DNA of 64,000 nt. Origin: Sipunculus nudus. Taxonomy: Eukaryota > Annelida > Sipuncula > Golfingiida > Sipunculidae. A program made the translations under genes and the position numbers. The notes beneath the pieces were generated by a model. It did no database searches. It was not told where the DNA came from and was given only the letters and a program-made list of their open reading frames with translations. This document shows, one piece after another, positions 1 through 64,000 of the stretch (positions are counted from its first letter, which is position 1; the number at the start of each line of letters is the position of its first letter). The stretch spans positions 10,937,076 through 11,001,075 of the forward strand of contig CM049309.1 in the NCBI GenBank assembly GCA_026874595.1. The letters run 5' to 3'.

Positions 1-3000
1 AATTGCTAACCTGAGTGATCAAAACATGCTGCATACACATACATATACATGCATACATACTGCACATGCATTTATGGAATCACTCAAAGAGAACATAATG
101 TGTCAGATTCCGAGCTGCAAATGTATATGTACAGCATTTGCAAATATGGAATGCCACCTCAAGAGCCATTGCAATGCACTTTATGTATGACTGGTGTAAG
201 CAATGAAAATACACAGAATAAGTGAAATAACAGCCTACTGGGTCATGTATTCACAGCTAGTACCAGAGAAGAGTAGCTCATGAACAAACAGTCATTCACC
301 AAACAACAGGCAGCTTAATGGTTTCCTTGAATGATTATGATCTGTATTTGTCGTGATGCTAGTTGAAAGTGGATGAATGGTTATTGGGATGACATGTCAA
401 CCTAGGACATCCCAGTATTTAACCTATAATTTATTTCACAGTGGTTACAGAGAGGAAGCTGATCCTACAAGAACACATTTTCACAGTGGTTACACAGTTG
501 TTCATGCAGTTATTACCTGTAAAATTCTGGTATCTTTTTTAGGTTTCACTTGCTCTATGGCCAAGAACCACCTTCTGTCAGTATCAAGCCATTTTAATGT
601 GGGGTTAGATCTGAGAAGGGTAACAGTCTATTTCTTGTTGCTGTATAAATGATGTTGCTGTGGTGTCATGGAGTTAGGTGTCCCATCATGCCCTGCTTCT
701 CCCAGGCCATTAACAAGGCATCCCATCAATAATCCTACATACACATGTGTACACAGATGAACAAACTGTGACAGATTAGCAAAAGCATTGACAGTTGCCA
801 TCATGGAGAAGGTTTTCTGAGCATAACTTTGGTGGAATTAATACAATGCATTAAACACAACCAGGTACCGAGACAGAAGTCTGCATAGCCCTATCTTGAA
901 TCTCCAAGCAACATGTGGGCAGGCTGTTCCTTAAATAATGATAAAAATGTCTCCCCTGTTCCTACCTAACCATAGGTACACAGTATTACCTTGCCTCTAG
1001 ACAGCCTGTAATGTTGAGCAAATGGTATGATATGGGCTGGTATACATAGCCTTGGTGCAAACAAACAGGTACACAGCATACAGCCAGGACTGCTGATTCC
1101 ACATGAACAAAACAAGTTAGCCCCCATTATAACTGGTCAAACTGGGCATCCCTGGACATGGTAACCCCTGGCACTCTCCACAACAGATGATCAATTATGT
1201 AAATGTGCTGAGAGCTATAGATGTTGTGTATTTGCATGGAGAGTAGACCTCAGCAGAGATGACCTCTCTGGGTTGACCTTTACTGTGGGATATAGGTGTG
1301 GCTATTCAGGAATTACATGCTATGTTCTGCACTACAGTAAACACTGCACCTATTATTAGTATATCTATATTCTCATCTTATTTTTATAATAAAACAGTAC
1401 ATGGAAGGAAACTCCTCCTCCAGCATAGGTGAAGTCAGAGCGTCATCCATAAATCATGCTAACTTCATGAGCTGCCCAGTTGCTTGCTTGCCCACAGCAG
1501 TTCAATCACTGGCCACAGTCCATCAGCCAACAGAGATAAGGAATCATGCACTAGTACTAGTTGTAGGCTTGTTGATTGTGCAGGGCCTTTGAATCAATAC
1601 AATTAATCAATTCTGAACCTTCATTTCAATTTCTGATTCAATAATTACTTCAGTTGTAAATTTCAGAATTTCTTTTAAATAAAATTTAATACTTTTACCA
1701 CGATGGATGTTAGTAAATTTTTGCAAATAAAGGAAAAAGTAGTTTGTCCTCTGTTAATCAATGCCATTTATGTTTCTATGCAAATGGACTGCTATACAGG
1801 CAATAGTTTAAACAATATCTTGAGCACATACACAAAAAATAGTCACAATAAGTAATCTCAAATAAATAGTCTCCACATTACAGTGGGCGCTGTCAAAGTT
1901 GATACCTTACTGAGGGTTGGGGTGGTGATTCTTTAAATAATTAAAGAAACAAATTGATTTGGGAGGTTATGAATTGATTACAGGGGTTGCAAAACAATGC
2001 ATGTATTATTCAATGTATTGTTACACCCAAACATACTAGTGGTTGAAAATGGTTGTAAAATCAAATGTGATAATTGAAATAAAACAAACCACTGATGATA
2101 AGATTATTAATTGATTATTCATGTACCTTCTCTATTTCTATGAAATTTTCTTAACAGAATGTCATCTAAAATATTGACCAAGTAAATCCATTTTGCCTTT
2201 ATACATCATGCTGAGAGTAATAACAAAGTTGTTGACACTTTGTAAAGTTATATAGTTATTTGCTGCTTTCTGTCCTATCCTTCTTATTTCTTTGATAGGA
2301 TTAGAGTATTTTTCTCTTGTTGATCTGACATCTCTGCATGAGCAAAATAAAAAGAAATCATTTTCTTTTCTAAAAAATTTTGACCAACTGCTATCATGCA
2401 TACAAAAAAATAGCAAATTCCATATTATAATTATCACTTTAAAGTTAAGATTATATTGCCCATTTACATGTGTAGCAGTCAGAGTTGACTGGAAAAATCA
2501 CTGATTTTCCAATGCATTTAAATTCAATGGTAGAGGGATGGACGGTGATCTGATTCTAATGCATCTTTAACAAAGGAGGATTTATTAATATTAATTTGAC
2601 ACTATTTTGGATAAGCAACATTTTTTCAATTAAATAATTAAAACTCTTTCTACAATATTTCTGCATGGAAATGCAGTCTTGATTTGATATAGGCTCTATT
2701 ATGCAACATTGTACCTGTCTACTCCAGGATGCATACCTTACCTGCCTTACTGAATAAAGATGTTAAAGATACAGGCACGAATAAATAATCATTTCTGAAG
2801 CGTTTTAGTTGAATCTAAATCTGGGTATTAAAAGCCTACTCAAGCAAAAGGCAAATTTGTATAACTCTTAATGTGAGTGCACTAATTAACTCCTTCAGGT
2901 AGGCAAAACATGAATACATTAATGAGGTGACATTTGGGCGTTACTGGTGTGTTGAAAATGAGAAGCAAAAGTATCCTTGAGGTATGTATTTGTAAGTGTT

Positions 3001-5072
3001 GCAAGTGGGAATGTGCATGTCAATAGGAGGGTGCTGTACCTGTTCAAGTATATTCCCTTACTATGGGTGGGTCATAATGAAATCATCAATGCAAACCATG
3101 CAACTAAGCCCGGTTTTGATTGGTGGCCAGGGTATAAGTATCGGCTGATGAGCTTTTTGCAATACAGTGTCTGTCACTAAGCTACCTGAGGCTCCCCATG
3201 CATTCGTACACCTGTTACCCTATACTTCGTAAACATGGAGTTGGTATGCTGAATAAGGAAAATGACGATCAATTGACAGCAGCATCACACCACATTAATC
3301 CCACCCCAGAACTCAAACCAAGCATATGACTGATTACGGGCCACACCCATTGGTTCGGTCTCCAGTACAAGGGCTGCTTGGCCACATCCACCTTAAAGAG
3401 GATTGTAACTTCACCGATACACTTCTCGGTCACCTGGCCCGGCGACCAGCAGGCCGATTACTGAACTGCCACACTCAAAGCTGGACTAAAGGCTGCGAAG
3501 TCGGGCAGAATCACTCAGTTCCCGTTCACATACTTGAGTGGCCCATATTGCACGGCCACTGGTGCAATTACTTCTCGTCTGTGACAATTAGCTCCATGCA
3601 ACGGTTGAGAGAGCAAGATGAGGCCATTACATACAGCTGAGAATATGCTGGAACAATTGTACAATTAACTAGAGCCAGAGAAGGGTGGGTCCATTGATGA
3701 TGAAGAATCCAGGCTTCTTCGTGATGCTCATCTCTGCATATATGTTACTGATCCAGAAGCTAACCGTTTAAACCTATACAAAAGTTCTGGCTACATCAGT
3801 CCTGGGGGTGTGAAAAAGCATTGAATAAAACTGCAACCCCTGAATTAAATTGTAATTGATTCGTAACCTTGGGATCAATCATTTCAATGTTTATTTTTTT
3901 TGCATGTACCACCCCAAAGTCCACTATAAGCTGTCAAATTTGGCAGAGCAGACCGCAATGATGAGGTTATTTACTGTGTATGTGCCAATGATCTATATCA
4001 GCTGACAAAAATCTTCTTTAAGTACAAAGAGTCATAATGAAAGTTGGTGAACATTCATTTTAATAGTAGTTTCACAAGCAGGAAAGTCTGGAATTTGTTC
4101 AGTGCTACACTCAGAAAATCTCTCCGTCTAAGACCTACATCATTCAAAACCAATTTTCAGACATCCCTTTTGACAAGCTTTTGGTCTTTGATATGTATTT
4201 TTTTCAAGAGCACTGCAATGGGTTAATAAAGTGATAAAGAAAGTGAGGGAGAGATACAGGGAGTAGGTTTCCAAGAAATTATGCCCTGTATGTGGGAGTG
4301 TGTGCATTGTGTAGCACCATGAGTGCAAATATCAAAGAATTGGCATTATATAAATACTGTTTATTATTATTATTATAAGGCCCCTCACTAATCACAAGCC
4401 TAATAAGTACATTTAGACTGTACAGTGAAATAGAGACAACTTGGCTCTAGCTATATCACTCCATCAGACCTTTTCTCCAATGAGAGTGGGATAATGTGGA
4501 CGCATGGAAAAGTTAGATAATTTAAGTATCCTTTGCAAAAACTTGTGCTTTGTCATCCACTTGTGTGAAACTGATCTCCCTGGACCAACCCTCATTCCTA
4601 AAGAGTTGCACAAAAATTTACTGATACAACATGTTAAATATCCACTACCATTTGTCTATATAGTATTTTTATAGATAACTAAACACACATGATAAAACTA
4701 TATATACTTAGGACTTTTAACCATGCTAAATAAATGCATGTGATACAACATCAGTGACATGACAACCTTCTAATGAACATTATACCAGCATAGCATACAA
4801 CTGATTTCATCCTGATTGAGATTAGAGTTTGATATAAGTATGATTAAATAAGGAACCAGCTGATGTTGAGATGCTGGTAGAGTGAGTGGCCTGTGAAGGT
4901 TATGACACACGAGCACAGTTGTCAGTCAAGCTGAGCATTCACTGTGCCTGCTATCACTCCATCACATCACACAACCTAACTGCTAGTTCACATGAAAACA
5001 GGTCACAGGAGCAGTGTCCTGTTTTACTAGCTGAGATACATGCAAAATACATATATACACAAAACCCATATG

Positions 5073-5544
5073 CAGGGCTCAACATTAACAGTTAACCAAT
5101 ATCCCTGGGCAAGTACAAGTTCCAAAAGGCAGTGGTAGGGCCATACAAAAGCAGCCTCGTACTTGCCCAACTTGGAAAACATTTTAGATAAACCTTGATT
5201 TTAACATCCTTTATCTGGATCAAAATAGCTCAAATGTTTGTATCTTATTAACAGAGTATTTTCACTGGTTTGAAATCCTATGTTTTTCTAATATCTGTGT
5301 CAGTGGACTGCATCACTACTGTGCCCCTTCCATCATGAATATTCATTAGCATTCAGCCAGTGGTTCCTTGATGTCCTCTGACAGACAAAATTTCATTATT
5401 ACTTTAACTAATAAATATACTTGCAATGTTTTTTTTCCAGCCAGGACAAATACTATTCACAATTTATTATGAAATTGATTTGTAGGGCAACTGAAAATTG
5501 TTGTAGGGCAAGTTCTTTTATAATAAAGTTAATGTTAAGCCCTA
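5073..5544. mobile_element. Short TIR element with AGGGCTCAACATTAAC ends
   Basis: The segment opens with AGGGCTCAACATTAAC and closes with the near inverted complement GTTAATGTTAAGCCCT, about 470 bases apart. This is the structure of a non-autonomous DNA transposon. The internal sequence repeats the phrase 'gggcaagt' in both orientations and has no coding capacity. The AGGGCT termini resemble hAT-type ends, but no clean 8-bp target duplication is visible, so the superfamily is uncertain. Confidence 0.6.
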
Positions 5545-5994
5545 TTATGTAAGTAAAGAACCATCCATAGGTCCTACATAAGCATTGGAAAGATTAATAT
5601 GTGTGTATATTTAATTATAAAATTATTATTAACTTAAATAATCATTCATTAATAATGCAAGTTTGTGTACATTCAAGAAGTAAAGTCATGTTCTTTTGTT
5701 CTATGTTACACTCAGAAACAATAACATGTTAGAGAACAGCACAGCGTGTACAGGTATCAAACTAGCATCTGCTGCAGATGTTCCAGCTGATGTGCAAACT
5801 GCATCTACAGGTGCTCCATCAACAGGTTTTGCTTTCATTAACAATTACTGCAGCATGTTACAACTGCATCCTGTATATGTTGATAAATTATCTCACAATA
5901 TAATATGTATTCATAATGATACTTTGCTCACAACACAATACGATGCAATACATATGAGAAAGATACAAGATTTCATTATTAACCATTTCTTTTC

Positions 5995-6110
5995 TCAATC
6001 ACAGAAAACTAGCCAAACTTCTATATACACTTCTCAATCATAGAAAACTAGCCAAACTTCTAAATACTCTTCTTAATCAGAGAAAACAAGCCAAAATTCT
6101 CAAATTTACT
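5995..6110 (+). repeat. 39-bp tandem repeat, three units
   Basis: Three successive diverged copies of a unit of about 39 bases are visible, each containing 'tctcaatcacagaaaacta' or a close variant followed by 'gccaaacttct'. The first copies extend a chance open frame from 5696. There is no sign of a real gene. Confidence 0.7.
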
Positions 6111-7339
6111 CCAAAACCACAGATAACTTTTATTTCCAAATAAATACCCTATCTGATACTGATCAAGCTGTCTCTGAATAAAGACAATTCACCTCAATAA
6201 GTAACACTTTTCATATGGCACTGATGGACTACATTTTAATGTTGGACACTGGTCACTTTGATCAAATGATTATATATCATGAGTACATGAATACAAGGAA
6301 TTCTGGAGATACTGATAATCTTATGAAACATTTACAGGTTTTTACACTTATTATAACATTTGAGAGCAACAGCATGTAGATGGCGCTGCATGTACACAGG
6401 ATGAGGATGAAGCTACATGCATTATAAGCATTCAGAACAATAAGCATTTAGATTACCCAGGGGTGTATAAATGGCCTGCTTAATCTGGTATAAATATTGT
6501 TGTTGGCTTCATATTCAAGAGGTTTTCAAATATGTGATAATTGCGATTAGGAAATTATCACAAAAATACCACCAATGGAAAAAAGACGTCCAACACGCCC
6601 ATATCTCATATACATTACCTATGCCAGTAGTGTCACATGGCTAAAATTATTGACATAAATATTATTATTAACATATGCATTTTGTTATCTTATATCAATG
6701 ACTGATTTAATGAAGAATATATATTTTACATTATCTGTTATTAATCATTGAAGATTTGGAAAAAGTTTGCTTGGTACTTCTCAAATAGTAAGATTGTGCA
6801 AGCATATTAACTGTTTCATACAATAAAGGATACATTATATGTAGTTTATTGTTTGGTGAGAACCTTCAGAAGTAGAAATCGTGAAATTTTACCCTCCGAA
6901 TATGACTCCAACCACAGTTCCTAGAAACCTGAACTAATTTAATCCCTGGTTACCAGGTTTGGATTACTAAAGCAGTTAACCATTGTGTGTCATATATAAC
7001 CTGGACTGAACATTGCCCTGACCTGCCCTATCAGTAACATCTGAATGGTCATACACCTGGGTGGTGGTTCGCATTGATTTCTCTGACACAAGCCCAGTAT
7101 GTATTCACTGCTACGACTGGGATACTGCTGCTGCCACACCCAGCTTGGGCATCGTGCAAATCATCAGCTCTGACCACCAACCAGTACCGAGGCTGGTACA
7201 AACGCAAAGAGTATAGAGTTCAAAGCTACAGTGTTCTAAAATCCAGCTACACCTTTACTATATTCCTCCAGTATATCTGTCAACCCCGCAGCAGAACTGA
7301 AGAAAGATGGACAATCATTGCCTCCACCTGGAGGGTATG

Positions 7340-7560
7340 CAGTCATTCCTGTTTGTGTGTGTGTTTGTTCACAACATAACTAACAAAATAATGACTGATT
7401 CCCATGAAAGTTTCAGGGCACCACCAGTGTGGGACACTGAAGAATCAATCAGATTTTGATGAAGGTCAAGTTAATGGTTTTAATCCATGAAGGACTTCTG
7501 GGAATATTCACAAATGTTCAGTCTCATACACATGAATGAACACTGAAATAGGGGAAAATA
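7340..7560 (+). repeat. Interspersed repeat family, copy 1
   Basis: This segment has a TG-rich stretch, then 'cccatgaaagtttcaggg', then 'agattttgatgaaggtc', then 'gggaatattcacaaatg'. The same ordered modules recur at 33295-33500 (plus), 46380-46620 (minus) and 60880-61085 (minus), so this is a dispersed non-coding repeat. No termini or target duplications could be fixed. Confidence 0.55.
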
Positions 7561-7754
7561 AGTGAATGCCAACCTGCCTCTTGTGCTACACAGGTGGCCT
7601 GTTCAGGTCACAGTTGAGCACTTAGTACCTGGGTGTGAGGGTTCCAGTGTTTACAAAAGTTTGAACTTCAGCATGGGGATTTCAATGTTCACAGTGTTTT
7701 TGAAATGTGTGCTCACTTATGAGGTGAGGAGCCATCTGCATCCCACAATTGGGA

Positions 7755-7768
7755 CCCCCCCCCCCCCC
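7755..7768 (+). repeat. Poly-C run
   Basis: Fourteen consecutive cytosines. Similar C or G runs occur at about 19463, 23086, 27071, 33552, 38977, 47784, 53567 and 60805. Confidence 0.9.
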
Positions 7769-8490
7769 TCCAACACACTCACTCACTCTTTGTGGAGACA
7801 TGCAGTCCTTTGGATGCAGTTTTGTAATCTACATACCAGTATAAAACACTTATTAAACTTTCTTTGTATTAATCTCTAGGAGATAGAGCATATAAGAAAT
7901 GCAATCTTCATACCAGACTGAGTAATAGTAATACAAGAGAGGATTTTGATTACAGTATTAAGTACTTCAAACTACCTAGCAATCAAATCTTAAATCCTGC
8001 TGTGTGCTAGAACACAATGGAATGAAAATTTCCAGCACAAACGTATGACTCTTAAACAGTGTTTATAAAGAGTACTTGATGAAGTACAACGACACCTGAG
8101 GGGTGGATCTATAGCCTTATTATCTTGGAGAGACTATGATCATCTGATAACATCTGGCAAATCCTCATTGTCAAAGTATTTAATTTTATTTTTAGAATGA
8201 AAAGGTATACCTATTAATTCAAATAATGGCCATTGTTTGGCAGTGTAGTTAACAGTTTTTTTATGAGGCTTTTCAACAAGCAAGTACTTATATTTTAGAC
8301 AGATGTACTTTTTATCTGACAGAGAAAGACTCTACAAAAACAAGGGCTGTACATGGAAAAATATCATATTTTATTAGGAACAGAGCATCAAACTTTCATA
8401 CACAATAGTCTTATGGAATTGTTTACATTTTTACACAGTGATAACTATGACACCTAGAATGACAAGATGGACAAAAACTAAATACTATAA

Positions 8491-8826
8491 GGCCAAAATA
8501 AAAAAAAGGTATGGTTCTCAGGCACTTTTTTTCAGAAATCAATGCGGGCGGGCGCTTTTTTTATTTTAAAATTTTTGGTATGTTTCGATAAAAATGTCAA
8601 ATGATAAGGGTAAAGCAAGAAAATAACAGTTTTATTTTGCTAAATAAGTAAAAGCACTACAAAACAAAGTAAATTGTATGGTTTTATCTTCTTGAAAGAA
8701 ATTCGGAGCGGCAGCAGCTCAAAATTGGAAATTTTTTATTGAAAATCAAAATAAAAAGTTTTGATGCGGGGGTTTAAAATTGATGCGGGCGGTGCCTGAG
8801 AACCATACCTTTAATTTTTTTTGGCC
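8491..8826. mobile_element. Harbinger-like MITE with TAA target duplication
   Basis: A 336-bp element with terminal inverted repeats of about 35 bases. The left end is GGCCAAAATA followed by AGGTATGGTTCTCAGGCAC, and the right end is the inverse GTGCCTGAGAACCATACCT ending TTTTGGCC. It is flanked on both sides by TAA (8488-8490 and 8827-8829). A 3-bp TWA target duplication and GG-starting ends are diagnostic of the PIF/Harbinger superfamily. There is no open frame of note inside, so it is non-autonomous. Confidence 0.8.
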
Positions 8827-10595
8827 TAACAATAAATACATGAGTCTACTTCCTGCACTACATAGATTTTTATTTAAGATACAAACATATTTTTCTATAC
8901 CTATATACCTCCTCTGAAATACAGAGTAATTATAATCACCAATCTACATGACAGTGAAAAAAGCCTTTGGGAAAAACCCACTTTACTTAACCCATTACAA
9001 TCTGTACAAATGGTCAAAGATCTACAAGTCAACTGATGGTTTACATTTACAGCCAGGCAGTTTGGTCACATTTACAGAGGGGCCAGATATCTCAGGTACT
9101 TTTCTGTTTGACAGAAAAGTCAAAAGCTTGTGGGTGGGATATACTATTGAACAGGGGTGTATGCAGTGGTGGGATCTGCTCATATTCATAATCAATCATT
9201 GGTCTGAGAAAACCAATCAATAATGAATCAATAAATTATAATCAGTTCAGCTGCATATTACATAATCTGATAAAATGGAGAATAACACTATACCCTTCAT
9301 ATTTCGTTATTACAATCTAATATAAACCTATGCTAATTACTGAGCTCATTTTCCATTTTGGCAATCCATTTAAATTTCAAAGGGAATCTGGATCACTTTG
9401 ATAAACTTATAATTAGAATGATTATATACGATTGTGACATGGCGAGATAATTTTTAGTCCCAGCCATGGACTGGTTTTCATCATGCAGTATTACTATTAG
9501 GGGCTGCTTTGTTCCAGTACACCTGGGATCCATGTCAGTCATGGTGTCACTTGTGGATGTATGTGGTCTCTGACCACACATTTTTCTAAATGTATGTCTA
9601 ACCTTCCTGGTTTTCAGTATAAAGAATACATAACCATTACCTTTACAGACATATTAACCACACAGAACCTGCATATTCACTCTGATAATCTTGAGGAGTT
9701 AAACTCTGGTTATAACATAAGAAAGTAGCAAATATTAGAATAGCATGTAACCACAATCCTCCATATATATACATTAACCAAGGAGCGATGACATTTATCG
9801 TATGGCTAGAGTGCACAAATGATTAGGTCAACGAGCAGGTCAACAACAATGTAAGGCAAGTTTTCTTCTTGGTATAAACAACATGTGTACCATCCAATGA
9901 AGTACCTATCAATCATTTAATGAAGCTGTCAATCATCAGGTGTCAATCACGAATCCCTGCTGTTTCTATCACTAATGCAATATGGTTACTACATTCTTAT
10001 TTACTTCTACCTTCTTTTTTCACAATTAGTCCCTAGTCCTTAGAATCACAATTATCTGCATGTTACAACATGTTTGTGAAGCAAGAGGTAATGCAGCTCA
10101 CAGTCACAGTGTGATTAACAATGAAATGAAGTCGTTTTTCACATTAGCTATCTACTACTCAACACTGAGGGCTACAATTAGTTCCTCACATGCTAGAGTT
10201 GCCATGTAGAAAAACTTCCCTGTAATTCCTTAACGCCAGGTCACACTTAATACCACCCTGTGTGACTCAGAGTTTACTCAACACCAAGTTGATTTGTTAT
10301 GTATCTTGTTGTTTCAAATATCAAATTAAACCCTGTGGTTTTCTACAGAGAAAAAACAGACACACAGTTTAAGAAATCAAAAAGATCATCGGTCCACAAT
10401 CATTTTGAAAATATATCTGTTTTAACAGGAACAAAACCTGATTTTCTGAAAAATATGTCAAGATTTTATAATGATTTCATTTCAAAATTTGTCTCATTTT
10501 GTGAATATTTAAAATTTTTCACACAGTAATACCTGGGAAATAAAGCTTTTAAGCCTTTTTTATAAGATGACATAAAAAAGAGGAGTATAACGTAC

Positions 10596-10780
10596 CTCAT
10601 TAGCAGGGTCTTTGTATTGAATCATGATTGTATCCATGGCACGTATCATGGCATTCATGGCCATGAAGATGTTCTGATACACCAACTTGATGAACCCCCT
10701 CTTGTCCTCATCCGAGTATCCTGTGCCATGAATGATTCTCATTTGCTTGATGAATGTGCTTTTTCCAGACTCTCCCGTCC
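10596..10780 (-). CDS. GNAQ: G-protein alpha-q subunit, exon 2
   Basis: This exon continues the Galpha-q reading frame from exon 1. It encodes 62 codons counting the split glycine: the P-loop GTGESGKS, which binds the GTP phosphates, then [12 protein letters not shown], then [19 protein letters not shown] at the start of the helical domain, ending DPANE. The acceptor is a good pyrimidine-rich tract ending CAG and the donor is GTACGT. Its length of 185 bases and its entry phase 1 and exit phase 0 agree with the conserved exon 2 of animal Gq-class genes. No frameshift or stop is present, so the gene looks functional. The next exon (residues about 102 onward, including the switch regions and the arginine target of cholera-type ADP-ribosylation in related subunits) is not found in the 10.5 kb downstream. 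Confidence 0.95.
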
Positions 10781-12954
10781 CTGGAATGACAACACACAAG
10801 TTCAAATAAACTGTTTGGCAAGCTGGTATGCAAGCTTATTATTAGTCCAACAAATGTATCTGTATAATTTTAACAGTTTGTTATGTGTAAATATTCTGAC
10901 TGATCTTATGATGATAAATTCAAAAGATATATACAACATCAAACGGGCCACATTTACAAGGCATGGTACATTCTCACCTATTTGCAGTTATTGTGTACTC
11001 ATGAAAGGTTCACCTATGTTGTGTTTTCCAAGCACTCATCAGACAATGTAGGTTTTATTAGTACTGAAAAGAGTACTGTAGTTCCGTATCTCAACCAAGT
11101 ACTCAGGTACAAAATTAGGTCGCGAGTACTCAACATGCCCTCACTACCAGCAAACTGGCAATCTGTGTTTATTTATTATCACCAGGCTATTAACCTATTC
11201 CGAAATTTTTTCTTGTCAATCATACAGAGATCAGGTCAGGGTGGTAACAACTGGATATAAAAATACCATCGTGAACTAAAACAACGAAGAGCGAATAATG
11301 TGTACTCTTATTAATTCTATTGTATCACTTATTGTATCTTATCGTAAGTATCGCAATATTTACCAAATCACGATATAATGTATAGTTACAGTTCTACATT
11401 CGCCGTGACAACCCGACTAAGTAGGCAATGATGATTTTGCTGGTAAGCCTACTTGAGTCGTGATACAAGCAATATTGAGGAATGCATTGCAGGGGTCCTC
11501 CATCATCTTGCATTCATAGTGTGGTAAAAAGTTCATAATCTTAACATTATGCTACGAATGATGAATTATGACATGAGAATTTATGTTAACTCACAACCCA
11601 AAACAAAATAAAATCTCTTATGTAAAATAACATTTCCTGTATCACATACACTTTAGCTGCGTCCAGTAACTCTTGTAAGCCATGCCTGTATTCATACGGT
11701 CAGAAAAATAAACATGCGGAGGGGTTTACCAATATGCTGAGTTAAAACAGAACTTTTCTTGCCCATGTTTGGTATTGTTGAAAAGAACACTAAACATTCT
11801 AATGATTAGTCCGATTTATGTCAAATGACAGTGTACCTGCCATGAGGTGTTGTCAAAAATGACAAAAATATCTTAAATAATGTGTTCCTCAGACCTAGAT
11901 GTAAAGTCACTCTGACAGCCAGTTATCTGGTCATAAAGTCAGGGGGTTGATATTGCACTGAGTCCTAGATCAGATCTCGCTTCTTTACTTTTGCTCAATT
12001 GAGACTGACCAATTTAGTAAAGGTAAAAAAATATTTGTAAACTGTATTGAGCCCTTTGTTGACCAATGCCCATTTATATCCTTTCAGTGTTGTCATTGCA
12101 ACAGGTACTAATTTTCAAGACAGATTATGCCTTTCAAGTGCAAATTTTGCTATCAACTGCAGCACTGGTCTGTTCTCTATATACATGTACGAGCTCACTA
12201 CAGTTCAATCTGGCATCATGATACACATGAGGATGAGTCATCTGTATGGACACACACATACAATTTCCACCTTGAATAAAACATACATATTTGCTACGCA
12301 TGAAATATTAACAGAATAAGTCTTAAAATCATCCCTAACAGAGAACAAACAATTTTTTTGTACGTAGCAGCTATTGTGATATATCTTTTGATTGCGTCAT
12401 TTATTTATTAAGTCAAAATTCATAGTATCAGACGCTTCATTCAATGTTTCATGATCATGCTATTGCATTGCAAAGGCATATCCTCTTACAAATGCTCTAA
12501 TACATGTGCAATAATCATTTAATTAATTAAAGGGACCTTGAATATGAATTTATCATTTGTTTCATGACCTGGGTCATATAAAACTGTTTTCCAGGTAACT
12601 GTAATAAAGCATCTGCAACCCACCATACAAAAATATATATCCCTTTTTTCAACATTAGCTTTCAATTAAGTATATATGAGGGTATTCCATATTTATATCT
12701 GCAAATGAGGACCACACCCAGATGAACCAGTGAGTGATACCAGTGTACAATATACATGTTCCTTGTCAGGTGTACCTGTTCACCCTATCTTTAATAAATG
12801 GGCACATAAACTGATTTCAAGGTGTACAGATTCAGGTAGCAATTTATTCTCTCAATTATATACACTCAGAAGTAAAAAATAATTTTCAGAGCCATTGTAA
12901 AAACCTGAATGATATTTTCAATTTAAGGTTCTGAGCACTGTATCTGACCAGGTG

Positions 12955-13390
12955 TCTTGTAGTGAAAGTCTAGTCCATCTGAGTTTGAGTGCAAGTCTAA
13001 GGCTCAAGTTGGAGTGAGTCACTGAGGTTTGAGTCCAAGTCCTACTTCTTAAAGAGTTCGAGTCATCTTGAACTTAATTAAAGTCCAATAAATTTTTTTA
13101 ATAAAAATAATTTAAAATGGAATTACAGAAAAAAAAAGATTTTGTATGTAAGTTTACACATGCCTTTTGCTTTTAAGATTTTTTTACATTAACCTCTGGA
13201 GGCAGGCCTAAAGCTTGGTATATGTCTGTTTTGTAATATTCTGTTAGTACTTAGTTCTTTTTGCTCGACTCGAGACGGACAGATCTGTTTCTCAAGTTCT
13301 CGCCTCCATGTCCTAGTCTAAGTCTGAGTCCAGGAAGCTTGACTCCAAGTCTGAGTCCCTAAAAGACTTGAGTCCTCCATGTCTGGTGTC
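12955..13390. repeat. GAGTC/GACTC-rich degenerate repeat block
   Basis: Dense short repeats of the type 'gagtccaagtc' run over 12955-13080 and again over 13265-13390, with AT-rich DNA between. The two clusters contain GAGTC-like words on both strands and look like the ends of a decayed inverted-repeat element. Boundaries are uncertain. Confidence 0.45.
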
Positions 13391-15299
13391 TAAAGAGATG
13401 TCATGTAGCAGTGTTTATGTTCATGTTTGATTACATGCCTGACACACTTGCACATTTGTCTTAGTGACTTTTGGTGAAAACCGTGTACCTTGCATGCAGG
13501 AGATGCATAAAAAGCTTCTCTGGTTATGTGTGTACCTTGACACTTGATATTTCGAACACTGATTCAGAGAAATGCACATGACTTAATGATGGCAAAACAT
13601 GATGACAGAAATTTTCCAATAAATGTCCCACACAGCCCTCAGGCAAGGTCATCCAGTGCAGTTTTCCATAGAACTTCTCTAGCTAATGAGACAAAAAAAC
13701 CCTTTTCATAAGAAAATCAAAGCAGTTACAAAATGAATTATTCTGTAAAATCCTGTATTTGGCTGACTGTTTGAGAGAGTTAAAATTTCGGGATCTCTGT
13801 AAAAAATGATATTATCATGAAATGAAAACACTCATGAAGACAACGCCTCATCTCACAGTTGAACAGTCATTGGCATATCATGTATGTTTTCCTTCTTTCT
13901 CACATACAAAAGACTGATTTTATTAATAATAATGGATCTTTTATGACAGCTGAAAATCAATGATTGATGCTATGTATAACATCAGATTAAAAAATATCTG
14001 AGTACATATTAATTACTTAAAAATAATGCATACAGTGTACACCTTGTAAAGGTACACTGGTAAGATCGTGAAATTAGAACCCTTGCAAAACACTTTAAAA
14101 CTAGTGAAAACTGAAACCCTGTGAATATGAAAACCAATCACAGTATGCATTGCACCATAACAAGGCGTGAAACAGACCAGAAATACAGGCATACATTCAT
14201 ATAGCTTGACAAAGACCTCCCTTTGCTGTTGATTTTCTCATGCTTTATCCTACTCTCTACCAATCAGTTTTAAAAGTGAGTCAATGAGATTATTTCACAT
14301 CATGTTTTAATGCAAAACACATGTAAATAGTATTTTTCAGGTAAATTTGCATTATTGCAGCTTTTTTTTAAACACTGACAATTTCTGTACATTCATATTA
14401 TAATAAATATTAAATAATAATAAATATAAATATAAATATTAAATAAATATAAAAGCGTTATAAGCATGAACTGAGGCTTTTAATACATAAACATAGTTTA
14501 CCGTGCAATTTCAACTGATAAATTGACACAATTGAGTCAAGCAGTATTTTTTTTTAATTGCCAACAATACCTCCCCTGGACTAATTTAACTGAAATTAAA
14601 TCAGATTGTCAACCACTCTACCCTACAAGGGCAATTAAACACTAACTTGAACAAGTCAAAACCATATCACTTTTGCACGGATACAGATTTGACAACTGTA
14701 AATTGTAACTGACAGCTTATCGCTTGTGCAAAATCATAAGTTAGTGCAAATTAGAGTTTCAACCAGTGCACCGAACCCTGATTGTCACTGATACACAAAT
14801 TTCCACAAACGGTACTGTTTAACACTATACTTGACAGGTGGACTAAGTCTGAAATAGTGACCCAAGTATCTATTAATCAATTATTTATACCAATAAGAGG
14901 TAGTTTACTGATGATAATGAATGAACATGACAAGAAGCCACATTACCTAGAAAAAATATTCCAATCCTGAACTTATAGCAGCAAAAAGTGTTATCAACCT
15001 TAACCTAGATCTTTCAGCATGACCTTTAATATCTGTTGTGTTATTCAAACTGAATAATTGTCCCACGTTGATATATAAACAGGAGAGGTTTGAAAGCTAC
15101 ATGTATACTGCCTTACACAGCAGATATGAAAATACAGAAGTCACAAAAAAATGATTGATTGATAACTGATCATTTTTCATTATTTTACCTTTTCATAATC
15201 GAAAATAATTTTACAACCAATTCCTTCCACTAACTAGTATGGAAGTATAGTATCTGAGAATGAGACTGGAGCTCCAAAAATCAGCTGGGAAATGCCCTA

Positions 15300-18200
15300 T
15301 GTCAAGGCCCAGATTAGAATCTTGCCCAATTTAAAACTGGGCCAGCCCAGATCAAAATTTTGGTTTGGACCGGCCCAGATCAAAATTCTAATCTGGGCCA
15401 GACCAGTTTTAAACTGGGCCAGCCTAGATTAAAATTTTGATCTGGGCCGGTCCAGATTAAAATCCTGTGGTGAAGCCTTCAGGATTTATATCTGGTCTGG
15501 ACTGATTTTAAACTTGGCTGGCCCAGATCAAAATTTTGATCTGGGCTGGTTAAGTTTATTATCATGTGTGGACTGATTTTAAACTGGGCTGGCCCCGATC
15601 AAAATTTTAATCTGGGCTAGTCAAGATTGCAATCCTCTTGTGGACTGATTTTAAACTGGGCCTAACCAGATCAGAATCCTAATCTAATCTTAGGCTAGCT
15701 TGATTTTTTTCATCTTTAATCAGATAATAAGGTTAATATTTATTCCTGATACACCATTTTGAAGGGCACAAAACACATAATGAACAAGATCATTTAAAAT
15801 ATATTAGTGAGGAAACAGCTAATGAACAAATAAGATGTGCTTCTTTGGTTTCATCTATTCTTGAAGCATACAAGTTCACATTTGAACTTCACCTAAACCA
15901 ACTACCATAATTAATCACAGTTTAGAAAATGTGTCTGTTCTGAGACATCTACCTCACTTAATATCAAAATTTCCAACTTAACTGAGATAATTTCTGTTCT
16001 AAATATCAAAATTTTACGTGTAATATTAAATATATACATGCATTATTTAATACCAGCTTTACCCATTTATAAGTGAACAAAAGTAATTTATCAATCTTGA
16101 TGCTCATTTAGGTGAGCAGCATGACATTGTGCCCCAACATGGGGCTAGGGAGAGGTTTGTGATACCATTTCTGTAAATTTTAATAGCAGAAAATCCACAG
16201 CTGAGAAAATGATATGATTGTTGTCATTTGTCAGTCTCAAAAATGGAGGTGAACATGAGTGAAAACTGGAATTTAGAATTTTAATTCAGAGGGTGATAAA
16301 CATGGTGGAGTTTTCACTTTGGAGTTAATAACTTAAAAAAAAGCTAATCTATTAACTGATAACTAATGTAAATTGAAGATAGTTAAAAGCTGCAATACAA
16401 TATCCTCTACCTTCAATAGTTAAAATGCTGAGTTGGTGAATATTGTTCCCACTGTTCTATCTAAATAGATGTTTCAGGCCCTTCATTCCTTAATATGTAG
16501 TAAGTTATAAGTTCTAGGTCCAATGTTAAAAAAAACCCCAACTTATGATAAATGATAAACTAGAATACGGGTAGTCGACAAGCGACTACGTGTATCCGCC
16601 TGAATCAGAGTGGAACGGGTGAAGTGAGGCATGGATTGAGTGGCAAGGGGAAATAGAGTGAAGTGTTGCATATTAGCATGGATGTCTGCAGCCAAATGGT
16701 GTATGTAGGTTGCGCCACCTACCACAAAATCCAGAAAGCCGTCCAAGTTGTATACATATGCAAAATTTGAGGCAGATAAGTCAAACCACTATATGTTTAT
16801 GAGTGATTTAAGCCCGTGGCAGACAAACAGATGGACGCTATGCAAAAATGGTTGAAGGTGGCGCCACCAGTTTTGCGTATGATAAAGAGCTATGTGAGAA
16901 CTATACACATGCAAAACTTTGGCCCAATCGGTCAAACGGTTCCCAAGATATGAGCTTGGATGTCTGCTGCATAAACTAGAATGCAGGTGGCACCACCTGT
17001 CATAAAATCAAGAGAGCTGTCGGGGATGTATAAACCTGCTAAATTTTAGGCAGATATGTCAAACCACTGCCGAGATAAGAGTGATTTTATCCAATGGCAG
17101 ACAAACAGACGGGAGCTGTGCAAAAATGGCTGCAGGTGGCGCCACCAGTTTTGCGTATGATAAAGAGCTATGTGAGATCTATACACATGCAAAATTTTGG
17201 CCCAATTGGTCAAACGGTTCCCGAGATATGAGCTTGGAAGTCTGCAGCGTAAACGTGAATGTAGGTGGCGCCACCTGTCATAAAATCAGAAAAGCTATCC
17301 AGGATGTATACGCATGCCCAATTTCAGGTGAATTAGTCAAATCACTGCAGAGATATGAGTGATTTTAACCCAAGGCAGACGAACAGATGGACACTGTGCA
17401 AACATGGTTGCAGGTGGTGCCACCATTTTTTGTGTATGTTATAAAGCTCTCCAAGGGCTACATTTGTGCAAAAAAATTTTCCTGATCCGTCAAACGGTTC
17501 CCGAGATATGTGGGTTTATGTGTGGAAACAGACGCACAAACGGACTCAGAGCGCAAAGGAAAGGTCAGAGGTCAAAACAAAATCGGGGCACAGCAGTTCA
17601 CATGTGACCCGAACATAATCCCGGGTTTCGTTAAATTCCGCCCAGCGGTTACGGAGGAGTTCTCCGGACACCTACGCGGCGGCCGCGGCGGCGTGCAGCT
17701 GAAAACATAGTATCCGTAAAACTCTGTTTTGGAGGATACAATAAATTACACAAATAAAGTTTTGAAAATTTACAGGTATTGGATCACAAGCTTAATATTG
17801 AGTAACATATATTTTAATTATTATTGATTAAATTTTGTTTTAGTGTTGTTGAATTAATGCACATGTTCCGCAAGCTATATTTGTAGTTTTTAGCTGTAAA
17901 ATACCAATGTTTAACATGATTATCTATAATTATATATTAGACATTTCACGTAAGAGGTGAAATTATAAAATAAATATGACAGGATCCAACAAATGATATT
18001 TTCATAGAATATGAAATAAATTCATTAAATATTAATTATTATTGACTTACAGTCTTACAATGTTTTACAAATTCTTTGAATTAATGAAAGGCCAGCTAGT
18101 TAAATATAGTGTAATTGAAGCCAGCCTAGGAGTAGATTAGGATTCTGATCTGGGCTGGTCCAGTTTAAAATCAGTCCACCACAGGATTGTTAACTTGACC

Positions 18201-18448
18201 AGCCAAGATCAAAATTTTGATCTGGGCCAGCCAAGTTTCAAATCAGTCCAGACCAGATATAAATCCTGAAGGCTTCACCACAGGATTTTAATCTGGACCG
18301 GCCCAGATCAAAATTTTAATCTGGGCTGGCCCAGTTTAAAACTGGTCTGGCCCAGATTAGAATTTTGATCTGGGCCGGTCAAAATCAAAATTTTGATCTG
18401 GGCTGGCCCAGTTTTAAATTGGGCCAGATTCTAATCTGGGCCTCGACA
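15300..18448. mobile_element. Foldback transposon with long TIRs and GCCCTA target duplication
   Basis: The element starts TGTCAAGGCCCAGATT and ends with the inverse AATCTGGGCCTCGACA. The inverted repeats extend about 350-390 bases (15300-15690 and 18118-18448) and are themselves built of repeated short phrases such as 'ctgggccagcccagatc' in alternating orientation. Both sides carry a perfect 6-bp direct repeat GCCCTA (15294-15299 and 18449-18454), so the borders are well defined. The 3.1-kb interior holds the 277-bp tandem repeats and no intact transposase. I cannot assign the superfamily. Confidence 0.85.
16690..17570 (+). repeat. 277-bp tandem repeat inside the foldback element
   Basis: About three diverged units with a period of 277-278 bases. 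The phrase 'ggcagacaaacagatgga' and variants begin near 16817, 17095 and 17372, each followed by 'gcaggtggcgccacc' and 'tcaaacggttcccgagat'. The open frames at 17081-17362 and 17359-17607 simply read across the repeat and end at different points, so I do not treat them as genes. Confidence 0.8.
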
Positions 18449-19462
18449 GCCCTACATTCCAGAAATGAGTTATTATATACCTGAATAACACACCTGTGAT
18501 TGTTATCTTTTGAAATTTGTCCATGGCACCTGATTTTATCAGCCAGGAACTGCTCTGAACTTGGGACTTCTGTACCACTGGCAAGCATTCCAGGAACTCA
18601 TTGATAAACATACATAATGAATTACAGTGTGCGCTGTTGTATGTGCAAAAGGTGTAACTGCTTTAACCACAAATGTACCATTGCTGACCGACTGTAATGC
18701 ACTCCTACAACAGGTGCTCACTAGTACAAACAGTCTTTCATAATCATATATTTCCAATCAAATAACCAAAATAAGCAGCTCAATGAAATTGTCATGAAAA
18801 TCTGATCATAAAAAATGTTAAAACTATTCCAAAATATTTCACACATAATTGCTGGTGGGCATCACAGAGGGCAGCTTATGATGCAAGATCTCCAATCTAG
18901 AAGGAAGAAACTCTTTCTGCAAATGATATTGGTGTTATTTTAACTGGAGTAATGATCATTGTACCTGCTGGCAACCTATATATTCCTTGAAATTTCTTTT
19001 AATTTACAACTTCCACAACTTCAATAATACAGAGCATGAAATATCTGTAGACATAATTCAATGAAAGACAATGAAACTGAAAGAAACAAATCCTTTGACC
19101 ATCCAGTATGCATTATATATGTACGAGATCAAATGTCTCCTACACTGAATAACACTTAATATAGCAAGCCATAATCACTGATGATAATTTTTTTTTTAAT
19201 ACACATGCACTCCACTATATTATTCAATCACACAGGTGACCTGAATTTAACTCATCATGGAAAGTCCACAGAAGCCATAATAACCCAGACCGTCAGCAAG
19301 CGATACAAACTGATAAACTGTTTTCATATCATCTACATTCCTACAATATTAATACAATTATGGAGTCAACAAAAATATCACCACTGACTATATTATGGCA
19401 TAGTAATCACACTAACGTAGGTCCAGGATGAGTAACTGTTTTGTGGTTATACAGATGCCTCA

Positions 19463-19476
19463 TGCCCCCCCCCCCC
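19463..19476 (+). repeat. Poly-C run
   Basis: A run of about fourteen consecutive cytosines in intron 1. Confidence 0.8.
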
Positions 19477-20814
19477 TCCAGCAATGATTGTGGTTACTGC
19501 AGACAAACCCTGCTGCTGCTGCAGCTAGGCCCATGATAAGAACTGCTGCTGGCCTAGATAAGGCTTGACCTAAATCCACTGGCAAAGAACAGGAGAAAAC
19601 GCAAGTAAAGTGAATTTTCCTAGAACACTCCCTGCTGGTGCACAGTAAAGACAAATATTACCGATGCAAAACGCACACTCCAGGTTCTCGTTGGCATTAT
19701 TGCTGATTTATGATGCCTGTGGCTCTGTAAGCAAATAACTGATAAAGAAATTTTTTTTTAAAATCTTGTATTCACATTAGCTGATATAAAAACAGGAATT
19801 TGGTGTTAGAATATTCTAGAGACATGAGAATGCTAAGTTCCACATGTAAAATGTTTACACAGGCCTGGAATTATCATTCTTGTTTGTTTGGTGTCTTAAT
19901 TCTGTTAAAAAAGTTTCCACAATTATTTATTTCTTTAAGAAATCAGCATTTTTTTTACTTATGTATACCCAGAAGCAAAAAATCTTCAAAGAGCTGGTAA
20001 ACTGTGGTCCAGTAAATTCCGGAGACACTAAAGATTTTCACTGGCTGCAAGAAAATGTTTCCCAAAATGTATCAGATATCAATTTCTGCATCTTTATTTC
20101 ATAACTGATATTATACTCTCTATGTTCAGGAAATCTAAATATAATTAAATTTTTGTGATACACCACATAAAGTTTTAAAAAAATCAGTCCAGTGGTCTCG
20201 AAGGAGTTCTAAGGATACGACTGCAGCAGCACAGGCAGAACCTGGTCAAAAACAAAATATCCACAAAACTTTGGACTGGCGGATACAATAAGCTACACCC
20301 TACAAATTCTCCCATAATCTAAGAAATAGAAGAATCCAAAGACAAATATTAGTTCTGAGTTGTGAGAGGCAAAAATTTTATTTTTTTGGGGTCAAAATAA
20401 TGATATGTCCAGTATATTTACAATTAAAATTTGCTTGTCCAAAACATGAATTACCTAAATTCCTGACAGGATGAAAATGATATGTCCAATTTTTATAATT
20501 AATTTGTAGAAGGAAACACACAAATTCTGATTTGTACTAAGCAGAATGGCAGAGCTTATCAGTTCAAGCACACTTCTTCAGAAATTCATACACTTCCTGG
20601 TGAGGTTACTGGAAACTTCTTACGATCAGCTGTCTATATAGAACTCAATGGTATTTGAAATATTTAAGGATATACATCAATCACTGACATTGTTTATAAG
20701 TTTCAGGAAGAAATACCACACTGTGCAGGAAACCAAAACAATGCCAGTCAAATCGATGAGCAACTATGGCAGGCATACAGCCAACTGACATGAAGCAGTA
20801 AGAGGTCAGAGGTC

Positions 20815-21220
20815 AATGTAGAAAGAGTTCAGAGACTGCTGAAAGAGATCACAGTATGTAAAAAGAGCTCAGATCTGAGACTGTAGAATGAGCTAAGAGA
20901 CTGTAGAACAAGCTCAGAATGATTGTAGAAAGAGCTAACAGAGACTGCAGAAATAGCTCAGACAGACTCTGTAGTTAGAGCTCAGACTCTGTAGATACAG
21001 CTCAGAAACACTTTAGAAAGAACCTAGAGAGACAAATGAACCAGCTTAGAGAGACTGTATATCCAAGCTCAGAGAGACTGTAGAAAGAGCTCAGAAAGAC
21101 TGTAGAAAGAGCTTACAGAGACTGTAGAAAGAGCTCAGAGAGACTTTAGAAAGAGCTTACAGACTGTAGAAACCTTAAGACTGTAAAAGGAGCTCAGAGA
21201 GACTGAAGAAAGAGAGACTA
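20815..21220 (+). repeat. 22-bp minisatellite
   Basis: About 18 diverged copies of a unit close to 'gactgtagaaagagctcag' followed by 'aga'. The best-preserved units lie at about 21050-21215 and the edges are more degenerate. It is not open over any useful length. Confidence 0.85.
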
Positions 21221-23084
21221 AATAGAAAAAGCTTATATTTATTCCATCTTTGACCCCTTAACCTAAGGAAAGGATTTTATATAGAGTACTGTTGCTCAAA
21301 ATACTGATATCATCTCTGTTTGCATCAACTGAAAATTTCATGTAACATGGATTTAACATAATCTTTTGTAGTGTTAACAAAATATGAGAAACATTTTTCG
21401 CCCTGCAAGTATTAACAGCTACTGGTTTATCAAAGACATTTTTGTAGAAATGTGCACTTCTCCAACCTGCATTAGAGAGATCCATGCACTACTAAAAAGG
21501 GGATTTTTTTTCTTTACTTTGGGTATTGTATTTTATAGTACTGTATGATACTGATATCTTTATCACATTTAACTGCATTCAGTCATTAAATTGAGTCCAA
21601 AGCACTACTGTATATCAATAAAGGTCAACTTACATCTAACATTATATGCCAGTGTGTAATAAAGGCTTTTAATGCATGAGAATACACAATTTTACTTGGT
21701 ATATACATAAATGCTTCAGGACTTTATAAATTGTCACCACTCGGAAAAAAATCTTTTACTACAATCTGAGAAACAAAATTTTATGATTGTTTGCAAAAAT
21801 CAAATTGAGAACAAAACGATAAGGTAGTAATTGATAATCTTCACCAATTAACTGATAACTAATTGGTAATAAAATTTTACTCAGAAAATAATTGAAAGAT
21901 TAACACTGAATCTTGAGAATGGACTCAAAAATAACTTGCTCAATACTTGAGTCATTTACTGAAACTCATCCCCAGAGGGTGAAATGAGTCCAGTTCTTAT
22001 TACAAAATCACATACCCAATATACAAACAGAGCAGGACAATCAATCTGGTGCATCTGTTAACCTAACAAAGTTGAACACCAGTTCTAGGAAAGGTACCTA
22101 TCCTGAGAACAAGCCACATTAATTTTTCAGAGAAGCCTAATTTTTTATTAGTCAGCTTGGATGTGTCAGGACTTTTTTTCCTGCCAGTGTAGTTTGTACT
22201 ATCAACAATGAGGTCTTGTGTGAGAGGCCTTTTATTGGATAGCAGCTGCGACATTAATTCCGCACTATGGTTGCCATGGCAGCAGAGGTACACATCCACA
22301 TCATCCTTACTAACACAAACAGATACCACAGACTAAAGATGTAAAAACGGGAGAGCTAGAACTGGGCCTTCAGATACAGAATCAATGGAAATTACTTGCC
22401 CTTGGTGCTCCCAACATCATACCTAAACTGCTCTTTAATTACAATACTACCAAAGACAAACTGTTTCTGTAAACATGAATTTAACAGCCACTTGGTAGGA
22501 TTAATGATTTTCAAGATGATACAGCCATGGCTGGGGTGGCCAAAAACAGGCCTGACTGAAGTTCCATAGATAAAATACCTGAAATCCTTAATTTAATAAA
22601 TGCCCAAACAGTGACCCTTAGAATAAATTCAAACATATATGAAGACAAAAATACAACTGTACTTGACATAAAAAGAAGAGATATCAACTCTGGCATCACA
22701 CATATGATATATTCAGCTGTTTCAAAGGGACATAATGTGTTACATAAATCAATAGCAGTAAATCCCTCTTTCAGCTCTGTTTGCTTACAGATTGGTGTGC
22801 CAGGCTGGTGCTCCACAGAAATGGACTTTGACCCAGAAGCATGAGTCAGCCACCACCTTGTATCCATGTCTTTAAACTGCAGTCTTCATAAAGCTGTGAG
22901 CCAATTACATCTGACAATATTACAGCCACACACACAGATCACAGGGAGAGTCCATAGAGTCTGGTATCCCCTTCTTTTCAGCTGCTTTTTAATGGAATTA
23001 TTATATCTTTTTACAGTCTAGATCCCCCTCCCCTTTTCAGAACCTAAGGGATAATTTAAATTTTTTTACATTAGTCTTTTTGCA

Positions 23085-23300
23085 CCCCCCCCCCCCCCAA
23101 TTACTTCAAACTATCATTCCCCAGGACCCAAAGATATGTGTAATTAAGGATGAGCCCCCATATGTTATTAAAACATTTTTGCACAGGGGAAAACATGGGC
23201 CGATCCTGGGTTCGAACCCATGTCAGAGGAGAACATGTCTGGTGTTCCAACCGCTTTGCCAGAAAAGCAAGCTTAACTAGCAAGACATATCAGTCCATAT
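23085..23300 (-). mobile_element. LTR-retroelement 5' end with tRNA-like A/B boxes
   Basis: Read on the minus strand, this contains an A-box-like TGGCAAAGCGGTTGG, a perfect B box GGTTCGAACCC about 30 bases later, then 'taataaca' and the primer-binding-site-like TATGGGGGCTCATCC. The order and spacing are the same as in the better copy at 48861-49037. It ends downstream in a poly-C run (poly-G on this strand). Only an LTR-plus-leader fragment remains, with no gag or pol. Confidence 0.65.
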
Positions 23301-24333
23301 TTACCAGCACCCTATAAAAACAGTTACATTGTTTAATACAGTAGAGTGGAACCTTTGTCAAAGACCACCATTCTTATAAGACCACCTGTCTATTAAGACC
23401 ACCCTTGGGTGAACCAAAAGCATTCACACTGATTATAAAATGACCTTTCTAGTACGACTTCCTGTAAATTAAGACGTGAGAATCTCTCAGATTCCAGAAC
23501 TCAGAAGTCCAACACCTTGAAATAACCTCTAGCAACATCCTACCCCCCTTTTGGTTTACTTTTAATCATTAATCACACCTATTTATTAATGCTGGACATG
23601 CTAAATTTATCTTTACATAATCTGAGAAACACAGTTATGATTGAAACCTTGATATTTCAAAGTGGTGGAACCAGTACAAGCTTCCAAAAGTTATGTTTTA
23701 CCAATTAAGTTAAACATTTCTGGAGCAAAAATCAGATTTTCAATATATGTGCCAGTGTATTTCAATAAGTGGTAGGAATCAGCTATAAAACCACCGCAGG
23801 TGCCATGGTACCCCCAGACAATTAACCCCCCACCCTCCCCCTAGACTCAAAGAATAGGATCCCATCTTGAATTCAGATGCAGAGACTGACACTTGGCAAG
23901 CCACCATGGTTTCTTTTCAAATTTGACCTAGCCGCTGATAAGATGCATCAAACTTGTGGGTTTGGTGACTGTACCTCAAATTCTTACAAAATTTTTCCGT
24001 TTAAACATCATTTTAACAAGAAAACAACAAAAGGTGGCACCACCTGTCTTCTGCAGAAAGCAATGTTATCAAAGATCTTATGTCAATTTGATTTTTGGAC
24101 CAATCCATGCATCCCTCAGTGAGATATTAAAGAAAATGCATCAAGGTCATCTTTATATCTATATATCAATTAAATAAATTAAGAAAGAAAACGACCAATT
24201 GTCGATACAATCGATTAATTGGCACATCACTAATGTCAAGGATGATAAGTGCTGTATCAGTTTGTATGAACAGTGGACTGATATGCAATGGCAGCCACTC
24301 GACTGAAAATACCAGATGACAATATTTATGTTG

Positions 24334-24549
24334 AGGGAAGAAATTCCCATTCTTCCCGGGAAAATGAGAATCATTTCATAATATGATTTGATTCTCATTT
24401 TTCTTGGGAAGAATGAGAATTCTGATTTTTCCCGGGAAGAATGTGAATCCCTTCATACCATCTCTGGATTCTCATTTTACCTAGGAAAAATCAGAATTCT
24501 GATTTTTCCCGGGAGGATTCCCGATCTTCCTAGATTCTCATTCTTCCCT
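24334..24549. repeat. Palindromic TTCCCGGGAA / GATTCTCATT cluster
   Basis: About 215 bases are made of the words 'ttcccgggaa', 'gaatgagaatc' and 'gattctcattttt' in both orientations, starting with 'gggaagaaattccc' and ending 'gattctcattcttccc'. The whole can fold into long hairpins. It could be a small foldback element, but no target duplication was found. Confidence 0.65.
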
Positions 24550-26559
24550 TGGCATATATAAATGTTTACAAACACAAGGACTTGACACAATACACCACAG
24601 AGAGCACTGGGCACAACATGTCAAGTACATATATCATATTTTCCAAGTACAAGTAGCAGAGCTACACTTACTAACACTGATGAAAGTAACGGTATAGCAA
24701 GTGCCTGTGGTAAGAATATCATGATAATTGCTTATAATTCTAATATTTATTAGTTGTCATTAACCCTGAATGAAGTGAGATTTATTGTTTTCACTTGATT
24801 TCATTGTTTGTGTGTGTCTAAAAGATATTTGAAGAATAGTATCACCAATGTTATTGAAAAATATCATATATGTTGGTTTTGTGAAAATCTCCATGAAGTT
24901 GAATTCTGGTGTAAATCCAAGCATATATAACCCGGTAATGAGTTGTTTATGGGGTTTACAGCACATTTGTTTACATCGGGATGTAGCATCACGGAGCATG
25001 TTATGATATGGCCATCTGTGGTGTGTAAGGAATGACATCACAGAAGACAATGACATCACTGCATGTGTATGTGCCATTTCTCGATATGTGTCAGTAAATC
25101 AATATACATGGTTGTGGTCTGTTGTGTTTAAAGTCTTAAGTCAAGGACAGTAATACCATGATGTCAAGGGGCATTTTTTCAATTAAAAAGTTCTCAGTAA
25201 TAACACAGGTTTAACTAGGATATATGTCTCCCAACTACTGGGCATCCATAAACATAAGGGGTGTCAAAGGTGTGTCACATTTGAAGAAAAAATCCTCAGT
25301 ACTTTCAAAGTTATGGGGGTCACATTAATCCTAAAATTGCATAAATCTAACCTTGAAGACTAAGGTCAAGGGATTTCAAACTCCTCTGAGATTTTGGGAT
25401 GAGCAATGGGTGTTTCAAATTTTGGAGGAAAATATGCAGCTCATTAAAAGTTATTTCGTTTTTAAGACATCCTACAGACAACAACAACAGCACTAAAAAC
25501 ATAATGTCTCCCCTGGAGGGAGGGGGCATAATTAACATTCCAGGGCACCAACTTTGAACTCAGGGTTTGCATCCCCATTTCAGATGCTTTTTAGTATTAT
25601 AATATTTATTTTTATTTTACACATTATTGGCTTCAATGTCTTTTAATATTTAAATATCATTTTTAGAACATGGCAATCAAAATATGATGTGCTTAGCTTA
25701 ATGTTTGTCAGATTAAATATTTTGCCATTTTTCTATGTTTTTGTGTTTACTGTTGCGATCATTTCCTCTTATTCACCATACAGTAACCTGCACATGCAGA
25801 GTATACCCTTTACTGCAGGCAGCTAACTGATTTGCATAAAATTCTTAACAAAATGACCTAGAGACTCAATGGGAGCATAAAACTTGTTGAAAACTGAAAA
25901 TCCTTGTTTGTTATGGCAGATAAGGTCTGATATTATTTACAAATCTCTGATCTGTTGGGCCATGTACTTGTAGAACTTTTATTTTTACCTATGGTATCCA
26001 ATAGGGGTAAGCCAATAATCAACTACATAGATAATTGGATGTTTTCTTCCATAATCACTAAATTGGTGTCTAATAGATTTCAGACAATTATATGTGGACA
26101 TGAAAAGAAGTCATAATGACATCACAGCCATATCCAGAAATAGTCTGATCATGTCAGACTCAGAGATGTAAGAACGACGGGACACACAGAGCGAACAGCA
26201 CTGAAACTAAACTTATGCAACAAACAGGTGTCAACAATGAGGCAGTTACCTTGACCTTTCAGCTTGATGTACAAGTCAAAAATGGTCTTACTCAGTCAAT
26301 GTTTTAGTCATAATTCTTATCAGCAGATTTCATTGTAATATAGAAGGAACATAAAATAATCAATTAATAATAGATAATCAGTCATTTTTTACTTTCCATC
26401 ACTGAACATGATTTTATGAAAAATTTCTGCCACAAGACTACACCTTTTGACTTTGTGGTAATGTTCTATTTATGAGGTTATAAACAACTTTGATACACTG
26501 GTGCAGAGGTGAGCGGGTTGTGAGACAGGGGAAATGTGAGTTTCAAGTCATATAAACAA

Positions 26560-28020
26560 ACCTGTTGTATGTGAAGACTTCCTCCATGTTGGACACTGTG
26601 TGGAAATGTTCAACAAGCGATAGAATGTTTAGGCCCCTTACTACATGTATGGCAGTCATGACCATATGGAGAGAATACATGTATATGCAGAAATGTGTTG
26701 AAATTTTCTTCATGAGGGGCAATATGTGAAAATACATGTGGGGCAATCAGTGGAGACTTTCTTCATGTTCAGCAACATGTGGAGATTTTCATCCATGATA
26801 TAAGGTGTGGTGAATTTCTGAATGTGGGGCTGTATGTGGGGCAACCATGGAGAGTTCCTTTCTACAAGGAAAAGTTGAGTGACAATCTGTGGGGGGATTC
26901 TTCTTTGAGTCAGAGATAAGATATATGTGTAGTTTCATGCTTGCAGGGCAACATGAAGAGACATGGTGCATATAAAATCGGACTGAAAAACTTGCTTTTC
27001 TATCAAAGCAGTTGGGATGCCAGGCATTTGGGCCTTCGATATGGGTACAAATCGGGGATAAACTCAGTATTCCCCCCCCCCCCCAAGCAAAATGTTTTCA
27101 TAACAAATGGGGGCTCGTTCAAGATGACGCCTAACTTAGTAACTCTGGGACCAACGGAATGGTGGGTTGAAGTAAATTGGTAATTACCGGCACCCATTTC
27201 ACATAAATGTGCGACTCAAGGATAAGTTAATCTTGTTCTGAACACAGAACGCTCTTAACAGGGGTGTTTTAAGGGGTGCACATTAAAGTTGACCGAACTG
27301 TGGCGCCAATGAAGCTTGTTTTCTAGCAAAGCGGTTGGAACATTGGACATGTGGGTTTGAATCTAGTATCCTGTATTCACGGGTGTCAACTTGTAGACTT
27401 TCTACATGTAGAATAACATGTGGCCACTTTCTGAATGCAGGACAGTAAGTCGATGGAATCTTTGTGTAGGGCAATGTGAAAAGAAAGATGTGCTGCTTGT
27501 TGGGAAAAACATACCACAATTTCTCATGGGGAAATGTATATATAATAATATATACATGTGGGATTTGAAACAAAAGACTTACCTAAGTTACAGCTTCTCC
27601 AGCAAATCAATGAGGCCTTTTCTTAAGGCAGTATGTAAGAAAACACAGGACCACAAGGGAATGCTATAACATATATCAGCTTGGTATTGCATGGGTTGAT
27701 AAAATGTTTGAAAGGCAACATATATATATGTACGTTTGTTCAACATATTGGGCAATCTGCATAGACTGGGCAATCTGCATAGACTCATTTAATAAATCCT
27801 TCACACGAGGACACATATAGGCCTGTGTGTTAATGCATGTTCAGAAAATGCGTGAAAGAGTGGATGGAGACAGGCGTTGAGAAAATGTTTGAACCTTGAA
27901 GGGTCACATGGAAGTTCACCCAGAGATGGAAGAAACTTGGTATCTTATGATATTGATCTGTGAAGTGGTGGGAGGGGCAGAATACTAAGAGATAGGTGAT
28001 TGGGTGGGGGAGAACCACAT
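26560..28020. repeat. Degenerate 40-50-bp repeat region
   Basis: Phrases such as 'atgtggggcaa', 'gtggagattttc' and 'cttcatg' recur irregularly over this region, giving an old, highly diverged minisatellite. It is interrupted by the retroelement fragment at 26965-27375. Open frames here are chance products. Confidence 0.45.
26965..27375 (+). mobile_element. Two degraded LTR/leader fragments with tRNA-like boxes
   Basis: The first unit has 'cttgcttttct', an A-box remnant TATCAAAGCAGTTGG, a decayed B box, a poly-C run, 'cataacaaa' and the primer-binding-site-like TGGGGGCTCGTTC (27109-27121). It then has the leader phrase 'cagaacgctcttaa', shared with 49124-49137. A second, truncated unit follows at about 27280-27370 with TAGCAAAGCGGTTGG and GGTTTGAATCT. 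Two LTR-like units only about 290 bases apart suggest an internally deleted element. Confidence 0.6.
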
Positions 28021-28599
28021 GCAAATGATATAATACATGATGGAATGGATGGAGACAAAACTGAGAGACAATTTATGGGGTACCAGAAGTTGGTAATTTC
28101 TTATGTCTGAGGGGGTCTTTAATACAAATATCTCATTGGATCATTCATTATTATATTCCACAATCAGGCACCATTGATAATGATCATTATGACATACAGA
28201 GCTCAGCATCGAGTCTAGCAATATCACCAAAAAAAACAAATCGGACTATATTCATGATAAAAAAAGAAAGAGCCTAGAAACAAGCCTCAGATAACACAAT
28301 AATAAATGCACCATAACTTGTGTATCCTTTGACTATCAGTGATTGAGGTGGATATAACAGGGAGCCTTGGGGGAAGGAGGGTGCAGGGACAAGTAATGTT
28401 TTGAGAGGATATGACTGATAGTAATTCAAGATCATATGCAGGGCATCATATGAGGGGAGGGCTTCTGAGTCTGAATCTATATCTATAAACATGATGAAAA
28501 TTAGGAATATCTGTCAAACCACTTGGTCACTTAATACAGCATGCTGCACAATAACATATGCACGAAAGATTATTGACAAGATAAATACCATACATAGAC

Positions 28600-28625
28600 A
28601 TATATATATATATATATATATATAT
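28600..28625 (+). repeat. (TA)n microsatellite
   Basis: About 13 TA units. Confidence 0.9.
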
Positions 28626-29462
28626 TTTTAATGGGCAACAACCTTAAATATGCTTTTCATTTGGGTAACTATGGAATAATAATAATGAATTAATGATTAT
28701 GATGTATTGACACTCAATCACACTTAACACACCTTCATGGTGGCTACACCCATCTGACACTGAAAGATGTCAAAATACCACATTTTTAAGAAATCCCATG
28801 GACATTTAGTGTGTGTGCAGGCACAAGACTGAGATAATGACACTTTAGCTAAATGTCCCATACCCTGAAAGGAAAGCAACATTGATCAAGCCAGATCTTA
28901 TCTCTGTATTTTCAATATATTCACTAATATTAAACGAAGTGGCCCAATGCAAGATGTTGTCAGAATCAACATATAAACACCACACCTTCATTATAAGGAT
29001 ACACACACCTTTAAGACAATAGTATGTGACAATAAATCACATGAATAATGGTTTGTCAGACTGGATAGCCCAGCTTAGTCCATAGGAAACCTAGCTTCGA
29101 CCCTGCCCATGGCTAGCATCTGCACAGCTAAGCTCAGACTGGTGACACATACAAAACAGTGCAGCAGCAGCCGAGTGAACCAGCCTGAACAGAACAGGTT
29201 TCCCCACACAAAACTCGCAGGTTTCACCACTAAACATTACAATGAATGCGAAAGGGAGATTCAAGCAACGCTGTAAGGGTGTTACTGGAAATCTGGGGCT
29301 GTCTGGGAAAATTTTACTGAACTGTCATCTTGCCTTCCTTAACATCATCGCATCCAAAATGGCCGCTACCATGAAATACCCAGAATATATATCTAGTAAC
29401 CGGGTGATGTTTAGGTATATATGGATGGCAGATAGACAAATGAACGTGCAAGATATACTCAC

Positions 29463-29580
29463 CTAAGAGTAAAAGCTTCAGTTCCCGTCTTGCGTCCCGT
29501 TTGTCTTTGCGTAACTGTTTTTCAATCTCTTGGTTAATTCTTTTTTGCTCTTTCGCTTCCTCACTGAGACAGCACGCCAT
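29463..29580 (-). CDS. GNAQ: G-protein alpha-q subunit, exon 1
   Basis: This exon encodes the N-terminal 39 residues of a Gq-class heterotrimeric G-protein alpha subunit, the GTPase that couples seven-transmembrane receptors to phospholipase C-beta at the plasma membrane. The peptide starts [14 protein letters not shown] and ends [10 protein letters not shown]. Tandem cysteines at residues 3-4 are the usual palmitoylation sites and the following helix is the beta-gamma contact helix. The start matches protostome Galpha-q, which lacks the six extra N-terminal residues of the vertebrate protein. The exon ends in phase 1 at TTAG with a consensus donor GTGAGT on the minus strand. The first base of the next glycine codon lies here and the rest in exon 2 (10596-10780), across an intron of about 18.7 kb. 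Exons 3 onward are not seen and probably lie beyond position 1. Recognition is from conserved family sequence. Confidence 0.95.
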
Positions 29581-30747
29581 GTTCAAAGCTGGGGTGGAGA
29601 AGGCTCCGTTACCGGCACAAATTTGCCTAAATTCGTCCTCAGACCGGCCCCAGGTCCCGGTGTCAGCTTTCAGGGGTAGACAAAGAGAGAAAATTTGGAC
29701 ATCAAGTCCGCGTATCACTTGGAATTATGCCGCAATCTCCACAAACAACACTCGAGTTGTCTTCATGAAGCAGCCTAACCCTGGGTGTGGCGTACAGGGG
29801 CATCAGTCGCTTGCCCCAATGACCGACGAGTTTTCGGCTTTTTTGTCCATACAGCTCTGTGTGTAAAAGCACAGAGACTTTTTGAGTATCTAATAAGTCT
29901 TTTTCGTGTGATTAAAGGAATAACTGAAATTTGGTCCTCAAAATGAAGCGCAATAATTGGAAATGAAATGGCCCTGTAACCGGGGGTGGGCGTACTAAAT
30001 CGAATAGCCACTTTCAGCTCTGTGAATAGTATTATGGGATGTATGTAACTACGAGATTGAGGCTGCATAAATAATGAGCCGGCGTAGTCTTGTAATGCTG
30101 CTATAAGCAAGCACAGCGGCAGGCGAAATTGACTCGCGCAGGCCAAACCCTACAAACCAGCAAGCGGGCATTTTCATATTATAATTGGGAGTTTCACCTA
30201 CTGTTGAAACAAAAGGAAATGCACCTGGATGGGGAAATAATGCTACAATAAAGCTTGTCCCCGTGACCCGCCTCGGGTGACATCTCAGGGGTTTCCTAGA
30301 ATTTCTAGGAACTGAAACATTGATTAATTTAACAAAAAACAAGCAACGATAAATATTTTTGTTACGCGTATTTGTCTTAGCCAAGTATTAACTTTTACCA
30401 CATAAAATCTCATAATAATAATTTCATGCCAACTTCCATTTTTATATATAAATGCTGCCTTTAGGTGTGTTTTAAAGGGTGATTTAAAAGATTAAATGAT
30501 TGTCGGTTTAAAAATTTAATTTAAATTGTACTGCGAGATTCCTTTGATCAATTTTAATTTTGAATCAAATATTAAAAATGTACCACTGGGCGTCATTGTA
30601 GGTCACTGTAAAAGTCCTGTCTTTGTAAGTGTTAGCGCAAATATTGAAAAAACTATACAAAATAAAAACTTATGTTATAGTTCAGTGGAATAATAATATG
30701 CTAATGACAAATATAAGAGTAAAATTACAATTTATACATTATAATAC

Positions 30748-30816
<69 letters not shown>

Positions 30817-30831
30817 TGTCAATTATAAATA
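29581..30831. other. 5' flank of the Galpha-q gene
   Basis: This is the region upstream (on the minus strand) of the Galpha-q start codon, moderately GC-richer over about 29560-29760. The 5' untranslated region and promoter must begin here, unless there is an upstream non-coding exon. I see no clear TATA box on the minus strand. The open frames at 29775-30384 have no recognisable similarity. The inverted repeat begins only about 1.25 kb upstream of the start codon. Confidence 0.6.
30749..30814 (+). repeat. (TAA)n microsatellite
   Basis: About 22 trinucleotide units of ATA/TAA type, immediately outside the point where the left palindrome arm is first detectable (30832). Confidence 0.9.
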
Positions 30832-31274
30832 AATTAAAAAAATTATAACAGTGATAAAATGTATTATTATTAATCATATTATTATTATTAATTGAGACGG
30901 GTCAATCAAAGGTCCTGGGGCGCTGTAAGGAGAATTCCTATTTTTTTGGTCTGTTAGTGCTACACCATACATGTGATCAGACTCAACTTGTCAGATAAAC
31001 GTAATGATAATGATATGGTTAGAAATTTAAAAAAAAAAACTTAAATGAAGGTTGTTTAAATAATAAGTTTAAAATGTGTATATAAGACACAAACAAGTAT
31101 CTGTTTTCTGATAAAAAAATGTACCAACCTTGCATACGCGTGTGTGTGTGCTCGCGCGACCGCGCTGCATATATACATATAATCGATGAGGTTAGAATTA
31201 TCATACTTTATAAATTAATCTAGGCTATAATGTGTTATATGCTAGCTAATAATGTCAGTAATATATATGCTTAA

Positions 31275-31900
31275 AGGGTGACTTCAACCAAACTTATTTG
31301 GGGAGGAGATGCTTACATTTAAATCACTCTATGGTGCAGTCTAAGCGAGTATTTTTCATGAGTAGGTTAAGTAAAATGAATAACGACCTTGCATGGGTAA
31401 CATCCGATGGAGTTGATGGCTTGCATGGTTAGCATGTATTGGAACTGTTAGCTTGCATGGGTATAGCATATATCGGAATTGCTAACTAGCATGAATGGGT
31501 AGCATTGCATGGGTAAGATCTCCTGGAGTGGATAGATTGCATGGGTAGTAGTTTTCATGTACTAGTGAGAAGCAGTGGTATACTATCTATTAGATCGGGT
31601 AGTTTTCATGGGAATCATCTATATAGGTAGGAATGGGTATACCTGACATGGGTAATATTCATACATCTTGGATAGATGTCGATGGTATCGTGGACTAACA
31701 TCCATTTAGGTTTGGCAGTCTAAGTGGGTATTATGTCCTGGGAATTTCGACGTTTGGTAGGCTCGCATCGGCGGGGATGGACATCTTGCAATGGGTACCA
31801 TCCATGAGAGAGCTAGGGTATAGCACCACGTGACGTGGGTAACATGTATTGGTAACATCTAATGATAGCATGTGGACACTTTTGGGAACACATCTCGTAA
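31275..31900 (+). repeat. Degenerate GCATGGGTA repeats, left arm
   Basis: The word 'gcatgggta' and variants ('catgggtaacat', 'catgggtatagcat') recur about every 25-45 bases. The inverse array lies in the right arm at about 62520-63560, where part of it is duplicated in tandem. Confidence 0.7.
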
Positions 31901-33294
31901 GAGATCAAGGTGTCATGAAACGGGTTCAATTTATTTGGCTTATATTTAGTTTTAGCTTATATGAGTTTAATGTATCGACTGTCACTCTGTGATTGATTAG
32001 TGGTGAACACTATACAGGGGGCGCTTTTCAATACACAAATTCCATGGAAATTGTGAGAATTTTTTATTATTCCAAAATAAAGACTTTTTGTGTAACATGA
32101 TAAATGTATAGTGTGCAGTCAGAGATACAACGTGCAAAATGATAAATGAATAATTAAATACAAATTAAGCTGAACTGTTATTTTAATTTTTCCAAAATTA
32201 AGACTTTTTATTTAAAACGATAAATGTACATAAAAGTATCAGAGGTATTCTTTTGACGATTTTAACGTTACTTCTTGAATTCCCACGAAACCTCGATTTC
32301 AGCATGCTATTAAAAATCAGCTTCTGTTTAAATTTAAATGACCATTAGCAATATTCGTTCTTGCTTTCGGACAGGCCGCGTGATTGCCTCCGGGACAGCA
32401 ATTTAGTGCCACCACCGTCAATTAAAATATAGATTTTCTCTGTCCTTTTTTATAATCTGTTTCATTTTGGCAACAGATGGGAAACGATATCGGCTCTTTA
32501 AACAAATATTTTATGCGATTTTGGATTTTAAAAAGAATTACTTGCTGTCTGTAGATTGTTGTTAAACTGTTATGTTAGTCGAACCGTGAGAGTTTAATTG
32601 TGAAAGGGATGACAATCTGTTTTAATGCCTAACTGGTAACCCACGGATATCACAGGCACACCTTATAGTTTATTGGCGTCTGTTTTTACAAAATTACAAC
32701 ATATATTTCTTGAGTATTGTTTAAATATGTAATACAGCGTTTAATGCGAAAAAATAGTAGCTTTTCCAGAAATCCATTTAGGTTACTGTTATATGTAGTA
32801 TCAGTAAGAAAGGGAGAGACAGGTAGACAGGCAGACAGGCAGACAGACCAAGTCAAAGAGAGACACCGAAATAGCATGTTGAACAAATTATCAACAGTGA
32901 CATCTAGTGGCAATCAGCAGTGTCATGGAAGACCTAGGCAAAAGAAATTGAATGGCAAGCGTTCACGTCATTTTCAGTACTGCAGCGTTTTCAATTTTTT
33001 TCTCGCATTTTAATTGATTATTTTAATTCTTATTCACAAAAGATATTAAATGTTTACATTGTCTATTCAATATTTGCACCTTACACAACATTTTTCATAA
33101 CGTTTTTAATTGAACACATTTTTATAAATTGATAACGTGATAAACGCTTAATGATGGCTGAATTCTAAGTTTAACTTTAAATTGCATTATGATCAAATAA
33201 TTGTATTTACACTTTGTCCATTATAGAGGATTATTGAACTTTATGGCTAATGTTAAAACTGCGTATTATTGCCGCCGGCAGGACGGTTTACGTT

Positions 33295-33500
33295 CATTCA
33301 CGTTCGTGTTTGTGTGTCTGTATTTTGGTGTGTGTGCGCGTGTTTTTACACAAAATAACTCATGAACGAAATCCCATGAATTTTTCAGGGAACCTCGCGA
33401 TCGCGGGAATCGGCCAATAAGGAATCTATTAGATTTTGGTGTGGGCCCGTCTCATGATGTTGACATCCAGGAATATTCACAAATGTGTCGTCACATATGC
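33295..33500 (+). repeat. Interspersed repeat family, copy 2
   Basis: This has the same module order as 7340-7560: a TG-rich tract, 'cccatgaatttttcaggga', 'agattttggtgtgg' and 'ggaatattcacaaatgtg'. Its palindrome partner is at 60880-61085. Confidence 0.6.
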
Positions 33501-33551
33501 ACTATATTGTATATGGCAATATGGACTAAACAAGTGAATGCAAATTGAATT

Positions 33552-33575
33552 GGGGGGGGGGGGGGGGGGGGGGGG
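33552..33575 (+). repeat. Poly-G run, left arm
   Basis: Twenty-four guanines. The inverted partner is a run of 18 cytosines at 60805-60822. Confidence 0.9.
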
Positions 33576-34656
33576 ACTTATGCACTAATGGCCTTGGGAA
33601 TATGGGCCAATAAGTTAATAAAAACACTCGTTGCTGAGTACCCTACATAAAGGACCGCCCACATGACAGAGGCCTGCATTCACGAGAATCAATTTTTCTG
33701 GTTTAAATATATTAAGAAAAATAAATAGATAATATAAGAATATGAAAGAGTGAAAAATGTATATGTCGTTCAATAATAAGATATATGTACCACATCAGAT
33801 TAATTATGTTTACATTATATGATAGGATTAATGGTTGTTATTTAATGTTTTATTTCCATTATACAGCTCATCAACTTATAACATCTTCGGCGTTCTTTCA
33901 TTTAGTGGCTTTCTATAAGAGATGCATTCCCACCTTTCTCCTAAAAAAACATCCACTTCAGGGAAGGTTTTATTAAATGCTGTGATGATTCATAGAATCC
34001 TATCGTATAATTAAAATCATTTCCTTAAAATTCATATCGGACTCCTGATGAACCACATAACATAATACAAAACATGTGAAAGGATCCATTTCATTCAAAA
34101 ATGAAAATTGTTGGGTCATCTAAAATATTAAATGCATTACAGACACCTTCAAATAAATATAATTTTAAACCTAGCATATTGTTCCATGTAATGATATATA
34201 TTTGATGAATTATCCCTTGTTTTTTTTTAAATGTATTCGAACATTTATAAAAAAAATAAACTTTAAAGAATAAAGTCATTTTAGGAACACAGGAGGAGCG
34301 AGCCACTTTGTAATGCACTCATGTAATACCGAATGACAACATCAAAAGAGGGTTTTGTTTGGCAATCTGTAAGGCATTTTTCTTGATTAAAATTGAATTT
34401 TTAAATGTTATAATTCGATTATTTAATCCTAAATTCATTAATGCAAGAAAAACGAAGATGAAGACACTAACTGGTTCATTTATATTGCACTTTATATTTC
34501 ATAAAGTAGAACGTCTATGAATTTTTATCAGTAATAAGCTGGTTATTGTACTGGAATTTAATCTATATTTCAAATTTACATATTTGCAGTTAGTACATCT
34601 ACGGTAGCGAGTTAACAACATATTAACTATAATGCATAGTGCACAAACTGTTATGG

Positions 34657-34687
<31 letters not shown>

Positions 34688-34833
34688 CCTTTCGAAATAT
34701 TTCCTCAATTTGGTAATCTGTTTTGGATTCACATGTTACTATTTTTTTACTTATACTCATTTAAAATCCTCAGCAGATAATTAACGATCAATTATTCAAA
34801 CTGTTGACACGTTTGTTTAAACATCATAAATTT

Positions 34834-35062
34834 TTACATCTTCCGGTAAGATCGGTTAATTAACTTACTTGGGCATATGTCGTCACGGTTTTCGGGTTGG
34901 TGAGTTGTTTTAACAGTGTAGTAATTTGTATACATTTATGTTTTAATGATCATAGGCATAACTACCCCCTCCAATTTAGATCAAACAATATCGTTTGGTC
35001 ACTTTACCGTAAAGGCACTAAAATAACAGACGATCAGTTGGTGCGGATTAAACATATATAAA
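34834..35062 (+). promoter_or_regulatory. Promoter of gene copy A
   Basis: A TATA box TATATAAA lies at 35055-35062, with an initiator-like 'ttcattc' about 20 bases downstream. Two upstream modules are shared with the other copies. The proximal one (34983-35054) contains 'gtttggtcactttaccgta' and 'gtgcggattaaaca'. The distal one (about 34834-34915) contains 'cggttttcgggttggtgag'. The same modules in the same order precede copies C and D and the two gene-less remnants at 36740-36965 and 56035-56255. This conservation suggests a real regulatory region, although it partly follows from shared ancestry. Confidence 0.65.
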
Positions 35063-35267
35063 CCCCAGAGGTCTCCAGTTCATTCAATACAAACCAGAGT
35101 TTCCTGGAGTGCAACCTGATTTCCAAATCCGACCGACAGGGAATTAAAACAGATTTTAAACATCTGTTCCCAAGCTGTACACAAGACACAACAGATTTGA
35201 TACCAAAATACAAGTCTTATATACATTGCATCACGGGAAGGCATAGACGTCACGAGAAAAAAAGACT

Positions 35268-35462
35268 ATGGATGACGCCAGAGTATACCTGTGACCGAGC
35301 CACTGACAGTAGAAGTCCACCTTGAATATCGCCTGGCCTACAGCAAGTTCCCTGGACTTCGGGAGGAGCTCCGTGGTCTGAAGAAACCCCAACCAGCCCT
35401 GATGTTTGCTAGAAAAGAAGACGCTCTGCGTGCATGTCAAGAACAGATTTTCCAAGCTCTAG
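35268..35462 (+). pseudogene. Acidic-protein gene copy A, exon 1 (frameshifted)
   Basis: Comparison with copies C and D shows a 193-bp exon beginning ATGGATGAC. It encodes a roughly 64-residue segment with the words TEPLTVEVHLEYRL, FPGLREELRGLKKPQPALM and ARKEDALRACQEQIF, ending in a phase-1 donor CTAG/GTATAC. Copy A has two extra bases just after codon 5, giving a TGA within nine codons. The remaining frame has no in-frame ATG before it. It does keep GAG where C and D have a TAG stop. If used, this exon may act only as a 5' untranslated exon. No known domain is recognised. Confidence 0.6.
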
Positions 35463-35626
35463 GTATACATTATGCCCTCTTTAATTTATAATAATAAATA
35501 ATATTATAATAATTATATACATAATAGCTAATGAAGCAGTTAAAAATATAAACAGTTAAAAATACACGTTTTTACTAAAAATTCCTACTTTCAAATCATA
35601 TTATATTTTATTTATTTGTATTAAAG

Positions 35627-36105
35627 AGTCTCAGGACTGGGCGATGCTGTCTGATAGTGAGAGTGAGGAGGAAGACTGGCAGGAAGAATTCTTAGGTTAC
35701 TCAGAGCGACATCTGGAGGCCGACATGGACACTACTAACACGTATTTATCGACAGAGGAGCATGGGCCGGTACTTGAGATGTTGCCACCACTGTGCCCTC
35801 TGTCGGACATTGACGAAAGTGGTACCTGGGCCACTTGTATGCCTGAAACAACGGATGACAAGCACAAGTATTTTCCATGGAACGACTTCATCACAGAAAG
35901 CAATGAGGAGAGTTGTTCATTTGAAGAGTCAGAAGAGGAACTGGCCGTCAGTCGACGAGAAAAGATCCCCCATCACTCACCCAGGTCTACCATCACAGCC
36001 AGGATGTTGGTAGAGGATTTGATGTGTAACCAGGGATACAGGAATGAACATAGATGTGGACTTCGGTTCATTGACACGGATCGTGTGCAGCACACGGCTT
36101 TCTGA
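35627..36105 (+). CDS. Acidic-protein gene copy A, exon 2
   Basis: This is the main coding exon of an unrecognised small protein. The acceptor is at 'ttaaag' (35621-35626). The frame is fully open to a TGA at 36103-36105, and a methionine conserved in all four copies (35644) would give 153 residues. The N-terminal part is strongly acidic (LSDSESEEEDWQEEF), then comes YSERHLEADMDTTNTYLS, VLEMLPPL.PLSDID and a basic SRREKIPH segment, ending ARMLVEDLMCNQGYRNE and FIDTD.VQHTAF. There is no signal peptide or membrane segment, suggesting a cytosolic or nuclear protein. Indels relative to other copies are multiples of three, which suggests past selection on the frame. The function is unknown and I recognise no family. 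Confidence 0.6.
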
Positions 36106-36400
36106 AATCGTGACGACACTGGAAATATTGATCGTTTGAAGACATTACTGGTTTAAAGCAAAGGTGGACTCAGTGCCAGCTCGGTACAACACGTATTATA
36201 TATATTTATAATTTTGTTGTTATGTATATGTTCGATATATGGACTCTGTGCTTTAAATGACTTATCAATGCTTGTAACGTATCAGATATTTATTTCTCAG
36301 CATAAGTGTAATTGTAATTATTTGGTCAGTGATATTTCATCACTTGCCTTTATCATGCTTATATTGTGGCTGTTGCATGTAAAATATATTTTCCATTGTG

Positions 36401-36406
36401 AATAAA
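36401..36406 (+). terminator. Polyadenylation signal, copy A
   Basis: AATAAA about 300 bases after the stop of copy A. It is conserved at the equivalent place in copies B, C and D. Confidence 0.65.
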
Positions 36407-36739
36407 TTAGGCCTATATATTGAAATATTACTGATTTTTTTTCTGGGGGCGGAGCATTATATACCCTAAAGGAATCAATTCGAAAGTAAGCCGCGATCGA
36501 TAAGTTTGTATTTGAATTGATTTAATTCACCTTAGAATAAACAAATATTTTTATATATCGGACCAAAGGAACTATTGAGGGGACTCATAATCAAATGCTT
36601 TGTTAATATCCCTTCAAAATGTTCACATTTAAAATACTGACATTATTTATGATTTGAAAAGAACTAGTATCACATTGCTAAGCTGAAATGCTTGAAAATT
36701 GATTATAAACCTTTCAATTAAAAGCAGTTTTTCACATTT

Positions 36740-36965
36740 TCCTCACGGTCCGGAAGGATAACTTGATGAACTTATTGGCTCCAACCCTCTCACGGTTTGC
36801 GGGATCAATTGATTGGACCGAAAAATACTCTCACTGATCACTGGTGTATAATTATTGTTTGTCGCTGATTGGGAAAAAACAACATCGTTTGGTTCCCACA
36901 CCGTAAGAGCACTTAAACAAGAGGCAATCAGTCAGCACGGATTGGAAATTAATAAACCCCCCCAA
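36740..36965 (+). promoter_or_regulatory. Orphan promoter remnant, left arm
   Basis: This has the same distal ('ctcacggtttgcgggat') and proximal ('catcgtttggttcccacac', 'accgtaagagcactt') modules as the promoters of copies A, C and D, but the TATA region has decayed to 'attaataaacc' and no exon 1 follows. It is probably what remains upstream of copy B, or of a lost fifth unit. Confidence 0.55.
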
Positions 36966-37474
36966 AAATATAATTATTGCCCAATAATAACAGTTCATAC
37001 AAATCCGCCCTGGCATACTTAGAAATATATATATATATATTGCATAAGACCAGCCAGAGGAAGTATACTCCGCATTAGTTTAATGTTTTAAAATATTTGT
37101 CTGGGATAAGCATATAATGCTCCATAATCATTCAATAATTTCACAATAAGTTTATGTCTAAAACAGCGGAGTATATACCTTCATATAGTAAAGCAGCAGC
37201 GAGTCAGCAACATCGCATTTACTATAATATCGCTTAAAATAATAATTAAAATTAAAACAATGCTGCTACAACTGCTGCTATTACAACTACTACTAATGCT
37301 AAAACAACCCAGAAAGTAAACTGAAGTCCAAATGCATAAAATCCAGGAGAACGTCTTTGAAAATGTATAATTGCCGCATTCTTCGGATAAGGTCCTAGAA
37401 TCTGACACACGCTTCTGCGTTCGCTGGAATCTGCTCTGCTCTCTCTTCACTTGCCACCAATACACTATTCTTTC

Positions 37475-37898
37475 TCTTTCTATTTCTTTTCTAGTCTTTC
37501 TCTTTCTAACCTTTCATGTTCTTCCCTGTCTTCTCTCTGATTTTCTTTTTCTAATTCTAACTGTTTTAATGCAAGCTCATGTTGCATTTCCAACTTTTTC
37601 AATTCTAATTGCATAGCATTTTTAATCGCATAATTAAGAGCGTTCTGCTATCAGAACAAGACTAATTATCCCAGGAGTCACACTTTGGTGAGCTTATTCC
37701 CTGGGCCACAAAGTTTAACCATCACGTCGGACAAGCCCCCATTTTGTTACAAAGGCAAATTGTTGAGGGGAAAAATCCTGGGCCGATCCAGGAGTCGAAC
37801 CCACGTCGGTGGCGCACAAGTCCGGCGTCCCAACCGCTTCGCTAGGAAAGCAAGCTTCACTAGCGAGACAGTTCGGTCCGCTTTTATGTCAATCCGTT

Positions 37899-37905
<7 letters not shown>
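37475..37905 (-). mobile_element. LTR-retroelement fragment, left arm
   Basis: On the minus strand: an LTR starting about 37905 with A box TAGCGAAGCGGTTGG and B box GGTTCGACTCC, ending 'tttgtaaca', then a primer-binding-site-like TGGGGGCTTGTCCGACG, a leader, and the start of a coiled-coil gag reading frame (AMQLELKKLEMQHELALKQL). Part of gag, about 215 bases by comparison with 49262-49480, is deleted. The element sits in the intron region of copy B, next to a (TA)n tract. It is the inverted partner of the copy at 48861-49510. Confidence 0.75.

Positions 37906-37970
<65 letters not shown>
37904..37970 (+). repeat. (TA)n microsatellite, left arm
   Basis: About 30 TA units with one interruption, directly adjoining the retroelement LTR. 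The partner tract is at 48813-48860. Confidence 0.9.
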
Positions 37971-37971
<1 letters not shown>

Positions 37972-38132
37972 TAAATATTTATTATATCTCACTATGTAAT
38001 TAGTAATAAAATAATCCTCAAAGAGTCTGTTAATAGTTACAAATACTCGCATTTGTTGTTAAAAATCCAACTCGGTGCTTTTTAATTTTACTGTTTATTT
38101 TAATAATGGTATAGTTATATTTTATTTTTCAG

Positions 38133-38641
38133 ATTCTCAGGGCTGGGTGATGCTGACTGAAGTTGAATGTGAAGAGGAAGACTGGCAGGAAGAATTCTTA
38201 TGCTACTCGGAGCGTTATCTGGAGGCTGACATGGGCACTACAAACACGTCTCTATTGTCAGATGAGTATGCGCCGGTACTGGAGATGTTGCCACCACTGA
38301 GCCCTCTGTCGGACATTGACAAAACTAACAGAAGTGGTACCTGGGCCAGCTGTATACCTGAAACATCGGATGACAAGTACAAGTACATTCCATGGAACGA
38401 CTACAGTGTAGAAAGCTCTGATTAAAAGAGTTGTTCATTTGAAGGGTCAGAAAAAGAACTGGCCGTCAGTCGACGAGAAAAGATCCCCCATCAACAAGCC
38501 AGGTCTAGCATCGCAGCCAGGATGTTGATAGAGGATTTGATGTGTAACCAGAGATACAGGAATGAGCATAGAAGTGGACTTAGGTTCATTGACACGGATG
38601 GTGTGCAGCACAGCTTAGCACACGGCGTTCTGAAATCGTGA
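38133..38641 (+). pseudogene. Acidic-protein gene copy B, exon 2 only, nonsense
   Basis: This is homologous to exon 2 of copies A, C and D. The acceptor is 'tttttcag' and the coding sequence is that of the C-like subtype (YSERYLEADMGTTNTSLLSDE and a C-terminal SLAHGVLKS extension). A GAA codon of the other copies is TAA at 38423-38425, cutting the product at 116 codons from an upstream ATG. Reading past the stop, the frame stays open to TGA at 38639-38641. No exon 1 is present upstream: the left arm lacks the block that contains it in the right arm. A polyadenylation signal remains at 38923. I judge this a pseudogene. Confidence 0.75.
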
Positions 38642-38922
38642 CGTCATCACTGTTTGGAGACATTACTGGAAAAAAGCAAAGGTGGACTCAGTGCCAGCTC
38701 GGCACTACATGGTTCATCCTGAACGTTTTTGCGAGGATGCTTATATATTGATATATTTTCGCTGTTGTGTATATGTTTGATGTATGGACTCTGTGCTTAA
38801 TATGACTTATGAATGCTTGATGGCTTATCAGGGTTACTCATCAGTTGTTTAAGTGTTATTGTTAATAAATGGTCGGTGAAATTTCATCACTCTTATGTGG
38901 CTGTTGCTTGTATTTTATTGTA

Positions 38923-38928
38923 AATAAA
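38923..38928 (+). terminator. Polyadenylation signal, copy B
   Basis: AATAAA in the conserved 3' flank of the pseudogene copy. Confidence 0.55.
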
Positions 38929-39081
38929 TTATACGATGCAATATGTCATCCGGAAACTTTTCTCTTGGGAATGGGGCGGGGGGGGGGGGGGCTACGTACT
39001 AGAAGATGCTTAGAAGGGAATAAATGTTAAAGAAGGACTCAATAAAAAGATAGAAAAAGAAGATTGATAAAAAAATGTCAT

Positions 39082-39279
39082 TACAGAGCTGAACATGCCC
39101 TGGTGTACACAGCTGAACATGCACTGGTGTACAGAGCTGAACATGCCTTGGTGTACAGAGCTGCACATGCCCTGGTGTACAGAGCTGAACATGCCCTGGT
39201 GTACAGAGCTGAACATGCCCTGGTGTACAGTGCTGAAAATGCCCTAGTGTACAGAGCTGAACATGCCCTGGTGTACAGA
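39082..39279 (+). repeat. 24-bp minisatellite, left arm
   Basis: Just over eight units of 'acagagctgaacatgccctg' plus 'gtgt', with a few variants in fixed order. Because 24 is divisible by three and the unit lacks stops, several frames on both strands stay open, for example an eight-residue repeat HALVYRAE. The partner array at 47496-47693 has the same unit number and the same variant order. Confidence 0.9.
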
Positions 39280-39470
39280 CAGTGGCGGACCTAGCGGGGG
39301 GCGGCAGGGGCGGTGCGCCCCGGGCGGCACGTTGAGAGGGGCGGCATTATTGGGATTTCCTATAGTATTGAGATGTAGAATGACGAGTTCACCAGAAAGG
39401 TCCAAATTCATGGGTAAAAATTTGACTGTTTCATTTTTGGATTTGTGCTTTTTTTGTTGTGTTTCCTGAA
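39280..39470 (+). mobile_element. Possible hAT-type terminus, left arm
   Basis: This begins CAGTGGCGGACCTAGCGG directly after the minisatellite, followed by GC-rich 'ggcggcaggggcggtgcgcc'. CAGTGGCGG-type starts are common for hAT elements in animals. I found no opposite terminus or target duplication. The mirror copy is at about 47300-47495. Confidence 0.4.
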
Positions 39471-41094
39471 CCATTCTATCTTCATAAAACTAACGTGTCT
39501 AACGCATTATTGGACAAAACAAATGGCCGGCATAAAGTCCTTTTGCGCAGGTTTCGAAGAAAACATTAAAAGCATCTGTAGTCTTGCCATGTCAGGACGT
39601 CATCAGCATTCTAATCAATCATTTAAAGGCATGAATATCAACACCGTACACAGGCAAAAATTCCTAGGCGGCCATTAACCATGCTGGGAGAAACTAGCGA
39701 CAGCTTGTCACCCCAAACATAAATTTTAGATGAACTGAAGTTTATTTCCGAAGGCCTGAGTGTCGTGGAGTCATGGCTAGTCTTGTATATGATATGACAG
39801 AAGAAATAGGAATAGCATCAAACATTAAAAGGTTAGTATCAGGTCTAAAGTTTTGAATTTGGATAAAGCGTACAGACGGCATATGACAGATTTTGGTTCA
39901 TATAAAACTCGGGGTCTTTTAACGTAAATGAAAATTTATCAAATAAATACAAATTCGGTTTCAAATTATATAATGTGATTGTAAAGGCACTTTCAATTGC
40001 ACTTGCATTTGGTCCCTTTTTAACATTGTAAAGAGTACCCTAGTGCTGCTTAAACTATTCAAGTCAGAGAACATTATTTGAAACATATTTCTGTTTATTT
40101 TAATTTTTTTGGTGTGAATTTTGTCGGAGAAAGCACGCGGCAACTATATTTGTGATTACATTATAAATCAAACATTCCATGCAAATACCAGTTTCTTGTA
40201 CCTCTCCTTTTAAATACAAGGCAAATGCATCATTTGCATATATTAAATTGCATTTATATTTGAAACAAAGACATGCCTGTGATGGGCTTTAGTGTGATAT
40301 TTAGTGTACAAGAGCAAATGAGGAAACCGCTAGTTTTTATTCAGAATAAGAGGTCTCAATCACATTTTTCCATTAATGTTAATGTTCATATAACGGAAAA
40401 TTTGGGATCGGATGATTGTTTAATAACGTTCATATTATTGCTAATTGAAGTGCAAAAATAATGTTTAAGTTTAAACATGTTGATGCATAAATTAGAGCTT
40501 TGTATTTAGGAACAAAACGTTTTGCAATACACTCAAGATGATACCCGAAACGTATTGTTGACCCGCTTTATTTTCTGCATGTATTATTTTCTGAAATAAA
40601 ACCCTGAGAATACCTATATTGTTAATGCAGATCACATATATTATTCTTCAAATTTAATAAAAAAAAACTACAGTTAATATAAAAGGAAAATACTTTATTT
40701 TGATATATATCACAAACCTTTAAGCTTGCAAATATTAGTATAATTTCACAGTGTTCATATATTTATTTTTAAACATTTATTTATAACAGGATTACAAATG
40801 TAGTCAATCAGGCTAATATATACATGCTTTCCTGTAGACATTTATAACACAGCATTATATAAGACTATACAAGTAAAGTATATAAAGTATGTGAAGAGAG
40901 GTCAGGGTTATCCACCATCGTGACAGGTGGGGATATTTACCTCAGCTAACTTAATCCACGGCAATCCGCTCCACAGCAGGTATATAGAATTCAGATATTT
41001 TAATATGTATTGTTAGAGATCCCTATATTATACTGTGACATTTTGAAGGATTATTTTTCTGTTGTTTGCGAAAAAAAAAACCACTTACGAAAAC

Positions 41095-41220
41095 ATGTCA
41101 AGCCTGGAGCAGTTGTTAGACAAACTCAGGGATCTGGAACATAATATCAAAATGCATGTGGAACAGACAGTGTAGGTTAAACTGAATGAGTTGCATTCAA
41201 CATTAAAACAGAGATAAATA
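41095..41220 (+). pseudogene. LINE ORF1 N-terminal fragment, left arm
   Basis: This starts ATGTCAAGCCTGGAGCAG and encodes a coiled-coil-like MSSLEQLLDKLRDLEHNIK segment, then a TAG. It is the arm-duplicated end of the longer degraded ORF1 at 43170-43940. Confidence 0.5.
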
Positions 41221-41290
41221 GTATAAATTGCAGGCCGGACAGTATGAATATAGATCTTGATCAGTACAAAAGGGGAAATGAAAAGGGAAA

Positions 41291-43743
41291 GATTCTAATT
41301 CTAACTCCTCATGATCAAGGAGTTAGAATTAGAATCTTATATTTCATTGGATACCAGGAGTAAACGAGAAACAAAAAAAATAATAGATTTTCTTATCTAC
41401 AAGATAGGCATATGCCTTCTGATCTTCTTAGTATAAAACTGTGAGCAGCTTGGTTCATGAGGAGTTAGAATATGATAAAGTTTTATTTTTGTACTAGATA
41501 AAAAACGATTTGCGTGATAAAATAACATAACATTTGTCTTTTCATCCAGTGTAAATTTATGTAAATATATGTTTATCGTTTGTATCTTGCACACTGCACT
41601 TATTGTATGTTACATCATTATATCGTTACACTAGCTGATAAACCCGGTATACAAGGCTTTTTGCCGTGGTTGGGGATATGTATTGATTGAAAGGATTGTT
41701 GGGTCCCTTTTTTATTCAAGAATTAAAAGAAATATAGATTTTCAGTGGGTTGGCACGACTGTAGAATAACTCATGCACCCCTCTGAGGCACAACACTTCT
41801 GTGAACAGGAAACATTTTATGTCCAGCTGTTTTATCATAATTTTGCCACTTATTTTTATCTGCATCTTACTTCTCCATTACATGAATCCCAAACATTATA
41901 CCGTCCATATACACTTATAACCTCATCGAGACACTGCGTGAGTGATATTCCAGTCGCACCAGATATTCGTACACCAGTATGCTGACCTTGAAGACCTGGT
42001 CAGTGGTAATGTTTACATTATTTTGCGAACCGGATTGGGACGCGGGGGTACTCCGGTTTTCGATGATCTTTGACTGGTTACTATATTTTTGGACGTTTAA
42101 AGTACAGGTTTATGTGAGGAAGACATTAATTCAACACAGCTTTACTTTACTTCTTATTTAATTGGAGAAGGAAGACATGAGAGATAAATTAGATTTACGT
42201 TTTAAGGCAAGGAAACTGTTCCTGAAGAAAGAAACGGAAAAATGCATACATGTACCACCTTTGTAGCAGAAGCGGACCCAAGGGGAGTCCAGGGGGTCGG
42301 TCCCACTTTTCAGCTGCAACATTTCTTAATCGTAAGAGACCAATTTTGAGGCCTGGAACGTTCGCCTTAACCCCAACTCAAACCTTTTCGGAAAATGGGG
42401 ACCTTATTTTGTCATTAATCCTCCTGGGTTGAACCCCTCCTTTTCGCAAAGCGAGCAAGAGTCATGTGTTTTTCACACTGACTGACCACACACGTGGGTA
42501 AGAGCCTTTGTCAAATTTTAGCCATAAATCCGTCACTGAAAGCAAGATTATTCATATGCACGGAAGCCCTTAAATCGGATTAATTCTGGGCTTGATGTGA
42601 CGACAAAGAAAATCCGGTCTTTGCCGAAGGCAGTTCGGCTGTTTTCGGTGATTGCTTCCGCTTATATCAGAAAAAAACGCAAATATAAAAAAAAATTGTG
42701 TGCACATTAAAATTATTTATTCTAATATCGGCCATGTAACTGGGGGAATATTAACCATCAAAATGAGGTATAGCACAGTATCATACGCAACGCGGTTTCT
42801 GCGAACGTTGCGACCACAGGTAGACCGAATTCCTTCCTTAAGTATTAGATTAAGATTATTCATTGATTTCTTTGTAACTGTATTGCATTTGTCTTGTTTA
42901 ATTTACATGAATCTGTTTCATTTTTGTGAAGATTATGAATTAACATGGAATTACAACTTTAATTTCATCATATTATATCTTCACAAAGATCACAGCATTA
43001 TAACCCAAAACTCTTGTAGTTCAAAATAGTATGAAAAAAGAAGTTATACCTTGAATTTAAAAATTTAATTATATTAAATATTTATATTTGTACACTTATT
43101 ATTTCAAACAAGCAGAAGATGCAAAAATTTACAAGAGATCAAAATACAAAGAGCAAGATAGTTATCTTTATTTACAGTTTCTGAGGTCTTTTTCTCGAGT
43201 AAAAGATATTTTGTGGCCATTTTTTAATATAACAATTATAGTGCCGTCAAAAGACCAGCGTCAACTTGAGAATGTGACTTTGCTTTGTTCAGCCATTCCA
43301 ACCTAATTTATGTCAGGTCCTCTACAATAGTAATTCAAGAATCTTTCAGCAGTTTTCTCGCCTTAATGACCTGGTCATTGTATCTCCAGCTTATGAATTT
43401 TACAAGCACTGCCCTAGAAATTGCTACCTCCTTGTTTATCTGACCGGTGAACTCTCCCAATCATCAAGCTTTCTACAGGAACCCCTATTTTTAAATACAT
43501 TTACTGCTTCCAGATTACGATTTTGCCCAGTCTCTGTCAGACCAAATATGTACGACGCCCATACTATTCATGGTCATCTATTTTACTTTTTCCATTCATC
43601 TATCTCTCTTTCTAAACTTGCGTTTGTTTCCCTCATCTTTGTCTCATATCTTTTTAATATATCTCTAAGGTGTGATACCTGCTCATTATGTTCTTTCTCT
43701 ATAAAGCATATACTTTCATTGCACTTTATTAATAAAGTTAGCA
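41291..43743. other. Central spacer of the palindrome
   Basis: These are 2.45 kb of non-repeated DNA between the arms. A small perfect hairpin, 'gattctaattctaactcct' paired with its inverse, sits right at the left junction (41292-41335). The piece 42260-42460 is GC-richer and looks like an unrelated repeat remnant. The right part is a degraded LINE ORF1 (listed separately). I see no intact gene in the spacer. Confidence 0.75.
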
Positions 43744-43940
43744 TTTCCCTTTTCATTTCCCCTTTTGTACTGATCAAGATCTATATTCATACTGTCCGGC
43801 CTGCAATTTATACTATTTATCTCTGTTTTAATGTTGAATGCAACTCATTCAGTTTAACCTACACTGTCTGTTCAACATGCATCTTGATATTATGTTCCAG
43901 ATCCCTGAGTTTTTCAAACAACTGCTCCAGGCTTGACATG
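43170..43940 (-). pseudogene. Degraded LINE ORF1-like sequence at palindrome centre
   Basis: Read on the minus strand, it starts MSSLEQL with a coiled-coil segment. An open stretch (43583-43777) continues the coiled coil (SHLRDILKRYETKMRETNASL). Further on comes a segment like the RNA-binding domain of LINE ORF1 proteins (VLVKFISWRYNDQVIKARK, then VEDLT, then, after a frameshift, WSFDGTIIVILKNG). Several stops and at least one frameshift make it non-functional. The ORF1-type assignment rests on the order of these motifs only. No reverse transcriptase is nearby. Confidence 0.5.
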
Positions 43941-44704
43941 TTTTCGTAAGTGTTTTTTTTTCGCAAACAACAGAAAAATAATCCTTCAAAATGTCACAGT
44001 ATAATCTAGGGATCTCTAACAATACATATTAAAATATCTGAATTCTATATACCTGCTGTGGAGCGGATTGCCGTGGATTAAGTTAGCTGAGGTAAATATC
44101 CCCACCTGTCACGATGGTGGATAACCCTGACCTCTCTTCACATACTTTATATACTTTACTTGTATAGTCTTATATAATGCTGTGTTATAAATGTCTACAG
44201 GAAAGCATGTATATATTAGCCTGATTGACTACATTTGTAATCCTGTTATAAATAAATGTTTAAAAATAAATATATGAACACTGTGAAATTATACTAATAT
44301 TTGCAAGCTTAAAATTTTGTGATATATATCAAAATAAAGTATTTTCCATTTATATTAACTGTAGTTTTTTTTATCTAATTTGAAGAATAATATATGTGAT
44401 CTGCATTAACAATATAGGTATCCTCAGGGTTTTATTTCAGAAAATAATACATGCAGAAAATAAAGCGGGTCAACAATACGTTTCGGGTATCATCTTGAGT
44501 GTATTGCAAAACGTTTTGTTCCTAAATACAAAGCTCTAATTTATGCATCAACATGTTTAAACTTAAACATTATTTTTGCACTTCAATTAGCAATAATATG
44601 AACGTTATTAAACAATCATCCGATCCCAAATTTTCCGTTATATGAACATTAACATTAATGGAAAAATGTGATTGAGACCTCTTATTCTGAATAAAAACTA
44701 GCGG

Positions 44705-45052
44705 TTTCCTCATTTGCTCTTGTACACTAAATATCACACTAAAGCCCATCACAGGCATGTCAAGCTGTCGCTAGATCACGCGTTGCCAAAGCGCTCTGTG
44801 AACATTAAAATCCCCTTGCTGATGTTCATACTTTGGAAATGCCGGTATAGGCAAGCCATATTACAAATATACACTTGAAATCCTCACACTGAAGTACTGG
44901 GCGCTCGACCGTTACCTGAACAGGCCATCTGCGTGGCCCACGAGAATGGTTTGCATTCAGTTATTTTGCCCCTATTCCCAGATTCATTCGCGCATTTCCT
45001 CATTTGGTCTTGTACACTAAATATCACACTAAAGCCCAACACAGGCATGTCT
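44705..45052. repeat. Right-arm rearranged junction with 53-bp duplication
   Basis: The phrase 'cttgtacactaaatatcaca' and its surroundings occur twice, ending 'aggcatgtc' at about 44760 and about 45052. The first copy matches the left arm (about 40268-40320) exactly and the second differs at two bases. Between them lies a 220-bp piece (44771-44990) that is a direct repeat of 46157-46372. The left arm is simple here. Confidence 0.75.
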
Positions 45053-46156
45053 TTGTTTCAAATATAAATGCAATTAAATATATGCAAATGATGCATTTGT
45101 CTTGTATTTAAATGGAGAGGTTCAAGAAACTGGTATTTGCATGGAATGTTTGATTTATAATGTAATCACAAATGTAGTTGACGCGTGCTTTCTCCGACAA
45201 AATTAACACCCAAAAAATTAAGATAAACAGAAATATGTTTCAAATAATGTTCTCCGACTTGAATAGTTTAAGCAGCACTGGGGTACTCTTTACAATATTA
45301 AAAAAGATCCAAATGCAAGTGCAATTTAAAGTGCCTTTACAATCACATTATATAATTTGAAACCGAATTTGCATTTATTTGATACATTTTCATTTGCGTT
45401 AAAAGACCCCGAGTCTGATATGAACCAAAATCTGTCATATGTTGTCTGTACACTTTATCAAATTAAAAACTTTAGACCTGATACTAACCTTTTAATGTTT
45501 GGTGCTATTCCTATTTCCTCTGTCATATCATATACAAGACCCACACATCATTCCGCGGATAGAGACAAACAGGGGCACAGGCAACTTGGCTTATCTGCGA
45601 AACTAATCGTTATGCAGGAATCTGCCTGCACTGATCTTGTTATCACGTGACATCATCGTGACCTGACCCTCGGTCAGTGTTATGGAGCGAGACTTGGTAT
45701 CAATTGGTTGCTTGTCATTTAGGTTTAAGGATCGGTTGGACAGGTCAATACAAGTACCTTTACGCTTTACGCTCCCGAGGCAGCGGACATTGTGCGCTTC
45801 GATATATAGGTCGTAGGCCTAAAGGTAAAGCGCTGTGTAAATAGCGTAGACAAAGATTGGCATACTACTAACCATTCCCCATACAGTGCAAGAATAACAC
45901 TCTCATAGAATTCTAAATCGAGGTTGACCCACACAGTGCGCAAAGTTCATGCTTGTGTCAAACTTATTATTCTGTGAATTCATCACACATCTCTCTTTAC
46001 CGCCACTAACGAAAGGTGTGAGGAGGATATGAAATCACCCATGTTTGTCTGTCCTTATTTATTCCTGCAGCAGCACACAACAATATTTATACCCCCTCAT
46101 TTGATTTATATGCAAAATAATGATAATATAACTAGAAAACGGCATACTCAGAAGTG

Positions 46157-46372
46157 AGATCACGCGTTGCCAAAGCGCTCTGTGAACATTTAAATCCCCT
46201 TGCTGATGTTTATACTTTGGAAATGCCGGTATAGGCAAGCCATATTACAAATATACACTTGAAATCCTCACACTGAAGTACTGGGCGCTCGACCGTTACC
46301 TGGTAAGGCCATCTGCGTGGCCCACGAGAATGGTTTGCATTCAGTTATTTTGCCCCTATTCCCAGATTCATT
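46157..46372 (+). repeat. Source copy of the 220-bp direct repeat
   Basis: This begins 'agatcacgcgttgccaaagc' and ends 'tattcccagattcattc'. It is nearly identical to 44771-44990, in the same orientation. It lies in the right-arm-specific block 45545-47085. Confidence 0.85.
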
Positions 46373-46379
46373 CATATTT

Positions 46380-46620
46380 TACTGCATATTTGTGAATAAT
46401 CCTGGAAGTCTTTCCTGGATTAAGATCATGAGCCAGACCAGCACCAAAATCTTATCGTTTCTTGATTGGCAAATTTTCGAGGTGCCCTGAAAAGTTTATG
46501 GGATTCCGTTCATGATTGCGTGAGTTATGTAGTGAACAATCACACACACACAATCCCACACACAAGAACGGGAACGAACGTATACTTTCCTGACGGAGGT
46601 TAAATGTAAATACTTGTAAA
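46380..46620 (-). repeat. Interspersed repeat family, copy 3
   Basis: On the minus strand this contains the CA/TG tract, 'cccataaacttttcaggg', 'aagattttggtgctgg' and a decayed 'attcacaaatatg'. It lies inside the right-arm-specific block 45545-47085 and has no partner in the left arm. Confidence 0.55.
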
Positions 46621-47495
46621 TACTTATTGGAGTCCTTTGGTCTTTTTCGAAAATCACGTCATTTGGGAATTCCTGAACGTACAGGGACGTATATGGCGCC
46701 ATACGGGGGACCGTGCAGGGAAAATTAAAAACATGACAGACAAATACAACGTAGAAACAGCGGCCAGTAGGCCTCCTCCTCCGCCACACTGGATGTCTAT
46801 AATAGAAATATTTTACTTATAATCAAATGTGCCACCCTACAGATAAAATACCTAATTCGCAGGTCTGCGTGAACGATCGGATTATTTACTTTAAATATTC
46901 TTTTTGAAATTACGTCTTTTAGATATGATGGTATCTTTTAGAATTCATCCAGGAATAGACATTCTTAATACATATCAAGGAAGTTGAATTCATTTGAACG
47001 TTTTTAACATTTTCCCACTATGTTTACTCCCACTGCCCAAACACCCTCCCAATCGAGGCACATTGTCTTAAAGTAGTGTGTTTCTCCCAGCATGGTTATT
47101 GGCCGCCTAGGAATTTTTGCCTGTGTACGGTGTTGATATTCATGCCTTTAAATGATTGATTAGAATGCTGATGACGTCCTGACATGGCAAGACTACAGAT
47201 GCTTTTAATGTTTTCTTCGAAACCTGCGCAAAAGGACTTTATGCCGGCCATTTGTTTTGTCCAATAATGCGTTAGACACGTTAGTTTTATGAAGATAGAA
47301 TGGTTCAGGAAACACAACAAAAAAAAGCGCAAATCCAAAAATGAAACAGTCAAATTTTTACCCATGAATTTGGACCTTTCTGGTGAACTCGTCATTCTAC
47401 ATCTCAATACTATAGGAAATCCCAATAATGCCGCCCCTCTAAACGTGCCGCCCGGGGCGCACCGCCCCTGCCGCCCCCCGCTAGGTCCGCCACTG

Positions 47496-47693
47496 TCTGT
47501 ACACCAGGGCATGTTCAGCTCTGTACACCAGGGCATTTTCAGCACTGTACACCAGGGCATGTTCAGCTCTGTACACCAGGGCATGTTCAGCTCTGTACAC
47601 CAGGGCATGTGCAGCTCTGTACACCAAGGCATGTTCAGCTCTGTACACCAGTGCATGTTCAGCTGTGTACACCAGGGCATGTTCAGCTCTGTA
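47496..47693 (-). repeat. 24-bp minisatellite, right arm
   Basis: This is the inverted partner of 39082-39279, with the same translated repeat and the same variant positions. Long frames across it (47096-47680 minus, 47289-47765 plus) are by-products of the repeat. Confidence 0.9.
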
Positions 47694-47848
47694 ATGACAT
47701 TTTTTTATCAATTTTCTTTTTCTATCTTTTTATTGAGTCCTTCTTTAACATTTATTCCCTTCTAAGCATCTTCTAGTACGTAGCCCCCCCCCCCCCCCCG
47801 CCCCATTCCCAAGAGAAAAGTTTCCGGATGACATATTGCATCGTATAA

Positions 47849-47854
47849 TTTATT
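47849..47854 (-). terminator. Polyadenylation signal, copy C
   Basis: AATAAA on the minus strand about 285 bases after the copy C stop codon. Confidence 0.6.
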
Positions 47855-48135
47855 TACAATAAAATACAAGCAACAGCCACATAAGAGTGATGAAATTTCA
47901 CCGACCATTTATTAACAATAACACTTAAACAACTGATGAGTAACCCTGATAAGCCATCAAGCATTCATAAGTCATATTAAGCACAGAGTCCATACATCAA
48001 ACATATACACAACAGCGAAAATATATCAATATATAAGCATCCTCGCAAAAACGTTCAGGATGAACCATGTAGTGCCGAGCTGGCACTGAGTCCACCTTTG
48101 CTTTATACCAGTAATGTCTTCAAACAGTGATGACG

Positions 48136-48647
48136 TCACGATTTCAGAACGCCGTGTGCTAAGCTGTGCTGCACACCATCCGTGTCAATGAACCTATATC
48201 CACTTCTATGCTCATTCCTGTATCTCTGGTCACACATCAAATCCTCTATCAACATCCTGGCTGCGATGCTAGACCTGGCTTGTTGATGGGGGATCTTTTC
48301 TCGTCGACTGACGGCCAGTAGTTCTTTTCCTGACCCTTCAAATGAACAACCCTTTTCATCAGAGCTTTCTACACTGTAGTCGTTCCATGGAATGTACTTG
48401 TACTTGTCATCCGATGTTTCCGGTATACAGCTGGCCCAAGTACCACTTCTGTTAGTTTTGTCAATGTCCGACAGAGGGCTCAGTGGTGGCAACATCTCCA
48501 GTACCGGCGCATACTCATCTGACAATAGAGACGTGTTTGTAGTGCCCATGTCAGCCTCCAGATAACGCTCTGAGTAGCATGAGAATTCTTCCTGCCAGTC
48601 TTCCTCTTCAAATTCACCTTCAACCAGCATCACCCAGTCCTGAGAAT
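48136..48647 (-). CDS. Acidic-protein gene copy C, exon 2
   Basis: This is the exon 2 homologue with acceptor 'tatttttcag'. The frame is open throughout to TGA at 48136-48138. Starting at the conserved methionine (48630) it encodes 164 residues. It has the acidic EEEDWQEEF block, YSERYLEADMGTTNTSLLSDE, then VLEMLPPLSPLSDIDKTNR, a basic SRREKIPHQQAR segment, and a C-terminus lengthened to SLAHGVLKS as in copy B. It is the best preserved of the B/C subtype. The upstream exon 1 at 50827-51019 carries an in-frame TAG, so translation would have to start in this exon. The function is unknown. Confidence 0.6.
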
Positions 48648-48808
48648 CTGAAAAATATAATATAACTATACCATTATTAAAATAAACAATAAAATTAAAA
48701 AGCACCGAGTTGGATTTTTAACAACAAATGCGAGTATTTGTAAATATTAACAGACTCTTTGAGGATTATTTTATTACTAATTACATAGTGAGATATAATA
48801 AATATTTA

Positions 48809-48812
<4 letters not shown>

Positions 48813-48860
<48 letters not shown>
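48813..48860 (+). repeat. (TA)n microsatellite, right arm
   Basis: About 24 TA units next to the retroelement LTR. It is the partner of 37904-37970. Confidence 0.9.
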
Positions 48861-48865
<5 letters not shown>

Positions 48866-49510
48866 CGGGTTGACATAAAAGCGGACCGAACTGTATCGCT
48901 ATTTAAGCTTGCTTTTCTAGCGAAGCGGTTGGGACGCCGGACTTGTGCGCCACCGACATGGGTTCGACTCCTGGATCGGCACAGGATTTTTCCCCTCAAC
49001 AATTTGCCTTCGTAACAAAATGGGGGCTTGTCCGACGTGACGGTTAAACTTTGTGGCCCAGGGAATAAGCTCACCAAAGTTTGCCTCCTGGGATAATTAG
49101 TCTTGTTCTGATAGCAGAACGCTCTTAATTATGCGATTCAAAATGCTATGCAAGTAGATTTGAAAAAGTTGGAAATGCAACATGAGCTAGCATTAAAACA
49201 GTTAGAATTAGAAAAAGAAAACCAGAGAGAAGAGAGGGAAGAACATGAAAGGTTAGAAAGAGAAAGACTAGAAAAAGAAAAAGAAATTGAGTTAAAACGA
49301 CTGGAGTTAGAAAGACTTAAAGTAGAACATTGTCTAAGTGCTGCCCCAACTCACAGTTTTGATGTTACTAAACACATTAGACTTGTCCTACCTTTTCAAG
49401 AAAAAGAGGTTGAGAAATATTCTTACACATTTAGAAGGTAGCTGAAAATTTAAAATGGCCTATGGAAAATTGGACTATGCTGTTACAAAGTGTATTGACT
49501 GGCAAGGGAA
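48861..49510 (+). mobile_element. Short-LTR retroelement: LTR with tRNA-like boxes, PBS, broken gag
   Basis: The LTR is about 157 bp (48861-49017, starting near 'taacgggttgaca' and ending 'cgtaaca'). It contains an A box TAGCGAAGCGGTTGG at 48918-48932 and a B box GGTTCGACTCC at 48961-48971. Three bases later comes TGGGGGCTTGTCCGACG (49021-49037), which resembles the primer-binding site seen in many retroelements. After a leader, a gag-type frame starts near 49149 with a charged coiled coil (EREEHERLERERLEKEKEI). It then has the gag-like motif KHIRLVLPFQEKEVEKY, a one-base frameshift near 49440, and in another frame WPMENWTMLLQSVLTGK. The element is truncated, with no pol and no 3' LTR. It lies in the copy C intron. 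Confidence 0.75.
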
Positions 49511-49989
49511 GAGAGAGAGAGCAGATTCCAGCGGACGCAGAATCGTGTGTCAGATTCTAGGACCTTATCCGAAGAATGCGGCAATTATACATTTTCAAAG
49601 ACTTTCTCCTGGATTTTATGCATTTGGACTTCAGTTTACTTCTTGGATGTTACAAGAACTTTCCACTGGACTGTCATTCTCCGAAAGTTTACATTTAAGG
49701 ACTTATCGTTGTGATGGTGTTGGAATCCAGATACTGTGCACATACATTATTTTCTCTGTGATTGTATTGACTTGTTTTACTGCATAATTGTATTGATTTA
49801 GTGTATTGTATTGTTAGGGTTGTTTTTAGAAAAAATTATAATTACTTGTTAACAAAAAACCACACACTTCTTTATTCATTCCCCTAGACATTTCACGCTG
49901 CCTAGTGTTACAGAATCTGATTTGTTTTTATCTCGATTGCAAAATTTGTGTTCATCACGCATGCGTGATCTGTTTATATTAGGTTCCGT

Positions 49990-49992
<3 letters not shown>

Positions 49993-50053
<61 letters not shown>
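49993..50053 (+). repeat. (TA)n microsatellite in copy C intron
   Basis: About 30 TA units. Confidence 0.9.
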
Positions 50054-50056
<3 letters not shown>

Positions 50057-50150
50057 CTCCACTTGCAATGTTATTTTATAAATCACTAGCCTTCTATGTT
50101 TCGAAATTAAAATCAAACAATATTATCTTTTGACATTATCGGTCTTTTTA

Positions 50151-50735
50151 GGGTGCCTTTCCATACATGCGGATTTTCACCCGCGCGGGACCCGCGCGGG
50201 TCCCCGCATGCGAAGAGTCCCTTTCCATATGTGCGGTTTCCCGCATGCGGGTGACCCATTAGTTTGGATAAACGCATGCACCAATAATCATAATTTCTAA
50301 AATTTTAGTGTAATATCTTAAGAAAATATTCAGTGTAAACATTTATACTAACTGATGAGGCAGATTGGAGCGGATTAATATCGTATCTCACCAGCCAGGC
50401 TTAAATGGTGGCTATTTCCTGTCACACTCTAACTAGAGCTGGTCCCGGGCTGTATCTCAATTAAGAATGGTCGTATATTTTTTAATGCAATTAAATAAGC
50501 TCTATCAGCTCCTTTTTCTTTTCAAATACAAGGACACATGCCTGCTACTGATATATACATGTAGCATCCGCATGCGGGCCCCCGCAGAAATCCAACACTG
50601 CTGCATCCGCATGCGGGACCCGCGCGGATGCCCGCACGTATGGAAAGGCGAAAGTGATAACACACTTGTTGGATTTCAACCGTGCGGGACCCGCGCGGGT
50701 CCCGCGCGGGGGCCCGCATGTATGGAAAGGCACCC
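50151..50735. mobile_element. Harbinger-like MITE with TTA target duplication
   Basis: A 585-bp element starting GGGTGCCTTTCCATACATGC and ending with the inverse GCATGTATGGAAAGGCACCC, flanked by TTA on both sides (50148-50150 and 50736-50738). Inside are many GC-rich words such as 'cccgcgcgggacccgcgcgg' and 'ccgcatgcggg', giving strong local hairpins. TIRs starting GGG with TWA target duplications indicate PIF/Harbinger. It lies in the copy C intron and is absent from the left arm. Confidence 0.85.
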
Positions 50736-50826
50736 TTATGGATATACCTCGAGTAAATAGCCTTTGCATCAGATTAACAACATTGATAATTATAATATTA
50801 TAAATTTTAGAGTGTATAATATATAC

Positions 50827-51019
50827 CTAGAGCTTGGAAAATCCGTTCTTGACATGCACGCAGAGCGTCTTCTTTTCTAGCAAACATCAGGGCTGGTTGG
50901 GGTTTCTTCAGACCACGAAGCTCCTACCGAAGTCCAGGGAACTTGCTGTAGTCCAGACGATATTCCAGGTGGACTTCAACTGTTAGTGGCTCGGTCACAG
51001 GTACTAAGACGTCATCCAT
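50827..51019 (-). pseudogene. Acidic-protein gene copy C, exon 1 (in-frame TAG)
   Basis: This is a 193-bp exon with ATG at 51017-51019 and a phase-1 donor CTAG/GTATAT, matching the exon 1 of A and D. The frame reads MDDVLVPVTEPLTVEVHL and EYRLDYSKFPGLR, then TAG where copy A has GAG, then is open again through ELRGLKKPQPALMFARKED to the donor. Copy D has the same TAG. Either both are null, or the exon is used as an untranslated leader, or the stop is read through. A TATA promoter (51223-51230) precedes it. The intron to exon 2 is about 2.2 kb and holds the MITE and the retroelement. Confidence 0.65.
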
Positions 51020-51220
51020 TGTTTTCTGTGGGTTTTTTCTTTCTTCTTCTAGTGCCGCTATATTCCTTCCCGTGATGTAATGTAAAGTAGACCGTTGTAC
51101 TGGTACGAAATACTGCTGTATCTTGTGGTTATAATCTGTTTACTCTGACGGTCTGGCTTTGGAGACAAGTTGCACTCCAGGAAACTCTGGTCTGTAATGA
51201 ATGGACAATAGACCTCTGGA

Positions 51221-51337
51221 GGTTTATATATGTTTAATCCGCGCCAACCGCTTGTGTATTGTTTTAGTGCTTTACGGTACAGTAACCAAACGCTGTTGTT
51301 TGATCTTGTTAAGAGTGGTAGAGTTTTGTCAATGATC
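51221..51337 (-). promoter_or_regulatory. Promoter of gene copy C (proximal part)
   Basis: Minus-strand TATATAAA (51223-51230) is preceded by the shared proximal module ('gcgtttggttactgtaccgt', 'aaagcactaaaac'). The distal module of this promoter ('cacggtttgcgggatggtg' on the minus strand) lies 4 kb away at about 55425-55500, because a long-TIR element is inserted between them. Confidence 0.65.
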
Positions 51338-53566
51338 AGTCCCCGGGATACATCGATTTAATTGCAAAATTTATCGTTAATCTTAGGTTTATTTTCCATT
51401 GTAGTATACTTTAGGACATTAGAAAATGGCAGTCTTAAGTTGCACAAACGGTAGTTCTGCCCTGCAGCTCAAAAAAGCCAACCCCTCCCCCTATATCGGT
51501 AATTTTCAACAATCATGTTATGCAACCTTCGGATCACAATATTTCTGGAATGTCTTCGCAGATTTGGATGATCTTTGTTATTGTTTGTATGTTTTCAAGC
51601 ATGGCCGACATGATAAGCATGATTTCATGGCCAAATTTAGGTCAAAATCAAGGTAAAACCATGGTAATGAAAGATTTTGATGAAATCCTGCTATATAGCA
51701 AAGAGGACTTATGTCAATTTAAATAATTTACATTTGGAAATGGAGTGACTTGGCCTGATGCTACAAAGTATACACCATTTTGTCAGTTTTATCTTGTAAA
51801 TTGTATCTCATGAGTATTTATTCAGTTTCAGTTCGTTTAGAATATAAGACATACAAATTTCACATAATTTAAAGGGGGCCCATTCACCTATAAAGCATGT
51901 CGTATTAACACGAAAAAGAGCTTCTTTCCTTTAAAAAAATTTGAACTTCCCAAAAATATTTTCCTGAAATTTTTTGCTTTATGATGTAAATTATTATTAA
52001 TAACAGTGGACCAGGCGCGATCATAAGTGTCAACATAACACATTGCTCGGGACTCAACCACAACACCTGTCATGCGGTGCCATGACTGATTTGGCCCCGA
52101 AAATGTAATACATGCTCCCGCCGGCTGACACATTGCGTGTTGAGGCTCACAATCGGACCTGCGGTCACGCGGCCTTGTTATGGTAAATAGACGCATGTAG
52201 ACTGTGTTCATAAACACACAGAGTCATAAAAAGGTGTCAAACAGCCTTGTTTGAAGTGCTGGGATGGATTTGCTGGGAAACATTTGCATAAAGCAAAACT
52301 GAACCGGGAGTTTGAGATAATACGCATTATATTGCTCTGATAATGTCCGTTTAAATAAGGTTCATACGTAACTGGATATACGGCTTTAATTTATGTTTAA
52401 CATATGTTAATTTATGTTCTACACACCGGACATAGCAAGAGTCTTTGGACAATTATTAACATTGTAGACATAATGAGAACTTGTCTGAGCTCTGATTTGT
52501 TCAATCACATTTGAATAATTTTATTTGTTAATACATGTATAGAAAAAAATGAACATTTATCCAAGCTGTAAAACTAATACATATGTAAACAATACCTCAA
52601 GGATTAGAACACCCAATAAGTTGTACCAGGAACAAACTGGAGATGAGGAAATAAAGGGATCTTTACTATAAATTTTGATTAGTATCATGTGACATTTTAT
52701 AGCCATGACTCTTGATATCATAAGTCAAACATAATGACAACTGTTATGAGTATTAACCTGGGTAAGATTTTAATATTTTTACATATTTTATTTTTTTTTT
52801 AATTTTGCAAATTATATAAATTAACAAACTGAAACACCGGGGAAATACCTGTAAATTTAGATTAATTTTTATATAATCAACTGCAGCCTTGTCTATCATT
52901 GGTTTGCTTTATATCATCCCTTAAAGTGTAAATCAATTTTATTCAATTTTTGTATCATTATTAAGTTTGAAATGAAAAATACCCAAAGGTGACTACATGG
53001 TGTCTTATGAAATGCACTTAGGGCCATTTATACAAGTTCCATACAACATAAGTAATTGCTAGGTTATTCCCTGTTCCTCATAAACTATTAATTCCCTTTT
53101 CCATTTATTTTTTTAATTTTTATTATAAACAAATAAAAAAATCATAATTGTTTATTGATATGTTGTTGACCTTAACAACTACTAGAGGAAGTGGGTTGGG
53201 CACCTTGGCCAGAAGGGGGGATAAGCACCTGGGCCAGATGTGGCCTGCAAAGAGCGAGATAGCTGTCCAGTATTACCCGCTTGAAGCGTGTATAATTAGC
53301 CTGGGGGTCAACAAGGGTGACTTGCAGGCGACTGAATAGGGCCGGTAAAAATATTCAAAGGTTTTTACTGTTCTTATGTAAGGAAATCCTCATCTTATAA
53401 ACATCTACAATTAAGTGGCAATTCATCTTTTTTTGGACATAATTAAATATTCACTTTAATCATTTTAACACCTTTTGATACAATTCATAATCAAAAGTAG
53501 CAAAAGTCTTGAACAAGAATGAATCAAATATAGAAAATTACAATATTCATCTAGTTGACAAATCCT

Positions 53567-53587
53567 GGGGGGGGGGGGGGGGGGGGG
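53567..53587 (+). repeat. Poly-G run
   Basis: Twenty-one guanines inside the 4-kb long-TIR element. Confidence 0.9.
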
Positions 53588-54261
53588 AGGTGTAGGGCAG
53601 AGTGGAAGCCCATCCAAGTTGAGCTAGGGCATATTCCTGGATCGGGTTACATAACACAGGGATGTATTACTCAATGTACTGGGGGAGGTTGATTAAAAAA
53701 CAGTTGACATGTATGTGTAAATTGAAAAAATATACATACTTTTCTTTATCAATTCTTTGACATTCTAATCAATTCCTTTGATATTTCATATATTAAAAGA
53801 TTCAATCTTCATGTGTATATGCTGTAGAAATGAAATCAACAGTGTTAAAGGGAAAAAAATGTGCCGTTGTCGAAATTGGGCAAAATTTAAGATAATGATT
53901 AAAAATTAATGCTAATAACCTACATAAATTAAAATTTTTTATCTAATTTCTTGTATACAATTAAAAAAAATTGAATATTGATTTGTGCTTGAAATAAGCT
54001 CATTAGCTTAAATAATTATCACGTTAAAGGGGCCCAATCACCTATCTGACCTTCATAAACTAAACGTAATCCCTTAGAGCTTTCAGATATTTAGGCCAAA
54101 AACGTGGATATCACCGCTCATAGGCTGCTTGTTTTGTTTATATCAACGTCTTTATAATATGTGTCGGCCCGCAAAAACATTCAAAACGAATTTAACAAGG
54201 GCATCTGGCAGCAAGTCAGATAAGCCAGAGCTTTGCAAATGGCGTTTTGCAAGTGACTTTT

Positions 54262-54700
54262 CTAATCCGAATATATGCAACCTATACCGCCTAAGATTAG
54301 TCTGTCTTCTTCATAATTATCAATATCGCACATGTCATCATCCTCTGTTTCATCTTCCGCATGAAACAGGTAATCCGGGCCTTGCTCTCCATCAAACAAT
54401 TTAGGGATGAAATTTCCTCCTTCATCCAACCATGTTTCAGGGGTCCCAGTCATTTATAAGAGCCTTGTGCGCATTTGCCGAGATATGGTTGAGAAGTTGG
54501 GCTCTGGAGATTTTCTGCTCAAGGACATAGAGGCAGCAGGGAAGGTTGGCGGGGTCAAAGGAACTGAGCTTAAACAGAGTTTGCTTTGCTTTTCTCTGCA
54601 AAATCTTGTTGGGAAGAAGTGTGTGCCAGACACGGTTCATATCCTGGCACTTACTCCTTATCCCAAAAAGGGCGCAAAAGTACTTGTTGACTCTCTTCAA
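54262..54700 (-). pseudogene. Frameshifted coding remnant inside the long-TIR element
   Basis: Two overlapping minus-strand frames join at about 54440 into one coding-looking stretch. The upstream frame has LPCCLYVLEQKISRAQLL and NHISANAHKALINDW. The downstream frame continues TWLDEGGNFIPKLFDGEQ and an acidic tail (EDETEDDDMCDIDNYEED). The arrangement resembles the C-terminal part of proteins encoded by animal mobile elements, but I cannot name the family. It may be what is left of the element's own protein. Confidence 0.45.
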
Positions 54701-55417
54701 ACTGAAGCTGATACTGTTTCAGAAGCCCGAAAATAAGAAGAATTAATTTATATTTTGAAACTGGTTTCGAATATTTAAAGTGTACATATATTCCGTAAGT
54801 AAATTAAAGAATTACCTCATAATTAATCAGATAAGTTTACTCTAACTCGTCTGTTTACTAAACGGATCAACCTAACCCTATTTGTTTCGTGTAACTGATG
54901 ACCCTGACCTTGAAATAAGTTACTACGCTTTGAGAAATACTTTATCGGAACCTCAATAAATCAATCTTCTACAGATTCCACTAGACCTGTGAGTTTATGT
55001 CAAAATAATAACATATATAAATATTTCGAGCAAAAATAGGATATAATCTGCTTTAAGTGCTTCAAAGTGACCTTGACTTTTGTCCTTAATTGTGACCCCA
55101 AATGCATGGCCGTGAAATCATGCTTATCATGTTGGCCTTGCTTGAAAACATACAACTAGATACCAAGATTATCCAAATCTGCGAAGTCATTCCAGAAATA
55201 TTGTGATCCGAAGGTTGCATGGCATGATTGTGGCAAATCACCGATATAGGGGGAGGGGTTGGCTTTTTTTTTAGCTGCAGGGCAGAACTACCGTCTATGC
55301 AACTTAAGACTGCCATATTCTAATGTCCCAAAGTATACTTCAACGGAAAATACACCTAAGATTAACGATAAAATTTTGCAATTAAATCGATGTATCCCGG
55401 GGACTACATAGACCTTA

Positions 55418-55500
55418 AATTTTTTACGGTCCAAACAACTCACCATCCCGCAAACCGTGACCAAGTCTGCATGGGGAAGTAAATTAACTGCTTTTACTGG
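55418..55500 (-). promoter_or_regulatory. Displaced distal promoter module of copy C
   Basis: This contains 'tttttacggtccaaacaact' and 'caccatcccgcaaaccgtga', matching the distal module at about 59480-59560 (copy D) and 34834-34915 (copy A). It is separated from the copy C TATA box by the inserted 4-kb element. Confidence 0.5.
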
Positions 55501-56034
55501 AACAACGATAAAGATGCAAACATGCGACAATTTGATTAAAGTGATTGTTAATTGATTGTTGAGAACTTCAACTGAGCAGTCAAAAGAATACCACCTCCCC
55601 GTGAACCCGGAACTGAATGGCAATAAAGTCAATAATTCTAAGTGGTAATATTTGTTATTATGACAATTATGATTATTATGATTATTATTATCAGTTGAAA
55701 TAGTAGCATAAGTAGTAGTTGTAATAGCAGCTGTTGTAGCAACATTGTTTTTATTTTAATTATTATTTTAAGCGCTATTATAGTAAATGCGATGTTGTTA
55801 TCTCACTGCTGCTTTATTATATGAAGGTATATACTTCGCTGTTTTAGACATAAATTTAATGTGAAATTATTGAATGATTACGGAGCTTTATTATGCTTAT
55901 CCTAGACAAATATTTTAAAACATTAAAATAATGCGGAGTATACTTCCTCTGGCTGGTCTTATATATATATATGCCAGGGCGGATTTGTTTGAACTGTTAT
56001 TAATAGGCAATAATTTTTATTTTTGGGGGGGTTT

Positions 56035-56255
56035 ATTAATTTCTAATCCGTGTAGACTGATTGCCCCTTGCTTAAGTGCTTTTACGGTGAGGGGACAAAA
56101 CGATGTTGTTTTTTTTTCCCCAATCAGCGACAAACAATAATTATACACGGGTGATCAGTGAGAGTATTTTACGGTCCAATCAATTGACCAACCCGCAAAC
56201 CGTGAGAGGGTTGGCACCTATAAGTACATCAAGTTATCATACCGGACCGTGAGGA
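56035..56255 (-). promoter_or_regulatory. Orphan promoter remnant, right arm
   Basis: This is the inverted partner of 36740-36965, with the same distal and proximal modules. The TATA position reads 'ttattaatttctaatccg' on the plus strand and no exon 1 follows on the minus strand. Confidence 0.55.
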
Positions 56256-56392
56256 AAATGTGAAAAACTGCTTTTAATTGAAAGGTTTATAATCAATTGT
56301 CAAGCATTTCAGCTTAGCAATGTGATACTAGTTATGTTCAAATCATAAATAATGTCAGTATTTTAAATGTGAACATTTTGAAGGGATATTAA

Positions 56393-57522
56393 TGTCACAC
56401 GGTACTCCGTGTGGTTCCAGGTTGTTTAAATATGATAGAGCATTTTGATGTAAATTAAATCTGACTGCGGAAGGACACCCTGGTGCAAGTACACTCACGC
56501 CTAAAAAGTGAAACAACACCTTTTAACAGAAACAATATAATTAAAAGAAAAGATATGGCAAACGTTATACTCACACTATCAGAGCAAAGTAAATACCATC
56601 ACAGCTCTGGAGTAATTCCTATTATCTCACAGGAACAACTCGGGACACATAAAAGAGTCATATGACACACGTAAACACAAAGTTCTCCTCTGGGTGACGA
56701 CACAGACGCTGCATTAACAACACAACACACGAACAAGGAAGGTCTTTACGGCGCCCGCGAATCCAGTATCGCTCCAGTGAATATATTCAATACGCCGATA
56801 GGCCGATAGGCCGATCTGTCCGGCCTATGGCACGTGCACAGGCGTACGGCTCCAATCTGCCAAACGATTAGCAGTCAGGCTTCCGCCCCGCGTGGTCGAT
56901 CCCGTAAACCACCCTACCTTCAGGACTCGGTGGCCCTGATACAAACAGTCTTACACAATCCATAGATTTCAGGTCCTGACAGCATGAGTATTCCCTCGTG
57001 GAATATCACTGACCTGTTGCCGGCCCGGTACGTAGGATCCGGCCCTCCACTGAGACATCTGAACGCGTGGACAATAGTCTATTTTCCCGACGACTAAAAG
57101 CAGTTAATGGGCAACTTACACCCGCAACGAAGTCTGCACAAAGGTTTCTGTCGGCTAACACTTGTCGACTGCCAGTACTTTCCCAGTACGCGACTCTGAG
57201 GAGACTTCGTCCCGCTACCTCGTCATGACATCAACAGCACCTCCGTACACACGCAGTTTTTAACAGATATCCCCTCGTTCCGCCCCTTTTGGGGTCTTAT
57301 ATAGTGATGCACCCGGTCAACCCCTGGCCTAGCCAATCGGCGCCAAGCTTACCCTCCAAACTACATTCCCGCCATTCCTAAACCCGGCGCACACCCGCCT
57401 ACGACATACAAAAGAACCTGAATTAAACCTGTTCTCTAAAATCGGCTTGTCACCGCTCTCTGGTGACATCACTAACCCAATTAAAAGAAAGTACACCGCA
57501 TTGTCACCGTTCCCTGGTGATA
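56393..57522. mobile_element. Solo LTR with ATTAA target duplication
   Basis: A 1130-bp insertion that is absent at the matching site in the left arm (about 36578-36615). It is flanked by a 5-bp direct repeat ATTAA (56388-56392 and 57523-57527). It starts TGTCACACGG and ends with CCCTGGTGATA, so the termini TGTCAC/GTGATA are imperfect inverted repeats as in LTRs. A TATA-like 'cttatatagtgatgc' lies at about 57297. There is no coding sequence. It is much more GC-rich than its surroundings. Confidence 0.8.
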
Positions 57523-57722
57523 ATTAACAAAGCATTTGATAATGCGTCCCCTCAATAGTTCCTTTGGTCCGATATATAAAAATATTTGTTCATTCTAAGG
57601 TGAATTAAATCAATTCAAACACAAACTTATTGATCGCTTCTTATTTTCGAATTGATTCCTTTAGGGTATATAGTGCTCCGCCCCCAGAAAAAAATCAGTA
57701 ATATTTCAATATATGGGCCTAA

Positions 57723-57728
57723 TTTATT
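57723..57728 (-). terminator. Polyadenylation signal, copy D
   Basis: AATAAA on the minus strand about 300 bases after the copy D stop, matching 36401-36406 in copy A. Confidence 0.65.
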
Positions 57729-58026
57729 CACAATTGAAAATATATTTTACATGTAACAGCCACAATATAAGCATGATAAAGGCAAGTGATGAAATATCAC
57801 TGACCAAATATTTACAATTACACTTTTGTTGAGAAAAAAATATCTGATACGTTATCAAGCATTAATAAATCATACAAAGCACAGAGTCAATAAATCGAAC
57901 ATAACAACATAACAACAAAATTATATAAATATATAATACGTGTTGTGCCGAGCTGGCACTGAGTCCACCTTTGCTTTACACCAGTAATGTCTTCAAACGA
58001 TCATTATTTCCAGTGTCGTCACGATT

Positions 58027-58520
58027 TCAGAAAGCCGTGTGCTGCACACCATCCGTGTCAATGAACCGAAGTCCACATCTATGTTCATTCCTGTATCCCT
58101 GGTTACACATAAAATCCTCTACCAACATCCTGGCTGCGATGCTAGACCTGGCTTGTTGATGGGGGATCTTTTCTCGTCGACTGACGGCCAGTAGTTCTTT
58201 TCCTGACCCTTCAAATGAACAACCCTTTTCATCAGAGCTTTCTACACTGTAGTCGTTCCATGGAATGTACTTGTACTTGTCATCCGATGTTTCCGGTATA
58301 CAGCTGGCCCAAGTACCACTTCTGTTAGTTTTGTCAATGTCCGACAGAGGGCTCAGTGGTGGCAACATCTCAAGTACCGGCGCATGCTCCTCTGTCGATA
58401 AATACGTGTTAGTAGTGTCCATGTCAGCCTCCAGATGTCGCTCTGAGTAGTCTAAGAATTCTTCCTGCCAGTCTTCCTCCTCACTCTCACTATCAGACAG
58501 CATCGCCCAGTCCTGAGAAT
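58027..58520 (-). CDS. Acidic-protein gene copy D, exon 2
   Basis: This is the exon 2 homologue with acceptor 'gtatcacag'. The frame is open to TGA at 58027-58029, giving 158 residues from the conserved methionine at 58503. Its N-terminal part (LSDSESEEEDWQEEF, YSERHLEADMDTTNTYLST) and C-terminus (GLRFIDTDGVQHTAF) are of the A subtype. The middle (VLEMLPPLSPLSDIDKTNR to QQARSSIAARML) is of the C subtype, and 58123-58371 is identical base for base to 48250-48498. This mosaic is explained by gene conversion from copy C. It is the palindrome partner of copy A. The product has no recognised domain. Confidence 0.6.
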
Positions 58521-58936
58521 CTGTGATACAAATAAATAAAATATAATATGATTTGTAAGTAGGAAATTTTTAGAGTATGACATTTTTAGTAAAAACTTGT
58601 ATTTTAACTGCTTATATATTTTAACCGCTCCTTTCGCTTTAATGTATATAATTATTATGATATTAAATTAGAGAAATAGTCTTTACATGTATAAACATTC
58701 TTTATGTATGTTTATATATAAGGTTGTATCAATGTTCCGGTAAATTTATATTATGACTGACTTCCAATGTATTTTTCGAAATTAAAATCATAAAATATTA
58801 TTTTTCATATTATGTTGTATGTTAATTCCATTAGTAAACCTTGGTATCAGCATAAACATAATGTTCAATAAGTACATTGAGATATGAGATATATCCTCAA
58901 TAAAAATATAAATGTAAAAAATTGTAATTTTATTAC

Positions 58937-59129
58937 CCAGAACTTGAAAAATCTGTTCTTGACATGCACGCAGAGCGTCTTCTTTTCTAGCAAACATCAG
59001 GGCTGGTTGGGGTTTCTTCAGACCACGGAGCTCCTACCGAAGTCCAGGGAAATTGCTGTAGTCCAGACGATATTCCAGGTGGACTTCAACTGTTAGTGGC
59101 TCGGTCACAGGTAGTCTGGCGTCATCCAT
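58937..59129 (-). pseudogene. Acidic-protein gene copy D, exon 1 (in-frame TAG)
   Basis: A 193-bp exon with ATG at 59127-59129 and donor CTGG/GTAATA. The frame reads MDDARLPVTEPLTVEV and HLEYRLDYSNFPGLR, then TAG at the same codon as in copy C, then is open to the donor. The intron to exon 2 is about 415 bases. The upstream TATA box is at 59333-59340. Apart from the stop the exon is intact, so it may be an untranslated leader or a recently lost coding exon. Confidence 0.65.
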
Positions 59130-59330
59130 AGTCTTTTTTTTCTCGTAAAGTCTATGCCTTCCCGTGACGCAATGTATATAAGACTTGTATTTTGGTAAAA
59201 AAAACTGCTATGTCTTGTGTACAGCTTGTTATCAGATTTTTAACATCTTTTTTCCCTGTCGGTCGGGTTTGGAAATCAGGTTGCACTTCAGGAAACTCTG
59301 GTCTGTATTGGATGATCTTGAGACCTCTTG

Positions 59331-59560
59331 GGTTTATATATGTTTATTCCGCACCAACTGATCGCCCGTTATTTTAGTTCCTTTAAGGTAAAGTGACCAA
59401 ACGATATTGTCTGATCTTAATTGGAGGGGGTAGTTATGCCTATGATAATTAAAACATAAATGGATATAAATTACTACACTGTTAAAACAACTCATCAACC
59501 CGAAAACCGTAACGACATCTGCCCAAGTAAGTTAATTAACCGATCTTACCGGACGATGTA
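59331..59560 (-). promoter_or_regulatory. Promoter of gene copy D
   Basis: Minus-strand TATATAAA at 59333-59340. The proximal module follows ('caatatcgtttggtcactt', 'accttaaaggaact' as a variant), then the distal module at about 59480-59560 ('cggttttcgggttgatgag'). The order is the same as at copy A. Confidence 0.65.
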
Positions 59561-60804
59561 AAAATTTATTATGTAAAAACAAACGTGTCAACAGTTTGAA
59601 TAATTGATCGTTAATTATCTGCTGTGGATTTTAAATGAGTATAAGTAAAAAAAATGTAACATGTGAATCCAAAACAGATTACCAAATTGAGGAAATATTT
59701 CGAAAGGATTATTATTATTACCTTAACAGTTTGTGCACTATGCATTATAGTTAATATGTTGTTAGCTCGCTACCGTAGATGTACTGACTGCAAATATGTA
59801 AATTTGAAATATTGATTAAATTCCAGTACAATAGACAGCCTATTACTGATAAATATCCATAGACGTTCTACTTTATGAAATAAAAAGTACAATATTAAAC
59901 CGGTTAGTGTTCATCTTCTTTTTTCTTGCACTAATGAATTTTGGATTAAATAATACAATTTATAACATTTAAAAATTCAATTTTTAATAAAAAAAAACAT
60001 GCGTTTCAGATTATCAAACAAACCCATCTTTTGATCGTGTCATTTGGTATTACATGAGTGCATTAAAAAGTGGCTCGCTCCTCTTGTGTTTCTAAAATGA
60101 CTCTATTCCTTAAAGTTTATTTTATTTTTTATAAATGTTCGAATTCATTTAAAAAATCAAGGGATAATTCGTCAAATATATATCATTACATGGAACAATA
60201 TGATAGGTTTAAAATTATATTTATTTGTAGGTTTCTGTAATGCATTTAATCTTTTTAGATGACCCAACAATTTTCATATTTGAATGAAATGGATCCTTGC
60301 ACATGTTATGTATTATGTTATGTGGTTCGTCTGGGGTCCGATAAGAATTTCAAGGAAATGATTTTATTTATACGATAGGATTCTATGAATCATCACAGCA
60401 TTAAATAAAACCTTCCCTGCAGTGCATGCTTTTTTAAGGGAAAGGTGGGAATGCATCTCTTATAGAAAGCCACTAAATGAAAGAACGCCGAAGATGTTAT
60501 ACGTTTATGAGCTGTATAATGGAAATGACATTAAATAACAACCATTAATCCTATCATATAATGTAAACATAATTATTCTGATGTGGCACATATATCTTAT
60601 TATTGAACGACATATACACTTTTCACTCTTTCATATTCTTATATTATCTATTTATTTTTGTTAATATATTTAAACCAGAAAAATTTATTCTCGTGAATGC
60701 AGGCCTCTGTCATGTGGGCGGTCCTTTGTGTAGGGTACTCCGCAACAGTGTTTTTATTAACTTATTGGCCCTATAATTCCAAGGCCACTAATGAGTGCAT
60801 AGTT

Positions 60805-60822
60805 CCCCCCCCCCCCCCCCCC
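60805..60822 (+). repeat. Poly-C run, right arm
   Basis: Eighteen cytosines. It is the inverted partner of the 24-base poly-G at 33552-33575. Confidence 0.9.
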
Positions 60823-60879
60823 AATTGAATTTGCATTCACTTATACAGTCCAGATTGCCATGTACAATAGTGCATATGT

Positions 60880-61085
60880 GACGACACATTTGTGAATATT
60901 CCTGGAAGTCAACATCATGAGACTGACCCACACAAAAATCTAAGAGATTCTTTATTGGCCGGTTCCCGAGGTTCCTTGAAAATTTCATGGGATTTCAATC
61001 ATGAGTTATGTTTATACAACACACGCACAAACACCAAAATACAAACACACAAACACGCACACGAACGTGAATGGACGTATATACC
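60880..61085 (-). repeat. Interspersed repeat family, copy 4
   Basis: This is the inverted partner of 33295-33500 in the right arm, with the same modules on the minus strand. Confidence 0.6.
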
Positions 61086-62705
61086 TTCCTGCCGGCGGCA
61101 ATAATACGCAGTTTAAACATTAGCCATTAAGTTCAACAATCCTCTATAATGGACAAAGTGTAAATACAATTATTTGATCATAATGCAATTTAAAGTTAGA
61201 CTTAGAATTCAGCAATCATTAAGCGTTTATTACGTTATCAATTTATAAACATGAGATTAATTAAAAACGTTATGAAAAATAGTGTTAGGTGCAAATATTG
61301 AGCAGACAATGTTAACTTTTAATATCTTTTGTGAATAAGAATCAAAATAATCAAGTAAAATGCGAGAACAAATTTGAAAACGCTGCAGTACTGAAAATGA
61401 ACGCTTGCCATTCATTTTTTTCTTGCCTAGGTATTCGATGACGCTGCTGATTGCCACTAGATGTCTCTGATGATAATTTGTTCAACATGCGCTTTCGGTG
61501 TCTCTCTTTGACTTGGTCTGCCTGCCTGTCTACCTGTCTGTCTCTCCCTTTCGCACTGATACTACATATAACAGTAACCTAAATGGATTTCTGGAAAAGC
61601 TACTATTTTTTCGCATTAAACGATGTATTACATATTTAAACAATACTCAAGAAATGTATGTTGTAATTTTGTGAAACAGACGCCAATAAACTGTAAGGTG
61701 TGCCTGTGATATCCGTAGATTACCAGTGAGGCATTAAAACAGATTGTCATCCCTTTCACAATTAAACTCTTACAGTTCGACTAACATAACAGCTTAACAA
61801 CAATCTACAGACAGCAAGTTATTCTATTTAAAATCCAAAATCGCATAAAATATTTGTTTAAAGGGCCAAGATCGTTTCCCATCTGTAGCCAAAATGAAAC
61901 AGATTATAAAAAAGGACAGAGAAAATCTATATTTTATTTGACGGTGGTGGCTTTAAATTGCTGTCCCGGAGGCAATCACGCGGCATGTCCGAAAGCAAGA
62001 ACGAATATTGCTAGTACGCGGCCTGTCCGAAAGCAAGAACGAATATTGCTAGTGGTCATTTAAATTTAAACAGAAGCTGATTTTTAAAAGCATGCTGAAA
62101 TCGAGGTTTCTAGGGAATTCAAGAGGTAACGCTAAAATCGTCAAAGAATATATACCTCTGATACTTTTATGTACAATTATCGTTTTAAATAAAAAAGTCT
62201 TAATTTTGGAAAAATTAAAATAACAGTTCAGCTTAATTTGTATTTATATTCATTTATCATTTTGCACGCTGTATCTCTGAATGCACACTATACATTTATC
62301 ATGTTACACAAAAAGTCTTTATTTTGGAAAAATTAAAAATTCTCACAATTTCAACCGATTTTGTATATTGAATAGCGCCCCCTGTATAGTGTTCACCACT
62401 AATCAATCACAGAGTGACAGTCGATACATTAAACTCATATAAGCTAAAACTAAATATAAGCCACATCAATTGAACCCGTTTCATGTCACCTTGATCTTTT
62501 ACAAGATGTGTTTCCAAAATTGTCCACATGCTGTCATTAGATGTTACCCATATATACATGTTACCCACGTCACGTGCATGGTGCTATCCTCTCTCATGGA
62601 AGGTACCCATTGCAAGATGTCCATCCCCCCCGATGCGAGCCTTCCAAACGTCGAAGTTCCCAGGACATAATACCCACTCAGACTGCCAAACCTGAATGGA
62701 TGTTA

Positions 62706-63546
62706 GTCCATGATACCACCGACATCTATCCAAGATGTATGAATATAACCCATGTCAGGTATACCCATTCCTACCTATATAGATGATACCCATGAAAACT
62801 ACCCGATCCAATAGATAGTATACCACTGCTACTCACCTGTACATGAAAACTACTACCCATGCAATCTACCCACTCTAGGAGATCTTACCCATGCAATGTA
62901 TACCCATGCAATGCTACCCATGCATGCTAGTTAGCAATACCGATATATGCTATACCCATGCAAGCTAATAGTTCCAATACATGCTAACCATGCAAGCCAT
63001 CAACTCCATCGGATGTTACCCATGCAAGGTCGTTATTCATTTGACGTCACCTACTCATGAAAAATACTCGCTTAGACTGCACCATAGAGTGATTTAAATG
63101 TAAGCATCTCCTCCCCAAATAAGTTTGGTTGAGGTCCATGATACCACCGACATCTATCCAAGATGTATGAATATAACCCATGTCAGGTATACCCATTCCT
63201 ACCTATATAGATGATACCCATGAAAACTACCCGATCCAATAGATAGTATACCACTGCTACTCACCTGTACATGAAAACTACTACCCATGCAACCACCCAC
63301 TCTAGGAGATCTTACCCATGCAATGCTACCCATGCATGCTAGTTAGCAATACCGATATATGCTATACCCATGCAAGCTAATAGTTCCAATACATGCTAAC
63401 CATGCAAGCCATCAACTCCATCGGATGTTACCCATGCAAGGTCGTTATTCATTGACGTAACCTACTCATGAAAAATACTCGCTTAGACTGCACCATAGAG
63501 TGATTTAAATGTAAGCATCTCCTCCCCAAATAAGTTTGGTTGAAGT
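62706..63546 (-). repeat. 428-bp tandem duplication in right arm
   Basis: The sequence starting 'gtccatgataccaccgacat' at 62706 is repeated from 63134, both copies ending 'cctccccaaataagtttgg' and 'ttga'. The second copy is about 15 bases shorter through small deletions. The left arm has a single copy (about 31275-31700), so the duplication arose after the arms formed. The units consist of degenerate TACCCATGC repeats. Confidence 0.85.
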
Positions 63547-64000
63547 CACCCTTTAAGCATATATATTACTGACATTATTAGCTAGCATATAACACATTAT
63601 AGCCTAGATTAATTTATAAAGTATGATAATTCTAACCTCATCGATTATATGTATATATACATGCAGCGCGGTCGCGCGAGCACACACACACGCGTATGCA
63701 AGGTTGGTACTTTTTTTTTATCAGAAAACAGATACTTTTTTGTGTCTTATATACACATTTGAAACTTATTATTTAAACAACCTTCATCTAAGTATTTTTT
63801 TTAAAATTTCTAACCATATCATTATCATTACGTTTATCTGACAAGTTGGGCCTGATCATATGCATGGTGTAGCACTAACAGACCAAAAAATAGGAATTCT
63901 CCTTACAGCGCCCCAGGACCTTTGATTGACCCGTCTCAATTAATAATAATAATATGATTGATAATAATACATTTTATCACTGTTATAATTTTTTTTAATT

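Follow-up and report, generated by a model that had tools for sequence, protein, structure and literature searches.

Four damaged copies of a two-exon gene in an imperfect palindrome of Sipunculus nudus are probably unprocessed pseudogenes

Results

A 64,000-nucleotide stretch of Sipunculus nudus DNA (assembly GCA_026874595.1, contig CM049309.1, positions 10,937,076 to 11,001,075; hereafter the window) contains four copies of a two-exon gene, A, B, C, and D, each with at least one disabling lesion, and intact two-exon paralogues exist in the same genome. Judged from their sequences, A to D are very probably unprocessed pseudogenes of a family that evolves by birth and death and encodes small acidic proteins with a possible regulatory role. 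Nine copies were found in the assembly, four intact (E, F, G, and H) and five broken (A to D and I). When the genome was searched with H exon 2 as query, E values up to 1 being accepted and 10 candidates scored, all nine loci were recovered. E lies 36 kb to the left of the window, and F, G, and H are located at 65.8 Mb of C4. The intact products have 214–219 amino acid residues and a calculated pI of 4.4–4.5. The 128-bp promoter of H matched 10 places in the genome, every one at a member of the two-exon gene.

Structure and lesions of copies A to D

Copies A and B are on the plus strand. The promoter module of A (34947..35066, with TATATAAA at 35055-35062) aligned with the H promoter at 80% match. 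Exon 1 of A (35268..35462) contains a 2-bp insertion, so that translation from the first ATG stops after 8 codons, exon 2 (35627..36105) is open, and AATAAA was read from the sequence at 36401..36406. Copy B retains exon 2 (38133..38641), which has a single internal TAA, and lacks exon 1 and the proximal promoter. At the corresponding junction (37301..37303, plus strand), position 37301 pairs with 55704 and 37303 with 49651, and approximately 6 kb of the right arm, including the promoter and exon 1 of C, has no counterpart in the left arm, where it was probably deleted. Copies C and D are on the minus strand, with promoter modules at 51221..51301 and 59330..59446, exon 1 at 50827..51019 and 58937..59129, and open exon 2 at 48136..48647 and 58027..58520, respectively. 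Both have TAG at codon 32 of exon 1. A 10-bp indel near the exon 2 end gives B and C a C-terminus unlike that of the other seven copies.

These lesions agree with the initial annotation, which had described the insertion in A, the common TAG of C and D, the loss of exon 1 and the TAA in B, the open exon 2 of A, C, and D, and the lack of any intact two-exon product. It had also ascribed the two-exon structure, phase-1 intron, TATA box, and polyadenylation signal to all four copies. A GT/AG phase-1 intron, the flanking promoter, and the TATATAAA box are indeed kept in A, C, and D, and AATAAA is present in all four, but the proximal promoter and exon 1 are absent from B. The description of every copy as damaged differently is inexact, as C and D have one lesion in common, and the claim that exon 2 contains only multiple-of-three indels overlooked the 10-bp indel of B and C.

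Palindromic arrangement

BLAST comparison of the region with itself revealed 18 collinear inverted blocks with identities of 85.6–98.6% (mean 91.9%) and a summed length of 27.6 kb. They form an imperfect palindrome with a left arm at 11056..41290 (plus strand, start approximate), a loop of approximately 2.5 kb without inverted partner at 41291..43743, and a right arm that begins at 43744, runs on the minus strand to the window end (43744..64000), and continues to approximately 112679 in window coordinates (C4:11049754). A pairs with D and B with C; the four-copy family of the initial annotation is thus four copies in the window but two tandem genes doubled by an inverted duplication.

The left arm includes exon 1 of a neighboring Galpha-q gene (29461..29580, minus strand), whose right-arm counterpart is split by an insertion opposite window position 29558; the arms continue past it to approximately 11056. 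These features bear on whether the two arms are haplotypes of one locus misjoined head to head, in which case there would be only two genes and the lesions would be allelic. Identities of 86–99% with large insertions could be expected of alleles in a species with high polymorphism, and A-D and B-C could be the allele pairs. However, no N was found in the 168.5 kb examined, the flanks stop matching each other beyond 11056 and 112679, and the right arm has Galpha-q exon 1 but not exon 2, whereas an allele should continue. The genome search found Galpha-q exon 1 at two places, and a read-level fold-back would be expected to yield near-identical arms. We therefore consider such an assembly artefact unlikely.

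In the most likely history of these pseudogenes, two older copies of the gene stood in tandem, each with two exons and a TATA box. An inverted segmental duplication, with its outer end in intron 1 of the Galpha-q gene, would have copied both, so that each arm of the resulting palindrome received two genes. A would later have decayed by the 2-bp insertion, B by a stop codon and by losing its exon 1 and promoter, and C by the TAG, which in D closes a stretch of C-like sites. Intact genes persist at E and at F, G, and H.

Selection on exon 1 and exon 2

The dN/dS ratios are rough, since conversion reduces dS and the pairs have branches in common; with this limit, exon 1 gave 0.11–0.18 between the window and 65.8 Mb clusters (pairs with F and H), and exon 2 gave 0.16 (F-H), 0.16 (F-I), and 0.09 (H-I) within the 65.8 Mb cluster, 0.63–0.84 for A-B, A-C, A-D, A-E, B-E, C-D, C-E, and D-E, 1.01 for B-C, and 0.52 for B-D. 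On counting exon 2 changes along the disjoint branches B-C, A-D, and E-private, 14 were synonymous and 47 non-synonymous, compared to 17 and 6 for H-I (Fisher p 3e-5); B-C and A-D without E gave 12:40, compared to 14:9 for F-H (p 0.003). At 65.8 Mb, purifying selection on exon 2 is strong, but in the window cluster its changes are consistent with neutrality. Together with the intact copies E to H, this contrast supports the earlier proposal that a functional parent lies elsewhere and that the window copies are relics; it had named separate ratios for the two exons as the check.

Some observations count against the pseudogene reading. A, C, and D still have an open exon 2, and constraint on exon 1 remains visible between A and D (6 synonymous and 4 non-synonymous changes, p 0.02). 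The private exon 2 changes of E (2:7) are as neutral-looking as those of the pseudogenes, though E is intact.

The exon 1 ratios, and a motif that exon 1 has in common with other arrays, indicate that exon 1 is conserved coding sequence and not a leader, contrary to one alternative of the initial annotation. An exon-2-only product was rejected in view of the exon 1 constraint and of the exon 2 methionine, which had been described as conserved and is Val in H and I. A related explanation is that the real protein is exon 2 alone or is N-terminally truncated from Met45 of exon 1, with the first short frame acting as a leader or uORF. In A, C, and D, no stop interrupts the frame from Met45 to the end of exon 2, and reinitiation is possible after a frame as short as the 8 codons of A. 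Nevertheless, the intact copies E to H have an open frame starting at the first ATG, where position -3 is A and position +4 is G, whereas the Met45 context is weak (CTGATGT in five copies) and copy I has Ile at this position. Such a product would also be without the conserved motif. With the Val of H and I in exon 2, these findings make a truncated product improbable.

Conversion-like tracts in copy D

To compare D with A and C, informative sites were ordered along each piece after sites where D fits neither (15 and 6) had been dropped. In the exon 2 piece, 32 runs were counted where shuffling gave 78 on average, and none of 20,000 shuffles went as low; one tract, in the middle part of exon 2, comprised 30 consecutive C-like sites. 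The exon 1 piece had 18 runs against 27 (p 0.0026). Its tract is small, with 6 C-like sites only, and the final site is the changed base of the TAG. D has conversion-like tracts in both exons. The common TAG is most simply explained by gene conversion, probably from C to D, and because it ends a tract where D carries the alleles of C, the lesions of A to D are not four independent events.

Readthrough or regulation of this TAG, with a full-length protein persisting, would fit the intact splice sites and downstream frame of C and D, but is highly improbable: codon 32 is Glu in all six further copies that have exon 1 (E to I, and A if read in the frame downstream of its insertion), the base after TAG is G and not the C that favors readthrough, and C additionally has an altered C-terminus.

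As probable unprocessed pseudogenes, A, C, and D resemble those of other birth-and-death families in the kept intron, promoter, and polyadenylation signal, and the copies also in their several disabling changes, intact same-genome paralogues, and relaxed amino acid change in exon 2. They are unlike the usual ones in the palindrome layout and in a disabling stop that two copies have in common where a conversion-like tract ends. Palindromic duplicates with gene conversion, such as the human Y palindromes and Drosophila hsp70 pairs, likewise show inverted arms and tracts of this kind. Here, however, the tracts run between C and D, direct-orientation copies on one arm, a broken allele is involved, and the arms are about 92% identical on average. 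Gene death of this kind is ordinary; the locus illustrates how a broken allele can become common to paralogues within a palindrome.

A motif family without a recognized domain

The protein had been called acidic and unrecognized. The calculated pI of the intact products agrees with the former, and profile searches gave no match in Pfam (4 and 5 proteins searched), NCBIfam (2 proteins), or PHROGs (three window exon 2 proteins). PDB searches gave no credible match, one being empty and the others at chance level (E values of 0.41 and 0.25). Structure predictions were of low confidence: the mean pLDDT of 58.8 (A, exon 1) and of 41.4 (D, exon 2) did not warrant searching for similar folds. The sequence RREKIPHRRSS suggested a CREB KID-like transactivation domain, which was rejected: Pfam was empty, and BLASTP gave no alignment to an approximate KID fragment. 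A viral origin was likewise rejected, as three viral-contig scans contained no relative. The family was named in no title or abstract opening retrieved in literature searches.

Exon 1 carries a 40-residue motif that is also found in arrays on C4, C5, and C10. Genome matches grouped by hand gave the nine two-exon copies and approximately 38 more motif-bearing loci, in five clusters on three contigs. Relatives at C5:39.5-39.7, C10:57.6, and C4:58.0 Mb share the motif with the two-exon gene, in the form V-x-x-P-L-x-x-x-V-x-x-x-Y-x-x-D-Y-x-K-F-P-G-L-x-x-E-x-x-G-x-x-x-P-Q-P, but carry motif and C-terminus in a single frame, with a longer N-terminus and a shorter C-terminus; some of these frames hold two or three motif copies. 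When four copies were compared with five one-frame relatives, promoter likeness reached p 0.015 against shuffles in 2 of 20 pairs and p >=0.065 in 18, and we do not claim it.

On account of its composition and the motif repetition, we tentatively suggest that the intact product may be an intracellular regulatory adaptor or coactivator, in which exon 1 would supply a binding motif, the acidic region of exon 2, with its W, F, and L residues, would serve for activation or recruitment, and the promoter module would be dedicated to this gene. A broader idea, at slightly less than even chances, is that the motif marks an undescribed family of small inducible regulators, spread over these clusters and in part with repeated motifs, and that in the window one of its arrays is being dismantled by palindrome formation and stop-spreading conversion. 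Of wider interest is the family itself: its conserved motif, which gave no Pfam match and no credible PDB match, occurs at dozens of loci in a single genome, and one cluster shows clear purifying selection. Studies of expression and binding thus have a defined target. The motif arrays hold open and stop-bearing members alike.

Damaged copies in the window and intact copies elsewhere

The initial annotation described four copies (A, B, C, and D) of a two-exon gene for a small acidic protein, with a phase-1 intron, TATA box, and polyadenylation signal but no intact two-exon product. This anatomy was present: exon 1 (193 nt; 195 nt in A), a phase-1 GT-AG intron, and upstream TATATAAA were found in A, C, and D, exon 2 ranged from 479 to 512 nt across copies, and AATAAA lay downstream of the copies. 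Read from the first ATG, none of the four was intact: the frame of A ends after 8 codons, that of C and D is cut at codon 32 by a shared TAG, and B lacks exon 1 and has an internal TAA. The indels, which had been described as multiples of three only, include one of 10 bp in B and C that alters the final residues; the remaining seven copies end in HTAF. Within the intron of C, a MITE-like element (50151-50735), whose 22-bp ends are inverted (GGGTGCCTTTCCATACATGCGG / CCGCATGTATGGAAAGGCACCC) and whose interior has CG-rich repeats, was recognized by eye, as was tRNA-derived-SINE-like and coiled-coil gag-like sequence at 48860-49440 and, upstream of B exon 2, at 37303-37900.

Copy C used as a query against its own genome (1.43-Gb assembly, 153 contigs), in which the window occupies C4:10937076-11001075, gave 51 matches. 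A search with exon 2 of copy H (E up to 1, 10 candidates scored) revealed nine loci, namely A-D, E at C4:10901218-10900303 on the contig of the window (C4), and F, G, H, and I at C4:65.77-65.80 Mb. With splice sites placed by hand, four of the nine copies were intact: E, F, and G (219 aa each) and H (214 aa). F and G encode an identical predicted protein, their loci being 99.7% identical across 7.0 kb. In I, exon 2 is broken at its third codon by a TAA. The functional parent elsewhere, one of two alternatives offered in the initial annotation, thus has candidates in these predicted intact copies of the same assembly.

The H promoter matched 10 places in the genome. Eight are at all the copies except B, and the other two are additional modules situated roughly 1.7 and 2.4 kb ahead of the H and I start codons. 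An alignment of seven copies indicated that promoter conservation is highest in a segment around CGTTTGGTCACTGTACCGTAA, after which comes the TATA box. A diverged module not listed by the H-promoter search lies at 36865-36958, 1.2 kb upstream of B exon 2, and has a right-arm counterpart at 56030-56114; neither has a recognizable exon directly downstream. Because E, H, and I likewise have a second upstream module, this diverged module may be a distal element or a relic of another copy.

Selection on the two exons

Synonymous and non-synonymous changes were counted by the Nei-Gojobori method; these counts are disturbed by gene conversion, and the pairs share branches. Between clusters, exon 1 dN/dS was 0.11-0.18 when one member of the pair was F or H, and 0.18-0.20 when it was I. 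For exon 2 at 65.8 Mb, synonymous to non-synonymous counts were 14:9 (F-H), 17:11 (F-I), and 17:6 (H-I), each far from neutral. In the window cluster the exon 2 counts were 3:11 (B-C), 9:29 (A-D), 13:41 (A-E), 14:41 (C-E), and 2:7 (E private), none distinguishable from neutral. At present the copies in the window most probably have no function. Observations against a pseudogene reading are that E is intact, yet its exon 2 looks as relaxed as that of the window copies, and that exon 1 still looks constrained between A and D (6:4, p 0.02). Other exon 1 pairs gave 5:5 (A-C, p 0.13) and 3:7 (C-D, p 0.72).

An imperfect palindrome and the order of duplications

Self-comparison of the window showed an inverted arrangement, and the arm limits were set with fetched flanking sequence. 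The left arm (11056-41290) and the right arm (43744 to about 112679, window coordinates) are separated by a 2453-bp loop and share 18 collinear blocks with a summed length of 27.6 kb (slight overlap) and a mean identity of 91.9%, minisatellite matches having been excluded by hand. Both arms carry a 24-bp minisatellite (CTGTACACCAGGGCATGTTCAG-like; 39082-39297 and 47496-47693), and beyond the window the right arm contains large tandem-repeat arrays in opposite orientations (71518-78198 and 82447-85351).

Across the arms, the partner of A is D and that of B is C. The tree from the 300 nt past the stop recovered both pairs, (A,D) 100/99 and (B,C) 100/100. Divergence of the 3' flank was 27% for the tandem pair A-C versus 6% (A-D) and 1% (B-C) across arms, indicating that the tandem duplication preceded the inverted one. 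The 100 nt preceding exon 2 ran counter to this pattern (A-D, 32% different); D has a 17-nt insertion there that the gap-free comparison counted as mismatches. The right-arm segment 49651-55704, with the promoter and exon 1 of C, is missing from the left arm; since B retains exon 2, a left-arm deletion likely took the corresponding segment. The gene loss is by an ordinary mechanism, within a structurally interesting palindrome.

The exon 2 tree recovered (B,C) 100/99 without the A-D pair, the result that a mosaic D should give. At sites differing between A and C, D alternates blockwise between the two states. Its exon 2 piece contained one 30-site C-like tract (32 runs versus 78 in shuffles; 0 of 20,000 shuffles had as few). 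In its exon 1 piece the C-like tract spanned 6 sites and ended at the base altered in the TAG (18 runs versus 27, p 0.0026); in both tests, sites where D matched neither copy were dropped (15 and 6, respectively, by our count). An additional 10-site C-like stretch at the poorly aligned intron end is given no weight. Within the exon 2 tract, D equals C at all eight columns differing between B and C (five substitutions and one 3-nt indel), so the partner was likely C rather than B. As D is mostly A-like outside the tracts, we infer transfer from C to D.

A Galpha-q gene adjoins the copies. Its exons 1 (29580-29461) and 2 (10799-10596), with six additional matches left of the window, cover residues 7-359 of human GNAQ. 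This gene fits an animal source and agrees with the mollusc guessed at in the initial annotation. The right-arm exon 1 is interrupted after about 8 codons by a 5.6-kb insertion (65307-70894; C4:11002382-11007969), which is probably a DNA transposon given its ends, GGGTGTATCTAAA...TTTAGATACACCC, and a likely 9-bp target duplication.

A larger motif family and the proposed function

The gene family itself is a more interesting lead than the gene loss in the window. Exon 1 codons 6 to about 44, encoding a conserved motif, are matched by open reading frames within arrays at C5:39.5-39.7, C10:57.6, and C4:58.0 Mb (C5 and C10 being contigs of the same assembly). Of 60 motif matches, 8 were in two-exon copies and 52 in these arrays; our grouping of the latter gave about 38 loci, and internal stops interrupt several of them. 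The array loci inspected had the motif and C-terminus in one frame, perhaps without an intron. The motif is repeated within some frames, three times in tandem in one (L017 2557-3207) and twice each in L018, L019, and L021. Seventeen residues were invariant across nine aligned motif examples, and a W-x-x-C/R-I/L-P stretch recurring in the C-terminal parts of five aligned proteins is a weaker hint that these parts may also share descent.

Profile searches of the family proteins against Pfam, NCBIfam, and PHROGs returned no matches, and the PDB search returned nothing or chance-level matches; since the scope of NCBIfam and PHROGs is prokaryotes and the viruses that infect them, mainly the Pfam and PDB negatives count. 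The calculated pI of 4.4-4.5, the lack of a recognized domain, the acidic stretches in which W, F, and L residues are scattered, the compact conserved motif, and its repetition in some relatives led us to a tentative reading of the intact protein as an intracellular adaptor or coactivator. Low-confidence single-sequence models hint weakly at disorder. The TATA-type promoters and tandem arrays suggest that the gene may be inducible.
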